The notes beneath the pieces are model-generated. The model worked only from the letters and a program-made list of their open reading frames with translations, did no database searches and was not told where the DNA came from. A DNA stretch of 64,000 nucleotides from Symbiodinium sp. CCMP2592. Lineage: Eukaryota; Sar; Dinophyceae; Suessiales; Symbiodiniaceae. Where the stretch lies: the NCBI GenBank assembly GCA_905221615.1, contig CAJNDT010000485.1, positions 1-64,000 on the forward strand, in the 5' to 3' direction. Positions 1 through 64,000 of the stretch are shown one piece after another (position 1 is the stretch's first letter; every line of letters starts with the position of its first letter). Position numbers and translations under genes: made by a program.

Positions 1-1776
1 TATTTTCCTTCTGCAAACATCAACTGGGAAATTGGCAAGGTCATCATCGGCTTGTTGCCGGCACAAGTTGAGTCATTGGCTAATGGTGCACAGCCGACCT
101 CCTTGCGGCTCATTTCCCCTGAAGAATACTTGCACGCCTTTGTGCTCAAGGTGGCTCAACGTGTGAAGGATGGGGCACCCATGGGGGAGCTGAACCAGTG
201 GTCGACCCTCATGCTGTCATTGCCGATGACCTTCCAGGTCGGTGCCAGCCCGGAGAAACTCTACTTTGCTGGAGTGACAGCCCGGGAAAACTATGGGACT
301 GGGTATGACCTCCTGTTCCGAAGCGCGGTGCAGAGAATCTATGAGCTGGGGGTTTACCGGGATTCCCAGCCGGGCAAGTTGACCCACAAGGAGATTGCTG
401 CTCGCTGGAAGGCGAGCGTGACGTTCTCCACCATCACGGATGCGGACGAGACGATGCAGGACTGGGCCGGCTTCGTGTCCACGTGTATCTCGGTCTACGA
501 CCGCTGCTTGTCGAACCCCACGGTGTCACGCCTCATTTTGGATGCTGAAGAGCGTTGGGGAAAGCAAACACCTTGGGACTCGGTGGGGAAACTGGACACT
601 CTGTGTTCCAAGTGCACGAAGTCGATCGGGCGCTCCGACCCAGGCTCGGCCACAGACAGGATGTGCTGGGTGATCCGGGCAGTGCATGATTTCTATGACT
701 CGGAGCAAATTCAGAAAACCCAACTGAGCACTCGGAACTTCTCCGGCAAGGGGCTCTACGGCCACAAAGGGACATGTGACATTTTGCTCTACAAGTATGG
801 GCTGGGCATCTACATCAAGGACTACCTTGAGGGCACGATCATCGACGCGAACCAGAAGGCTGTCATTCGCTCAGTGTTCGATGATCATGAGTCCTACCGG
901 AAAGCTTATGGGCAGCATGGCCACATGGAGGACTATGACGTCTCCTGGCTAGGCTCACTCTGCCAGCCGGCTCGGACAGCTTGCGGCCTGCTGAAGCAGC
1001 TGGTCTACACAGTGGAGGAAGACGCAAGGCTCAAGCGCATGCTGCATGCAGGGGCCTCCTGTGCCGATTGGCTTGACCATGATGAGCTGTCGGAAAAGAC
1101 GGGACCTTTGAAGTCAGAGATGCTGGCCCTGAGCAGCCTGGAAAGGGCTGTTGTAGAGGAGACGCCGGTGGTGAGCACGCCGCAGCAGAAGATGCAGGAC
1201 AGCATTGTGCATACACTGAAGGTGTCTGGCAGCGAGGAATCCATGGAGAGCCACGTCCGGTCCCTGCCCGAGGCAGACCTCGCCCGCATCATGGAGGCCA
1301 TCACGTATGCGAAGCAGCATGTGAGACAATTCATCAAACTTTTCGTTGATGACGAAAAGGAAAAGCTTGTCTTGGATGCCTTGAATGAGTCCTCCCTGAC
1401 GCGCATTGCAAAGTCCGAGTTCTTGCTCACATGCTTTGACGTCAAGAACTCTGGTGAACCTGTTACATGTCCTCACATTCGTGTGGCCCCGTTGAAAAAC
1501 GAGAGACTGCGACGCTGCATTCAGCGAACGTGCAAGTTTATGAGCAGCCCAGACGGCCTGCCGGAGAACATGGCATTCATGGTGTTTGACGGGGGAAAGT
1601 TCGGGAACCTGGCGCCGATCATGAGTCAGTTTGTGGACAGCAAGGGCACGGCGATGCCGAAGCAGACCCGGACCATCAGCATCTGCTACGAGGAGAATTC
1701 CGTGATTCGGCGCATGGAGCGCTATCGGACCATGACCTCATTGCAGCAGCTGGAGAGCTGTCATCTTGCCGCTTGA
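1..1776 (+). CDS. Hypothetical protein, 5' end outside the window
   Basis: The frame is open from base 1 and closes with TGA at 1774-1776, giving at least 591 residues. No ATG marks a convincing start, so the gene or exon begins upstream of the window. I do not recognise the family. It looks like a soluble globular protein with no membrane segment, low-complexity tail or signal peptide. A short cysteine pair (LCSKCTKS) lies about one third of the way along, and a Glu/Lys-rich segment (DDEKEKL) precedes the C-terminal quarter. An RGG-box gene follows about 80 bp downstream on the same strand and could be a further part of the same transcript. Unbroken length and ordinary composition argue for real coding sequence; function is unknown. 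Confidence 0.6.
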   Translation, partial: YFPSANINWEIGKVIIGLLPAQVESLANGAQPTSLRLISPEEYLHAFVLKVAQRVKDGAPMGELNQWSTLMLSLPMTFQVGASPEKLYFAGVTARENYGTGYDLLFRSAVQRIYELGVYRDSQPGKLTHKEIAARWKASVTFSTITDADETMQDWAGFVSTCISVYDRCLSNPTVSRLILDAEERWGKQTPWDSVGKLDTLCSKCTKSIGRSDPGSATDRMCWVIRAVHDFYDSEQIQKTQLSTRNFSGKGLYGHKGTCDILLYKYGLGIYIKDYLEGTIIDANQKAVIRSVFDDHESYRKAYGQHGHMEDYDVSWLGSLCQPARTACGLLKQLVYTVEEDARLKRMLHAGASCADWLDHDELSEKTGPLKSEMLALSSLERAVVEETPVVSTPQQKMQDSIVHTLKVSGSEESMESHVRSLPEADLARIMEAITYAKQHVRQFIKLFVDDEKEKLVLDALNESSLTRIAKSEFLLTCFDVKNSGEPVTCPHIRVAPLKNERLRRCIQRTCKFMSSPDGLPENMAFMVFDGGKFGNLAPIMSQFVDSKGTAMPKQTRTISICYEENSVIRRMERYRTMTSLQQLESCHLAA

Positions 1777-1799
1777 ACTCATGTCCCTAAGAAGATAAG

Positions 1800-1826
1800 G
1801 TATGCTTCCCTTACTAACTAACTCAG
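1800..1826 (+). other. Intron-like signals between the first two genes
   Basis: A GTATGC donor-like start at 1800, a TACTAAC branch-site-like heptamer at 1812-1818 and a CAG at 1824-1826 lie within 27 bp. Reading resumes after the CAG in the frame of the downstream RGG-box protein. The upstream gene has already stopped at 1774-1776, so a real intron would need another donor. Recorded as a signal, not as a called intron. Confidence 0.2.
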
Positions 1827-1856
1827 CAGTGTGGGGCTGAATCCAAGACATCAGAG

Positions 1857-2689
1857 GTGTACAACTGTGGGATCAATCTGCCCGGCATGAAGAAAAGACG
1901 CAACCGGTGCTACTACAGCGGGACCTCCCACGGACAGGTCATTCAGAACGTTGTGCTGCCGACGGATGCAGAAGTGTGGACAACATCTTTTGCGAACAAG
2001 AAGGCAGGATATGAAAACCGAGTTAGGGGGTTACCACTTATTATGTACTTCCACCCGCGCCTGATGTTGAGGCGATCTACGACCGCCTGCGAGTGGACGT
2101 GGGGGGAACGACCGCGGGAGGAAGTGCGGATGTCCAGAAAAGGACCGAGGAGACGATCGAGCCGGTGAACTTCCACTCGATGCCCCTGAACTTGTACAGG
2201 GAGATCCTGGAGGTGGATACAAAGCCGAATGCCATCCTTGACTGGACTGTGGGGGACTCTCAGTTCGCTACCGTGGCTCTTGAGTGTCAGATCTCTTACG
2301 TGGGGGCCTGCTTCTCCGAGACTCACCAAAATGAGGTCTACGAGCGCTTGACTGCCTTGACTCTCAAGAAAATGCAGACCGAGGGCTCCGGCATGCTGTA
2401 CCGACCGTATTTGGCAGAGCTGCTTTCCGGCAGCACGCAGAGGATTGGGGGTGGTGGGACAGAGACCACCTCAGGCTCAGGCCGTGGCGGACGTGGCCGA
2501 GGAGGGCGTGGGCGAGGCCGACCTCCAGCACCAGATAATGGCAGTGGTGACGGCAACAATAACAGTGGTACTGTTGCCGGTACCGGCAATGGCAGCGGTA
2601 CCACCGGCAATGGCAGTGACTTGGAAGCTGCTTTAGCAGCCAGGATCGAAGCGTTGCGCAGGGAAGGTGCTTCTGCTGATGCTGCTTGA
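1857..2689 (+). pseudogene. RGG-box protein with an internal frameshift (or unrecognised intron)
   Basis: Two overlapping frames read as one protein. The first (from about 1827) gives a basic N-terminus with KKRRNR and ends after GYENRV near 2020. The second picks up as TTYYVLPPAPDVEAIYDRL at about 2033 and runs to TGA at 2687-2689. One extra G in the run 2026-2030 would join them. The C-terminal third is Gly/Arg-rich (GGRGRGGRGRGR at about 2480-2520), then Gly/Asn/Ser-rich, then a short helix. RGG boxes usually bind RNA or single-stranded nucleic acid. The alternatives are a decayed gene, a sequencing error in a G run, or an intron. The neighbouring methyltransferase hints at a mobile-element origin. 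Confidence 0.45.
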
Positions 2690-2980
2690 TGATGCAGCTT
2701 TGGATTCTGCGACAGGAAGCCGAAAGTATGATTTCGGTTCGGAGACAGTCTCAGCTGTCGTTTTTGATTTTGATTAGGCTGACAGATGAAGACAAGCCGG
2801 ATGTCCTGCCGAGAACTCTTAAGTCTTCCGTACCTCTGAGATTGGAAGAAATAGAATAATAATGAATCATTCAGGAGCAGGAAGCAGAGCTCGAAAGTGC
2901 ACTCTTTTGTTCGGTGATCTGCTCCCCACGTGGCCCTGTAAGCGGTCTGGTTTTCCATTTCACAGGGGATGCATCAACAC
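2690..2980. other. Spacer with no recognised gene
   Basis: About 290 bp between the RGG-box gene and the 156-bp repeats. I see no coding frame, RNA gene or repeat that I can support here. Confidence 0.5.
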
Positions 2981-3448
2981 TGAGCCGATGTCTGGACCCA
3001 GCGCTTGGAGCAGGAAATGCCTTCGCTTCGTTAGTTAGTGCTTTTGTGTCAGCGTATGCGCCTTTGACTTGGATATCGGCAGGCGATGGCTGGATCTTTT
3101 CATGAAGCAGCCGGGTCCTAAGCGATGTGCCAATCCTGAGCCGATGTCTGGACCCAGCGCTTGGAGTAGGAAATGCCTTCGCTTCGTTAGTTAGTGCTTC
3201 TGTGTCAGCGTATGCGCCTTTGACTTGGATATCGGCAGGCGATGGCTGGATCTTTTCGTGAAGCAGCCGTGTCCTAAGCGATGTGCCAATCCTGAGCCGA
3301 TGTCTGGACCCAGCGCTTGGAGCAGGAAATGCCTTCGCTTCGTTAGTGAGTGCTTCTGTGTCAGCGTATGCGCCTTTGACTTGGATATCGGCAGGCGATG
3401 GTTGGATCTTTTCGTGAAGCAGCCGGGTCCTAAGCGATGTGCCAATCG
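2981..3448 (+). repeat. 156-bp tandem repeat, three copies
   Basis: Copies start at 2981, 3137 and 3293, each 156 bp and nearly identical; each opens with TGAGCCGATGTCTGGACCCA. The array ends about 95 bp before the methyltransferase ATG, so it may form its 5' region. Because 156 is a multiple of 3, the minus strand carries a spurious-looking frame (2871-3638) with a 52-residue repeat. Confidence 0.95.
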
Positions 3449-3542
3449 GAGTTTCTGCTCGCATGGTTTTGTCAGTATATACTTCCAGCCAGCGCGGCTT
3501 AGAGAGCGACAGGCGCCAATTGTTAGACTTCTGTGATAAATC

Positions 3543-5042
3543 ATGGATGATTGGGATGTTCCGCCGGTGTTCTCCGGGGAGAAGCCTAAGCCTAGGAAGG
3601 CTGTGGCGAAGCAGCGAGCTTCTTCGGCTCCAGCTCACTCGAAGCCTCAGATGACAATGGCAGCTTCTTCAGTTTCAGCTTGCAGCAAGTCGAGTATGAG
3701 CAAGCAGCCACCTTCTTCAGTTCCAGCTTCTGGCAAGAAGGGATGGATGAAGCGGCCAGCTGCTTCAGTTCCAGCTTCCGGCGAGGAGAGTGCGATCAAA
3801 CTGCGAGCTTCCTCAGCTTCAGCTCGGAAGTGCCCTGTCATGATTCCGGAGGTCCCAGTTAGTGTTGCCCAGGGGAAGACCGACAAATCAGGCAAGCGGA
3901 AGAAGGAGTGTGCTGCCACTTCGAGCTCTTTGTCAAAGGCTCCACGCGTGGAAGCGGTCATGAGCAAGAACCGCAATTGCCAGGTACCTTCAGCAGGTTT
4001 CAGCGTGGCCCCCAACGGCAAGCGGCCCATCCTTGTGGGTAGTGCCTGCTCGGGCTGGGCAACCGAAGCCCAAGCCCTGGCAAGGCTTGGCATTCCGTAT
4101 GTTCAGAAGTTTGTTTGTGATTCGGATGATCGAGTCAAGAAGTTTCTCCTGAGCAATATGGCACCGGAGTTCTACTATGACAATGCCCACTCATCCGACT
4201 TTTGGCAGGCACCCTACACAGATATCTTTCTTGCAGGTGCACCATGTCAACCGTGGAGTCAAAACGGAGCTCGTGGAGGAAGCTCAGATGAGAGATCGAG
4301 TGTTCACCTCCCTGTCATCGGCTATATCGATCGCTGCCGACCGCGGGTCTGGATTTTGGAGCAGGTGCCGCAGTGGCAGAAAAGCGACAAGTCGGACTAC
4401 AAGGAAGTGATGACGTTCCTTCGCAGCCTGAAGGATCCTTCAGGGCATCCAGCCTACGTGGTGCATGAGAAAAAACTGGATGCCATGTCGTTTGGGCTTC
4501 CGCAGCGCAGGGTGAGATTGTACGTCGTGGGGATATTGCGCAAGCTTCGCTCCAGTGACACATTTCCAGTGGAAGGCGAGAAGAACATGCAGCAAGGAAC
4601 AATGCAGTCCATCCTTGAGCACCCTGCTCCATCCATTGTCCCGAAGTTAGCAGACATCCCGGCGTCCGTGCTGAAGGGGAAAACCTCCAGCTACAACCTT
4701 ACGAAGGCGTTGAGGAACATCCAGAAGAAGGACAAGGGCAATCCGTTCGAGAAGATGTATGTCGTAGATTTGGCCTCGGGCTTCCAGAATCCTCTGGTGT
4801 GCGATGGCTTTTTCCCAACCTTGACAGTTGCCCGATGCACAGGCCTGGCGTACTTCAACCTGCGCTTGAATCGGCATCACACAGCCAAGGAGCTGTGCCG
4901 AGTCCAGGGAATGAACCCTGACATGTTCAATTTACAAGAGATCTCTGAAAGGGATCTTCTGCACATGTGCGGGAACGCCATGGCAGTTGACATCGTCGTA
5001 GGCATTCTGCGTGCTGTTCTGCCGTTCTTGCAGAATGCGTGA
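3543..5042 (+). CDS. C5 cytosine DNA methyltransferase
   Basis: A 499-residue protein starting at ATG 3543. Residues 1-155 are a Ser/Ala/Lys-rich tail of loosely repeated ASSVPA-type segments, probably disordered. The catalytic domain follows with the usual motif order: motif I GSACSGW (SAM binding, near 166), motif IV GAPCQPWSQNG with nucleophile Cys235, motif VI WILEQVP with Glu273, motif VIII QRRVRLYVVG near 321, and a C-terminal GNAMAVDIV (motif X, near 477). All core catalytic residues are present, so it should transfer a methyl group to carbon 5 of cytosine in DNA. It has no BAH, CXXC, PWWP or helicase domain. The 156-bp repeats lie upstream and a second tandem array downstream. EQV replaces the usual ENV in motif VI. 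Mobile-element-encoded methyltransferases are known in some eukaryotes; that this is one is inference. Confidence 0.93.
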   Translation: MDDWDVPPVFSGEKPKPRKAVAKQRASSAPAHSKPQMTMAASSVSACSKSSMSKQPPSSVPASGKKGWMKRPAASVPASGEESAIKLRASSASARKCPVMIPEVPVSVAQGKTDKSGKRKKECAATSSSLSKAPRVEAVMSKNRNCQVPSAGFSVAPNGKRPILVGSACSGWATEAQALARLGIPYVQKFVCDSDDRVKKFLLSNMAPEFYYDNAHSSDFWQAPYTDIFLAGAPCQPWSQNGARGGSSDERSSVHLPVIGYIDRCRPRVWILEQVPQWQKSDKSDYKEVMTFLRSLKDPSGHPAYVVHEKKLDAMSFGLPQRRVRLYVVGILRKLRSSDTFPVEGEKNMQQGTMQSILEHPAPSIVPKLADIPASVLKGKTSSYNLTKALRNIQKKDKGNPFEKMYVVDLASGFQNPLVCDGFFPTLTVARCTGLAYFNLRLNRHHTAKELCRVQGMNPDMFNLQEISERDLLHMCGNAMAVDIVVGILRAVLPFLQNA

Positions 5043-5159
5043 TTTTGGATGGCAGCGGGGCCAGGATAAAAGGGAAGAGCCGCATGACTGCGTATGTTTT
5101 GGAGAGAGCAACTCCTTATGGCCCAGGGGCGTCCTGTTTATATAGCCGCAGACCGCGCC

Positions 5160-5509
5160 TACCCCTGCTAGAACAAGGGGGGGCGCCCCCTATTGTTTTT
5201 AAAGGGGCTGGTGTTTGTATGTTTTCTTGGTCCTTCTTGTAGGCAACACTACACGATGTCTGGAAGCCGGTCATATCCGTGGATGATCAGTATATAGAAA
5301 GATACATTCCCCTATCCCTTTTAAAACAAGTGGGGGCGCCCCACTATGTATTTATGGGGGTCTGGAAACGTCTATGGCGTTATAAACAGGACACCCCTGG
5401 GCCATAAGCGGTTGCGCTCCTGGTTTCATCCATTGTCATTGTGTCTCATCCCAAAACAGGAGGGGGCGTACCCTGTTGTTTTTATGGGGGTCTGGAAACG
5501 TCTATGGCG
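5160..5509 (+). repeat. Imperfect relatives of the downstream 89-bp repeat
   Basis: Degenerate versions of the downstream unit: a GGGGGGCGCCCCC palindrome near 5180, a related GGGGGCGCCCC near 5335, and two copies of a GGGGGTCTGGAAACGTCTATGG segment near 5360 and 5490. They read as an older edge of the same array. Confidence 0.7.
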
Positions 5510-5950
5510 CCCAAAACAGGAGGGGGCGTACCCTGTTGTTTTTATTCCCGGCGGGGTGGGCCATAAGCGGTTGCGCTCCGGGTCTCGTCTGTATATCCCA
5601 AAACAGGAGGGGGCGTACCCTGTTGTTTTTATTCCCGGCGGGGTGGGCCATAAGCGGTTGCGCTCCGGGTCTCGTCTCTATATATCCCAAAACAGGAGGG
5701 GGCGTACCCTGTTGTTTTTATTCCCGGCGGGGTGGGCCATAAGCGGTTGCGCTCCGGGTCTCGTCTCTATATATCCCAAAACAGGAGGGGGCGTACCCTG
5801 TTGTTTTTATTCCCGGCGGGGTGGGCCATAAGCGGTTGCGCTCCGGGTCTCGTCTCTATATATCCCAAAACAGGAGGGGGCGTACCCTGTTGTTTTTATT
5901 CCCGGCGGGGTGGGCCATAAGCGGTTGCGCTCCGGGTCTCGTCTGTTTCT
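5510..5950 (+). repeat. About 89-bp tandem repeat, five copies
   Basis: Units start at 5510, 5597, 5686, 5775 and 5864 (spacing 87-89 bp) and open with CCCAAAACAGGAGG. Each contains an inverted pair, AACAGG and CCTGTT, about 11 bases apart, and ends in a pyrimidine-rich TCTCTATATAT stretch. The central copies are almost identical, so the array is recent or homogenised. It follows the methyltransferase gene and could be a protein-binding iteron array, a promoter cluster or satellite-like DNA. Confidence 0.95.
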
Positions 5951-6548
5951 CCCAAAACCCAGCTGTGGGAACCAGTATAGCGGGCGAACCCTGTTGTGTT
6001 TATTCCCGGATTCCCGGTGGTGTGAGGCATTGGTTCTCGTCTATGTATTCCAGGATGTCTTGTTTTAATTGTTTTAATTCCATGTGGTGCTGAAGAGTAC
6101 CTATAAGTCTTGGACGAGTTTTAATTCCCTGTGGTGCTGCAGAGTACCTAAGTCTTGGGATGTCTTGGGCGAGTATCATGACTAGTTGCGCAGCTCCTGT
6201 CATCATGCATTAACGAGCTTTGCACTGCCCAGGTCGGATCTGGAAAGATTGGCATCGAATGGACTGCATTGCCAGGCTCGCGGCATCTCCAGTCCCAGCT
6301 TCATGATTTGACTGAGACAGAGCTGTGCACAGATTACTGCCGTGAAGTAAGATCAGTATAGAATCTTGACGTTTGCATGAGTTGCTTGCTCTTTTTCCTG
6401 GCAAGAGTGGCTCTGCCTGTGTGTGTGTTGTCGAACGATGCTTAAACTTCAATAACTCCAGACTTGAAGGAGATATGTTCTGCAAGTGGAGGGACGGAGC
6501 AATGAACGGGAAGTGTGTTTGAAGTGGGTTCTATAGATACTACTGATA
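5951..6548. other. Spacer with two short dispersed motifs
   Basis: Two imperfect copies of the GTGGTGCTGAAGAGTACCTA motif lie near 6083 and 6132, each followed by AAGTCTTGG. This is the reverse of the CTCTTCAGCACCAC motif seen from 11 to 15 kb. Nothing else recognised. Confidence 0.6.
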
Positions 6549-9500
6549 ATGGAACCTGACATGGAGCAGCCTTGGCCGGCTGCGTCAACTTCCAGCGTAG
6601 CTCGGAAGACCTTTGGTGAGAGTACGACTACGACGACTCTGCCAGATGCAGCATATGTGGACACCATTGAAGCTGCATACCGACGTCGGCAAAAGGCTTG
6701 GGAAGCCGAGTTTTTGTTGGATCCTAAGCAGCCAGCGTTGGGATCTTGGCTCTTGGGACAGCGCGTCCAGCCAAGATGCTTCGCCTTGGTTTGTATATGC
6801 TGCCGAGCCTTCGAAGGCAAGGACTTGCCATCGGAGTCTGGTAAGGACTTCAGTACGCTTTGTGGTACTTGGGCCAGAGGTAGAGCAATCAGCTCCGTGC
6901 AAGATCTTCGCAAATGGCTTGTTTCGAAGCATGCCAAAAGTCCGGAGCACCAACGTGCAACTTTGAGTTTGTTGACACATGGAGGAAAAGTGGAAGATGA
7001 TGACTTGCAGAATGCGCCATCTGTTAGCACGATCATGAAAGTTTGGGGCCAGTTGCACAAGGGCGCCAGCTGCAGAGCTGTTGCTGCAGAACAAGGGAGC
7101 TTCGGCAGCAGACACAAAGTGGAGCGGCTGTGCCTTTGCCTTGCCAAGGCATGTTTGGAGAGAGAGAGAGAGTCCTTGCGCAAAGTCCGGGTAATGGCTC
7201 TCCACCAGGACGTGCGCAAGGGAGTCTTGCAGGTTCGATACAGCGCGACGCTGGAAGATTGGTCTGTGCAGACAGGCCTTCTAGGCCTGCACCTGCAGCC
7301 AGGCACCCTCTCGAATGAACTCTCCATTAGTTCACATGAGGTGCTCAAACGTTTCTGCACCATCGATGGTCGGCTGGATGACAGCCTCTTGCAGAAGATC
7401 GCAGACTCCGTGGAACTCCTGGATGCTGATGGGGCATCGGATGAACAACGTTGCCTCCGACTGCTGGGGCAGGACTACTTGAAGAATGTGAAAGTCTGCA
7501 TCAAGGATCCAACGCACTGTGCGCGGCGTTTGAGTACGCACCCATGGGCAGCAGACCCGGTGCTGTCGCAGGTCTACGGCATGTACATTTCATCGCCGGA
7601 CTCCATGACCAATTTGCTCCAGCATTCTTTCGACTTGAAGGGTCTCTTCGCTGGAAACGTGGATGAGCTGACTGGGGATATTGCTTTGAGCGAGCAAACA
7701 CGGAAGAGAATCCGGTGTTTGGACTACTGTCCACATCGTTTCGAAAGCTCTTGCAAACCTTTAGGGAGATTCTGTGTGCTATTCGATGCGATATGGAGGT
7801 CGGCGCTAGACGTTGTCGTCAGGAGACAGGGATCAGTGCCAGCTGCTAAGGCGGAACAGTTCCTTCGGGAGGCGAGTGAGGAGACGCTTCTCCAACTGGC
7901 ATTGCTAGCAGATGCAAGCCTTCAGTCTCTCGAGCTCGTCCGCTTTCTCGATGCTGTCACTTGGTTCATTACCAGGGCTAAGTCATAAAGATAGAACCAG
8001 ACTAGGATTGATTTGGATCCACCAACACTGGGAGATAAATAATAGCAAAGCTCCGAAACCTAAGGAGTCGTATGATCCGGCTTTGATGTTTCAAGCTTTG
8101 AGCGACTTCTTGCACAATATCGATGTGCTGTTCGTTCATGAGGAAGTGCTTTCCTATGGGCATACAGAGATCATGATAGAACACCTTCGCAAGGAGCGCG
8201 TGGCCCGTCTGCCTGACGGCATCAAGGTGCTGGGCGGTGCAGGGAAGCTGACGGACAGGATGATCCGTTCATGCTTGGACCGCATGTGTGGATGGGTTAC
8301 CCTCGCCACGAAACGTCTTCAGGCGGAGTTTCCTCAATATCAGACAGTGCAGGCCTTCCATGTTTTCGACCTAAGTTGCAATGTGCGCAAGTGCGAGGAG
8401 CAGACCGATCGGCATGAAGTGCGCAGAGCAGAATTGCAAAGATTGGCCCAGGTGTTTCGTGTTGATGCGGACGAGTTCAAGAAACAATTCCAACTCTGCT
8501 TCTACAACGCACAGAACTTTCTCAAGTCAGGGCAGGCAAATTCCAACTTGGAGGCCTGGGTTATGACCCGCAAGAAGTTCGCCAACCGGGGCTTGCGCCA
8601 TCAGTGCCATCATGACCTGGCGGCCCTGGATGTCGTCTTGGCTCGATACTGTGCCTTCCATGGTGCCTCCACTTCGCAGGTGGAGCAGCACTTCAGCATC
8701 TTTGAGCGCTTGGTCTGTAAGGAGCGCTCCCACATGATTCTGGAGATGCAAGAGGGCACACTTCGCTTGGGTCTCAAGGGCCCGGAGGAAGCGGTGGCCC
8801 AAGACGCGGCGAGAATGTGGATGTCAACCTATGGCAAGCCCAGGCTTTGCAAAGGACCTCGGCTTCAGACACGACTGCCACAGAAGCAGAAAGGCAGTGA
8901 AGCTGAATGGCGGCACAAATGCAAGACACAGTCCAAGCATTTGGGACAGCTTAAGAAGCGCAGAAGCAAAGATGAGATTGTGCAGGCAGCATCTGCTGCT
9001 GCTTCACGACAATGGACTGAGCGGCACGATCGAGAGCTGAAGACGCTGGACCAGCTCGCTCGGGACAACAAGGTCAAGGCATTGGTTGCCAATGAGCTTC
9101 TACCCGAGGAGATCACGACTGACCAGAATCTTCTTCAGGATTGCGAGCAGAGGTTGAAACTTCTGAGAGAGACGGAGAAGGGCCACAAGAACAAATGGCG
9201 AAAAATCAATGAGAATGTGGAGCGGCAGCAACATACATTGGCGGACTCCCGGTTCTTTGTGGATATTCCTGCGGATTGCCAGCAAGCATGTTTCCAAGAC
9301 GTGCTGCGCGTGTTCTGCCAGAAGAAGATTGAGGTGGTAGGGCGGCCAGCTGCAGGCTACTATTTGCTCCCGAGCATGGCGATGGAGGCTTCAGCTTCTT
9401 GGATCTACGCAGTGTGTGCGGGCCGCTGCGTTTGCAACTGTGAGTTTGCGGCCTCTGAAGGCACCAAGGGTGTTGTGTTGGCATACACAAACGCCACCAA

Positions 9501-9813
9501 GTCTCGACGAAGGATTTGTCTGACTAGTGAGTTTCAGAGAGTCCATTCGGAACAAGCAAGAGCCCTGGAAGATGTGGCAGGCTCACCAACTTCGCACTGG
9601 AAGCTGATTTCTGAGCTTCAGTTCTTGGAGGCGGTCAGCGAGAAGAAGAAGTCGGAATCGGCATTCTTTCACATGGCCATTGTCACAGACAGCATGAAGC
9701 AGAATGATGCTGTATACAAGAACCGACCCAATGCTTTCACCATGTTCAGTTTCCTGCAGTTTTTTGCAAAGGCAGATGTCCCGCGTTGCAGAGAAGGTGT
9801 TTGTGGGAGGTGA
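6549..9813 (+). pseudogene. Transposase-like protein split by a frameshift or intron
   Basis: The first frame starts at ATG 6549 and stops at 7986-7988 (479 residues). The second frame is open from about 7912 and runs to 9813, continuing the same protein; the switch lies near 7975-8010. The first part has a region reading KVCIKDPTHCARRLSTHPWA followed by a predicted helical core. The second has a CHHDLAALDVV segment and QVEQHFSIFERLVCKERSHM, then a charged coiled-coil stretch (about 8870-9240) and a Cys-containing C-terminal domain. The general layout resembles BED/hAT-like or other large eukaryotic transposases, but I cannot place the catalytic triad. Alternatives are a zinc-finger host protein or an unknown mobile-element gene. 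An AG near 8008 could be an intron acceptor, so it may be functional. Confidence 0.4.
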
Positions 9814-10249
9814 CCCATGATATGAGGAAGTTAATTATAATGAGTACTAGCGACAAGTGGTGCAAAGAACACTTTCATGTTTCAGACTGACCCACACGCC
9901 TTTGCTGCAGGGTAGCGTTGCGGGGTTCAGCAGCGCTGGATCATGAGGGGACTTCACTCGGCGGAGTCTGATCAGATTGCGCTTGTCCGAAGAACCTGAC
10001 ACCTCTTGACCATTGATCTGTAGCAACCTGCAGAAATCATAACACAAAATGCGTACTGACAGGATCGGTGGTCTTCGGCTGACATGTTCTGAAGCAGATC
10101 ACACAGAGGGAGACTCAGAGCCGCTTCGTCTTTTGCGTCAGATGCAGCGATCCGTTACTGTGAGCTCTGCTGCGAGGTGTGTGGTCTCTTTCAGGACATG
10201 TCCGGGCCTCAACCGCCAAGACACAAGATGAAGTCAGCCGTCTCGGAGA
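9814..10249. other. Spacer between convergent genes
   Basis: Lies between the 3' ends of the transposase-like gene (+) and the recombinase (-). No supported feature. Confidence 0.5.
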
Positions 10250-11065
10250 TCACTTCATAGATTTCTTCATGATCTTCATGCTGTTCTTTTTCACCGTCGG
10301 GTTCTTCTTGGATTTGACGTACATCTTTTGCAAAATACTCTTCAGGGGGACAGACTTCTCGAGGGATGCACCTGTTTGTTCATCAGTGAGTTCACCATAG
10401 CCAAGAAAGGTGCGGACATCAGAGATGCGTGCGAACTTCATAGCCACATGCTGTGAGATGTTGGCGTTTTTCATGTCATTTATGGCTCGGTGACGCCCGC
10501 TGTGTGACCTGATCTTCTCTGCCTCAACGAAAACCTCCGCTGGCGGTGCAAAGGTGAGGCGAAGACGACCGATGGACTTCGTGACCGTGTCCTTGCTCCG
10601 GTGCTCTGTCTTCGCATCCGATCTGTGTGAGGGGAAGAGGTAATCGGTGTCTTTAGCGGGCCACTTCCACGTATCGAAGAAGGCAACCACCCCCCGCACA
10701 CCTTTCTTCTGATAGCGCTTCTTGGCCTTGCCTTTGCTTCGCAGAGATTTCAGGAACGGCACGAGGGCGGAGAGCATGCTCTTGTGAACAGCTTTCTGGC
10801 GCTTGAGAGGTGCAATATGCACACATTTCTTCTTCCATAGAAAATCTCTGGCTTTGAGCTTGAGCACTTCAGTGATTCTCAGACAGAAGCAGTGACTAAG
10901 CACCAGCGCCACCCACAGCCAGGTACTGCCTTGAGCGAGTACGTGGTCAAGCCAGGCACCCCAGAGGGGACCAGGAAGCGAAGAGGCTTTGCCAAGCTTC
11001 TTTTCTGGGGTCTTCTTCTTTGTAGTCTTGGCTTTCTTGCATGGTCGGCCAAGTCGCTTGGCCAT
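10250..11065 (-). CDS. Tyrosine recombinase (phage-integrase-like), Lys-rich
   Basis: A 271-residue protein from ATG 11063-11065 to its stop at 10250. A Lys-rich N-terminus (KKAKTTKKKTPEKK) is followed by a catalytic domain: box I arginine in CLRITEVLKL, a Lys-bearing beta hairpin, the H-x-x-R motif in SHSGRHR, and a probable nucleophile in FLGYGELT. It should cut and rejoin DNA through a 3'-phosphotyrosine bond. The protein is short and lacks an obvious core-binding domain, so an upstream exon may be missing. It is not closely related to the three recombinases at 25-46 kb, which carry H-x-x-K. Cryptons and other eukaryotic tyrosine-recombinase DNA elements are the nearest known context. It may be the mobility gene for the upstream methyltransferase locus. 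Confidence 0.75.
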   Translation of the reverse strand: MAKRLGRPCKKAKTTKKKTPEKKLGKASSLPGPLWGAWLDHVLAQGSTWLWVALVLSHCFCLRITEVLKLKARDFLWKKKCVHIAPLKRQKAVHKSMLSALVPFLKSLRSKGKAKKRYQKKGVRGVVAFFDTWKWPAKDTDYLFPSHRSDAKTEHRSKDTVTKSIGRLRLTFAPPAEVFVEAEKIRSHSGRHRAINDMKNANISQHVAMKFARISDVRTFLGYGELTDEQTGASLEKSVPLKSILQKMYVKSKKNPTVKKNSMKIMKKSMK

Positions 11066-11334
11066 GACAAACACTCGAGGATTTATATAGACGGAGAAGA
11101 CTCCAAAATCAAACTACGGATGCCCGAGCAAACTGCTGCAATACGTCTTTATTCCTGCCTGATTGCACATGTTATCTTTATCCAGTCACTCCCCAGCGTG
11201 AGTCATGTCCATCAGACTTCGATTCCTGGAAAGTCCTACATCTTCGATCCCGAAACCCTGGTTTTTTCGGTCGGATTCATGGCAGTCCGCCTTAACCCGG
11301 GAAAGGCGGACTCCCAGCCCAGAACTCGAAAAAA

Positions 11335-11585
11335 AACAGCAGGCGGCACTCTTCAGCACCACAGCTCAAACAACAGCAGCAATCGGAAGGCGCTCTTCAG
11401 CACCACAGCTACAAAGCACTCTTTAGGCTACAAAGCACTCTTTAGCAACACAAAAACAGCATCAGCACCACAGCTACAAAGCACTCTTTAGCAACACAAA
11501 AACAGCACGTGGCACTCTTCAGCACCACAGCTTACTACTACGGCACTCTTCAGCACCACAGCTGCAAAGCACTCTTTAGCACCCT
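11335..11585 (+). repeat. Cluster of CTCTTCAGCACCACAG motifs
   Basis: At least four near copies of CACTCTTCAGCACCACAGC or CACTCTTTAGCAACAC occur in this stretch, separated by 10-40 bp, in a Lys/Gln-codon-like CA-rich background. No coding function is apparent. Confidence 0.8.
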
Positions 11586-11733
11586 AATGACAAGCACCTG
11601 GAGAGAAGCACTGGTTCGAACCTGCAACCGTTGAGTCCGAGGCCACGGCCACATCACCGGACAAGGCTCGGTCAGAGAAGCCTGGGGTTTGTTTGGGTTT
11701 GAGGGTTTTGTGCTTGCCGGCTGTCCACGACAA

Positions 11734-11853
11734 ATGCTGTGCTGCTGAAGAGTGGCATCTGAGTTCCAGAATGATGCTGTGCTGCTGAAGAGTGGCATCC
11801 GAGTTCCAGAATGATGCTGTGCTGCTGAAGAGTGGCATCTGAATTCCACAATC
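11734..11853 (+). repeat. 40-bp tandem repeat, three copies
   Basis: Units begin with ATGCTGTGCTGCTGAAGAGT at 11734, 11774 and 11814. Each carries the dispersed motif in reverse orientation followed by GGCATCTGAGTTCCAGA. Confidence 0.9.
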
Positions 11854-12276
11854 CAGGTCCAATGTCCTGCAAAAGCTCAGCCCTGGCCAGGCGGTGATCC
11901 AAGCTCCTGACGCCAGCCAGTCATGATCATCTCCGACAGCCGAAGACTCAGCCTGAGATGCAGCGGAAATTCTGTTAAGCAGTCGCATGTGCATTTAAAA
12001 CACTGCCCGTCGCCGCGAGGTATACAATCCAAGTTCTGCAGTTATCGTTGCCGAAGACATTGCAAGAACTAGTCCACAGACCTTCTGTTTCAGGTTTCAA
12101 CATCACGAGTTCAAGTCACATCAACATAACCGCAGACTGCGATTGCAACCTAATTTCTCCGACCTTCCAGGCTTCCAGGTTCTGACACCTAAACCCTAAA
12201 CAATAAATCCTTAAACTAGACACTTACAAAGTCATACTTCACTCGAGAGCTTCGCCAGCCGTTCCTTCATAGAACC
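11854..12276. other. Upstream region of the Pro-rich gene
   Basis: No coding frame recognised. It contains a CCTAAACCCTAAAC tract near 12188 that resembles telomere-type repeat, 90 bp before the next gene. Confidence 0.4.
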
Positions 12277-13945
12277 ATGGACGCGGAGTGGTCAAATTGG
12301 TCCTATTCTGGATGGCGAGATGATTCGCAGTGGCATGGCTGGCAGAAGCGGCACTCACAGGATGGGGTGCATGGGCGAGACTACTTTTCGCCGGCGGAAG
12401 CTCCGGATGATGGGGCGCATGGGCGAGACAAGCCGGAGCCGGCGGAAGCTCCGGCACCTCCGCCTCCGCAAGGACCTGGACCTAGGCCACCGCTTGGGCC
12501 TCCTCCGCCACCTCCGCCCGGGCCTCCACCCGGGCCTCCACCCGGGCCTCCGCCCGGGCCTCCGCCCGCACCTGCTGTAGCTCGACCTGGACAAGGGCCT
12601 GCACCTCGACCTGCTCCGAAGCAGAAAGGGCCATCCTTCACTCCGCCCTTGCGTGGGCACGACGAAGATGTTACTCAGCTGATGGAGGCAAGCCGAGCTT
12701 CGGGCGCTCGCCCGAACTTCAGTCAGCTTCGCAGGGAGTTCGACGCGAAGATGAGAGAGGTGAAGCAGACTTGTGCAGAGTTACACAAGGCACAACTCGA
12801 AGCAGAGCTGGCGCAACAACAGGTGAGGTTCAACGAGGAGAAGAAGGCCTACGTCGAGGCGGCGAACTTGGCGGCGAAGGCGGCTGCCGAGGCCGACAAG
12901 ACGGATGCGCTGCTGCAGCTGGGCGAGCGCTGGAAGGCCTACAGTGACGCTGAGATCCTGAAGGCCGTTCAGCGCGAGCAACAGTCTGCGCAAAAACTTT
13001 TGGCCGAGCAGAAGGAGGCCTACGCGCTCGAGAAGTCTCGTCTAACTACGCGCGTCAACGAGCTCTTGGAATCCGTGGAGTTTTGGAAGCAGTCGAGCAT
13101 GGAATGGCGACATTCCAAGCTCAGTGACTTGGAGAAGATCGCAGCCTCACAACAGGCTCAGCAGGAGAAGGGCACTCAGGGCATGAAGCCAGACACGCAG
13201 AAGAGCCCTCCCGGTGTGCTCCAGAAAAAGGCAGTGGAGGCCGGAAGCGTTTCGGCAGCCTAAAGGATTCAGTAGATTCCACGGAGTGATTTTGATCGGT
13301 GATCTAAGTCTACTCGATTCCTGTAGGACGACAAGAAAGAGTCGAAGCCTGAGGAGCCCCCGAAAGCAGATCTTCCGGAGGCCACTGTCATTCTCGGCTC
13401 GCTTCTGGTAAGCTAAGGGGTTTGAAGCCTGCAGGTGACGGCAGAAGATCAGATGAAAAGGGTTGCGGCCAAGTACCCGGAGGCGGGGCCTCAGAGTCAG
13501 GGCGGCAGTCTTTTTCAACTTTTTGGCTAGGGCCGAGTTACGACACGAAATTTCCTAGCACAGCAGGTCGCAAAGATGAGAGCAGAGTCTTCAGCCTCGA
13601 AGAGGAAGAAAGAGGATCGGAAGGAAGATGACAAGAAGGCTGGGAATCTCATACACTCCTCTTCAAAAATCCCGAAATGGCATAACTGCATAAACCAAAT
13701 CATAGCACGGCAGGTCGAAGCCAAGAAAGCGAAGATCGAACAGGCTGGGCTTAACTCTGATGCACTCTCCTATTGCACAATGAGCAAACATTTGGCAGTG
13801 TTGGCAGCAGTTGTCGACAGAGGCACCGCCTCCGCGACCGAAGGAAAAGAAGGATAAGAAGACGGAGAAGGCGGGCTTCATAATGGGCGCCTTTTTTAAT
13901 CATAGGCCACTAATGAAATATCTCGGCCAGGCCAACGACAAATGA
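12277..13945 (+). CDS. Pro-rich/coiled-coil protein, probable multi-exon gene
   Basis: The long first exon starts at ATG 12277 and is open to 13261. It encodes a Trp/Ser-rich head, a poly-Pro/Gly region (about residues 60-110) and an Ala/Glu/Lys-rich coiled coil (about 145-300). Short in-frame coding pieces follow, each after an AG: one at 13327 (DDKKESKPEEPPK), one at 13435 (VTAEDQMKRVAAKYPE), one at 13567 (VAKMRAESSASKRKKEDRK), one at 13714 (VEAKKAKIEQ) and one at 13823 (PPPRPKEKKDKK), ending at TGA 13943-13945. All keep phase 0, and the breaks fit GC-AG introns of about 70-95 bp with donors such as AAG|GCTGGG. Exact donors are ambiguous. If unspliced, the protein stops at 13261 with 328 residues. 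The composition suggests a scaffold or RNA-associated protein; no enzyme domain is visible. Confidence 0.6.
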
Positions 13946-14183
13946 TGGCGCGATGTCACTTTGGGCTTTGGGCACGAGAAAACAACTGGAGCTTATTGCT
14001 TGCTTGCACCTCTGCAGCGTTCACATAGAAGAAGCTCTCATACCTATATAATTACAATTGGCCTGCCTCCTTGATTGCCGAGGAACCTCATCATCTTCAG
14101 CGCTGCTCTGAAGGCCGGTCCTGGGAAGAGGAGTAGACGTAGACAAGCGAAGGAACCGCACGTGCGTTGGTTGCTAGACAGAC
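13946..14183. other. Spacer
   Basis: No supported feature between the Pro-rich gene and the first MITE-like unit. Confidence 0.4.
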
Positions 14184-14465
14184 GGCACTCTTCAGCACCA
14201 CAGAGCTCAGTGAGACGCCGCTCTTCAACAGCACAGGTGCAACTTGTTCAACAAAGCGAAACCTTGTGTCTGGAGCTGAGTCTTTGGCAGTGTGCTCACC
14301 TGCCTGATCATGGGTTACACTCAAGAAGCCAAGCAGCATTGCTTTTCAGAATCATGTGTCTACGAACACCTGATCTCCAGGCCTCGTGGTCGTGAGACGT
14401 CGTGAGAACCTCGGCGTCAGCCTGCGATTGCTGCATCACTGTCATCTGTGGTGCTGAAGAGTACC
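14184..14465 (+). mobile_element. MITE-like unit 1, motif-bounded
   Basis: A 282-bp unit opening with GGCACTCTTCAGCACCACAG and closing with its inverse, CTGTGGTGCTGAAGAGTACC. Its interior (CTGAGTCTTTGGCAGTG, CTGCCTGATCATG, AAGCCAAGCAGCATTGCTT, CCTGATCTCCAGGCCTCGTG) is shared with the next unit. It is non-coding. Terminal inverted motifs suggest a non-autonomous DNA element. Confidence 0.65.
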
Positions 14466-14499
14466 TATCCTCTCTCCTCGGTGCGACTGTCACTGAGAA

Positions 14500-14786
14500 A
14501 GCACTCTTCAGCACCACAGCTCACTGACATGCCGCTCTTCAGCAGCACAGGCGCTACGTAGCGAAACGGTCTCGCGCTGAGTCTTTGGCAGTGCGCTCGT
14601 CTGCCTGATCATGAGTCAGATTCTTCACGAAGCCAAGCAGCATTGCTTAATCGGACTCATGTGACTCATAAATCTACGAACGCCTGATCTCCAGGCCTCG
14701 TGGAGTCCGGAGCCAATCGTGAGTGCCTCGGCATCAGGAATCAGCCTCCGATTGAAATACTGTCATCTGTGGTGCTGAAGAGTACC
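14500..14786 (+). mobile_element. MITE-like unit 2, diverged tandem copy
   Basis: A 287-bp unit with the same inverted motifs at both ends and the same interior landmarks in the same order as the unit at 14184. Divergence is obvious (several small indels), so the duplication is old. Confidence 0.65.
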
Positions 14787-15259
14787 TCTCCTTGCTTCTG
14801 TTTGACTACGAAAGAAATACTAGCCATTTCATCGGGCCCCGCTGTTTTATGCAAAGAGTATGGCAGCAAACCCGAACGAACCTTCTCACTAGGCCCCAAC
14901 CCTTAATTAACAAAAAGACTTCAACACCGACAACTCGGACCGTCAGTCCTGAACCCCTGCAGGTACTGTAGCAGCCTAGTGAATTGCCAGTACTACCTGC
15001 TAAAACTGTAAGGCAACACTCCAGATGCAATCCCTGGAAATCCTGCTAAGGAACCTTAACTTTTAACGTCGGGATTCTTTGTAGGGTCTAACCCCGAACT
15101 CCTGAACTAATCCAAGCGCTAGGGGTGTAGTCCTAACTTGCCTTGATAACGACTATATACAAGGATGGCAGCATGCTAAGCAGACTTAATATCAGGAATC
15201 CGTGCAGGGTCTACCCCAGTCAACCCGGAACCCCAGTCATGATAATTGGTAGCACCAAG
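14787..15259. other. Non-coding spacer
   Basis: Several loosely repeated CCCTGCAGG/CCCCGAACTCCTGAA-type stretches, but no structure I can define. Confidence 0.3.
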
Positions 15260-15362
15260 GGTACTCATCAGCACCACTGCAGAAAACAAGCAGGCACTCT
15301 TCAGCACCACTGGTACTCATCAGCACCACTGCAGAAACAAACAGGTACTCTTCAGCACCACA
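15260..15362 (+). repeat. 52-bp tandem repeat, two copies
   Basis: Copies at 15260 and 15312. Each contains one GGTACTCATCAGCACCACTG and one CTCTTCAGCACCAC element, both variants of the dispersed motif. Confidence 0.85.
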
Positions 15363-15393
15363 CGCAAGGACGCTGCTGCAAACATTCTAAATA

Positions 15394-15394
<1 letters not shown>

Positions 15395-15428
<34 letters not shown>

Positions 15429-15430
15429 AT
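15395..15430 (+). repeat. (CTAT)n microsatellite
   Basis: About nine uninterrupted CTAT units. Confidence 0.98.
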
Positions 15431-15864
15431 ATTTGTCTGTCATATCTCTGAAGTCTCTAATGCATGATGGTATAATTTACTTCAGCCCTTATGATATAGT
15501 TATAGTTGGTATTACCAAACATAAACCTTGGAAACCCTAAACCCCCAAACACATAGTCGAATGTCGCTTGTCATGTGCTCCATCAAAACAAACAGAAATT
15601 TGACAGTTTTGTGAAAAGTTGTTTCGTTTTTTCTTGGGTAAAAAGTTTGTCTTGGTTTGCCAAAACATACGACATACAACTCAAGTTTGAAGACGTTCCT
15701 AATTTTGGTTTCTCAGCCACCCAGCCTTTGGTTTTGATTGTTGACTAACCGCAAACAAACTATATCTTTTTTGTTTCCAGCACGAGCCGATTTACCCGGC
15801 AACTTCCCGGCAACTTCCCGGCAACAAAGCAACGCAACCGTGCACCCGCCTATGGCCCAGCAAG
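15431..15864. other. AT-rich spacer
   Basis: It contains AACCCTAAACCCCCAAAC near 15533 and a short CCCGGCAACTT tandem near 15796-15825. No gene seen. Confidence 0.4.
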
Positions 15865-16455
15865 TTGCTGGCAGCTGGTCTGGATAGGTTTCCGCTCGAC
15901 ACACTGGTCGCGACCGATGCCTGCCCTGAATATGGTTTCGGTGTCAGCATCAGCCCCTGCGCGCCTGAAGAGGCGGCTAGGGTTTGCAGAATGTCTGAGA
16001 AAAGGGGGGATTATGTTCGACTCACTACTTTGCCTGGTGACCCAGTAGAGCTGCTTCGACATGGCAAACCGTTCAAACCGCGGCGTTTAAAGCTGGCGCA
16101 GCGTGACTTTGCCACGGTTGTGTCAGCACGGGCCAAACGACGCGCACGCGCAGGCGTTCTGGAAGTGCACGGCTACGTGTTGGGCTTAAAGTGGGCGGCT
16201 CGAAGTCACAAGAGGCATCATCGCAAAGTTGCTTTCCTGGTCGATGCTAAAGCGGTTGTGGGCGCAGCTGCGAAAGGACGCAGCTCCGCCCATGCCTTCT
16301 TGAGGGTCCTCCGAAGCGCTGCCGCGCACACTCTCAGCGCTGACATTCTTCCGAGAATCGTATACATTCCCAGCGAATCAAACCCTGCAGATGGGCCTTC
16401 TCGTGGGAAACGCAGGAGGCGTGAGACAAGACCCAAGCCAAGGATTTTCCTTTGA
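15865..16455 (+). pseudogene. Retroelement RNase H fragment
   Basis: A 196-residue frame with RNase H landmarks in order: LVATDACPEYGFGVSIS (first Asp), VHGYVLGLKWA (Glu position degraded), VAFLVDAKAVVGA (Asp), and YIPSESNPADGPSRGKRRR. The last motif is typical of RNase H at the end of DIRS-type pol proteins and matches the SNxADxPSRG motif in elements B and C. No reverse transcriptase precedes it, so it is a truncated relic. Confidence 0.75.
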
Positions 16456-16690
16456 ATTTGTCGAGGTTGCCACCGGCGCTCTGTCCACAGGAGCCGGGCA
16501 TGCGCTGCGATGGCTGCGGGTATTCTGCCCCGCACCAGCTCGCGGGCAGCTGCTGGAGAGGCTGTTTGCTGCTCTTGTGGTCGAGGGCTTCCACATTCTG
16601 CTCCAGTTGTGATGTCTTCTTGCATGGCTTTTTGATTTCCTGAACTTCCTTTGGTACGGCGGCGCTACGCGTCCACCAGCGCGGGGTATT

Positions 16691-16823
16691 GGGCTTTTTC
16701 AGGGAGTAAGTCTGTACACTTCGGGCTGAGCTTCTGACTCTTCGCTCTACTCTGCGGTGGCACCTTCGAAAACAGCCAACGGCGGCACGGAGGCAAGGAG
16801 GGATGAGTGGATGCAGCAGCAAT
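16691..16823 (+). repeat. 133-bp direct repeat, copy 1
   Basis: It opens with GGGCTTTTTCAGGGAGTAAG and is essentially identical to 17011-17143. Confidence 0.95.
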
Positions 16824-17010
16824 GAAGGGATATTGCTGTGCGAACGTGTCCAGCACTAAAGCCTATTCTGAAGGCTGAAGTGAGCAGACCATACAGACGT
16901 GCAGCTGCATCACTGTGATATGTCGTCCTTATCATCTCTTTCATGCTGAAGCTTTTGGCCGAAATCCTGTCGCAGGAAGTTTCGAAAGCGCCCCCAACCC
17001 TGCCCACCCT

Positions 17011-17143
17011 GGGCTTTTTCAGGGAGTAAGTCTGTACACTTCGGGCTGAGCTTCTGACTCTTCGCTCTACTCTGCGGTGGCACCTTCGAAAACAGCCAAC
17101 GGCGGCACGGAGGCAAGGAGGGATGAGTGGATGCAGCAGCAAT
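17011..17143 (+). repeat. 133-bp direct repeat, copy 2
   Basis: Second copy, 187 bp after the first. It may mark a small solo repeat or a recent local duplication. The sequence between (16824-17010) shows no gene. Confidence 0.95.
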
Positions 17144-17560
17144 CAAAGTTTTGGGTTTATGGTTTGTAGTTGTAGCTCCAACTTGGTGTTTCACGGTTCC
17201 AGGGTTTTGGGCTCGAGGTTTGGATCTTTATTTAGGGCTTGGATGGTTTTGGGTTTAGGCACATGTTAGCTAGGCTTTGTAACTACGTTCCAAAGGTGTA
17301 GGTTGAGGGTTTGTGAGATAGGTCCCGAAGGGTTTGCAAGAAGGCTGACGTTTCCGCGTTTAATGGTTTTAAGTGTTTCAGGCTAAAGGCAAAAAGGTTT
17401 AAGGGTGTAGAGTTTTAAGGTTTGAGACTTTTAGAATATCGGGCACGTCGGATTTTGGTGTTTAAGCTTATTGCGTTCAATTGCGGGGCTTGGTTTTAAG
17501 CGGTTATAGTTTGGGGTTTCGGCTCGTTTTGCGGCTTGCGGTTTGAGCCACCGGGCTGGG
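17144..17560 (+). repeat. Degenerate G/T-rich, telomere-like tract
   Basis: Many imperfect GGGTTT, TTTAGGG and GGTTTGG words on one strand, far above background, with no exact array. It looks like a decayed TTTAGGG-type interstitial tract or low-complexity drift. Confidence 0.5.
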
Positions 17561-17949
17561 GGTCAGGGTCAGGGCCATGGCTTAGGATGCGGGTTCATCG
17601 TAGGTTCCGGGTTTCAAGTTTCAACCTGAAGGATTTTCAGGTTTCGGGTCTCGGATTTGGAGTTGTGCCGTTTCAGGTGCTTTCACTACCCTTTTGCGAG
17701 GTTGCACAGCCACCGGGCTTAAAGCCACAAGGCTTTTTCGACAGTCATGGCAAAACTGACAAACAAAGACACATAGTGACAATGAGCGTCCAGAAACGCA
17801 ACAAACAGACAATGGTAGATTTAACCTACAAAGTTTGTAACAGTTCTACAAGTCAAAAAAAACTGTAAAGGTCTGAAAAGCTTTCTATAGGCTCACGAGT
17901 GCTCAAGCTTTCCGCGCCCCTTTCTCTCTCCTTAGACCTCACAGGTGCC

Positions 17950-19243
17950 ATGGCCGACCAATCCAAGGTGCTGGAGACTATGGCCTCGCAGCTCTCCGCA
18001 GTAGCTGGTGGCCTAGAGGCTTAGCCGAGAAGATAGCGACGATGCAGTAACGCGTCTCACAGCATGCCTTGCTCACAGGCGACGGCCCTTCGGTGCTATC
18101 AACCGCAGCACCAGTGGCCCGCCCTCCACAAGGAGGCGCAGGTTCCTCACAGCCGATGTTCGGGGAGGAGTGTGCGGCGATGACCACCGAGGCCTTGCAG
18201 ACTAAGGTGGGCCCCCCTCTGCAGGCGGCGTTCGCGCAGGTTGGCGCAGAGCTCGTCAGCCATGCGGACAAGCTCGAGCACGATGTCCGCGTGCTCAGAT
18301 CCGCACGGTGGACGGAGCTTAAGGTCAGGTACTCACAGTGTACTCACAGATCGAGGCCGCCAAGTGAACGCTGGTGGTGAGGAACTTGCCAGAGTGGGCC
18401 ACAGCAGCGGACCAGAACCTCAGCAGAGGCGCTCAAGGAAAACAACCTTGGGTACCTGGAGTGCAACCGCGACCATGGAGGGCACGGACGGCACAAGGTT
18501 CCTGGCCCCGATCTCCATCCTCACAGTCCAGACCTACGCCGCACGCAAGAAGGTGATGGACGCGTGCTCGGAGAGGCGTGGTGCGCTACTCTGGCATGAG
18601 GCGTGAGATAAAGGACGAGGAGGAGAACAAGAAGGACGAGGCCGAGCCGCCGAGCCCACGCAGAAGGAGGCAGCCGCGGGGGACAGCAAGCACCGACCCA
18701 CCCGCAGCCGCCGACGACGAGATGAAAGGTGCTGACTCACAGCCCTCACAGAAAAAAAAGTAGGAGATGCGAACCTGGAACTGGAACCTCCCGATCAAGA
18801 TGGCGCCGGGCATCACCCAGTTCGAGAGACGTCTCGGTGCACCGCTCCACGGCCTCATGAGCTCCTACCAGCGCCTCTTCGCCCTCTTGAAGATTACGGA
18901 GACTCTGACGCCAAGGTGGAAGACTCTTGCTCGGTAAGGAGGGCGCCTGGCCTGGTTGGGCCGCATTCTACGGGCACGCACAATGGCTGATTGGCAGTGC
19001 GAGGTCCAGCTGCTGGCCGAGCACAAGAGGACCGCCCTTGAAAGCCGAGAACTTCGCCAGGTTCTCACAGGACCACGCCCGGACCGGCAACACTTCCAGG
19101 AGCTCCGCCTCGTGGAGGAGCTCATGGCCGACATGACGGCGGACCAAGCAATGGGGGGTGGCCCGGGCGACGCAGTGCGTGGACTGGGTCGAGGGCAAGA
19201 AGCTAAGGCACCTTGGTCCTTGGTCAAGAAGTGGCGGCGGTAG
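17950..19243 (+). pseudogene. Broken LINE first-ORF-like region
   Basis: A start reading MADQSKVLETMASQLSAVAG stops at 18022, and later frames (18069-18606, 18956-19243) carry acidic/basic helical segments such as LVEELMADMTADQAMGGGP. An endonuclease relic follows in the same orientation, so this is plausibly the first ORF of the same decayed LINE. No domain is diagnostic and frames change repeatedly. Confidence 0.35.
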
Positions 19244-19333
19244 TCCTCGCCCGGCCCGGCTTTAGCCGGGTGCGCTGAGCCACCCCCAACTCATTTCTTT
19301 TGTTACCTCTCACAGCCCGTGCATACCCACGCC

Positions 19334-19455
19334 CACCCTACTCACACCCACACACACACACACCACCGCCGCAACAGCACCAACGCAAGCCACCCACCCT
19401 ACTCACACCCACACACACACACACCACCGCCGCAACAGCACCAACGCAAGCCACC
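19334..19455 (+). repeat. 61-bp tandem repeat, two copies, with (CA)n
   Basis: Copies start at 19334 and 19395 with CACCCTACTCACACCCACAC; each contains a short (CA)n run and CGCCGCAACAGCACC. Confidence 0.9.
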
Positions 19456-19999
19456 CACACGCTCACAGCACAAGCGCGGGCTCCTATAAGCAGAGACGCC
19501 CGACAGCGCAGAGCGCAGCAACGCGTTACCAACAGCAACAGAGCAGCCCGCCCGCACAACTACCGTAGCTGGCGCGCAGTGCAGCTCCCCACACCCCCAC
19601 AGCCCACAGCGCTGTCCCAGCGTATGGGCTCCAAAAGCCTTTATACGGTTTATACGACCTCACGCGAGCCGCACTCTCTCACACCGGCTGCTACAGCTGA
19701 CCACCAGCAGCAGCGGCAGCAGCAACAGCCCACAGCAGCAGCAGCAAAACAGCCCACACGCAACAAGCCGCAGATGCCACAGATTCCAGCGATTCCTGCA
19801 GACTCTCTTCCACCTCAAGAGAAAGACGCCACAGAACAACAGCACCCCCAACCACCTCCGCGCAGACACCAGACCAGCCCCTCACAACAGAAAGCAGTGG
19901 CAGAGCAGACACGACACACGCCACCGACAGCACACCAGAGCACACTGGTTCAAGACACACGTCGCCCAATCCGGCAAGAAGGGAAGAGCCAAGCACGAC

Positions 20000-20770
20000 G
20001 TGCAAACCGTCACACAACACCACCTTAGAGGAGCGTTCTGGAACACCACAAGCCTCCTCGAAGCAGCCACAAGCTCCACACTCTGGCCCGATCAGTTCAT
20101 GATCGACGGCTACACCACCAGTCACAGCGCCGCCGAAGAATACGACAACAAAGGCAACCTCGCACAGACTTTCACCGGGATTTCGCTGATCACCGCCCCA
20201 CACCTCACACCCACCATCACATGCATAGACGGCCGCTTCTTGCGCTTCACCATTGACACCGTGGAGGCACCACTTAGCATATACTGGCGGTCTATGCCCC
20301 ACACAACCAAAGAGAACAGCAGTGCCGAGACCAGTTCTGGCAAGCGCTCGCCTCACAGATATCCACTTACAGAGAGCGCACCTTCCTTTTCGTGGTGGGC
20401 GACGTCAACACCCAGCTCTGAACGAGCTCGCCGCTCTCCCACACGCCACCGGTCGACGAGCCGGCAGACGAAGAGGAGGGTGACACAGTTCATTCCACGA
20501 CCTCCTTGCCTCACGGGACTACTAACTAACTGCCTTCCGCAGAGCTGGTTGCAGAAAGCCCCGCAGAACAGACACGCACACAAGAGGCCCAGCGGCGACT
20601 TAGTCATAGTCCAACTGGATCACGCCATTATCCACAAAGACTGGGGCAACATCATCCACGACATCCACACCCCCCCGGCGCAGCACTCAACAGCAACCAC
20701 TATCTGGTCAACGTGGAGCTGCAGCTCCGTACCAAGGAGACCAAGCGCACCCCACCAAAGCCACGACACA
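20000..20770 (+). pseudogene. LINE endonuclease (EEP/APE-like) remnant, frameshifted
   Basis: The domain can be followed through changing frames: GAFWNTTSLL (the WN start motif) near 20035, GRFLRFTIDT near 20230, then AVYAPHNQREQQCRDQFW near 20290 and FLFVVGDVNTQL near 20390 (GDxN core), and finally SNHYLVNVELQL near 20695, the SDHxLV end motif with Asp replaced by Asn. These are the landmarks of the endonuclease/exonuclease/phosphatase domain that nicks the target for LINE insertion. At least two frameshifts make it non-functional. Confidence 0.75.
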
Positions 20771-21013
20771 CCAGGACACCCAATGAGGCACAGATACAGC
20801 TGTACAACCACCGCATCACACAGCAGCTTGCCACCTGCAAACGGACCTCGATCCCTAGTCCGTGGGCGTCACTATCAGAGCTATGGGAACAATGTCATGA
20901 GTTCATCATATACATAGAGCAAGACACCGTCTCGCGGGTCTTGTCTCACAACCTTGCCTGTACATGGCGCCACATGTCACAGCGCCAATCTTATACGCTC
21001 CGCGCAACGTAAC

Positions 21014-21024
21014 TTTGGCTCAAG
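21014..21024 (+). other. Possible relict of the dinoflagellate spliced leader
   Basis: TTTGGCTCAAG matches the last 11 bases of the dinoflagellate spliced leader (CCGTAGCCATTTTGGCTCAAG); the bases before it (CGTAAC) match only loosely. It could be a relic of a reinserted processed transcript, or chance. Confidence 0.25.
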
Positions 21025-21849
21025 ACCTATGTGTAGGCTATGCTAAAGAGCATGCGCTTACTGCCTAGCTAGCAATAGCTGGACGCCTGCAATCGATCAA
21101 GAAGCAAAGAGAGCCATCCCGTGCACGGACAACTCGTTGCTTGCATTCCGACGAGGAAAGAAGCTGACCGAGTTTGCCTGCAAGGGAAGTTTGGTGGGTG
21201 CATTAACTATCACTGGACGTTTGTCAAGGGCAACCAACAAAGCATATATCAACTCTTGGTGAGGAGAGCGACACAGGCAACAGCCAGTGCCAAAACCTCA
21301 CGCAGGTTATCAGCCGTAGGCTCTGCTTACCACAGAAGGTGATCGTTGGTTTTCAACACTCACAATGACTTCTGGATCGAACGCAGATACGACATGGACC
21401 TTCAGTGCCGAAATGCGGTTGGTGAATCAACAGCTGAAGACACTGTGTGGTTCCATTCACCAGTGGAGTGAATCATCCGGCACGGCCGGCAAAATCGGAA
21501 GGCTCAGAGCAATTGACCCCAGCAATCAATCGAAGTCATTCTGAACCAAGCGGCTACCAAAACCGCGACACCGGGGAACCTCCCGAAGCAAGAGATCGGC
21601 TCAAGCTAAGGCAAGGAGATTTCAGAAGCGGACTCAGAACAAGAGGTCCCGCCGCCAAGACTATAGAGCCTGGAAGACCGCCTTGAAAGGAACCGCCCGG
21701 CGCACTCACGGTGGATCCATCCCTTTACCCCCGTCTAGTCCTAGACCGACCACTATCAACAGACTTCAGTCCAAAGTACGGAAAACCCAAAGCGCACCAG
21801 CAAACTAAACTGGCTCTATCACCAATATTCCTCTCCCCTCTCTCTTAAA

Positions 21850-22317
21850 CCTCACACTCAGCTCAATATAGCTTCATGGAATGTAGAAGGGCTAAAGGAA
21901 GTAGCCAAGTATGATCAAATATTGCTCTTTGCGCGACAGCATCATTTTCATTTACAAGTAACCAACTCGGACTCCAGCCACAGGTTTTTGCAAATCGGGA
22001 TGGGAAATCCTACACTCCAGTTCTCCCGCCGGCAAGCGTCACTCAGTGGGCTTTATGGTCTCTCCTTTATTGCGTCTCTACGTCTCGAATTTTTTTGGCA
22101 CACACTTTAGCCTTTGTCAAGTTGCAGGCGCATCGGAGGACCTGAAAGCCTTAAACGCAAACAAGACTTCTGGGACTCGCTAGACCACCTCACCTCCGCG
22201 CACTCAAACGCCGACCGTTTTTTGGTCCTGAGCGGTTTTAATGCTCGCCTCTCTCAAGAGATGGCAAAGGATGCTCCAGGTTTGATCCCTACGTATGGGG
22301 CCGGCGCCAGGCTCTGA
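21850..22317 (+). pseudogene. Second LINE endonuclease remnant
   Basis: NIASWNVEGLKEVAKYDQI at about 21860 is the classic start of a LINE endonuclease, and FWDSLDHLTSAHSNADRFLV followed by LSGFNARLSQEMA at about 22165-22270 is its GDFNAR region with Asp lost. Stops and shifts separate the two. It is a different copy, and probably a different family, from the one at 20000. Confidence 0.7.
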
Positions 22318-22513
22318 CCGATCCCGACAGGGACAATGCTTTCCTACCTATGGAGCGCTTCTTGTCGCTATCCGGAACGCCCCTGGGCAGACAGTGCCAC
22401 TAAATTCGACTATTCCAAAACACAGTTCTGCTATAGTGCCCCCTAACCAGATCTTCTTTCCCTCACAAACAATCAGCTCCCGGACCCTGCTACTCCCTCC
22501 ACCCCCCCTCGCT

Positions 22514-22754
22514 TTATGTCACGGCGTATACCGGTATACCGATGGCTCTTGCCCTAGGAAGCTGACCGTGTTTCAGAAGCGGCGCAAGCTTCTTGGAAGC
22601 TTCCATTGCCCTGGAGACTCGCGTGGAAACGTTCTTGTGGTTTGTAGAGCTTGGATCGAGGTATACTCCTAGATATTTGTACGGCGTCGGAGAAAGGAAC
22701 CTGTAGATCCTCAATGTCCTGCTGGCCATCTGGTCGTTGTGGCGTAGAGGACAC
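22514..22754 (-). pseudogene. LINE reverse transcriptase C-terminal fragment
   Basis: Read on the minus strand, YKYLGVYLDPSSTNHKNVST and VSRAMEASKKLAPLLKH match the thumb region after the RT active site of LINEs (the KYLGV motif). It is opposite in orientation to the endonuclease remnant just upstream, so the two are from different insertions or one was inverted. Confidence 0.65.
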
Positions 22755-22953
22755 GGATGGGAATGCACTCCAGTTCCTGGCCTCGCCAGCGCAGTTAAAA
22801 AAGAGATTGAGTGGTCCGAGCCGTGTGAGTGATTGCAATTTTTTTGTCGGAGCACATTGGTCCCAATATCATATTGTCCTGAATTGAGTGCGTGTGGATT
22901 GCGCCATTTGAATAATACTGTGATATCGGATTTGCCCCGTAGGTGGGGCATCA

Positions 22954-23433
22954 TTGGGCGGTTTTGAAATTTCTCTAGACGAGTCTACCGAGTGTTGGAC
23001 CAATTCTCTAGCTCAGCAAGGAACCCCTCACAGAACCACAGCAGACTTGATTGACAAAGGTGAGGATCATGGTGGTCTTGCAGCTATGGATATCAACCAG
23101 GCATGGTACAAAGGAAAGAAAGGATACAAAGGTTATGTGTACAAAGGCAAAGGTAAAGGCAAAGGCAAGAAAGGTGGAAAGGATTTCGGAAAAGGTTTCG
23201 GATATGAAGGTAAAGGAAAAGGTTTTGGCAAAGGCAGAGGTAGAGGCAGTTGGAAAGGTCGAGGTCGAGGAATCAGAGGCTACAAAGGTAAAGGACAAGG
23301 TAAAGGAAGAGGATTCTACAGGTCTAAAGGAAAAGGCCAAGGTAAAGCACAAGCAGCTACAGGAGTTTGTCACTACTGTCACAAGTACGGACATTTCGAA
23401 GTGCAGTGTAGACAGAAGCAGCGTGACGAATAG
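22954..23433 (+). CDS. Gag-like Lys/Gly-rich protein with CCHC zinc knuckle
   Basis: A 159-residue frame. The middle is a long Lys/Gly/Tyr/Phe-rich region (GKGKGKGKKGGKDFGKGFG and similar), and the end is a zinc knuckle CHYCHKYGHFEVQC fitting C-x2-C-x4-H-x4-C. This is the nucleocapsid end of a Copia/Gypsy-type gag, which binds retroelement RNA. The first 45 residues end in DINQAWYKGK and may be the tail of the capsid part. No protease or RT follows in frame, so this is probably a fragment. Confidence 0.7.
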   Translation: MGGFEISLDESTECWTNSLAQQGTPHRTTADLIDKGEDHGGLAAMDINQAWYKGKKGYKGYVYKGKGKGKGKKGGKDFGKGFGYEGKGKGFGKGRGRGSWKGRGRGIRGYKGKGQGKGRGFYRSKGKGQGKAQAATGVCHYCHKYGHFEVQCRQKQRDE

Positions 23434-23440
23434 AAACAAA

Positions 23441-24335
23441 ACACATGGTAAACCGACGGCAACCCGAGACGCAATTTCCAAAAGCTTAGGTAAGACGACC
23501 AAAATGCTCAAAAACCCGATAGTAAATCTCCCAAAGCCCTAGAGTCAAATGCGACACACCCGAGTAAAACAAGCAAAAGACTACAGAGAACACCAGTTAA
23601 ACGATCAAACCCGGAGAGTGACTCCACCACGGCCAGCTCGTTTGCAGCTGTGGCTTAGGGTTCTGGGTTGGGAGAAGGGAGGCTTTTTGGGAAGGGGCGG
23701 CGGGGTTTTCGTGGGTCGGCAAACCCAAAGCTAAAAAACCCTCAGCGCCGAAAGCCAGAAACCAGAAGCCCTTCTTTATTCTTCCTCGAGTCCTTCCGAT
23801 GAAACCCAAAGTAACCTCGCCTAAACTCTAAACCTTCTTTGTCTCGGATCGGATTGTTTGAGCCGGAAATGATTTGTATCTTCGAAGCAGAATTATCGTC
23901 ATTATCGCCGTGTTTGAGCTAGAGAACTATCGCAACTTAGTTCTGATTGAGCCGGCAACGTCACCGAAATTGCTATCTTTCAGGATGCTCCAGCCGACCC
24001 ACCGAAGCCCGCTGTGCGCGATAATGCCCACACAGCACCGTATACACGGTATATACATAGCACTGTACATCGCCTACATGATCTGATGCTCATGATGCTA
24101 CACGATGCTGTTTCCCATCCACTCTTCAAGGCTCGAGCTTTTCAAGGGTTGAATCACACCGATGCTCCATTATACACTGCATGAATGTACTCGGTCTACC
24201 AATAGATGAACTCATGATCACAGTAGCTCTGGTCGCAGATATAGTTGGTCGACGCTGCGAAGCCCAGCCTTGCATATATGACGTAGTGGCTAAACTAACG
24301 TGACTACGTGATTCGACGACTTGAGTCACATCAGA
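23441..24335. other. Unassigned sequence
   Basis: The first third is CCCTAA/TTAGGG-like and G-rich near 23650-23720. The remainder, with several CACGATG/CATGATG words, shows no gene. Confidence 0.4.
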
Positions 24336-24469
24336 CTAGCTCGTGCGCGGCCGCGTGTATCGCAATCGAGTTATACCAGTCGAGTCGCAAGTAGCAGTTG
24401 CAGACCGGGTGAAACATGTAGTTTGCATGCATGTCCGAGGATCCGAGTCTATCTCGCCGAGCAAGGCTT

Positions 24470-24620
24470 GTGGCGTGCCAGTACAAATGGGCCTCCGATA
24501 TGCTCGAGGAGGACACCTTCAGCCCAGCGAGTGTCAACAAACTGCCGCTGTTGTTCTAGAAGTGAGGTGCGCCATCTATGTGATGGACGTCAAGGACGCC
24601 TGCCTTCGCGTCGGTGAGCG
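24470..24620 (+). pseudogene. Copia-type reverse transcriptase scrap
   Basis: MLEEDTFSPASVNKLPLLF near 24500 and, one frame later, YVMDVKDACLRV near 24575 resemble the FSP...LPLL...DVKDAFL region of Copia reverse transcriptase. Only about 50 residues remain, with a frameshift between the two halves. Confidence 0.5.
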
Positions 24621-24871
24621 CGCACCGGTCCTACGTGGACGTGAACAAGTTCGGTGCCAGCAAGCGAGGCCTGGAAGCTTGGGTCACCCTGCTCGCCGCC
24701 CTCCGCCTGCACAATGCGGTGGACAACACCTGCGTCATCCTGCGTCCGCATCCAAGAAAGCGTGCGTAGGGAAACGGAAATCGGGTGGAAATATGCGCGA
24801 GCCTTGCCCAAGTTGGCAGCGATGCCCGCCGCGGTCTCGATGGCTGCCGGTGTTCGATGGACATCAAGCAA
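24590..24871 (-). pseudogene. LINE reverse transcriptase scrap, rearranged
   Basis: Minus-strand motifs DDAGVVHRIVQAEGGEQGDP and AAGIAANLGKARAYF belong to the LINE family whose larger pieces lie at 57-61 kb. Here the GKAR segment comes before GGEQGDP, the reverse of the normal order, so the fragment has been rearranged. Confidence 0.5.
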
Positions 24872-24879
24872 TTCTGAAA

Positions 24880-25006
24880 AACATCAAAGCATACGCTGCT
24901 TTTGCCTCGGAAACGGCTTCAGCTGGTCGTTCGAATTTGCAACTGCTTCTTGCAATGCATTGTACGATATGGCATGCATGCACTCTAGGGGGTGTCTTTT
25001 AGCACT
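24880..25006 (-). repeat. Terminal direct repeat candidate (left copy)
   Basis: It shares long blocks with 56000-56135 in the same orientation, for example CCTCGGAAACGGCTTCAG and GCAACTGCTTCTTGCAATGC, with about 10% differences and a few indels. As the two copies flank the whole nested stack and a minus-strand gag remnant, they may be the LTRs of an outermost element. Confidence 0.6.
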
Positions 25007-25346
25007 ATAACTTCTGTTTGGGATTTCAGCTGCTTTTCCACATCCGCCTAGAGATTCAGATTCAAGCTTGGGAACCGTGCCTTCGCAGTTGGCACCCAAT
25101 GGTCCGCCATACATTGGCAGCGGGCTGCCTTTCCAGCCCTGATCGCTTGCACCACAGTCATCGACTGTACATCGGTGATGCGGCGCCCACATGTGCGCCG
25201 GTGGTATGAATGCCCGCTTCGGGTGATCCACACCTCCATGGCAAGATCTTGGGGCTTCAAGCATCCCGGCCCAAGGCTTCAGCATGCTCCTCTTAGCCCA
25301 CAGGGTGGCCGCGATCGCCCACCAGCCCGGCCAGGAAGCACAGATT

Positions 25347-25450
25347 CGGTTCCTGTGTTTACTCAGGGTTGTTTCGGACTTACTCATCCCCGCGGCCCCG
25401 CTTGGGTTCAAGCATACACCACGCAACAGCAGCTTGCTTTCAAAAACTTC
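25347..25450 (+). repeat. Element A split repeat A1
   Basis: 104 bp, matched by 54302-54405. It opens with CGGTTCCTGTGTTTACTCAG. Confidence 0.95.
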
Positions 25451-25555
25451 TAGCTTTAGCTTTTGACTTTCCAGCTTTGCTTCATGCTTAGGCTTTTAGC
25501 TGTCAGGACTACTTTTCAGCAGCTTTAAGCTAAGCGAGTCCAGCCAGCCTCGTGC

Positions 25556-25873
25556 ATGGACAACCTGCCGGCCGCTTCCCGCCCTCAGCTGCAGCTCCAA
25601 CTGACCGAGGAGGTCAGATCATTGATCGATAGGTTCGTCGACTTGGAGGCTGAGGGGGCCGCACAACGAGCGGAAATCTCCCGCTTGCACTGCAGGGTCA
25701 GCCGGCTTGAAGCTCAGGTACACCAAGGTCACAACTGGCTTTTGCACCTAGCAGACAGGGCCACCTCGTTGGAAGAGGTTACACAGAAGCTTTCTATCAG
25801 GCTGCGGGCCTTGGTCAGCCTGCTTCGCGAAACGCTTTCTGAGACTGTTGCCCGTCTTCGGATCTGGTTCTAG
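25556..25873 (+). CDS. Small coiled-coil protein, element A
   Basis: 105 residues starting at ATG 25556, almost entirely helical with heptad-like Leu/Val spacing (LIDRFVDLEAE, ISRLHCRVSRLEAQV, SIRLRALVSLLRETL). The stop lies 2 bp before the recombinase ATG at 25876. A protein of the same kind and length sits at the same place in element C (42747-43001), so it is a genuine element gene. It probably oligomerises or bridges other element proteins; the function is not known. Confidence 0.7.
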   Translation: MDNLPAASRPQLQLQLTEEVRSLIDRFVDLEAEGAAQRAEISRLHCRVSRLEAQVHQGHNWLLHLADRATSLEEVTQKLSIRLRALVSLLRETLSETVARLRIWF

Positions 25874-25875
25874 GT

Positions 25876-28458
25876 ATGGCTGCTTCTGGCTCGGGCAGTG
25901 GTGATGCACCAGCTTTGCCTTCTAGCAGGGTGGCTACGGACATACTCTTGGCTGACTCATCGCCTTTATGCACGGATGCTGACGCTTTGGAACTTAGGGA
26001 ATCTTTTCGCAACCACTTTGCTGACTTTGCGGACCCTGAGTACCCTAATCAAGTGCCCTCAGCTTCGGCGCCCACTTTTGAGGTTGCCGATTCAGATGCA
26101 GAGGAAGCCTTTGAACCCAGGAGCAAGCTTCGACGCCGCTGGCTTCACCAAGCTCACTGTGCCCCGGTGACTCCTCCCCTACCTATGGAAACCAGCCCAG
26201 GTGCATCCAGCGGTGATCAATCTTGGCAGCTTATAGAGCAGCACCAGTCGGAGGCCGAGACGCCTTCCTTTGAGGGGTTCACTTCAGGCTATTCGACCTT
26301 TCAGTTTTTGCCGCTGCGATCAACCCCTCCTCGACCCAGCTTGTCAGCTACATCGAGGGCACCCACTTGGCGGGCTCCAAGGGTGTGCTTAAGGTACAAC
26401 TCCCCTTTTCAGGTGGGGCACACCGGGCGTCAGCCTACAGTGGCTCGGCTCCGCCCACGCTGCCCCTTTTCAGCCCCACTTCAGGCCCCCAGCATCGTAC
26501 CTGTTCAGCAGTCCACACCGCAAAACTTCCCGGCGGCGAAGGCACTGCCGCACTTTCAGGACGCGTCGGCTTATGCAGCATATCCCACGCTTCAGCAGAC
26601 TCCTGTTCAGGCATCAATCTCTTTGGCGACTCCGAGACCGGTCCAGTCCTCACCGGCAGCTTTGCGAGTGCCCTTGGAACTGCACCCCCCGGCTTTGCGA
26701 GCCCCGCCAGCCGGCATGATGACGAGCAAGGAAAGTCATCAGGCATGCGATGAGCGGAACAAGGCTCTGTTCGACCAGCTTTGCAAATCGCATGGGGCCT
26801 ACAGCTCGGTGCTCCAGCAGCTTGAAAGTAGCCGCGAGGGTGCAGTGATCCGGTCCCGCTTGCTGAACAAGGTTAGCGACACCACAGCCGCCCGCTACCT
26901 TCGCTCTGTTCAGCTTTTCTTTTGTGCCTTTGAGGAGCTGGGCGGCAGCATGGAGGCCATAGATCAGGGCCTGTTCCTCGATGCTTTCTTCGCTTTGTCT
27001 CGAGGTTCTGATTCAGGCCCCCTTTCAAATAGCATCAACGTCCTCAAGGCGCTGCGGTGGTATAAGAAACTTCTGGCAATCGCTTGTATGCCCGACCTGT
27101 ATGGCACCGCTTTCAGCTTGCTCTCCAACCCGGCCGGGCAGGAGAAACGCGAGAGTATACCTCTCCCTTTGTCGTTCGTCGCTTTTCTTGAACGCATGCT
27201 CCTGTCTGGCAAGGCAAGCTTGATGGACATGATCTGGGCAGGATCTTTCCTTGTGGCTATTGGTGCTAGCCTCCGCTTTGCAGATGCACAACACATTCGC
27301 TGGAGCACGCTTTGCGTTAGCAGCTTCACTTTGCGAGGAATCTGCTACAGGACAAAGACCACTAAAGGGGGATGCCCATGGGGCCTCCTCAGCTTTGGAG
27401 TCTTCTCGTCCTCCGAGGAATGGGGCATGACATGGCTTCCGCACTGGCTTGGGGCACTGGACACAGTATGGCGCGAGGTTCGCTCCCGCTTCGGGCCACA
27501 GCCGGAACCCGACTGTCTGTTTTTCCTTTGGAGCGATACCGGCTTTGCACCCGCATCCTACTCCCAAGCCCTGCAGAAGCTTCGCTACATGCTTACACTC
27601 TCTGGTATAGCACCGGCTCAGGCAGCGCAATATACGCTTCACAGCCTCAAGACCACCTTTCTGTCTTGGATGAGTCAGCTGTCTATACCGCTCTCTTCCC
27701 GCTTCCTGCAGGGGCACCACAAGGCTCCAGGGTCAGCTCAACTTTACTCGCGGGACGACGTGTGGCCAGCTTTGCGTGCACAGTGGCTGCTTTGGCGTTC
27801 AATACATGCCGGCTTCCGTCCAGCGAGACCACAGCACAGAGGCGGCCAGTCCCCGCTTGTTGAGCCACTTGTGGACACTGCAGGTTTCCAGTGGGCGGAG
27901 CACTGCCCGGACCTCCACTGCTTTTCAGTTGGCAACGATTGTCAGTCCTTCTTAGCCCTGGAGCAGCAGGATGGCGACCTCCGTGACGCCCGGGAACGCG
28001 TCTCTTCACTTTCCGGAGCCAAGCTTCCACCATGTGTTCGCGCCCGTGCCCAGGTCGACCACTTCGAGGACTCCGACGCGGAAGAATCAGGCCCGGCTCG
28101 TGCCGCTTCCAGCGCTCCCCGCGATCCGGAGGTCGATCCCACATGGCAAGATGAGTCCGGTGAGGCACCCAGCCTTTCACCCAACCCGCAGCCGCTTGCT
28201 GCCCCGCCCGCTGAGGGTCTCCGTTCTAGCTGTACAGAGGTACGATACCTCCTGGGAGCCTCTGGGGTGGCACACTCTTGCATCTCCCACCCCGGCTCCC
28301 GTATGACGTGCTTGGCATGCAGGGATTCTTCCTGTTCAGTACGATGCCACCCCGCTTGTGGTTGCATCTCGGAATTTTCACCTTTTGTCCATTTTCCGCC
28401 CGACTCCCGCTTATGTAAGCGGCGGGCTTGTATCATGGCCTCCCTTGATGCAGCTTGA
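25876..28458 (+). CDS. Tyrosine recombinase, element A
   Basis: An 860-residue protein with an intact frame. Residues 1-270 are Pro/Ser/Ala-rich and probably disordered. A core-binding helical domain follows (about 290-430), then the catalytic domain: Arg467 in GASLRFADAQ, H589-S-L-K592 in place of the usual H-x-x-R, H614 in GHHK, and nucleophile Tyr624 in QLYSRDD. It should integrate the circular cDNA of the element by site-specific recombination. A C-terminal tail (about 790-860) contains SGVAHSCISH, CLAC and later Cys pairs, related to tails in the recombinases of elements B and C. All catalytic residues are present, so this protein may still act although the rest of element A is broken. 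Confidence 0.9.
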   Translation: MAASGSGSGDAPALPSSRVATDILLADSSPLCTDADALELRESFRNHFADFADPEYPNQVPSASAPTFEVADSDAEEAFEPRSKLRRRWLHQAHCAPVTPPLPMETSPGASSGDQSWQLIEQHQSEAETPSFEGFTSGYSTFQFLPLRSTPPRPSLSATSRAPTWRAPRVCLRYNSPFQVGHTGRQPTVARLRPRCPFSAPLQAPSIVPVQQSTPQNFPAAKALPHFQDASAYAAYPTLQQTPVQASISLATPRPVQSSPAALRVPLELHPPALRAPPAGMMTSKESHQACDERNKALFDQLCKSHGAYSSVLQQLESSREGAVIRSRLLNKVSDTTAARYLRSVQLFFCAFEELGGSMEAIDQGLFLDAFFALSRGSDSGPLSNSINVLKALRWYKKLLAIACMPDLYGTAFSLLSNPAGQEKRESIPLPLSFVAFLERMLLSGKASLMDMIWAGSFLVAIGASLRFADAQHIRWSTLCVSSFTLRGICYRTKTTKGGCPWGLLSFGVFSSSEEWGMTWLPHWLGALDTVWREVRSRFGPQPEPDCLFFLWSDTGFAPASYSQALQKLRYMLTLSGIAPAQAAQYTLHSLKTTFLSWMSQLSIPLSSRFLQGHHKAPGSAQLYSRDDVWPALRAQWLLWRSIHAGFRPARPQHRGGQSPLVEPLVDTAGFQWAEHCPDLHCFSVGNDCQSFLALEQQDGDLRDARERVSSLSGAKLPPCVRARAQVDHFEDSDAEESGPARAASSAPRDPEVDPTWQDESGEAPSLSPNPQPLAAPPAEGLRSSCTEVRYLLGASGVAHSCISHPGSRMTCLACRDSSCSVRCHPACGCISEFSPFVHFPPDSRLCKRRACIMASLDAA

Positions 28459-28582
28459 GTGCGGCCAGCTGTTAAAACTTTCGACGTGGGTGCACTGCAT
28501 TTGGACTGCATCAGCTTAGAGATGCTGCTAACTTGCTGAACTGAGTGCTACAGCTTCATGTTCATCGCTTTCTTAGCTCGAG

Positions 28583-29681
28583 ATGCGCTTTAAGCCCACT
28601 TTCTTGCCTCCTTGGGTCATGGCGAAACTTTCCCCTGAGTACGCCTTCACACTCCTCAAGACCATGACTGACGAGGAGAAAACCCGCTTCCTCAAGCAGC
28701 TGGAGAACGATCCGCTTCTCCCCGCATCCACTACGAGCTCATCTTCGGTGGAGGCACCCGCTGTGCAACCAGTCGCAGCACTTATGGCAGACCCCATAGG
28801 GGAAAACATCGCCGCCGAGGATTACAGCTTACCTTCAGTGGAGCCAGCTGCTTCACCGTCACCTCCGGCCAAAGCGGCACCCGCTTCTGTTACAGCGGAC
28901 AAGCCCGAGGCCACCAACGACGACGGTGCACCCGCTTCCAGGACCCCTGCAGATGGCGACGGGGGCAACACCGCCACTGGTGGCGGAGGCGATGGTGTTG
29001 CCAACGCAAAACGTTGGCAACGGGAACCCGATGAAAGAACCGCCGCCACGGCCGCCCTCTTCACCAAAGGCGAGTCCTTCAACACCGGCTCCGACTGGCC
29101 CTCCGCTTAAGGCCAAGAGTGTGGCATCACCTCCGAAGCCCGCTTCGGCTTCAGGTGCACCGGCCGCACCGACTCCCAGCGCCCCTCCTGCGGCCAAGGA
29201 GAAAGCTCCTCCACCTCCGCTTGCAGAAACTGGGGCCACCGACGGCAATGCGGGCACTGCAAGAGAGGCAACGCCCGCTTCTACTACGCCAACGCCCGCT
29301 TCGGCTACGGCTACGGCTACTCCGTCGGGCAACAGGGCCCCACTTCTGGCGAGCGAGGCCCCGGCGAGCCGCTTGGGGCACACCATCTACGACGGTGAGG
29401 GGAACCCCACACTCCAACTAGTCCAGCTTTGGGCATGCCGTAAGCAGTGCTCCCAATGCTCGCTTGGTCACTGCCAGGCTACCTTCAGCGACCGCTCCAA
29501 CAGCTACCACACCACCCACTTATGCAGAGACTGTAAGCGGGCTCGTGGTAGAGAGCGTCAAGAAGCCGCTTCTCAATGGAGCCAGGGCTATGAAGAGTGG
29601 GGCCAGAACCAGTCCGGCTGGGACGATCAACCCGCTTGGGGATCCTGGAATTGGAGTGGCCGCAACTGGCAGCACCAATGA
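28583..29681 (+). pseudogene. Pro/Ala-rich protein with Cys-rich tail, element A, frameshifted
   Basis: The first frame starts MRFKPTFLPPWVMAKLSPEY at 28583 and ends at 29110; its N-terminus has a helical stretch (LLKTMTDEEKTRFLKQLE). The second frame, open across 28926-29681, continues the Pro/Ala-rich linker and ends in a Cys-rich module, WACRKQCSQCSLGHC and HLCRDCKRARGR, with C-x2-C pairs, then a Trp/Gly tail. The switch lies near 29005-29020 by the run of A's in GCAAAACG. There is no counterpart in element B. Element C has a different protein in a similar role at 43003-43545. Possibly a nucleic-acid-binding accessory protein. Confidence 0.5.
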
Positions 29682-30121
29682 TGCTTTTGCCCCCGCTCCA
29701 TGCTTATGCCGGCTTTGGCATTGAATCGCCCACTTTTGGGCTTGCCCATATAGATCAAGGGCAGCCCCGCTTGGGCTTGTGGGTACAAAGCGCCCGGCTT
29801 CTCCGAAGCCAGACATACTCGAGCTCCGCTTCCCGCTTGAAAAATCCAGCAGAGCCACACTGCGCACGCTTTGGAACAGTTCACGCTTTGAACTTGGGGC
29901 TTGTTTTTCACTCTTGTTTCCCGCTTGGATCAAGAAAGACTTCCGGGCCCCCCCCGGCTCTGGGTATCCCGCGCTCCCACGTTACAGGCCACAGATGCCC
30001 ACTTGTCGTCATTAGCAACATGCTTCCCTGCTGCAGGACCACTTCGGGCAACGCTTCATCCTCAGTTTCAGTTCTTCGCCTCCTTTCGGTAGTATGTGCA
30101 CCTGCTTCAGGTCAAGCGAAG

Positions 30122-31429
30122 ATGTCTGACTTCACGCAACTAGTGGCCGACTGCAATGTGCCAGCAGCTGTCGCCCCCTTGCTTTCAGCATTCGACGTTG
30201 CTTTGTTTGCCCGGTCCTGCACCACTTCGGCAGAGCTTGAAGAGTTGGTGAACCACTTTCTGGCTGAAGCCTCAGTTACTGATGCAGCTGAGCGCTTTAT
30301 CACCAAAGCTTCGCTTCGCTTGCTTTTTTGCAAATGCCGAACGTCAGAGGGCATGGCATCCTTGGAAGCCGCTCCCACTCCCACCACCCCGCTTGGTGAT
30401 GGGCCTCCAGCTGCTACCCCGGCTCCCCCGGCCACGCCTCCACTTTCCAGCTCTTGCCAAGAGGCTTGGCCTGCGAAGCTGAGTGGGGAGCGAACCGCAG
30501 CGCTTAGGAAGAGGTTCGAGGAGGACTACCCCACTGAACTTCTTGACGCCGAGAGCTTTCCAAGCGCCCGCTTATTGGCCCTCACCAATAAGATGCTTTC
30601 CGACAAGGAGGTGCGATGGATTCCTTGGAAGTACCGCTTAAGCGCTCGTGCTCAAGAAGACAGTCTCCTCGTTCGGCCCAGGAAACAGGCCCGCTTTGAC
30701 CTAACAGAGCTTTTTCTGGACGAGGCGCCTACACGTGACATACATGAAGGCCCCGCTTCCTTTGGCCTCGTCACTCAGCTTCTGTCACTGGCTGCCAATG
30801 CCATTGCGCTCTGTCAAGGTGCACACCTTGGTTCTCTGAAGCTTTATAATAAACGCTTCATGAGGATCTGCTTCACGAAGTACGATGCCGCCGCCAGCTT
30901 ACGAGGTCCCACTACCATGGAAGCCCAGGCCGCCGACCGCCGCTGTTGGGAAATCATCGCCGACTTAGTCAATGTGCACCACTGGAAGTTGGACGATGCG
31001 CTTCACGAAGTGGCCGAGGTGCGCTCTGACATGCACAGCCTGCTTGCACCGAGGCCCTTTATTCCCAAACCGAAGTTCGACCCGGACAACAGCTGGAAGG
31101 CCCGCTTCACAGGCAACGGTCGAGGCGGCAAAGGCGGTGGCCGCGGCGGCAAAGGCCGTGACGGCAAAGGCGAGAAGGGAGAGCGCTTTGAGAGAGGGGG
31201 CAAAGGTGGCAAGGGCAAGGACAACAAGCAAGCCACGCCACCCGGCAAGTGGCTTTCCACCCTCTTCATGGATGGCAAACGTCAGACGCTTTGCATGAGG
31301 TACCAGAGCGGGCAGTGCAAGGACCCGGCCACATGCCGCTACTTGCACAGATGCGCAGTGCCTAAGAGTGACGGCACCGCTTGCGGAGGCAATCACCCGG
31401 CTTCGCAACATGTTGCCACCCCGCATTAG
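30122..31429 (+). CDS. Gag-like protein with CCCH zinc finger, element A
   Basis: 435 residues from ATG 30122 to TAG 31427-31429. The N-terminal helical region (DCNVPAAVAPLLSAFDVALF and LRLLFCKCRT) aligns in pattern with the gag-like proteins of elements B and C. A Pro-rich linker and a central helical domain follow. The C-terminus is Gly/Lys/Arg-rich (about 345-400) and ends in CMRYQSGQCKDPATCRYLH, a C-x7-C-x5-C-x3-H zinc finger suited to binding element RNA. The frame is open further upstream to 29597, but that part overlaps the previous gene and lacks similarity, so the later ATG is preferred. The frame continues past the TAG into pol. Confidence 0.8.
   Translation: MSDFTQLVADCNVPAAVAPLLSAFDVALFARSCTTSAELEELVNHFLAEASVTDAAERFITKASLRLLFCKCRTSEGMASLEAAPTPTTPLGDGPPAATPAPPATPPLSSSCQEAWPAKLSGERTAALRKRFEEDYPTELLDAESFPSARLLALTNKMLSDKEVRWIPWKYRLSARAQEDSLLVRPRKQARFDLTELFLDEAPTRDIHEGPASFGLVTQLLSLAANAIALCQGAHLGSLKLYNKRFMRICFTKYDAAASLRGPTTMEAQAADRRCWEIIADLVNVHHWKLDDALHEVAEVRSDMHSLLAPRPFIPKPKFDPDNSWKARFTGNGRGGKGGGRGGKGRDGKGEKGERFERGGKGGKGKDNKQATPPGKWLSTLFMDGKRQTLCMRYQSGQCKDPATCRYLHRCAVPKSDGTACGGNHPASQHVATPH
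31427..31429 (+). promoter_or_regulatory. Gag-pol stop codon, candidate readthrough site (element A)
   Basis: TAG followed by GAA. The oxygenase-methyltransferase frame continues in the same phase with no stop, and has no ATG near its start. Readthrough would give a gag-pol fusion. Confidence 0.5.
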
Positions 31430-33298
31430 GAAACCCACTTCAGCGAGCTGCGGGACATCGCTGAGGAGGTCACGACCGTCCCGCTTAGTGTGCCGGCACA
31501 ACCGTCAGGCTCAGCAGGGGCCACTTCGTCACTGCCAAAGGCACGTGCCCTTGTCTCCGATGCAGCATCGGCACTCAGTGAAGGCTCTCTCGACTTCGCT
31601 ACTTGCTTGGAGCTTCTAGCGCAGTACTTTTCCATTCCCTTCGCTTCTTCTTCTCACTGCCCCGACAATGCCATTGCAGCCTCTGAAGCATATTTCAATT
31701 TGGGGGCTTTCGCTTTTGACAATGGCTCCAGATCGGGCATCTTTCAGCGTACCGAGCAGTTTTCAGACGTTCTTCGATTCTTGAACGCTTTTATGCAGCT
31801 TCAGTTCCCTGAAGCCTCCTGGAGCTCCCTCTGCGTCAGCCACAACGTTCGCACCCGCTTACACACAGATTCTGGCAACGCTGCAGGGTCTCTGAATCAC
31901 ACAGTTTCACTTGGCAACTTCAGCGGTGGCGAGGTTTGGCTTTGCCCCGCTTTGAACCAGGCGGCTTGTCAGGTACCCGCCCCCTGGGATGCCTCGTCCG
32001 AGGCTCACAGTGCATGTGAAGTGGGTACAGGCGAGGTGCGCGACACTTGGCACGCGCCGCTCTCCTTTAGCTGTGAAGCACTTCACTGTACGCTTCCGAT
32101 ACAAGGAGACCGGTGGGTATTGACTGCCTACACTTGCAAGAGCCTAGACCGCTTTGATGCAACGTCACTGGCACACCTGAGGTCTCTGGGCTTCCCGCTC
32201 CCGCCGGCAACCCCATGCCACCCGCAGTCAATACATCCCCCGCTCAAGGACACAACATGCGTGGAGCTCTTCCTGGATATATGCTGCGGGGCCGCTCACC
32301 CACTTACCACGGCGATGTCTTCATACGGAATCACTTGTCTGCCCATAGATCTACTGGGCGAGGAGCAACTCGACCTGCTCAACGACGACACCTACGACCA
32401 CTTGCTTCGGCTGTGCTTTGCTGGGATTGTCCGCTTAGCTCACGGATCGCCACCCTGCAAGGAGTACTCCCGCTTGAAGCTTCGTCCAGGTGGGCCTCCA
32501 GCCATTCGATCGCCGGATCACATGAATGGTCTGCCAGGGAACACCGCTTCGCAGCAAGCTAGAGTACAAAGCAGCCAGAAGCTTCTATATCGTTGCGTAT
32601 GCCTCCTGAGAGCAGCTTTTTGTTCAGGCGCGCATGTATCCCTGGAACAACCCACTAACGCCATGTCCTGGCTTGAGCCTTTTGTTCAGGACATGCTTTC
32701 CGAAATACAGGCCTCACTGGTCAATATCCCGGCATGTTCAGTGGGACAGGATATAGCAAAATCGTGGCTTTTTGCTTGCAGTTACAGCGAATTCCGCTTT
32801 CTGGCAAGCACATGTTCGCATGCAGGAGGCCACCAGTCCGTCGCAGGAACCAGGGACGAACACGGGACCTTTTTGTCCCAGCGGACGGCGGAGTACCCGT
32901 CCCAGCTTGCCGAGAAATTCTCAGCGAAGGCAGTGCACTTATTTTCTTCGGCAAGACCTGCTTATTCGGTTTCGCCCTGCTCCTTGAAGTTCGCACTGGC
33001 CTCAGTTCCCAAAAAGCCGCGTTCATCAACGCCTACAGCAGCGCAGGATGGCGGGGGCATCTACTCTTTGCCCGACTGGTCACTTGGCCCAAGGTACCAG
33101 TCCGACAGCTTACACGACCTGCGGAAGGAATGGCAATCTTGGCTGCTTCAGAACAGAATTCCTCTCAGACTCCAGCAACACGTTGCCGAAGCCAGCAATA
33201 AACCGCTTTTCTCAACGGAAGAAACAGAGTGGCTTCGCTCTTCTTTCAAGCGCTTTTCGGACGCTCACTCCCCGTGCCGGACTGGAACTTCTCAGTGA
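31430..33298 (+). CDS. 2OG-Fe(II) oxygenase-like + C5-methyltransferase-like N-terminal pol module, element A
   Basis: About 620 residues in phase with gag. The oxygenase-like domain has LHTDSGN (His at 31862, Asp at 31868), a GNFSGGEVWL strand, and a distal His (32084) with Arg eight residues further on (LHCTLPIQGDRW). That is the H-x-D...H-x8-R set of iron/2-oxoglutarate oxygenases, with spacing closest to the prolyl-hydroxylase class. Next comes a methyltransferase-like domain: VELFLDICCG (motif I), GSPPCKEYS (motif IV, Cys at 32456) and SLEQPTNAMSW (motif VI-like). No clear target-recognition region is seen. The frame ends at 33296-33298 and the RT continues one frame over, so element A needs a frameshift here or is damaged. 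Enzyme activity is inferred from motifs. Confidence 0.75.
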   Translation, partial: ETHFSELRDIAEEVTTVPLSVPAQPSGSAGATSSLPKARALVSDAASALSEGSLDFATCLELLAQYFSIPFASSSHCPDNAIAASEAYFNLGAFAFDNGSRSGIFQRTEQFSDVLRFLNAFMQLQFPEASWSSLCVSHNVRTRLHTDSGNAAGSLNHTVSLGNFSGGEVWLCPALNQAACQVPAPWDASSEAHSACEVGTGEVRDTWHAPLSFSCEALHCTLPIQGDRWVLTAYTCKSLDRFDATSLAHLRSLGFPLPPATPCHPQSIHPPLKDTTCVELFLDICCGAAHPLTTAMSSYGITCLPIDLLGEEQLDLLNDDTYDHLLRLCFAGIVRLAHGSPPCKEYSRLKLRPGGPPAIRSPDHMNGLPGNTASQQARVQSSQKLLYRCVCLLRAAFCSGAHVSLEQPTNAMSWLEPFVQDMLSEIQASLVNIPACSVGQDIAKSWLFACSYSEFRFLASTCSHAGGHQSVAGTRDEHGTFLSQRTAEYPSQLAEKFSAKAVHLFSSARPAYSVSPCSLKFALASVPKKPRSSTPTAAQDGGGIYSLPDWSLGPRYQSDSLHDLRKEWQSWLLQNRIPLRLQQHVAEASNKPLFSTEETEWLRSSFKRFSDAHSPCRTGTSQ

Positions 33299-33477
33299 CA
33301 GAAGGCCAGCCATACTGCTTGTCTGCACTGGAGCGCTTGAGTACTATGCTGGGTGACAAGGACACTTCCCTTTTCCCCGCTTTGCAGAAGGGCGTGCCTA
33401 CGGGATTCGACGGCGACATCCCTCGCAGCCACACACTCCGACCTCGTGATCCCAACAACTCAGACGAACCCACTGAC
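33229..33477 (+). pseudogene. Reverse transcriptase, N-terminal part, element A (cut by element B)
   Basis: It overlaps the preceding frame by 70 bp and reads LFGRSLPVPDWNF, then STMLGDKDTSLFPALQKGVP, a region that precedes the RT fingers in DIRS-type pol. Reading is interrupted after codon GAC/GAG/CAG at 33475-33483 by element B and resumes in the same frame at CTG 52189. Confidence 0.75.
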
Positions 33478-33710
33478 GAGCAGTTGTAGACTTGTCTACC
33501 AACCCCTTTTTGCGCGCGAGGCGAGCCACTTGTGGCGAGCTTGCAAAAATCCAAAAAATACCCTAATCCCTATCCCGTGTGCTTTACCTCACCCTAAGCA
33601 CCGGTATTTGGTGTGACCATTTCTTGTGTCGTGCCATTCTGAATGCTTGGCCTATCCGTGACATTCATCTCAAGTGGTGGGGGGGCGGGACCGCCAAACC
33701 GTCTCGACAC
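33478..33710 (+). repeat. Element B split repeat A1
   Basis: 233 bp, from GAGCAGTTGTAGACTTG to GTCTCGACAC. It differs from A2 (41788-42020) by one base seen: AAAAAATACC versus AAAAAGTACC. Confidence 0.95.
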
Positions 33711-34318
33711 AAGTTCTTGACGGGGGTGTGCGGTTAGAGAGCCGTGGAAAGCCTTGGGGCCAGTAGCGTGCATCTAGAAGGTTCAAGAGCTCCTAACGCG
33801 AGGTGCTGTTAGGTCGTGCACGCCGTGTGGTCCCGTTGACCACGGCAGATGGGCATACAGCAAATTCTTTTGCTGGAGGACTGAGCAAAGAGCAGTTGCA
33901 TCTTTAGTAACTTTGCTTAAGGATCCGGAATCACCTGGACCCCGGAGTTGTGATCAAAGGTCAAAGGCGCCTTGCCGTCCTTGAAGGTTGGATGGGGTGC
34001 CTGAGGTCCGGATTTTGTTTGCAGCTTGAATAAGAAAAGTTCGTGTGTGTGCCGATTTTAGGAGTGCCTTCATGTCAACTCACGCTTTGCCGCGAGGGCT
34101 GCTCTGGGAATCAAAGTTCTTGTTTTCTTCAACTGTGAGAGGCCTGACGCTTTCGGTCTTGGGTGTTTGTGCAATTGCTTTAGCACTCAACGACCGTCAT
34201 GCTTGGCTCGTTTGCGAACGGTAGATTTTCCTTGACGGCCTTGTGAGTGACTCTTTGTAATGTAAGTGGCTGCGAAGGCGCCCTCTCTCAGTGGATCAGG
34301 GTATCCCTGTGAGCCTAC
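33711..34318 (+). other. Element B 5' leader
   Basis: About 600 bp between repeat A1 and the recombinase. No protein frame comparable to the small coiled-coil gene of elements A and C. Presumably promoter and leader. Confidence 0.5.
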
Positions 34319-36075
34319 ATGGGAGACGTGCCTGTGGATGCCGCTGCACTTGATGCGCACTTGTCCTTTTGCATCAGATCGAGTCACCAGTCATCTTTCA
34401 GACCTACGTGGGAGACAATTAGCGAGCCCACGAACTTAGTTTTTCGTCTCCCTGCTGCAAGGGGACCGTTGCCGCTGATAGCAGGACCTCGAGCTGAAGC
34501 GGCATCTTCCGGGCCCGGCAGTCAGGCCAAGAGACCGTGTGTGTCAGGAGACTCGCCATTGAAGATGGGCAAACATTGGCACGGGATTTCGTGGGAACAC
34601 AAGCTGGAACGTGAGCTGGTCGCGGGTATTAGGAAGTGGGGTGTGATTATTATGCACTCCCCTCTGAGCTTCGATATCGGCCGGCGTCTGCGAGGTGAGC
34701 ACAGACTTGAACCCCTCATCTTGGAAAGCCTCGGCCACATTTTTGCTGGGAAGGCAGCTGGCACTCTGCATCAGAGGGCTGGTCCGATGCTTAGGTACAT
34801 TCGTTGGAGTGTTCAGGCTGCCATGGATCCTTTTCCCCTTGAGGAGGGGCAGGTATACGAGTTTTGCAAGAGTTGCGAGTTTTCATCTGCCCCAACTTTC
34901 TTGAGGAGCTTCATTGTATCCATATCTTTCTCTGTGCACGTCCTCGGTGTCACAGGTGGAGCCGATTGCTTGCTCAGCGGTCGGGTGACTGGCATAGCGA
35001 GGCTCACCTACCTCGCCAAGCGCAAGAAGACTCGGAGACCGCCACTCACGGTTGCTATGGTGGTTTTCTTGGAGAATCTCGTTTGTGATCCGACTGCCAG
35101 GGCAATTGATAGAATCTGCGCGGGTTTCTTTCTTTGCTTGGTGTTCATGCGAGGTCGGTTTTCAGACGGGATGAACCTTGGAAACCTGCAATTGGACACT
35201 CCAAGTGGTCTAGCCAATGAGGTGGCTGGATACTTAGAAGGAGAGGTTCTACTGAAAGAAAGACGATGCTTTTGCCCATGGTCTGCCCACGCTTAGGTGT
35301 CACAGGACTCGATTGGGCGGGAGTGTGGATGAAGCTACGGGAGCTTCACAAGATGCCGACGGGCAGCGGTGTGCCGCTGCTCCCTGGTACAGGAGCTTCG
35401 GGAGAATGGCTACTCGTGCCACCGAGCGCCACTGTCGCTGCATCCTGGCTTAAGGGCATTCTGAGCAAAGGAGGTTTTGATCACGGGGCCCTCGCCAAGT
35501 TGGGTACCCATTCGTGCAAGTGCACTACCCTCAGCTGGTGCGGGAAATTTGGTCTCGATCAGTCTGTGCGTCGCACACTCGGTTACCACACAGACCGAGC
35601 TGCTGCGATGGTCATTCTTTACTCTCGTGATGAGATTTCCAGTGCTGTGCGAGCTCTGGAGAGAGTCCTTGGTGAAATCAGGGAGGATCGTTTTAGGCCT
35701 GATGCCACTCGGAGCGGACATTTTCCTTGCGAGGTGGCGACGCCCTCAGCAGAGCCCGAGGGTGATCCTCCCGACTATGAATCCAACGGTGGAGCTAGCG
35801 AGTCGGAAGATTCACAGGACGAAGAGGACAACGTTGGTGATCTCGGAGCCGAGGAAAGAGCTCTGGAGGAGATTGGAGCGCCGTGGAGACCACAGGGCGC
35901 TGCCAGTGATCGCCGTATGTTCCGGCACAAACTCTCGAGGATCATTCATTTTGTGGCCGACGAGGCCGGTGCCACTTTTGCATGTGGAACAAAGATCTCT
36001 TCGAATTACGTTGAGATGAACAGTGGAGTTTCCTTTTTGCATCCTTTGTGCAAGAAGTGCCACCCGGTCCGATGA
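34319..36075 (+). pseudogene. Tyrosine recombinase, element B, frameshifted
   Basis: The first frame (34319-35296) carries the core-binding domain and the box I arginine in MRGRFSDGMNL (Arg near 35156). The second frame (open from about 35266) carries THSCKC (H-x-x-K), GYHTDR, and nucleophile Tyr in LYSRDE, then an acidic linker and a conserved C-terminal tail (LSRIIHFVAD, FACGTK, HPLCKKC). A one-base indel just before the ATG at 35266 separates them. The protein would otherwise be about 580 residues and complete. Gene order and motifs match the recombinases of elements A and C, so this is the same gene family with a recent disabling change or a sequence error. Confidence 0.8.
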
Positions 36076-36579
36076 GAGCTGGTTCGGGCTGGACCGGAGT
36101 GGGTTTGGGTTTGTCACATCCAACCCGGTAGAGGAGCTGGTGCGGGCTCGGGTTGGGTGGATGCTGGTGCCTCCACTCGCATGTCGGCTGATTCGGGCCC
36201 GAGCTGGAATTCTGGGCACAGCATCGCATGATACCTTCGATGGCCTTGAAGGATCGTGAGAGTCCTTCTTGGAGACTTGAGTCAGCGCCATGAGGATCGC
36301 TTGGATCCGGGGCGATCTGCCCTTGGCGAAAGGGCAAGACTTTGTGTTGACGTGCTTAGCAGTGACGTGGGTCATGGTGGATCGCAAAGTCTTGTCTTGT
36401 TTGAGCGTCGAGTCTATGGCGTGCAGCAAATACAGGGTCCTGTGATGTGTGCTGCGCGAATGCCGAGTGAAGTGATTACTTTGCTGAGGTGCTGTAGAGC
36501 AACAGTGTGGAGAGGCGAAGCGTAAATACTGCGTGAACAAGTGTGCTTCTCAGAGCTGGCGGAGGGTGTAGTCGTAGCA
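36076..36579 (+). other. Spacer between recombinase and gag, element B
   Basis: About 500 bp with imperfect TCGGGC/GGTTGGGT repetition and no coding frame. Confidence 0.5.
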
Positions 36580-37771
36580 ATGTCGGTCACTGATTCCGCC
36601 GCAAATTTCCGTGCGAGGGCCATCGCGCTGGGTCGACGGGGGTATTGACACATTGGCCAAGTTTGCCTTTTCGTCTTCATACACCCCGGGCGCTCAGGAT
36701 GAGAAGCCTTTTCTTGATTCCATCGCAACTCTTCTGGGTAGGGATGGTAGCGTGGGAGAATTGTCAGTACTTCGACGCTTATTCCATGAATCCTACTCTC
36801 TCACCTCTGCTGAGTTGAAGCAGTCAGTGGAACGTGTCGAGGACGGGCCTGTCAAGAGATTGGCTCAGCCAGACAGGGCCGACCGGTTGGCCAAGCAACA
36901 GAAACGCTTGCCTGGGATAAGCATCCGAGGTCCTCTTGAGCCATCTGATCGACTCGTGGATCGTTGCGTGGCGATCTATGAGGAAAACCGGCTTGTCTAC
37001 GTTGAGCTTTCAGCCTGCACCTCTAAGGAAGATGAAATTAAGCAAGCCACGCTCAAGGAGGACAGGCATCTTGTCGTAGAAAGCGGGGGAAATGTTCGAC
37101 TCAAAGGCCTGGTGAACAACAAGATGGATGCAGACATTTCCTCTGATTTGCTCATGCGGTATGCTCTTACTAGGCGTGGCCTAGCGATGGAGCAAGCGGG
37201 AATCATCTCATATACACTGCATGACGCTTGGACCGAGCAACTGCTCGCGTGCCGTTTCCGAGAACCCCCGACAGGGTACAGCCGCGTTTCCTTGCAACAG
37301 GTCATTCATGCTGACAGGCAATTCTTCATCAAACTTGCCGAGCTCACCCGGGAAGGAATACAGCTTCAGGCGAAGGGTAGGCCATGTGATTTGCACTTCG
37401 AGACAGCTCGCAATCACCCGGATGTGGCGCACCTAATGCAACCCCTTCTTGCAGCGGTGCCTAGACCAGACCCCACATGGACGCCCCGAAAAGGCGACGG
37501 CAAGAACAGCAAGGGAGGTAAAGGTCAGAAGGGCGGTAAAGGGAAGCGGGACACCACTGCCATCACTGCTGCGATGCCTAAGGAGATTGCTGATGGGGGG
37601 TTATCTTTCACGCCTAAAGGGTACGCAATCTGTTGGGATTATAATCTCAATAGATGCAAGCGCAGAGTGACATCAGGAAGGTGCGACAAAGGGTTGCACA
37701 TATGCTGCCGTGCTGGCTGCCTGAAGTCTGGGCACTATTACGGCAACTGTCCGAAAGCAGGTGGTTCTTGA
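36580..37771 (+). pseudogene. Gag-like protein with CCCH zinc finger, element B, N-terminal frameshift
   Basis: The natural start is ATG 36580 (MSVTDSAANFRARAIALG), parallel to MAGVTLDSEAAFKERALKVG in element C. The frame shifts by one base near 36628-36640, after which GGIDTLAKFAFSSSYTPG continues to TGA 37769-37771. The body is clearly homologous to element C gag: SIRGPLEPSDRLVDR versus FSPETTPSHGVVDRLVE, and SRVSLQQVIHADRQFF versus HGVALTQIVAADRHLF. A Lys/Gly-rich stretch precedes CWDYNLNRCKRR...CDKGLH, a C-x7-C-x8-C-x4-H finger, and more Cys residues. It probably binds and packages element RNA. Confidence 0.8.
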
Positions 37772-37774
37772 CTA
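37769..37774 (+). promoter_or_regulatory. TGA-CTA gag-pol stop, candidate readthrough site (element B)
   Basis: TGA CTA G, the context known for efficient stop-codon readthrough in animal and viral mRNAs. The pol frame is in the same phase, with an open 19-codon linker before pol ATG 37829. Confidence 0.6.
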
Positions 37775-37828
37775 GGTGTCTCAGGTCCGGTCGGTTCCAC
37801 CTCCCATCAGGTCGGAGCCGATACAGGT

Positions 37829-40800
37829 ATGAGCGTTGATGCAGCCGGCGGTGCTTCCGCCGAAATCCTTTCACAACAGTTGCTTGAGGCTGACAGGTTG
37901 CCCACTCCAGAGGAGATTGAAGAGCTCGTTAGCCTCTTGCCGCATGGCGAGTTGACCGGCGAACGCCGGAGCAACGCGGACGCTTCTTGCAGTGCATTCC
38001 ATAGCGGTGCTTTTGTACACATCAAAGTGGGATTGCGTCGAAATTGCAAAATCTTCCCAAGCACGACAAAGCTACTATCGAGAATTCTGCGGCATGCCCA
38101 TCCTGGGCATGAATTTACTTCCTTGCTGCTTTCTGTTGACAACCAGACTGCATTGCATGCAGATAGCCAGAATGCCTTCATCCCAAACTTGGTCGTTCCA
38201 CTAAACAGGTTTTCTGGTGGTGGGATTTGGGTGGAATCCGATGTTGGCAAAGAGCGTTTGACAGTCGATGGCCAAGAGCTGCTGGGAACCACCTTGGATT
38301 TAGGGTTAGGCCCCGTAAGATTTCAAGCTAGGGTTCAGAAGCACCTCACCCTGAGTTGGGAAGGTCGGCGAATGGTCCTTATCGGATACTCTGTACAAGG
38401 CGGTGAGATGCTTCAAGACTCGGATAAGGTTGAGCTGGAAGCCTTGGGGTTCGCACTTCCATCGCAGTACCCCGCCACCGGCAACCAGGTGGCTGAGCAA
38501 GCGTGCTTTGCGGACTTCAGGAATGGGACCAGCAGCCCGCCACTTCTTGAGCAAAGGCCGGCATATGATCCACAGCACATCGGCGATCCGTCGAGGAGTC
38601 CAGTGCAAGGGATCGTCATCGAATTGTTTGCTCGTAGTGGTGCCTTGTCTAGGGTTTTCAAACAACATGGGTTTGAGGTTTTCCCAGTGGATCGTGGGGG
38701 GCACAGGCTCCCTTTGTCTAAGTTGTGTGCCCTTGATTTGGCGCAAGCGTCGAGTTGGACCTACCTCGAGGAAGTTCTTGAAACCTACCCAGTTCTTTAT
38801 GTCCACGCTGAGCCGCCTTATGCCACGTTTGGGCCACAGCAGGCGTTTAGGCACCTAGTCAACGGGGTCACGAGCCCCGTGGGAACCGTCGACTCCAAAG
38901 CTGTTGATCGACTCGCTTTAGCTGACTCCATGGTCAACCACTTGTGCACTTTCTTGCAAAGCGTGGACAAACGAGGTATTCCTTGGACCTTGGAACACCC
39001 AAAGGCCAGCCTTCTTTGGAATCTGCCGAATGTGCGGGCTTTGCCTTCAACTTCTGAGGTTGTTTACGATCTTTGTAATTTCGGGTCTGCCCTTAAGCTT
39101 CGCCGCCAACTTAGGACCAATTGCAAGGCTTTAAGGTCCCTAAACTGCTTGTGCAAAGGCGACCATTCGCATGGCCAAGTCGAAGGTGGAGTCGTCACAC
39201 ACCCTCCCGAATTCTGCAAACATGTCGTCCAGGCAATTGCGCGGCACCATGGACTTGCTTGCCCCGACGTGGCTTTGTCATCCACGCCAGCTGGTGTTGC
39301 CCAGCAAAAGAGAGGCAAACCTGAAGCTTCGCTCCTGCCTGAGTTCGGCAAGGTCTTGCAGGTAGATGTCGATCAGGTTCCGCCAGTGAACCACAAGCAG
39401 TGCCTCACTCGCCCGTTGGGCGAGGTGCCAGCAGGATCCAAGCTCATCGCCACGTCTCTTCTCAGGGGTGATGCGGGTGGCGATGCGGGTAACGAGGGTA
39501 AGAAATTTCGCCTTTCTTTAGGAGTCTTTGCCACGCCAGATGAGTTCGTTGATGCGGCCAAAGACTTGCTACATCCTTTTGCTGCTTCGGCTGTTCTGTC
39601 GCCTATCGTGAAAAGGCGTTTGTTTGAGGCCTTGACCAAAGGTCCTGAATGGGTTCAGCGACAACGGTGCTCCAAATTGAAATTGTGGCTTAGCTGGGCC
39701 AAAGAACTGCAAGTTGCCGAAGGAGAAATGAAAGGTAAGCTAGATCCTGACATTGGCCGTGTGCTTCGAGGCAAGCGCTTGTTGCTTCTTAAGCGTATTG
39801 CTGATGATATGGACTGGCCCGACAAGGATTGGTTGGGTGAGCTCTTGGAAGGGTTTGACTTAGTCGGTAGTCAGAAGCACACCGGGGTCTTCAAGCGAGA
39901 GTTGCGACCACAAGCAAGAACTAAGGCGGACTTTCTTGATGCTAGCAAGTTCTTGCGACCGGCACTTCTGGGCAAGGTCGCCTCTGAGGGTCTGAACGAG
40001 CATTCTCAGGAACTCTGGGACAAGACCTTGGAAGAGGTGACGGACGACCTTCTTGAAGGACCTCTGACGCAGGAGGAGGTTCATGCCAGACATGGTGACC
40101 ATTGGGTCCCGGTTAGGAGGTTCCCGGTGGTACAATCTTCAGCGGGCAAGAGGAAGCTTCGACCGATTGATGATTTTTCGGAGAATCTAGTCAACGGTTC
40201 TTTTTCGTATGCCGATAAGATTGACTTACGTGCCCTTGACGAAATCATTGCCATCTGCCGATGCTGGACCCAGGCATGCACTTCAGAACATCAGTTCTTT
40301 TTCGCGATGCCTGAAGGGCCACCGTTGGTGGGCCGTGTCCACCCTCTGTGGGTCAGCGGGGCTTGGGAGCCTTTGCTTACAACGTTCGATTTGAAGAATG
40401 CTTATCGTCAATTCCCATTGTCACCAGGCAGCCGTGCTCATGCGATCATTGCACTGTTGGACCCGAGCAGTCTTGGCGTGGGTTTGTTCGAGTCCAAAGC
40501 GCTACCCTTCGGTAGCACGGCGTCGGTGGTGCACTTCAATCGAATGTCACGTTTGTTTTGGAGGATTGGCCTTGAACTTCACCTGTGGTGGAGCAATTTT
40601 TATGATGACTACCCAGTCATGACGCCAACACTGCTTAAGGATTCCACCATGGCGACTATGATGCTCCTGTCCCAGCTGTTAGGGTTTAGTGCCTCCCTTG
40701 AGAAGTTGGCCCCATTTTCTTCGGTTGGTACGATGTTGGGCGTTGAAGTAGACTGCAGTTCAGCGCCCGATGCGCTCATCCGTGTTCGCAACAAAGAGGG

Positions 40801-41566
40801 TCGTGCCAGCGAGGTGTGTGAGGTCATACAGGGATGCATTAAGGCTGGTGTGGTAAGGCAAAGAGATTTCGCCCGTGTCGCTGGCAGGATTCAGTTCTCA
40901 GACTCGCAAATCATGGGACGTACCGGCAAACTAGCTTTGGCCGAGTTGCGAGCCTCATCGGCCAGGCATGCTGACAAGTTCCGTCTTGGAGAGCAGGAGG
41001 TTAGGGCCTTTGATTTCTTGGTCAGTCGACTGTCCTTTGGTGCTCCTAGGGTTGTACCCTGTTCGGTTCCTCCGAAACCGATTCTTGTCTTTACCGATGG
41101 CGCCAGCGAAGGATCTATCCACACAGTGGTGGGAATCATGTTTGACCCGCGAGAACAACAACCGAAGTACTTTGCTTGCCATGTGTGCGACAGTGTCGTC
41201 TCGACCTGGTCCCGGGACCTTCAGCACATCATAGGTCCAGTCGAGGCCTACGCTGTGCTCACAGCGAGAAAGGTCTTTCATCAGTCTCTGTCGGGACGAT
41301 ATTGCGTGTACTTCATTGATAACGACGGGGTACTACTTAGCTACATCAAGGGTACGTCTTCTAGCAAACCTATGCGAGATATTTTGCTGATGTGGGAGTC
41401 CTTGGAGATGCATGCTCACACGTGGGCGTGGTGGGCTCGTGTGCCATCCGCATCCAACCCAGCCGATGCGCCGTCAAGAGGCGAGCTGGATGAGCTTGTC
41501 AAAGCTGGGGCATTGCGTGTGGATTGTGATTGCCCGCTTACCGGTACAAGACTTGTCGACTTGTAA
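37829..41566 (+). CDS. Pol: oxygenase-like + methyltransferase-like + RT + RNase H, element B
   Basis: 1,245 residues, unbroken. Oxygenase-like domain: H110-A-D112 in LHADSQN, RFSGGGIWV, and H172 with Arg181 (HLTLSWEGRR). Methyltransferase-like domain: IELFARSGALSRVF (from 264), then AEPPYATFG, where Tyr331 replaces the catalytic Cys, and TLEHPKASLLW near 389. Methyl transfer is therefore doubtful here. Conserved GDHSHG follows. Reverse transcriptase: RPIDDFSENLVN near 778, TTFDLKNAYRQF, ALPFGSTASV, and FYDDY with catalytic Asp926-Asp927. RNase H: FTDGAS (Asp1090), PVEAYAV, YFIDNDG, SNPADAPSRG. RT and RNase H residues are all present. It copies element RNA into DNA; the first two domains may act on the modification state of DNA or on a protein. 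Confidence 0.9.
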   Translation: MSVDAAGGASAEILSQQLLEADRLPTPEEIEELVSLLPHGELTGERRSNADASCSAFHSGAFVHIKVGLRRNCKIFPSTTKLLSRILRHAHPGHEFTSLLLSVDNQTALHADSQNAFIPNLVVPLNRFSGGGIWVESDVGKERLTVDGQELLGTTLDLGLGPVRFQARVQKHLTLSWEGRRMVLIGYSVQGGEMLQDSDKVELEALGFALPSQYPATGNQVAEQACFADFRNGTSSPPLLEQRPAYDPQHIGDPSRSPVQGIVIELFARSGALSRVFKQHGFEVFPVDRGGHRLPLSKLCALDLAQASSWTYLEEVLETYPVLYVHAEPPYATFGPQQAFRHLVNGVTSPVGTVDSKAVDRLALADSMVNHLCTFLQSVDKRGIPWTLEHPKASLLWNLPNVRALPSTSEVVYDLCNFGSALKLRRQLRTNCKALRSLNCLCKGDHSHGQVEGGVVTHPPEFCKHVVQAIARHHGLACPDVALSSTPAGVAQQKRGKPEASLLPEFGKVLQVDVDQVPPVNHKQCLTRPLGEVPAGSKLIATSLLRGDAGGDAGNEGKKFRLSLGVFATPDEFVDAAKDLLHPFAASAVLSPIVKRRLFEALTKGPEWVQRQRCSKLKLWLSWAKELQVAEGEMKGKLDPDIGRVLRGKRLLLLKRIADDMDWPDKDWLGELLEGFDLVGSQKHTGVFKRELRPQARTKADFLDASKFLRPALLGKVASEGLNEHSQELWDKTLEEVTDDLLEGPLTQEEVHARHGDHWVPVRRFPVVQSSAGKRKLRPIDDFSENLVNGSFSYADKIDLRALDEIIAICRCWTQACTSEHQFFFAMPEGPPLVGRVHPLWVSGAWEPLLTTFDLKNAYRQFPLSPGSRAHAIIALLDPSSLGVGLFESKALPFGSTASVVHFNRMSRLFWRIGLELHLWWSNFYDDYPVMTPTLLKDSTMATMMLLSQLLGFSASLEKLAPFSSVGTMLGVEVDCSSAPDALIRVRNKEGRASEVCEVIQGCIKAGVVRQRDFARVAGRIQFSDSQIMGRTGKLALAELRASSARHADKFRLGEQEVRAFDFLVSRLSFGAPRVVPCSVPPKPILVFTDGASEGSIHTVVGIMFDPREQQPKYFACHVCDSVVSTWSRDLQHIIGPVEAYAVLTARKVFHQSLSGRYCVYFIDNDGVLLSYIKGTSSSKPMRDILLMWESLEMHAHTWAWWARVPSASNPADAPSRGELDELVKAGALRVDCDCPLTGTRLVDL

Positions 41567-41599
41567 TCAAAAGGGGCTCCCGTACTGCATTGTTTGGGG

Positions 41600-41787
41600 G
41601 GATCGGGCAGCCCGGTTCGCCCCGAGCAAAAAGTCCACCGTGCGAGTGATTGAGCTTGATTGGAATCATTTCATACCTATATTTATGGAGTCTCGCCGTT
41701 GCATAATTTGATGCCGACTTTTTCTCTTGAATAACATTCTCGAGTACACGATTGGAGGTTTTTGGATTTTTCCGAGCTTAGCAAAAA
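41600..41787 (+). repeat. Element B split repeat B1
   Basis: 188 bp, from GGATCGGGCAGCCCGGTTCG to CGAGCTTAGCAAAAA, directly abutting A2. Confidence 0.95.
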
Positions 41788-42020
41788 GAGCAGTTGTAGA
41801 CTTGTCTACCAACCCCTTTTTGCGCGCGAGGCGAGCCACTTGTGGCGAGCTTGCAAAAATCCAAAAAGTACCCTAATCCCTATCCCGTGTGCTTTACCTC
41901 ACCCTAAGCACCGGTATTTGGTGTGACCATTTCTTGTGTCGTGCCATTCTGAATGCTTGGCCTATCCGTGACATTCATCTCAAGTGGTGGGGGGGCGGGA
42001 CCGCCAAACCGTCTCGACAC
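41788..42020 (+). repeat. Element B split repeat A2
   Basis: 233 bp, the copy of 33478-33710. Confidence 0.95.
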
Positions 42021-42224
42021 CCACCCACCACACCCTGTCGAGACATCGTTGCTTCGGCTTGCAGCGCCGACTTCTGCTCCCAAGGAGAAGTTCAGTTTTC
42101 TGCCAACTTCCGGAAACTTACGCCTCGATTGAGGCGGCGATCTCGGTCGCTGACTCTCGTGACTTTAGCTGCTTCCGAAGTTGTGCCAATCTCACAAATG
42201 TGAGAACGCGCCTAGCCCGAGCCT
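42021..42224 (+). other. Spacer between A2 and B2, element B
   Basis: 204 bp unique to this position. No gene. Confidence 0.7.
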
Positions 42225-42357
42225 GGATCGGGCAGCCCGGTTCGCCCCGAGCAAAAAGTCCACCGTGCGAGTGATTGAGCTTGATTGGAATCATTTCATA
42301 CCTATATTTATGGAGTCTCGCCGTTGCATAATTTGATGCCGACTTTTTCTCTTGAAT
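42225..42357 (+). repeat. Element B split repeat B2, first part
   Basis: 133 bp matching the start of B1. Interrupted after CTCTTGAAT by element C. Confidence 0.95.
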
Positions 42358-42642
42358 GACACGTTTCCGCTTGCGGATGACTCTTTCCACTAAAACTACA
42401 AGGTTGTTTTATTTGAGGGTAATCCTTAACCCTCAAAATGGCGACAACCGGGAACCGATTGATTGCATGATTTCAAACTTTTAATTTCTGTGTGAAAGCA
42501 TGCTTTTATCACACGAATGATTTTCCCAACCTTCAACGCTTGCATAAAGTGTTCTCTATGCATGTTGAAGTTATGAATGTTTCTATGCACCGACGGTTTT
42601 ACAGATCAAGTGGCATTTCGGGCCACTGAAGAAAAATTTTGT
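42358..42642 (+). repeat. Element C split repeat A1
   Basis: 285 bp, from GACACGTTTCCGCTTGCGG to GAAAAATTTTGT. Confidence 0.97.
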
Positions 42643-42746
42643 GTGGGCTCTCTAGAGGCCTGTACTTCTGTCTAACAGGTCCGAGTCCCCGGTACCTCGG
42701 TGTTGCTCTTAGAGCACCGTGCAAGACTGCCCTGTGGGGCAGTCGG

Positions 42747-43001
42747 ATGGAAGAGGCCTCCCCGGCAGGCCTCGCTGTGTCTGAGGCGTCTGAGCATCCT
42801 AGCAGCCTTTCCAGTTTTGAGGCTGTGTCCAGCCACCTTGCTCGCTTGCAGATTTCGCACGACCTCCTTGAATCTCGTGTCCGCGTGGCCGAGGATCGCT
42901 TGGATTGGTTGGACAGGCAGGCAGCAAGCTCAGCCTCTCGCATCACCTGGCTTGAAACTTTCATTGCGCATTTGCGGCATCTGTTCCGCCGCTTCATTTG
43001 A
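42747..43001 (+). CDS. Small coiled-coil protein, element C
   Basis: 84 residues from ATG 42747 (MEEASPAGLAVSEASEHPSS). The C-terminal 60 residues are heptad-rich (SSHLARLQISHDLLESRV, RVAEDRLDWLDRQ, ITWLETFIAHLRHLF). Same size, position and type as the gene at 25556 in element A. The stop (TGA 42999-43001) is followed at once by ATG 43003 of the next gene (TGAGATGAG), so the second protein could be made by re-initiation. Function unknown. Confidence 0.65.
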   Translation: MEEASPAGLAVSEASEHPSSLSSFEAVSSHLARLQISHDLLESRVRVAEDRLDWLDRQAASSASRITWLETFIAHLRHLFRRFI

Positions 43002-43002
43002 G

Positions 43003-43545
43003 ATGAGCTCTTCTCTAACTGTCGGAGCCCCCTTAACCCGGAGGGCCCTCTGGATGCACAATGCCAGTCAGCCGGACCGTCGCTTCGCCCGCACTCAGGC
43101 GCTGACCTTCGCTCACGCATGTGATCGCTTTGCCATCGACATGCAAACAGCACAGGAGCCTGCAGCGGAGTTGCAGATTCGCTCGGCCTGGGAAACCTGC
43201 TCCGAGGACTCCCTCGGGTTCAGCCAGAGCGGTGAGGTTTGCTCTCCTCGCGATGTGGAAGCTGTCTATGCTTCCTTAACTGACGTGCAGAAGGAGCGCC
43301 TGTGTGGTGACTGGCTCTCGCAATCTGGTGCCACGGTTCTTGTGTGCGCTCCACCCTTCGCGCACCCTTTGGATTCGAGTCTCGACTCCTTCCGTGAGCA
43401 GTTTGCGGCCATTGCAGGTCGCCTCGATGACTTGGAGGGCTTTACTGGCTCTATCATCGACAGCGAGCACCGAGGCTCATTGGTCAGGAGACTTCAGCGG
43501 ATCGAGAGCATGCTTGGAGTTGATCGCTTCGGGCAGCCGGCCTAG
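43003..43545 (+). CDS. Hypothetical element C protein
   Basis: 180 residues starting at ATG 43003, which gives the shortest spacing after the upstream stop. No recognised family. It is mixed helical, with a conserved-looking middle (TDVQKERLCGDWLSQSGA) and a C-terminal coiled-coil-like end (FREQFAAIAGRLDDLEGF, LVRRLQRIESML). No equivalent is visible in element B; element A has a different second protein. It may be a structural partner of the small coiled-coil protein. Confidence 0.6.
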   Translation: MSSSLTVGAPLTRRALWMHNASQPDRRFARTQALTFAHACDRFAIDMQTAQEPAAELQIRSAWETCSEDSLGFSQSGEVCSPRDVEAVYASLTDVQKERLCGDWLSQSGATVLVCAPPFAHPLDSSLDSFREQFAAIAGRLDDLEGFTGSIIDSEHRGSLVRRLQRIESMLGVDRFGQPA

Positions 43546-43821
43546 CCTTTGCCGCTTCTGACCTGTCCCTAACCTGCCTTAGCCGATGCCCCTGTTTCCG
43601 GCGGACCCCTAACCCTAGCTCGTGCCAGCGACTTTTGCAAGGTCGCCTGTTTTCCAAGGACCGGTGCGATTTTGAGCTCGGGAGGACATCGTGCTATGAA
43701 ACTCAGCGCTGTGCCTGCAGTCTCGCATGTTGCTTTGTCAGTTCATGCAAGCTACGCTTCTACGGCTACCCCTTTTCACGAAACTTTTGTTTCAAGCTGT
43801 TGACCCACGCTTTGTGCTGCC
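43546..43821 (+). other. Spacer before the recombinase, element C
   Basis: 276 bp, no supported gene. Confidence 0.5.
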
Positions 43822-46020
43822 ATGGATTCCCTTGCGGCAGATCCCTGTGATACAGGGGGTCAGGCGGCCCAGGAACCTCCGCAAGGATCCCAGGCCGAAG
43901 AGGTCCTCTTGCAGCCAGGGCCCCGCGAGGGCTCTCCCCTTCTAGAGGGCCAACTTGGTGTGGTAAGCCCCGTCTTGGTGGAGGACGAATCAGGCGATCT
44001 TCAGTTCCAACAACACCTTGATGATCTGCTGTCTAGGGCGGGAAGTTCTGCCAGGGACCAACTTGATCGCCAGGCAGCTGAGGACGGCACTTTCGGTGGC
44101 GTCAGTGGCTGGAGTGATCTTGGATCGGAGGCTGAGGAAGCGTGGTACGGCGAAGCTCGTCAACCGGCTAGTGACGATGCCGAGGCTTCCGTCTGGTCTA
44201 TAGTCTACAGTGGTTCCGAGGCTCCAAAGCCCCTGGCTTCACCCATGGATGACAGGGACGTGCAAAGGGTCGCGGCGGAGCTCGAGAGAAAACAGGCAGC
44301 TGAGGCCGTGCCTAAACAAGCTTGGGAACAGCCGGGAAGACTGAGCTATTCCTGGGAAATCAAGCGACCGCTGAAATTGGTGGGGATCCCAGAGGTCGCT
44401 TCATCTTTGGACCCTGAGCCTGAGGACTTGAGGGCAGAGCTCAAGTTAAACCCCATGGTTCGCAAATACCTGGACAGGATGCCTGTGCAGAGATCAGAGG
44501 AGGAAACTAGGTCGCATGCGCTTAAGAATTTGAAGTTCATGATCTTGTTCGACGTGGAGGCGACGCAACTAGGGGTCAGCCTGGCGAGCCTGGTTGGTCG
44601 GGCTGCTGACGAGTCCGAGGTAAAGACATCGTTCGTTGCAGCTTTCCGGTTGAAGGCCACCAGCACGCTTGGCAAGAGAACATCGGCGCTCTTGAAGTTC
44701 TTCCGGTGGGCGCTGAAACGTGGCATACACTCACCGTTGACTTTTAGTGAGCAGCATCTCTTTGACTACATGAAGGTTTTCCAGGACGGCCAAGGGGGAC
44801 CAACGTCGGCTTCCCACTTCCTGGAGGCCCTGCGATTCTTGCATGGGGTCGCCGTCTTGAGGCATGTGACCCTTGACAATTGCATCAGTGCTAGAGTCAG
44901 GGGCCTTGCGGCGGACCTGTACTTGACAAAGGCCCCTCTGAACCAGCGTGATGAGCTCACTCTGAAAATGGTCGTGGCGCTGGAGACGGCGATCGACCAG
45001 GAGGAGGACCGTGATGCTTGTATCATGGGGCAACATTTGTTTTGCCTACACTCGGGGGCGCGGTGGACAGACTCGCAAAGATTGAAGTCCATTGTGGTGC
45101 AACACTCCCATGAAGAAACCTTTGTGATCGCGGAAGGGCTCACTTCGAAGACTTCGAAAACTCAGGAGGCAAAGACCCGTCTGTTGCCATATGCTGCCAT
45201 TGGGTCTGGCGTGAAGCTGCCTTGGGCCAACCGTTGGCTCGAGGCCCGTGAAAACCAAGGGTTGGAGCTCAAGGGATTTGTCTTGCCGGGCTGGTCGGAG
45301 ACAGCCGGGCGATGGACTTCCATGCCGATGCTGGCAGGGGAAGCCACTTCTTGGTTGCAAGACTTCCTCTTGAGAGCGGGCTTCGAGGAGGAAGAAGTGT
45401 TGAAGCGAGGATCTCACTCGCTAAAGGCGACGCTCACTACTTGGACCTCCAGGTGCCCGACGGTGTCCTTTTCTTCTAGTGACCAAAGACTGGTGGGTCA
45501 CCACGTGAAGCCAAAAGACAAGTCACCGTTGATCTACTCGAGGCAAGCTTACACCGCCCTTTACGGCAAGATCCTCGCGATGTTCCTTGACATACGTGAG
45601 GGCCGCTATGATCCGGATTTGCCGGAGGTTGATAGAGTCCTTGCTGCAGCCGCTGAAAACTCGCGTAAGGGGCCAACTGAGCCTAAGGCAAACACGATCC
45701 CTCCCGCAATCGGGCCCCTTGAGGAGGCTAGCGGGGAGGAGGGTGGCTCGTCTTCCGAAGGGAGCGAGGAAGCACTCTCGGGGGAAGACCGAGCCGACGT
45801 GGCGAGAGCACCATTTCAGCAGCCAGTGGACTTGGAACTTGTGTATGTGCACCGTGTGTCAGGAGTGGTGCACTGCCTGAAGGACTCGCAGAGCACGGAT
45901 TTCTTTTGCGGTCGTTTCTTGACCGCGGCGTACATGAAATTCGGAAGGGCCGGAGCGGCAGCAGCAGATCCAGACTGCTGCATTCAGTGCCGAAGGGCCC
46001 GCGACCGGGAGCCCGTTTGA
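43822..46020 (+). CDS. Tyrosine recombinase, element C
   Basis: 732 residues, unbroken. An acidic disordered N-terminus (1-170) precedes a core-binding domain (about 215-340) and a catalytic domain with Arg414 (SGARWTDSQR), H532-S-L-K535 instead of H-x-x-R, H560/H561 (GHHVKPKD) and nucleophile Tyr572 (LIYSRQ). A Ser/Glu-rich linker leads to a C-terminal Cys/His tail (HRVSGVVHCL, FFCGRF, DCCIQCRRA) shared with elements A and B. It should integrate the circular cDNA without target duplication, and this agrees with the clean junctions at 42357/42358 and 52133/52134. Confidence 0.92.
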   Translation: MDSLAADPCDTGGQAAQEPPQGSQAEEVLLQPGPREGSPLLEGQLGVVSPVLVEDESGDLQFQQHLDDLLSRAGSSARDQLDRQAAEDGTFGGVSGWSDLGSEAEEAWYGEARQPASDDAEASVWSIVYSGSEAPKPLASPMDDRDVQRVAAELERKQAAEAVPKQAWEQPGRLSYSWEIKRPLKLVGIPEVASSLDPEPEDLRAELKLNPMVRKYLDRMPVQRSEEETRSHALKNLKFMILFDVEATQLGVSLASLVGRAADESEVKTSFVAAFRLKATSTLGKRTSALLKFFRWALKRGIHSPLTFSEQHLFDYMKVFQDGQGGPTSASHFLEALRFLHGVAVLRHVTLDNCISARVRGLAADLYLTKAPLNQRDELTLKMVVALETAIDQEEDRDACIMGQHLFCLHSGARWTDSQRLKSIVVQHSHEETFVIAEGLTSKTSKTQEAKTRLLPYAAIGSGVKLPWANRWLEARENQGLELKGFVLPGWSETAGRWTSMPMLAGEATSWLQDFLLRAGFEEEEVLKRGSHSLKATLTTWTSRCPTVSFSSSDQRLVGHHVKPKDKSPLIYSRQAYTALYGKILAMFLDIREGRYDPDLPEVDRVLAAAAENSRKGPTEPKANTIPPAIGPLEEASGEEGGSSSEGSEEALSGEDRADVARAPFQQPVDLELVYVHRVSGVVHCLKDSQSTDFFCGRFLTAAYMKFGRAGAAAADPDCCIQCRRARDREPV

Positions 46021-46203
46021 GGCGAGCTTTCGACTACCGAGGAGATCTGGGCCTGTGCCCATCCTCGGGACCCAGTTTTGCCTGTATGCAGTTCCTGCAA
46101 AACATGGTGTGTCGCCCTTAGCCATTGATGTCGCAGAGTTTGCACACATGACTCTTATGTGAGGCACTTGACTCAAGTCACTTAGTGCTAGAGGGTTGCG
46201 AGC

Positions 46204-47409
46204 ATGGCCGGTGTGACGCTGGACTCGGAAGCTGCTTTCAAAGAGCGTGCCTTGAAGGTTGGACTTAGTGCTGCAAACCATGCCATATTAGAGGCAGCAG
46301 GCTACAACACTTTCGGTGCATTGGCCTTCGCGGTCTCAGCCTCGCCCAACAGCGTCAGTGAAGACGAGGTTAAAGAATGGATTCGGGCAGTCTTCACGCC
46401 AGCCCCCGAGCACCACCAGGTTTCCTGCATCAGGCGATTGCTCTTTGAGGCCCAAGCCCTCTCGATCAGTGACATGAAGAATCGAGTGGAGCCTTCAAAC
46501 GACTTTGTCACCAGGAAGATGCCTGTGGCCGAGCGTCTGGCCAGGCAAAAGGCTCAGGAGTCCCGCCTCACTGGGATACACTTTTCGCCTGAAACCACGC
46601 CCTCCCACGGCGTGGTAGATCGACTTGTGGAAATGCTTGAAACCGGCACGCTTGTCTACCTGCCCCCAGGAAAGTACCTCTCGAGGGCACAAGAAATCCA
46701 GTCAGCAAAGGCGGACAAGGCTTTGTCGATTGATTCGGACGGGAACCTCAAGGTCACTTCTAAGCTTGAGAAGTTCGAGAACTGTGACACAGGTTCCGAG
46801 TGGACCCTTCGCCAGGCTTGGGCCCGTAGGAGCCTCGCTTTCGATCTTGCAGGCCTTGCAACTTACCAAGCAATGGAGGCTTGGGTGCACAAGCTTTTCG
46901 TGACGCTTGAAAGGCCTGCTCCTCCTGGTTACCACGGCGTGGCCTTGACTCAGATTGTGGCGGCTGATCGTCACTTGTTCACTCTGGCCGCTTCCAATCT
47001 GCTGGGAGCTCTGGCCGGTGCCCCGGGCCGTGTCAAGCCGGTGGATGAACAGCTTAAGCTTCTTAGTGATCACAGCGATGTGTTGCAGTTTCTCAACCAC
47101 CTGCCTGCGCAGAGCTCGCCTCAGAACCCCTTGAAACGCTCTGAGAAGGGTGATCCGCCCAAAGGTCGAGGCAAAGGCAAGGGAAAGAAAGGCAAGGATC
47201 GTGGGTCCTCTGGCTCGATCACCGTGCCTGACGGGGCCGTCACCAAGGTGAATGATAAACCCGTCTGTTTCGCCTTCAACTGCGGATCCTGCAAGTTCAA
47301 GGTATCGAAGAAGGGCAGGTGCGGGCGAGGCTTTCACCTGTGCTGGTGGAAAGGCTGTGGTGGTGCCCACCCCGGGCACGAGTGCACTAGGGCCCGGAGC
47401 ACTCAGTGA
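46204..47409 (+). CDS. Gag-like protein with CCCH zinc finger, element C
   Basis: 401 residues from ATG 46204. The N-terminal helical region (SAANHAILEAAGYNTFGALA) and the middle (GVVDRLVEMLETGTLVYLPP; GVALTQIVAADRHLF) are homologous to element B gag. A Lys/Gly-rich stretch (RGKGKGKKGKD) leads to CFAFNCGSCKFKVSKKGRC and a following His, a C-x7-C-x8-C-x4-H finger, then CWWKGCGGAHPGHEC. Probable role: RNA binding and particle assembly. The TGA at 47407-47409 is followed in the same phase by pol. Confidence 0.85.
   Translation: MAGVTLDSEAAFKERALKVGLSAANHAILEAAGYNTFGALAFAVSASPNSVSEDEVKEWIRAVFTPAPEHHQVSCIRRLLFEAQALSISDMKNRVEPSNDFVTRKMPVAERLARQKAQESRLTGIHFSPETTPSHGVVDRLVEMLETGTLVYLPPGKYLSRAQEIQSAKADKALSIDSDGNLKVTSKLEKFENCDTGSEWTLRQAWARRSLAFDLAGLATYQAMEAWVHKLFVTLERPAPPGYHGVALTQIVAADRHLFTLAASNLLGALAGAPGRVKPVDEQLKLLSDHSDVLQFLNHLPAQSSPQNPLKRSEKGDPPKGRGKGKGKKGKDRGSSGSITVPDGAVTKVNDKPVCFAFNCGSCKFKVSKKGRCGRGFHLCWWKGCGGAHPGHECTRARSTQ
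47407..47409 (+). promoter_or_regulatory. Gag-pol stop codon, candidate readthrough site (element C)
   Basis: TGA followed by ATC. The same phase stays open for 34 codons up to the pol ATG at 47512. Confidence 0.5.
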
Positions 47410-47511
47410 ATCCCCGCAGGGACCGCGACGCACCCTGTGGATCACCAGTCGTCGCAGTGCCAGGCAAATGTGCTTGCAGAGCCGAGGGGCTCCGCCGTGC
47501 ACCCAGCCGAA

Positions 47512-50500
47512 ATGTTTGCAACTTCACTTTTGGAACTCCCTTCGGCTAGCCGTGTAGACTTGCTGAAGCTTTTTGACCTTCTTCCTCACGAGGATGCGCC
47601 AACTGCCGGACGTGCAGAAGCCGGAGGTTTTTCCTTCGGAACCGGTACTTGGGTGCATGGGAACCTTGTGGGTCTGCGTAACAATTGCCGAATTTTCCCT
47701 TTGAGCACTAGAGTTTTCACTCGATTTATTTTGGAGCAGTGCCCTGGCCACTCTTTCTCAGCAGTGGTCATCCTTGACAGCGTTTGCACAGTCGCGCATC
47801 GCGACACTCACAATATGGAGGCAGCTCAAAATGCCGTTTTCGGGCTGTCCGATTACTCAGGTGGCGAAGTCTGGGTCCAGAATGATCAGGGCCTCACGCC
47901 CCTGGAAGTGAATGGCAAGACGCTTCTGGGAGTTGCTTTGCCAACGCTCCCGGGCCCTGCTGTCTTCTCAGCCAAATCGGCCCTACATGCAACCCTACCA
48001 TGGTCTGGCCGCCGTGTAGTTTTAGTTGCATACACAACAAATTTCATCGACAAATTGTCACCCGCTGATGCCGCCTTCGCTTCCAGTTTGGGCTTTGCCG
48101 CGTGTCAGCATTCTATCCACAAGCTGAGCCGCCAGCCTTTTGCAGTGGAGGTCTTCAGCGGCACCGCCATCCTGTCTCGGGCTTTCTTCGCCGCTGGCTT
48201 CGCCACGCTTGCGGTTGATCACCGCCCGCGCGCCGCTCTCATGCCAACCGTGCGCCTGGATCTCACGCAAGAGAACCAACAAGAGCTACTCATGGACCGC
48301 CTCAGAGCGACCCCGCCTGATGCATTGCATATCGCGCCGCCGTGCGGCACCGCAAGCCGCGCTCGGGAACGCCCTCTTCCCGCCTCGCTGCTTAAAAAAG
48401 GGGTTCGAGAGCCTAAACCTTTGCGATCCTCCCGCCACCCCTTGGGACTGCCTGGCCTTGACCAGGCGTCCCCGCAATACCGACGTGTGCAGCAGGCAAA
48501 CTGCCTGTACCTCTTCACCTTCAACCTGGTCTGCTGGGCGCTCGAACACGCGGTGCCTTTCACGCTTGAGAATCCTGCTAACAGCCATTTCTGGGCGGTT
48601 TTTGCTGCTCTGGCCCGCGCCCGTCCTGAGTCCTCTTGGCACCGCTTCAGCCACAGAACCCTTCAGGTGGAGTTCGATCATTGCATGTATGGAGGCTCTA
48701 GGCCCAAGACCACACGTTTGCTCACGAATTGCAAGCAAATGGCAGATTTGTGTGCACGTTGCGATCACTCGCATGATCACGCCCCCTGGGGGGCTCAGCG
48801 GGGGCCGCATGGCTGGATCTTCGCCACTCATCTTGAAGCTGCTTATCCCGTGCAGCTTTCGCAAGCCTTGGCCGCTCGATTCGGCGCCCATGCCGAGGCC
48901 TCCGGCCTCCATCTCTGCCCACGCCCGCTGGACATGCAACACGCTGCCTTGGCGGCGCAGGGCCTGCAGCATAGGAAGAGCCAGCCTCTCCTTTCAGAGT
49001 TTGCGACCATCCAGCAAGTGCCCAAGTCAAGCTTTGATGAGTCGTGCATGAGGGTTCTCTCGGCCCCAATGATTGGGGTGAAGACGGGGGACCTGGCGAA
49101 ACCCTCTGACCTGGTGCCTTTGGGTGATGATGCGCGCTCGAAGCCTAGTACGGGTGACCCTGACCCCTCACTTGGCTCTTCTGGTTTAGTCCCTCACCCC
49201 TTGCGTGACCCAAAGCTGCCCGCGGGAAACGAGCTTGGAGCAGGGTCAGGTCTGGTCACAGTTGGGGTTTATCGTAGTCCCGAAGTGTGGGTTAAAGAGG
49301 CCCTTAAGCTGCCCCATCCTATGGATTCGAACAATCCTTTGCATGAGGCCACCTTGACGGCCATAAAGGAAAATCTCACTTCGGAGGCTAAGGTTCTTAA
49401 GCTTAAGCAAAAGATTGCCTTGACAAAGATGGAGATACGGGCCAAGCAGCTTGAACCGCAGGAAAAGGCTCTGCATGAGTCGAAGCCGCCTTGGATGCAA
49501 AAAGTCCTTCGGGGAAAACGCATTCTCTTGCTGCGTGATCTCTTGTCGCAGCATGATTTCGACGACATGGGAGTCGTGGACCTAGTGAGCGACGGCTCAC
49601 ACTTGGTGGGGTCCGCTCCGAAGCCTGACTGCTTCGAGACCCGCATCAGACTTGCAAAGCTCTCGCCCGATGCCCTGAGGGCAGCAGCCCCTGACTTGAG
49701 GCGTGCGATCCTTGCGAATCCCAGGAGAGTCTCGATGGAAGAGGCTCAGGAGCTGCGGAAGATCACTGATGAGGAGACGGCGGAGGGCTTCCTCTCGGGA
49801 CCATTCGAGTCCGAGGAAGCGGTTTCCCGCCACCTTGGGACCCAGGATTGGGTGGCCGTGAGAAGGTTCCTCATTGAGCAATCTGACAAGAAGCGTCCCA
49901 TAGATGACGGCCATGAAGCTCATCTTAACGATGCTTACGGGACGGCCATCCGGTTGAGGCTTCAAGACAGCGCTTATTTCACAGCCATGGCACTGGCTGT
50001 GGCAAGGATGCAAAGAGATTTGGCTGTGCACGTCCCTTGGAAGGTCAAATGCCTGGACTTGTCAAAAGCTTATAAACAATTTTGCGTAAGCGAGCGGGAT
50101 AGGTGCCTTTCGGTTATAGTCATCTTCGATGAAAAGGGGAAGCCCACCTGGTATGTGGCGAACGCCTTAATGTTTGGCGCCGCTGCCAGCGTTTTTAGCT
50201 TTAACCGTATAAGCCGTGCCATCCACTTCTTGTTCACGAAAGTCTTGAACGTGGTGTGCTCGTACTTCTATGATGACTACCCGATGCTGGCTCGCGAAGA
50301 CATGGCTGAGGCTACCGACGAGGCGTGCGGCCGCATGCTGAGTCTGCTTGGCATTCGATATGCCGAGACAGGGGCAGGTTCCAAAGGCTTACCTTTCGAT
50401 GCTTCTTGCAGTGTCCTAGGACTAAAAATGTGCGTGGAACGGCTCCACCTTGGAAAGCTCTCGATCTCCAACAAGCCGGGAAGGATCGAGCGGCTGGTGG

Positions 50501-51261
50501 AGATGTTTAGCAAGGTCAAAGCCGAAGGGTCGATAACAAAGCATTTTGGCCAAGTGTTGCTGGGGCTGCTGCGTTTTGCGGCAGGCTCCTGTGTGGGCAT
50601 GTCGCTAAATCACATTTGCGCTGACTTGAATAGGATAGTTCACGCTGAAGCTTTTCCGTCTCCTGAGGAGTTCGCGAAGCTGTGCGATCGGGCTTTGGAG
50701 TTTCTTGGCAGTGCTCGTCCACGAGAGGTGGCACTTTCTGATCGCAAGGAGGTGGTACACGTCTTCACTGACGGATCTCTTGAAGGCGATTTCGCAGGCA
50801 TAGGAGCCGTGCTGATCGACTCGGCCGACGGCTTCACGCGGGTGTTGCAAGGTGAGCTCCCGCCCGAGCTCAAAGAAGCATGGCGAAACGAAGCAAACGA
50901 GCACTTGATCTGCCAAGTCGAGTTGTTTGCAATCTTCTGTGCAAAGCTTGTGTGCAGGGAGCGCTTGGAGGGCAGGAGAGTTGTCTATTGGATAGACAAC
51001 GAGCCTGCTCGCTTGGCCCTTGTGAAAGGCGTGAGCAAGTCGATGATCATGGATCGCATGTTGCGCGAGCTGTGCCGCTTGGAGGACAACAGAGTCTCTT
51101 ATGCGTGGTACGCTCGAGTACCGTCGAAATCCAACATTGCAGACGGACCCTCAAGGGGGAGAGGCGATGAGGTGGCCAGAGCTCTGGGCATTGCGTGTGC
51201 AGAGGTGTTCCCGAAGAACATTCCGTGGCAGCACTTGTTATGGGGGCAATCGGGTGCTTAG
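47512..51261 (+). CDS. Pol: oxygenase-like + methyltransferase-like + RT + RNase H, element C
   Basis: 1,249 residues from ATG 47512; the frame is also open upstream to the gag stop. Oxygenase-like: H96-R-D98 (AHRDTHN), YSGGEVWV, H159 with Arg168 (LHATLPWSGRR). Methyltransferase-like: VEVFSGTAILSRAFF (from 212), IAPPCGTASRARE with Cys278, FTLENPANSHFW with Glu353, then TRLLTN and CARCDHSHDH. Reverse transcriptase: KRPIDDGHEAHLND near 795, KCLDLSKAYKQF, ALMFGAAASV, FYDDYP with Asp921-Asp922. RNase H: Asp1087 (FTDGS), Glu1137, Asp1162 (WIDNE), Asp1211 (IADGPSRG). All expected residues are present, so this is the best reference copy. The last codons run into repeat B1. Substrates of the first two domains are unknown. 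Confidence 0.92.
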   Translation: MFATSLLELPSASRVDLLKLFDLLPHEDAPTAGRAEAGGFSFGTGTWVHGNLVGLRNNCRIFPLSTRVFTRFILEQCPGHSFSAVVILDSVCTVAHRDTHNMEAAQNAVFGLSDYSGGEVWVQNDQGLTPLEVNGKTLLGVALPTLPGPAVFSAKSALHATLPWSGRRVVLVAYTTNFIDKLSPADAAFASSLGFAACQHSIHKLSRQPFAVEVFSGTAILSRAFFAAGFATLAVDHRPRAALMPTVRLDLTQENQQELLMDRLRATPPDALHIAPPCGTASRARERPLPASLLKKGVREPKPLRSSRHPLGLPGLDQASPQYRRVQQANCLYLFTFNLVCWALEHAVPFTLENPANSHFWAVFAALARARPESSWHRFSHRTLQVEFDHCMYGGSRPKTTRLLTNCKQMADLCARCDHSHDHAPWGAQRGPHGWIFATHLEAAYPVQLSQALAARFGAHAEASGLHLCPRPLDMQHAALAAQGLQHRKSQPLLSEFATIQQVPKSSFDESCMRVLSAPMIGVKTGDLAKPSDLVPLGDDARSKPSTGDPDPSLGSSGLVPHPLRDPKLPAGNELGAGSGLVTVGVYRSPEVWVKEALKLPHPMDSNNPLHEATLTAIKENLTSEAKVLKLKQKIALTKMEIRAKQLEPQEKALHESKPPWMQKVLRGKRILLLRDLLSQHDFDDMGVVDLVSDGSHLVGSAPKPDCFETRIRLAKLSPDALRAAAPDLRRAILANPRRVSMEEAQELRKITDEETAEGFLSGPFESEEAVSRHLGTQDWVAVRRFLIEQSDKKRPIDDGHEAHLNDAYGTAIRLRLQDSAYFTAMALAVARMQRDLAVHVPWKVKCLDLSKAYKQFCVSERDRCLSVIVIFDEKGKPTWYVANALMFGAAASVFSFNRISRAIHFLFTKVLNVVCSYFYDDYPMLAREDMAEATDEACGRMLSLLGIRYAETGAGSKGLPFDASCSVLGLKMCVERLHLGKLSISNKPGRIERLVEMFSKVKAEGSITKHFGQVLLGLLRFAAGSCVGMSLNHICADLNRIVHAEAFPSPEEFAKLCDRALEFLGSARPREVALSDRKEVVHVFTDGSLEGDFAGIGAVLIDSADGFTRVLQGELPPELKEAWRNEANEHLICQVELFAIFCAKLVCRERLEGRRVVYWIDNEPARLALVKGVSKSMIMDRMLRELCRLEDNRVSYAWYARVPSKSNIADGPSRGRGDEVARALGIACAEVFPKNIPWQHLLWGQSGA

Positions 51262-51534
51262 CACGCAGCGGAATCTCTCTACCGCAATCTTCACTCGTGG
51301 AAACGCAACCACTCGGGTCGTGCTCAACCCGTCGTGTGCTCGAACTTTCTTTCGAACAGCCCCTTTCGAGTGCTGGAACAAAAGAGTGCCACGTCAGCAG
51401 TTACGAGAATATATTCGGGAGCGATTTTTATAGCTGGCTCCTATACATATCATATTCTTGGGCATTTTGCATATCGAGCCCGTAGACTGACCCTTGAATC
51501 ATTGTGCAATATCCGGTTCTGGAGTTTTGTGGAA
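51242..51534 (+). repeat. Element C split repeat B1
   Basis: 293 bp, from GGGGGCAATCGGGTGCTTAG to GGAGTTTTGTGGAA, directly abutting A2. Confidence 0.97.
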
Positions 51535-51819
51535 GACACGTTTCCGCTTGCGGATGACTCTTTCCACTAAAACTACAAGGTTGTTTTATTTGAGGGTAAT
51601 CCTTAACCCTCAAAATGGCGACAACCGGGAACCGATTGATTGCATGATTTCAAACTTTTAATTTCTGTGTGAAAGCATGCTTTTATCACACGAATGATTT
51701 TCCCAACCTTCAACGCTTGCATAAAGTGTTCTCTATGCATGTTGAAGTTATGAATGTTTCTATGCACCGACGGTTTTACAGATCAAGTGGCATTTCGGGC
51801 CACTGAAGAAAAATTTTGT
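51535..51819 (+). repeat. Element C split repeat A2
   Basis: 285 bp, the copy of 42358-42642. Confidence 0.97.
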
Positions 51820-51840
51820 CCCGCCCACCCACACCAAGGG

Positions 51841-52133
51841 GGGGGCAATCGGGTGCTTAGCACGCAGCGGAATCTCTCTACCGCAATCTTCACTCGTGGA
51901 AACGCAACCACTCGGGTCGTGCTCAACCCGTCGTGTGCTCGAACTTTCTTTCGAACAGCCCCTTTCGAGTGCTGGAACAAAAGAGTGCCACGTCAGCAGT
52001 TACGAGAATATATTCGGGAGCGATTTTTATAGCTGGCTCCTATACATATCATATTCTTGGGCATTTTGCATATCGAGCCCGTAGACTGACCCTTGAATCA
52101 TTGTGCAATATCCGGTTCTGGAGTTTTGTGGAA
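51841..52133 (+). repeat. Element C split repeat B2
   Basis: 293 bp, the copy of 51242-51534. A 21-bp spacer (51820-51840) separates it from A2. Confidence 0.97.
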
Positions 52134-52188
52134 AACATTCTCGAGTACACGATTGGAGGTTTTTGGATTTTTCCGAGCTTAGCAAAAA
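52134..52188 (+). repeat. Element B split repeat B2, second part
   Basis: 55 bp starting AACATTCTCGAGTACACG. It completes the 188-bp repeat begun at 42225. Confidence 0.95.
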
Positions 52189-54006
52189 CTGCTTGTTTGC
52201 GAAGGTAACTGGCAGGGGGCTGAGGCAGACCCGGCACTGCTTCAGGAGTTGATTGAGGAGGAGGTCTCGGCCGGCTACATAGAAGAAGTTCCCAGCTTAG
52301 AGGCGGCTTACGAAAGGTGGGGCAAGGAACGTGTTGCGGTGGGCCGTGTTAACATTGTCAAAGCCCCCGGACGCTCAGCCCGCTTGGTTATAGACAACAG
52401 CATCTGCAACACGAACCAGAACTGCCACGTGCCTGAACAGTTCTCCTTGCCCAGCCTCCAGGACATTCAGTCCGCTTACCCTCCAAGGGAGGACGAGGAG
52501 CCGGTTTCGGGTTTCAGCTTAGATGTGAAGGGAGCGCACAAAACTTCACTTGTGCGCGAGAAAGACAGAGGCCTGCTTGGACTAAGACAACAAGAACGCC
52601 TCTTTTTCTACCGTGTCTGTCCCTTCGGGGCCACTTTTTCTAGCCACTGGTTTGCCCGCTTGGGGGGCTTTTTCGTGCGCTGCCCTCACCTACTTATCTG
52701 GTTATCACACGTTCTCATGCTGTACGTCGATGATTTGCTTCTCTGGCAAAATTCTCGTGCACTGCCGCTTAGCGCTTCTCTGGTCTTGGCATTCTGCGCC
52801 TGCTTCAACATACCGCTTAGTTGGCGGAAATTGCAGATGGGGCCGTCTCTAACCTGGATAGGGTGGCAGATCGACTTCAAGGCTGGCTGTTACACTTTAC
52901 CAGAGCTCAAACGCTTGAAGCTACTTGTCCAGGTGGAGGAATGCCTTCGGCATCGACTTGTCAGCCGCAAACAGCTTGACAAACTGCTAGGTCTGCTTCA
53001 GTGGATTCTGCATGGTCTTCCTGCTTTACGCCCCTGGCTATGCACTCTGTATGATGACATGCATAGACCACTTGGCACCAATGTCAGCATCAGCCCAGTT
53101 GTTTGGCCAGGCATCCACTCTTACCTGGACAACAAGCTTCGCTTCACAGGTTGCCCCCCGGGCACGGGCATTTCACCTGGCTCAACGCTGCTTTCAGCTC
53201 GGCATAAGCCTCTTAAAAGTAAAGAAGACCTGGCTCTAGTCCCCGTAAGCACCAAGCGCATGTGGCTCCGAGTTACGGACCCCACTTCCTCCAAGCGGCG
53301 CTTATGTGAATCCAGCCGAGAAACCCTTGCCTTCTTTGCCCACTTGAGCTCCAGGGACTGGCGGCCCAGGCCACTTCGACCACCACCTACCAGTTCGGTG
53401 GAGTCGGCCGCAGATGCTTTCGGCAAGGGCAATGACTGTGGCGTGGGAGGTTGGCTACTCCTCCCCAGCGGACGCCTGCTTTGGTTTGCTCACCGCTACA
53501 CAGTCAAAGACTTCCTGGACTTAGGTCTACCCATGCAAGCAGATGCCAACCTAGACATCTCCAGCTACGAGACATTGGCACAGTGCTTTGTGCTTTTGGC
53601 CTTTTGGAAAGCCCATGGTTCCGGTCGCTTGGCTTTGACATTACCAGCTTTGAGCGATAATAGTGGTGCGGAGTCTGTGTGTAATAAGCTTTACACCTCT
53701 AAAGTACCACTTAACCTTTTCGTTCGCAAGCTTTCAATGTGGAGCTCGATTACCGGTGTCACTTTGGACTGCAGCCATATCGCTGGTGAGAAGAACGACG
53801 ACGCAGACCTGCTTTCTCGGTGGGATGGCTCCGCGGAACTCCCTGCCAAGTTTCTGGCCTCGAACCGCATCGAGCTCTCACTTTCTGAGTTCTGGCAGAT
53901 CCGCTTTCAAGTGACGCTTTTTCCCGCTGACACGTTTTTGAAATGGCAGCTTCCGTCAGCTGACAGCCTGGGCCCGACAAACCGCGGTTCAAGGAAGCGC
54001 AAGTAG
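52189..54006 (+). pseudogene. Reverse transcriptase-RNase H, element A (3' part after nested insertion)
   Basis: 605 residues in the same frame as 33229-33477 once element B is removed. Reverse transcriptase: ARLVIDNSICN, GFSLDVKGAHK, VCPFGATFSSHWF and the active site LYVDD at about 52720-52734. A helical thumb follows. RNase H: SAADAFGKGNDCGVGGW, SYETLAQCF, LSDNSGAESVC, HIAGEKNDDADLLSRW. Catalytic residues are intact, so only the insertion of element B and the upstream frame change disable it. The YVDD form and RNase H differ clearly from elements B and C, so A belongs to a separate lineage. Confidence 0.88.
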
Positions 54007-54077
54007 CTTCCTCACCTCACTTTTCTGCTTGGCCTTTTCACTACGTTTGCGAGGTTTCGGCTTGCCAGTTTCAGACC

Positions 54078-54302
54078 CGGGCTTTTGCGACTGCTCCGCT
54101 GCTTCAGCTTTTGCTTTACGATCTCGGACGGATCAAAGATCCGATCGGGACAGCCGACTTCTGAGCAGTCGCTTTACCGGCAAGCCGAAAAAAGGACAGT
54201 GTGCATACCTTCTTACATGTTCCAGCTTTTGCCAGCTTTTGCTTCGCACAGCATTCCTCGCAGTAGCCTTTTGTTGTTGCGTGGTGTAGTAATGTCCTGA
54301 AC
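54078..54302 (+). repeat. Element A split repeat B1
   Basis: 225 bp, matched by 54555-54779; from CGGGCTTTTGCGACTGCTCC to AATGTCCTGAAC. It shares one base (C54302) with A2. Confidence 0.95.
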
Positions 54303-54405
54303 GGTTCCTGTGTTTACTCAGGGTTGTTTCGGACTTACTCATCCCCGCGGCCCCGCTTGGGTTCAAGCATACACCACGCAACAGCAGCTTGCTTTCAAAA
54401 ACTTC
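54302..54405 (+). repeat. Element A split repeat A2
   Basis: 104 bp, the copy of 25347-25450. Confidence 0.95.
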
Positions 54406-54554
54406 CCCACCCGCCCACACCTTTGGGCACGCTTTCAGCGCAGGGAGCTTTTCAGTCACAGCCCGCTAGAAAGTCTTGTACCGCTTTCCGCTGTTGTTGC
54501 TCTAATTTCTTTTCAGCTTTGTTGATCCTTTGCTTATACGCTTACATGACGATA
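54406..54554 (+). other. Spacer between A2 and B2, element A
   Basis: 149 bp with no gene. Confidence 0.7.
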
Positions 54555-54779
54555 CGGGCTTTTGCGACTGCTCCGCTGCTTCAGCTTTTGCTTTACGATC
54601 TCGGACGGATCAAAGATCCGATCGGGACAGCCGACTTCTGAGCAGTCGCTTTACCGGCAAGCCGAAAAAAGGACAGTGTGCATACCTTCTTACATGTTCC
54701 AGCTTTTGCCAGCTTTTGCTTCGCACAGCATTCCTCGCAGTAGCCTTTTGTTGTTGCGTGGTGTAGTAATGTCCTGAAC
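54555..54779 (+). repeat. Element A split repeat B2
   Basis: 225 bp, the copy of 54078-54302. It marks the 3' end of element A. Confidence 0.95.
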
Positions 54780-55330
54780 TGAGCCGGCATTGCTGCAGGC
54801 TCTTCATGCCCATGTCTCGCTCGGGTTGAACTGCGTGGCACCGGGGCGACGCGCAAAAGCTTTGCCACCACCCATTGCTGGATCCACAAGAAGCTTGTTT
54901 GTAGGTGGCTCCCGACCGACGCCCAACCGGTTGGCGATGGCCTTCGCATCTGACGAATCGGACTTCATCACCAACTCGGGCTCTCGCGTGGCCCGGGCTC
55001 GCTTTGCCGCCTTTGTCCTTTCCCTTTCCTTTGCTGTCTCCCTTGCCTTTCTTGTCCTTGCCGCCCTTCTTGCCGCCACCTTTCTCCACGCGGTCCACGT
55101 CTATGGGGTCGCCGGTGTCCTGGTTGGAGTGCTCGGGGAAGGTAGAGAAGCTGTTTGCGTAGCTTGGCATAGGTGGTTTCCGGGGTGAGGCCCGTATGCA
55201 ACTGCACCTGAAGAGGGCCGAGGGTGGTTATCTTGAGGTCCCCCGAGAACTTCGTGGCAGAGATGCCCTCGTACTCGGCGGCGATCTCCTCGTAGCACAC
55301 CTGCTCGGCCAAGCGTTTTTTGTTGGGGGT
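54780..55330 (-). pseudogene. Copia-type gag remnant
   Basis: The minus strand reads CYEEIAAEYEGISATKFSG and PETTYAKLRKQLLYLP, then, one frame over, DTGDPIDVDRVEKGGGKK and a Lys/Gly/Asp-rich run (GKDKKGKGDSKGKGKDKGGK). This is the end of a gag protein before its zinc knuckle, which is missing. Reading is cut at 54780 by the 3' end of element A, so element A may have inserted into this gag. Confidence 0.6.
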
Positions 55331-55999
55331 CGAACCGCACCGTCGATAATTGAGCTACTAAAGCTAATTATCGCTGGCGGCTGCTAAGCTTCTCGGCTGC
55401 ATCTCCAAGGTAAAGACTCAATTAAGACCCTCCAAACCTCATAGCCGTTCTGGTCCGACACTCCACGGGCCAGCTTGGCCGGTCTCCCTCGCATAAAGGA
55501 AAGAAGTATGGGGCGTAGAGTTCTCATACATTCCCTCCACGTACTTTGCGTCCACTACCGACAGGTAGTTCTTCGAACCAGTCACTTTAGGAGTCAATCT
55601 CCTGGTCTCGGGTGGCCGGCTTGTAGACGTCCAGCTTCTGCACCAGCGCTGCCTGAGATTCGGCCGCAGCCGCGGTAGCAGCCTCAGCGACCATTGGAAG
55701 TGGAGCTTCCCAAAGGTCACCCTGACTTCTAACAAAGGCCCCGGCTGCAAAGTCCCAGCAGTCACCGGCAAATGGCCAGCAACACACAAGCCAAAGGCAG
55801 CCCACAAGGCTGCTGTTCCAGGCGATGCCCAGCGCCGCAAGGGTGCACAGCTCCAGGAAGCACCTTGCCCAGCCCACAGCCGGCAAGGAAGCGCACAAGC
55901 ACGCGAGGAGGCAGATGCCGCACGAGGCAGGCTCACTCTACACAGCGCGAGGGGCGGCTTTGGAGGCACCTGATCTTACAGGCGCTCCGCTACCATGGA
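55331..55999. other. Possible continuation of the minus-strand gag
   Basis: Minus-strand frames in this stretch include KNYLSVVDAKYVEGMYENST near 55560, but no domain is recognised. Probably decayed retroelement leader and gag. Confidence 0.3.
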
Positions 56000-56135
56000 A
56001 AAGCATCAAAGCACAATTACGCTGCTTTTTCCTCGGAAACGGCTTCAGTTGGTCGCTCGAATCTGCAACTGCTTCTTGCAATGCACTGTACGATAATTAT
56101 GGCATGCATGCCCTCTAGGGGTGTCCTTCAGCACT
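56000..56135 (-). repeat. Terminal direct repeat candidate (right copy)
   Basis: Same orientation as 24880-25006. It lies at the 5' side of the minus-strand gag remnant, where a 5' LTR would be. Confidence 0.6.
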
Positions 56136-57223
56136 AGCAAATTCGCGTGCGCTGAACAGCAAAGCACTTGATGATGACCACGAAACCCTCGCAGCGAAAC
56201 GTAGCTGCTCACATCTTCTTCTGGAAACATATACAGCACCAGGAAAATCAATCCCTTTCTGCACCGCCCTGGTGGATGGCGCGCAGCTGAGCAATCGGAA
56301 TCGCGACAAACTCGTAAACAGCTGCTTACACTTCCAGCGTGCGCAAAGCACGACGGCATGCAGTTTGAGAGAGCACTTCTTGAGATGCGTGGCGTGATGA
56401 TTGCCGCAGCATCGAAGACGCCAGTGGCGCAGAACACACCCGCCCAAGAAAGGAATGAAAGGAGCATGACGTGGCGGAATGCATCGATTCGCATCAATGT
56501 TTTCAAACCTAACAGCCGTGGGCCCCATACACTTGCACGTAAGCCAACAATCTCCGGAGCTGCCAAATCTGCAGGCCCCCGGCGCATGAACTGCGACTCG
56601 AACCAATCATCACGGCAACGACGCTTCCGTAGATCCAATTGTCCACAACACGAGTTTCGTTGCCTCTGAAACGTCATGGCGGCAGCAGCACATCGACACA
56701 GATCTGCCTCAATCGGAAATGCTGGCTTGGGAAGAGGGCTGCCACCTCACGCCCCCCCCACCCTGTCTAACCCCCCTGCTCCACCGTAGAGGGTCGGCGC
56801 CTCCGCCATACACTCCAGGTCAGCAGTAGGTCAGCGTTCACCAAGTCACCACCGCCGAGCTGGTGGCACCATTCCTGGTTCCTGGGCGCCCCTGCGTTAG
56901 CCTGGCAAAACACGGCCCCTGATGCCGGCATTGTTTGCCTTGGCATCGCCCGGCTATCCTCGATGATGTGTGCGTGACTTCACCATTTCCTTGCGCGACG
57001 CCATGTTCTGGGCAGGCTGCAGCACCACGTGGGGACGTATCCAACATCGGGCAACTCAACCCCTGCAAGACCCACGTGTGGAACGCAGCCAGCATTCGGC
57101 CCGAATCGCTGCTGTTTTGTGCCTTCGATGCGCAGCCTTCATGTCGGACATGCGGAACTGCTTGAACCTGCCCGCTAGGCCGTTGCACAGCTCGACGTTG
57201 AGACCATATTACAATCCGGCCGC
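56136..57223. other. Unassigned sequence
   Basis: Only a dispersed repeat (56521-56594) recognised. No gene supported. Confidence 0.4.
56521..56594 (-). repeat. Dispersed repeat, inverted copy
   Basis: Its reverse complement (GCAGTTCATGCGCCG ... GGCAGCTCCGGA ... TGTTGGC) matches 61669-61747 at roughly three quarters of positions. Confidence 0.6.
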
Positions 57224-57720
57224 ATGCTTCCGGACCTTCCAGTTGCTTGGCTGCTGCTGTATTGTGCTGTGCCCCGCGCGCAGCACATTCTCGGGATTGT
57301 GCCGCCTCCAGCAGCGAGGGTATCTCGGCTGCGGATGGCTGCGGCTGCACATGACCGCTCCGTTCCTAGCTGCCTTGCAAGACTCTTGCGTGTTGAGTCC
57401 GCCGGCGAGTTCTTGGCCAACGAGCTCGTGTGCGCCCGCGCCCAGCTCAGCCTCCAGCACGTTGGACTTGGTCCGCGCTGACTACGCGTCTTGGCCCCGC
57501 AAGACATCGCGACACCAGCTCATGCACACTCCCTCCCCGTTGCCAGGGCATGCGGGTGGCCAGCCTGTCGTTCTGACTCGTGGATGGCAGTGTGGTGCGT
57601 CCACCGATACCGCCTTCGTCGCTTCTCTCACGAGCAGGTTTGATGCTTCGTCGAAGGTCTTCTGGAATCCCAGTCCGGATTTTGTAGCCAGAGTCTTCAA
57701 AGCCGTGTCAACTAAATAGG
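57224..57720 (+). pseudogene. LINE pol fragment (region after RT core)
   Basis: MLPDLPVAWLLLYCAVPRAQ and a following HDRSVPSCLARLL, then LVCARAQLSLQHVGL and ADYASW in another frame, fit the helical region downstream of the RT in the LINE family also seen at 58.3 and 60.3 kb. It is an extra copy, because the equivalent region of the other copy is at about 60330. Confidence 0.55.
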
Positions 57721-58299
57721 AGCGGATAAGAAAAAATGATTTCAGTGGCTCGTACGCCAGCTTGCATTTGTGCAGGCGCATTTGGGTGGACCGGGTTGCA
57801 GTCTGCGTAGCACATTCCAGCCTTCCCACCGTCCGTGTCGACAGCGTGTCGACAGCGTCAACGAAATGCTATGATTTGTTCTCACTTTCCCGTCCGGTTC
57901 GGCTTATAACAGGGCAAAAGGTTTCGAGGGGTTGTGTTCGCGCGCGCCTGTGGGGAGCAACGCCGCAGATGTGTTCGTGTGCACCTCGGAGTGCGAAGAA
58001 ACGATGGGGGCACGATGCGTCTATGCATTCATGAGAGTGGGCAGCGTTGACCCTGGACTTTCGACAGCCCCGAGACTCATCTGAAAGCGCGCCCGCCCAT
58101 GACAAAGCACCGGCGTCGCACCCGTGGAAGCTGTTTTTCCTCGCGACACGTATTCTTCGCGACAAACTGTTTGTGACGGGGAGATACGTTGTTGTGGCGG
58201 CCTTGTGGAATGTGACGCGCGGCGGAGCGGCAGGGTTGACTGGCGTGCGAGCAAAGCATATGAGTATCTTGCTTTAGGACCAGCCACCAGCCACCCCTA
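57721..58299. other. Unassigned sequence
   Basis: No gene, repeat or RNA recognised. Confidence 0.4.
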
Positions 58300-58900
58300 G
58301 AGCTTGTCGCACATGCCGCAACGCGGCTGGCGAACTGCCAGAAGTGGCCGTAGCTCGATTCACAGCTTTTCGCAATCCAGATGGTGACGTGCGCGGCATA
58401 GCGACAGGCGACGCGTTCCGCCGCCCGGGCAAACACCTTCGACAAAACCACTCGCCCGGACCAGTTTGCTTTGCAGGCGCGAGCGGGCACGGATGCACTG
58501 GCGGCCCATGTCCGTGTGGCCTTGGACCAGGACCCAAACCAGGTGTTGGTGTTGCGGGATGGGCAGCGCCTACCACACGATCTCGCGCACTTCAGTTTTT
58601 AGCGGCGGTGAAGTCCGTCGCGCCCGATCTCGTCCCCTGCGTGAGCTTCTTGTATGATTGTTCTTCCACATACTCCTGGTGGGACGATTCGGGGCGTACC
58701 TCCAAGCGGCTCCTTGCGCTCCTGGATATAACCAGCACTTCCTAACTACGCGGGAGCGCTCGCGACACCCTGGTGCAGGCAATGCAGGCAGGATGCGGCA
58801 TAGCCTCCAATGATGGCAAAACACGGGTGTACAGCTATGCCGGAGGTAAGCCCCCACCAGGAATCGCTGAGCTGGGCGCAAACGTCTGGCGGGGAAATGC
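58300..58900 (+). pseudogene. LINE reverse transcriptase core, frameshifted
   Basis: The pieces, in order and changing frames, are VARFTAFRNPDGDVRGIATG, FALQARAGTDALAAHVRVAL, APDLVPCVSFLYDCSSTYSW and WDDSGR, then GKTRVYSYAGGKPPPGI and ELGANVWRGN. These are successive landmarks of a LINE reverse transcriptase (fingers, palm, the region after the active site). The GGEQGDP and catalytic Asp-Asp segment is missing between WWDD and GKTR, so part has been deleted. Confidence 0.65.
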
Positions 58901-60289
58901 TGTCTTGAGGCAACACCCGGGAACTTTTGAGCGAATTGCGTCGCTTGCAGGGCCGAGCACGCGCGGCGCATGCACTCGTTGTCTTCAGTTGGGGACTGAC
59001 AAAGGCTCGGGCGATTGGCCACATGGCTGGCAGCACAGTGCGTCGTGAACTCGCAATCTTCATTGCCGTGGGTGCACGTTGCTAGCAGCCTTGCTACAAA
59101 GCGCCTGCGCGCTTTGGCATTCCCATGCCGGGCCGCACGCTGGTGTGTGGCTGACTGCCAGACCGGAGCCACCACACTCACACTCCCTTCGCAAGCAATG
59201 CAGCTCGCCATAGCTCGCCTTATGCCGCCGCCTACGTCGCCCGGGGCGTCGCTGAATTTTGTAGTTTTTGTTGATGTATGGAGCAACACCCATAAGAGGG
59301 GCGCTGTGCCGTGATGCGACCCGGGTGTCGCCGCTGACCCGGACGGGCCAGCCGCAACCCTGCATTGCAGCGCACAACGGCGCCATGCAAGCGAACCGCT
59401 TACCCCGAGCTCTGTGCAGGCAGTCCGCAGCGGCTCCTCGTGCTTGTCTGAGGGGATCTGAGGGGTCATGCAGAAGTCGCTGGAGCGATGTGGGGCCAGC
59501 GGCTCGCTGGCCGCACTGCCATGCGTGACGCTTCTCGTCAACCAGCAAGCAAGGGACTGGGTGGCACGATTTTAACATTGGGCATCATTGGGCACTGTTG
59601 GCGGGTGGTGGGGTTGCTGGAGCTGCGACCACACGGGCTAACGTCCACACTGTTGAGCGGCACCTGGGTGCACAGCGAAGCACAGCCAACTCTGAGTGAA
59701 GTTGCGGAGCAGTCGAACCCCAGGTTTTTGGGCTACGCGCCAGCGGCATATGGCTGCGAAAATGAACGTCCGACAACAAAAGGTGGACAGCACGAACCGT
59801 TACCACGCGGATAGAAAAACGCTGAGGTGCTCAAGGTGGTTCCCGGCAACATTTACATAGCGTCTGCGTATCATGATCGGCTACATGATGCTGCAGGCAT
59901 GGCATGTTTTTTTTTTGCACCCTCGTTTGCCCGTCGACCCAGACTTGGACCGCGACCTGGCGGAGCCGGCAGAGCACAGTCGCTTTCCGATTCACATGAT
60001 TCACTGACCTCAGTTACAGCGCTCTAGCTGCTGGTGAAAACTAATATTTGCAAGGTCCTGTAAGCGAGTTGCGGGTCGAGACGGCTTCCATGATGTTGCT
60101 ATGCAGTGGACAGCTACTCGACTTTTTGGCATGGTAGAATGTAGCATCTTGACACCCAACTACGTTGTCCAAGCGGGGTGTGAATGAGTGTATGGATTCT
60201 CATTTCCTTCAACGGATTCAGCAACATGTTCGCAAATCGATTGGTAGCCCCATCGGAAGCCGCGAGTTCATGTGCCCCACCTGCAGTCC
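58901..60289. other. Unassigned sequence splitting a LINE
   Basis: About 1.4 kb with no recognised gene, lying between the RT core and the C-terminal part of what looks like one LINE. It could be an unrecognised insertion. Confidence 0.4.
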
Positions 60290-61256
60290 GCGTGGTTATT
60301 CTTCCAGTAAATCGCAGCTCCCCGTTGCACGTATACCTGCTGCGAGCGTTGCCGCCGGCCGACACCGCAGACCTCGCAGCTTCCCACGATGCCGTTATCC
60401 GACGTTGCCTCGCTCAGATGCTGGCGGGTGGCGATGGCGACATGCCGGTCTCGGAGCTCAGCCGAGCCCAACTCCCCTTGAGCTGGGAGGGCTGGGACAG
60501 GGCTCCGCCAAGCAGCAACATCACGCTGCCTACTGGAGCTTTTGGGCGGACACCGTCCGAGCGCTGCGGCAACACCTACAGTTCTGGCCGCCCTTCTCCG
60601 GCCGCTGCCCAGCGGAACCCGCCAGCACGCGAGCAGCGGAACTGCCCGCTTCCTACGCTCAGAAGGCTTCCCTGCGCCAACCTGGGCGAAAGGGTCCCAG
60701 GAGAAAGACCGGGATGGCAGCGAACGGCATCCAAAGCCCTGCGCAAGCGCGCGCTCGAGACGCTTTCCACCGAGCTGGACCCCACGTCTCGAGCGCTGCT
60801 GCTGTCGCAAGGCGGCGATGCGGCGAGCTGTGCCTTCACGGCTTTCCCAACGAGCTCCGACACCCGCGTGCCGAACGAGGAGTTCCGAGTCATGCTGCTC
60901 CGCAGACTCCGCCCACCTCTCCCGCTCGCCCCGTGTACGGCGACCACATGCGACCACCGGTCGGCCTGCGCCCAGGTCGGAGTCCCAGCGCGGAGTGCTG
61001 GGCCATGCTGGGCCCTTGGAGCGGGCAGCGGCTCGCATTTGCAGGGAGGCCAGTGCCCGTGTCGCATCGCGTCCTCGACGTACCCGCGAGCGATGGACGC
61101 CGCATAGAGGTGGTCGCCCTATGGCAGGGCCCTGAGGTCGCCGTGGACGCAACCGTCGTGAGCCCGGTCCGTCGAGATGGCCAACCCCGCCCGCGGGCTG
61201 ACCAACAACCGGCCCCCGCTTTGGCACAGCGCAAACGCTGGACTTACCCAAAACTG
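60290..61256 (+). pseudogene. LINE pol C-terminal part, frameshifted
   Basis: One frame carries YLLRALPPADTADLAASHDA, AQLPLSWEGW, and LLLSQGGDAASCAFTAFP with FRVMLLRRLRPPLPL. A second frame then takes over near 60950 with RRIEVVALWQGPEVAVDATV and VSPVRRDGQPRPRADQQPA, ending in RKRWTYPKL. The Asp/Glu-x-Val ... VDAT pattern resembles a PD-(D/E)xK-like nuclease region, though this is only inferred. The normal continuation is not on this strand; it is found inverted just downstream. Confidence 0.65.
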
Positions 61257-61480
61257 AGGCAGCTCCAACAGCGAGCACGCATGCGCGCGCAGGGCGGCGA
61301 ACGGTGCAAGCGCCGTCCAGCGGTGCATCATGGCTCGTTGCGCCCCGGCCGCACACCACGGCGCTCTTTGGCGGGCCCGCGCATTGGCGAGGAGTGGCAG
61401 GAAGGTGAGTGTGGTCCCGCTGATGCGTCCCCCGACCTCGATGCCGAAGACGGCCAGCGGGCAGCACCGGTCCCTCCGGG
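61257..61480 (-). pseudogene. Inverted C-terminal end of the LINE
   Basis: The minus strand reads EVGGRISGTTLTFLPLLANA, MMHRWTALAPFAALRAHACS and LLELPQFW. In this family these follow the RKxxYPEL segment that ends the plus-strand piece at 61256. The two halves meet head to head, so the end has been inverted. Confidence 0.55.
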
Positions 61481-61668
61481 TGGGTTGCTTGAAACAGTGT
61501 CATCAACAAGTCATTTGAGCATTGTTCGGGCAGAGCAAACCACGGCATTCTCGATTGGTGAAACCTTTGTCGATGTGCTAGTGCGGCCAAGAGGTTTCAG
61601 TACAAGCTCTTGCTGTGAACGATTGAACGCTGTGAAGCTTTATCTCCGTGACTATTGGGTCCAAAGTT

Positions 61669-61747
61669 GCAGTTCATGCGCCGGTCGCCGGTAGAGTTGG
61701 CGGCTCCGGAATGTGTTGGCCTAAGTTCAAGTCATGGGGCGTAGCCT
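61669..61747 (+). repeat. Dispersed repeat, direct copy
   Basis: Partner of 56521-56594: GCAGTTCATGCGCCGGTCGC ... GGCGGCTCCGGA ... GTTGGCC. Confidence 0.6.
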
Positions 61748-63151
61748 TATCGGGTCCACAATGGCTTGTTCAGCAAAAGCCGGTGGACAGTGCGCTGTGT
61801 GTCGTCACGTGCCCATGGTCACGGTGGTGTGTCTCGTTGTGCCTCGCTGTTGAACTGCAATGAGTTCTGATTGCAGGGGCAAGGGGGCACCACCAGAATT
61901 TCTGACAACTTTATGATGTGATTAAGCTGATCGTGTGCGGCCTGGCAAGACTACGTTTGTGCAGGGTGGCCTCCCTTGCAAAGCAATGCGAGCTGATCGC
62001 TTGAGATCATGGCTTTGGCGGTAGCCTCAGGCTGTATAGCAGCTGGTACAGGTAGGTTTGCAACATTTTTTCTGCAGCTGGCAATCTTGAACCCCAGGTG
62101 CTGAAGGCTAATGTCGCTGGAGATGGACCGCGACCCAGGAGCTTCTGCCTTGGCATTCTGGCACATAATGACACAGCAGGCAGCTCCGCTCCAAATTTCG
62201 ACAATTTTCAGGTTTTGGTTTGTGTTCGCACCAAGGTCAGGGTCGGCCCGCCACCAGCCCAGCAGCCCCGGCAGCCGCGGCAGTTTGTGGCCGCCTCGAT
62301 GGGATTCTCGACATAGCCTTTTGCAGGGACTTCCCAGCCCAGGCTCCTCGAAGACGGAGTTCACCTTGGTGAACACGCCGCATCCCGGGTCGCGGTATGC
62401 CCTATAGCCCGCTGCTTTTTCTGCCTTGCACTGGCATGCTGCTGGCATTGCGCAAGTCCAGGCCACGCGAAGTTGTCATTCGCTCCAGATGCCTGCGTGA
62501 AACTTATGTTTCACGCTATGGTTGGACACCTGGAGGCCTGGAGGTTGGCCGTCCGTGCATGGTTCGAGGATGCAACGTGGTTCTGCGGGCCCTCGGCGAG
62601 TCGTTCTCCCTCGTGAGCTGGTTCCGGCGTGGGGCTAGGGCGTAATGTGCTGATTGCTGTCTTCTGTTTGTGAGTCGCGAGGTCGGCAGCCGTGTGGAGC
62701 ACGACAACAGCGGCCAAGTACCGAGAGCAAAAGACCGGACTTAAAGATCGTCGGATGCATTCAATCTACTTGGTTCAACGCAAGGTGAAGCTTGCACAAG
62801 CAAGTCAAGGCCAGTGCTACAAAATGCAGCAACCAGGCAATTTCGGCTAACCATTCCGAGGTGTGTCAGAGCGACTCTTTTTGTGGGCGATGGTTTGTGC
62901 AATCCTTGGCTCGGCCCAAATTCGCAAAACGTTACGGGATCTTGTTGCACTTAGGCAAACGGTGCCCGTGGAGCTGGCGTTTGGCTTGGCGTACCGAAGG
63001 CTGGGTTGATCGAGTTGGCGTGGCGAGAGCAAAGGTCTCAGCCCAACGTGTCGCAAAGCGACAAGTTGTTGGTCGAGCAGGCGGGCGCCTTTTCGAAACA
63101 TATCGAATCATGTCTAATCATGTTCTTTTCGGTTCGCTCGGCTGACTGGGA
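61748..63151. other. Unassigned sequence
   Basis: No gene supported. Several short frames exist on both strands without recognisable domains. Confidence 0.4.
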
Positions 63152-63397
63152 AGTGAATCGATCGCTGGTGCTTGCGGTCCAGGTGCTGGCCCCCCTGTCG
63201 CGGACAAGGATGGTCTGGCAGAGCGCTTTGCTTCCATGTTCCATGGTCTCATGAAGGATGCTTTGCGTCACGATGTGCCTCCTCTGACACCTGAACTGCG
63301 TGCAGCATTGCGCTCAGCAGGGCTTGGCGGACGTTTAGCGCCTGATTTGGCTATTGCTCGCTGGCGTCAAGCCTTCTGGTGCAACATCAAGCAGTAG
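63152..63397 (+). CDS. Possible terminal exon of an unknown gene
   Basis: An open frame with protein-like composition (VADKDGLAERFASMFHGLMK, HDVPPLTPELRAALRSAG, GGRLAPDLAIARWRQAFW), ending at TAG 63395-63397. It has no good ATG start, but an acceptor-like CCAG/G lies at 63179-63183. It may be the last exon of a host gene whose other exons are not recognised. No family assigned. Confidence 0.35.
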   Translation, partial: SESIAGACGPGAGPPVADKDGLAERFASMFHGLMKDALRHDVPPLTPELRAALRSAGLGGRLAPDLAIARWRQAFWCNIKQ

Positions 63398-64000
63398 TCG
63401 GCAGGATCTCAAGCAGAAGTTGGACAGCTTGGTTTCAGTGTGCCGCACCGATTTCAAGGCATGGCACGCAATGAGGACACGCAGAGCACACAGCTTTGGC
63501 ACTAATTTGTGTGGGTGCGAAAGGCACATCCGCGCAGCGTGCGCTTCTTTCTTAGGGAGCTCTGGGAGGTGTGCCAACTGTGCGGTTCTGAGAATTCTCG
63601 GCAGTCACACCCGCGAAGCTGTGCGGCTTAATTTAGGCTGAAAGTTCCTTGTCTTCCTCGGCCTTACAGGCGTTGGCTGTGGTCGGCTGTCACGGTCCGT
63701 GTCATCTCGATGTGTTGTTTGCAGGAAAAACCTTGCCGGCCCGCTGCAACAATTTGTAGAGTGCCCAGAACGTTGGTCCTTGCGGCACATAATTTCAACA
63801 TCTCTTCGTGCCCCTGTGAAAACAGCGGAAGAAGTGAGCCATGACAGTTGCGATGAAGCAGGACACGTGTCCAGCACAGACTTCTGATGGATTGATGAAG
63901 ACTTCTGCAGGCATTTGTTGTTGGTGTGCTGTCAAAGGCAGTGTGCTGAGATGACGTAGAGGACAGGTGCCATGGCTCACAGCATTGGCCACATCCTCGC
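63398..64000. other. Unassigned sequence
   Basis: A plus-strand frame near 63410-63640 has a helical start (RQDLKQKLDSLVSVCRTDFK) but no support as a gene. Confidence 0.3.

Follow-up and report, generated by a model that had tools for sequence, protein, structure and literature searches.

The window (the whole 64,000-nt stretch of Symbiodinium sp. CCMP2592 contig CAJNDT010000485.1 analysed here) holds three nested DIRS-like retrotransposons: element A is the outermost, element B is inserted in the Pol of A, and element C is the innermost (Table 1). The Pol of A occupies positions 31430-33298, is interrupted by element B and resumes at 52183-54006. Split direct repeats in the A-coding-B-A-B arrangement, a hallmark of DIRS-like elements, are present in all three. 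Each Pol also includes RT and RNase H, for which the RVT_1 matches are below the cut-off and the motifs were recognised by pattern; RVT_1 was matched in 24 out of 31 Pol proteins, B and C among them. The putative tyrosine recombinases show pattern motifs and, in C, one Pfam match of E 0.42, and a Pfam search with the recombinase-like ORF of A gave no match. Loci L016 and L017 were left out of the analysis of the Gag-like ORFs and their stop codons.

Table 1. Features of the three nested elements (positions in the window).
Feature	Position	Strand	Basis or remark
Element A (outermost)	25347..54779	+	split by B at 33477/52189; self-alignment 100%
Element A repeats	A1 25347-25450, A2 54302-54405, B1 54078-54302, B2 54555-54779		self-alignment 100%
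A: tyrosine-recombinase-like ORF	25843..28458	+	position and GHH/YSR motifs by pattern
A: Gag-like ORF, CCCH-like knuckle; ends in TAG in frame with Pol	29594..31429	+	
A: TET-like 2OG/Fe(II) dioxygenase domain, Pol residues 53-257	31586..32200	+	profile score, motifs
A: C5-methyltransferase-like domain, residues 277-509, PPC and EQP	32258..32956	+	profile score, motifs
A: rest of Pol, RT (RVT_1 52588-52872) and RNase H region	52183..54006	+	RVT_1 E 3.2e-4, below cut-off; YVDD
Element B, inserted in Pol of A; 3' repeat split by C	33478..52188	+	
Element B repeats	A1 33478-33710, A2 41788-42020, B1 41600-41787, B2 42225-42361 plus 52134-52188		
B: tyrosine-recombinase-like region, two overlapping frames in window copy	34313..36075	+	YSR in second frame
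B: Gag-like ORF; ends in TGA (context TGA CTAG) in frame with Pol	36578..37771	+	
B: TET-like dioxygenase domain, Pol residues 40-229	37889..38458	+	profile score, motifs
B: methyltransferase-like domain, residues 277-485, without catalytic Cys (PPY), with EHP	38600..39226	+	
B: RT (RVT_1 residues 868-957) and RNase H region (TDGA to ADAPSR)	40373..41491	+	RVT_1 E 0.0033, below cut-off; motifs
Element C (innermost)	42358..52137	+	
Element C repeats	A1 42358-42642, A2 51535-51819, B1 51242-51538, B2 51841-52137		
C: tyrosine-recombinase-like ORF	43804..46020	+	Phage_int_SAM_1 E 0.42 only; GHH/YSR motifs
C: Gag-like ORF; ends in TGA in frame with Pol	46192..47409	+	
C: TET-like dioxygenase domain, Pol residues 42-231	47533..48102	+	Tet_JBP below cut-off, model, Foldseek
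C: C5-methyltransferase domain, Pol residues 240-499, PPC and ENP	48127..48906	+	model, fold matches, motifs
C: RT (RVT_1 residues 879-963) and RNase H region (TDGS to ADGPSR)	50044..51156	+	RVT_1 E 0.012, below cut-off; motifs

As the initial annotation had proposed, RT and RNase H are preceded in all three elements by the H-x-D, SGGxxW and H-x8-R signatures of an oxygenase, followed by a Rossmann-like segment. The Dam-like methyltransferase of classical DIRS elements is positioned after RNase H.

The first of the two N-terminal domains is a predicted 2-oxoglutarate (2OG)/Fe(II) dioxygenase, which is TET-like. The domain of element C is confidently modelled as the jelly-roll (double-stranded beta-helix) that had been anticipated (pLDDT 95.5), with human TET2 first in Foldseek by a small margin and other 2OG dioxygenases also matched; the VIA lists do not show every 2OG family, and absences from them were given no weight. 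An oxygenase profile made without three A-like rows scores A at 93.3 bits (best shuffled sequence, 3.4), while one made without B scores B at 173.7 bits (best shuffled, 2.8); for each of these tests and for that of the methyltransferase profile below, the A and B ORFs were shuffled 400 times. The metal triad (HxD...H) and the C-terminal 2OG Arg are all intact in 73 of 79 homologues, i.e., the 104 oxygenase hits minus 25 that failed to span HxD to Arg.

In Pfam, Tet_JBP matches element C with E 7.6e-6 for the whole Pol and 4.7e-7 for the domain alone, both below the cut-off, and no other Pfam family matches two or more of the 25 oxygenase domains (six for Tet_JBP). The hmmscan scores listed for PF12851 lie between 15.1 and 29.6 versus a curated cut-off of 34.9 (one of the runs comprised 10 chosen proteins), and a newer precomputed Pfam release assigns PF12851 to four of 30 proteins. 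An NCBIfam search with three proteins returned 0 families, phmmer against PDB with the N-terminus of C returned 0 matches, and one of the 25 oxygenases matches anything in PHROGs.

With TET2, NgTet1 and CcTet, as described in PMC11040006, the oxygenase shares the fold, the triad, the 2OG Arg and an aromatic residue at R+6 (78/79). With TET2 and NgTet1, it also shares the Asn or Asp at D+3 (76/79), which in TET enzymes contacts N4 of 5mC and is replaced by Gly in CcTet (PMC11040006). It differs from all three in lacking the His or Arg expected at R+8, a contact to the base O2 in these enzymes (PMC11040006); the commonest residues there are Cys (38 of 79), Val (12) and Thr (10), and we have therefore termed the domain TET-like, not TET. 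A further difference is its location inside a retrotransposon Pol, where its C-terminal neighbour is usually a methyltransferase.

For that second domain, the model of element C has a confidently predicted C5-cytosine methyltransferase (Rossmann) fold, in line with the initial expectation (pLDDT 92.5; all 50 Foldseek rows listed agree), and most methyltransferase rows in both fold-match lists are DNA methyltransferases. A Dam-like identity was rejected in view of the predicted C5 fold. A profile made without A, P0048 and B scores A at 73.9 and B at 46.7 bits (best shuffled, 3.7). The motifs PPC and ENP had been ascribed to all three elements: the Rossmann-like segment holds for each, but PPC occurs in A and C only and ENP only in C, with EQP at its place in A and EHP in B. 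Element B has EPPY instead of PPC, the catalytic Cys being absent in 10 out of 10 family B copies examined. The motif IV catalytic Cys is present in 120 of 120 aligned domains, including A and C; B is not in this alignment, as its match falls in two pieces. Pfam PF00145 matched none of 24 methyltransferase domains at E <= 1 and none of 31 Pol proteins at E <= 0.1; we therefore call the domain C5-methyltransferase-like by sequence and a C5-methyltransferase by fold. In PHROGs, 14 of the 24 domains weakly match phrog_757 “DNA methyltransferase” (best, 1.9e-6), and a scan of viral contigs with the methyltransferase pattern yielded 14 pattern matches and no relative.

In families A and B, purifying selection acts on both domains, as had been supposed of their combination. 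The dN/dS analysis covered these two families, with three of 20 loci (L012, L016, L017) left out for A and 10 of 20 used for B. The family B methyltransferase has a dN/dS of 0.075 (24 pairs) despite its missing catalytic Cys. Separately, an excess of CpG transitions was seen in young A copies (15/196 vs 22/679; Fisher p 0.014) and not in B (1/156 vs 11/605), and was therefore given no weight.

The order of domains is shared by 60 of the 158 proteins surveyed. The N-termini of A, B and C have at least 88, 90 and 85 matches, respectively, in their own genome (overlapping sets in which partial matches are counted), and the idea of an arrangement peculiar to this locus was rejected. B and C had been taken for a lineage pair, but an RT tree of 116 proteins places them in different deep clades; A has no placement in the tree because the RT profile did not catch the A-family RTs. 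The two modules are separable. The methyltransferase is present and the oxygenase absent in at most 84 of the 158 relatives, an upper bound because some proteins are cut short; the oxygenase persists beside a Cys-less methyltransferase (family B) or an eroded one (P0151, P0152); and the order of the two can be swapped. Since oxygenase and methyltransferase occur and decay independently, the coupled write-and-erase pair suggested at first is not required, and an obligatory 5mC-to-5hmC tandem was dropped. Among 30 shorter oxygenase relatives found in a search that included host genes, three were inspected: two continue into the methyltransferase and one has Gag sequence, so that they look like element fragments, and no host gene for the oxygenase was identified among these three.

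The claim that such proteins are undescribed stands only in part. C5-methyltransferases inside the Pol of Symbiodinium DIRS elements, in two domain orders, were published in 2018 (de Mendoza et al., PMC5890265). Like the elements presented here, SymbioDIRS-Dnmt3 is described there as DIRS-like, with A-coding-B-A-B repeats, a C5-methyltransferase and RT in one ORF, a separate tyrosine recombinase and two domain orders. That study used PF00145, which misses the methyltransferases of this work, and its main text mentions neither oxygenase nor TET; the comparison made here is one of published descriptions. Our PF00145 search for SymbioDIRS-Dnmt3 elements gave 124 matches, of which two were inspected: one ORF lacks RT by eye and the other enters an N stretch.

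Other mobile elements resemble ours in one of the two activities. A TET/JBP-type dioxygenase is described from fungal elements, but these are DNA transposons and Helitrons (Kojima 2025, PMC12730594). An orchid Ty3/Gypsy element is likewise a retrotransposon with a 2OG dioxygenase, but its ALKBH5-like domain is AlkB-type, described as a recently acquired m6A RNA demethylase, and the account of the element in PMC9289625 makes no mention of a methyltransferase where it treats this domain. Cited in PMC5890265 are DIRS elements that likewise have a DNA methyltransferase of their own; theirs is a Dam-like N6-adenine methyltransferase, which belongs to another enzyme class than the C5 type found here.

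We put at about even the chance that these DIRS-like Gag-Pol proteins carry a DNA-modification module that marks the element's own cDNA in the manner of host DNA. The module, situated between Gag and RT, would comprise a TET-like dioxygenase that probably hydroxylates the pyrimidine 5-methyl group (5mC to 5hmC, or T to 5hmU), together with a putative C5-cytosine methyltransferase. Readthrough of the stop codon would yield a minor Gag-Pol product, in which the module would travel with RT. Host DNA contains abundant 5hmU alongside 5mC, and 5hmU is reportedly enriched on repeats in the host lineage. In Symbiodinium, CG methylation is described as the default, with genes and TEs methylated similarly and no local regulation (PMC5890265). 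The module would most likely modify the new cDNA to match host DNA in both its default CG methylation and its abundant 5hmU, and a cDNA resembling host DNA would therefore, we propose, escape recognition or silencing. More tentatively, the two enzymes could form a complete pyrimidine-modification workshop, incorporated in Pol via readthrough and carried with RT, by which the cDNA would receive the host's unusual bases (5mC, 5hmC and/or 5hmU) prior to integration, the modules being shuffled and independently lost in an arms race.

We consider it unlikely, though worth weighing, that the oxygenase is instead an eraser, which would oxidise host-laid 5mC on chromosomal copies or at the target site and so reverse silencing, with a separate role for the methyltransferase. 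The TET-like predicted fold and the Asn at D+3 are consistent with it, and an oxygenase kept beside a Cys-less or eroded methyltransferase does not have to target methylation added by the element itself. CH methylation in Symbiodinium is described as enriched on TEs and absent from most transcribed copies (10/15; PMC5890265), and the fungal TET-bearing DNA transposons, for which reversal of silencing has been proposed (PMC12730594), offer an analogue. Against it speak the default, locally unregulated CG methylation noted above and the relatives, up to 84 of 158, that hold a methyltransferase but no oxygenase.

It is quite improbable that RNA is the substrate, with the module methylating and/or oxidising a tRNA primer or the RNA genome of the element. 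Among PDB sequences, the methyltransferase profile matches DNMT2 best (E 0.0068), Entamoeba EhMeth, a Dnmt2-type enzyme, stands second in Foldseek, and an ALKBH5-like oxygenase borne by a retrotransposon has been described as a functional RNA demethylase (PMC9289625); the prevalence of DNA methyltransferases in both fold lists argues against this reading.

A prolyl- or asparaginyl-hydroxylase-like domain targeting Gag or a host protein is very improbable. The H-x8-R spacing, which is that of PHD2, recurs in 72 of the 75 domains scanned (out of 79), P4H and PHD folds appear in the fold-match lists, and Asp_Arg_Hydrox matches one of 25 domains (E 0.0069). The P4H and PHD folds rank lower than TET2, however, which is first in Foldseek, Tet_JBP alone is matched by more than one domain, and the TET2 segment HRDLHNM, placed by profile alignment, resembles HRDTHNM in C. 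The kinship with prolyl hydroxylases annotated at first comes from the spacing; sequence and, slightly, fold lean to TET, and the simple prolyl-hydroxylase reading, supported by spacing only, was dropped. Lastly, that one or both domains are relics, non-catalytic folds aiding Gag-Pol assembly, has very little to commend it: the Cys-less family B methyltransferase is indeed under selection, but a scaffold would not need the catalytic residues kept intact in most oxygenases and the Cys of all aligned methyltransferases.

In these elements of a coral-symbiont alga, the copying protein itself contains enzyme-like parts for adding methyl groups and for oxidising such marks, which hints that the elements chemically edit their own or their host's DNA. 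Retrotransposons bearing a DNA methyltransferase look self-defeating; the adjacent TET-like oxidase under purifying selection makes it directly testable whether the element writes, converts or counterfeits host-type marks.

In each of the three nested DIRS-like retrotransposons A, B and C, the reverse transcriptase (RT)/RNase H ORF, Pol, opens with an oxygenase-like domain (a putative TET-like 2OG/Fe(II) dioxygenase), followed by a C5-methyltransferase-like (MT) domain, RT and RNase H. All three elements have the repeat layout reported for DIRS-like elements, A-coding-B-A-B, and their ORFs run from a tyrosine-recombinase-like protein, via a Gag-like protein with a CCCH-like knuckle, to Pol. 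The RVT_1 matches in a Pfam scan (E 0.00032 for A, 0.0033 for B and 0.012 for C) are all below the cut-off. A short sequence is common to the junctions of C in the 3′ repeat of B, consistent with insertion by site-specific recombination that duplicated no target sequence. The window also includes a 500-aa ORF for a separate, conventional C5-methyltransferase (Pfam DNA_methylase, 4.3e-25) and a 287-aa ORF that is tyrosine recombinase/integrase-like by eye.

Positions of the nested elements and other features in the window
Feature	Position	Description	Basis
Element A	25347-54779	outermost	repeat layout
Element B	33478-52188	within the Pol of A	repeat layout
Element C	42358-52137	within the 3′ repeat of B	repeat layout
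Gag/Pol stop, A	31427-31429	TAG	
Gag/Pol stop, B	37769-37771	TGA (then CTAG)	
Gag/Pol stop, C	47407-47409	TGA	
C junction sequence	42358-42361	GACA	
C junction sequence	51535-51538	GACA	
C junction sequence	52134-52137	AACA	
Family B MT	38600-39226	EPPY	
500-aa ORF	3540-5042 (+)		
287-aa ORF	10250-11113 (-)		

A single stop codon divides the in-frame Gag and Pol in all three elements. In family A, it is TAG at 17 of the 18 loci examined and CAG at the other one, while all 10 family B loci examined carry TGA followed by CTAG, a classic leaky stop context. The first Met of A's Pol does not occur before residue 122 (i.e., within the oxygenase), so the simplest explanation is that translation passes the stop to give a Gag-Pol fusion. 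The shared frame and the single stop in three elements, conserved in A- and B-family copies, suggest that Pol may be expressed by readthrough.

The Pol of C matches Pfam Tet_JBP with E 7.6e-6 (25.7 bits) and its oxygenase domain alone scores 29.6 bits, both below the cut-off of 34.9. This family was matched at E <= 1 by six of 25 diverse oxygenase domains, every other family by at most one; at E <= 0.1, only two of 31 full Pol proteins matched it. Seven of 10 chosen further proteins, mostly close relatives of C, also matched, every score being below the cut-off, and a precomputed newer Pfam release assigns Tet_JBP to four of 30 proteins. In a profile search of PDB sequences, TET2 appeared at E 0.91, after two unrelated rows, with the alignment falling on the HxD motif (TET2, HRDLHNM; C, HRDTHNM). 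An AlphaFold2 model of the C oxygenase domain (pLDDT 95.5; pTM 0.91) retrieved TET2 first with Foldseek (5.9e-6; TM-scores 0.43-0.50 by query length), with NMAD-1, ABH2, 6n1f and ALKBH5 close behind (1.3-1.7e-5). The VIA-align scores are nearly tied: 11.6 for 6n1f (a Burkholderia 2OG oxygenase), 11.1 for TET2, 10.8 for NgTet1, 10.0 for AlkB and 9.6 for CcTet. Identity is 21% over 171 residues for TET2, versus 10-14% for the other four and 18% for one Shewanella oxygenase. With fold scores so close and identity highest for TET2, we regard the predicted fold class as firm and the leaning towards TET as moderate.

From 188 collected proteins, 104 have the oxygenase domain at E <= 1e-3, and 79 of these span the active site; H, D, H and R are all retained in 73 of the 79. 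Counted from the D of HxD and from the C-terminal 2OG Arg, respectively, Asn occurs at D+3 in 76 and an aromatic residue at R+6 in 78. The equivalent Asn1387 and Tyr1902 of human TET2 touch the target base, according to the available text of PMC11040006. At R+8, in contrast, where TET has His/Arg, these domains mostly carry Cys, Val or Thr, which counts against TET likeness.

Classed by domain order, 158 proteins (120 listed hits of one search, 34 of another, A, B, C and the protein P0121) comprise 60 oxygenase-MT, five MT-oxygenase, 84 MT-only and nine oxygenase-only proteins, the latter two classes taking in truncated ORFs. Two proteins (P0151 and P0152) retain oxygenase and RT, with no recognisable MT. 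A tree built on the RT of 116 proteins (29 oxygenase-MT, four MT-oxygenase and 83 MT only) shows oxygenase-bearing elements scattered, with B and C in different deep clades; A is absent from it, because the RT profile, over the required length, caught none of the 14 A-family or A-like proteins checked. The Symbiodinium genome itself (1.1 Gb, 5383 contigs) contains at least 88, 90 and 85 matches to the N-termini of A, B and C, respectively, in overlapping sets, many of them in long open frames. The scatter and these matches indicate that the combination is probably old and mobile between elements, and no accident of this locus. One locus elsewhere in the genome (L045; G000:C5004) is possibly another methyltransferase-bearing element: its 1204-aa ORF, which adjoins a second ORF, matches PF00145, and the rest of the encoded protein is of low complexity.

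Both domains are kept by selection in families A and B, although the oxygenase is less tightly constrained than RT. Median dN/dS, over non-independent pairs with dS > 0.3, is 0.122 for the family A oxygenase (91 pairs, 17 copies), 0.049 for its MT (57 pairs) and 0.167 for the family B oxygenase (six pairs); 11 colinear family A copies gave 0.127 for oxygenase, 0.049 for MT and 0.055 for RT. All 10 family B copies examined have Tyr instead of Cys in motif IV of the MT (EPPY), with the domain still under purifying selection; EPPY presumably recalls the amino-methyltransferase motif.

Symbiodinium DIRS elements with a C5-MT in Pol (PMC5890265), fungal DNA transposons carrying TET/JBP (PMC12730594) and orchid Gypsy elements with an ALKBH5-like oxygenase (PMC9289625) are already known from the available text of these sources. 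In the literature searched, covering few subscription journals or preprints, we found neither a TET-like domain in any retrotransposon nor an oxygenase and a C5-MT in one Pol.

The main rival to modification of cDNA is an eraser role, favoured by CH methylation being enriched on Symbiodinium TEs and absent from most transcribed copies (PMC5890265, available text). Modification of cDNA, limited to 5mC, has already been proposed for SymbioDIRS-Dnmt3, the published C5-MTase-bearing DIRS-like elements of Symbiodinium. The separability of the modules suggests that the oxygenase does not depend on 5mC made by the neighbouring MT; 5hmU, 5hmC and RNA alternatives all remain candidate substrates. Most likely, the oxygenase-MT module would act on the element's own cDNA, because both domains sit with RT in Gag-Pol, because the 5 position of pyrimidines is where both TET-like enzymes and C5-MTs work, and because the host genus has CG hypermethylation as default (PMC5890265, available text) and abundant 5hmU (12% of T in S. 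microadriaticum; PMC11071213), a base that in Breviolum is enriched in multimapping reads.
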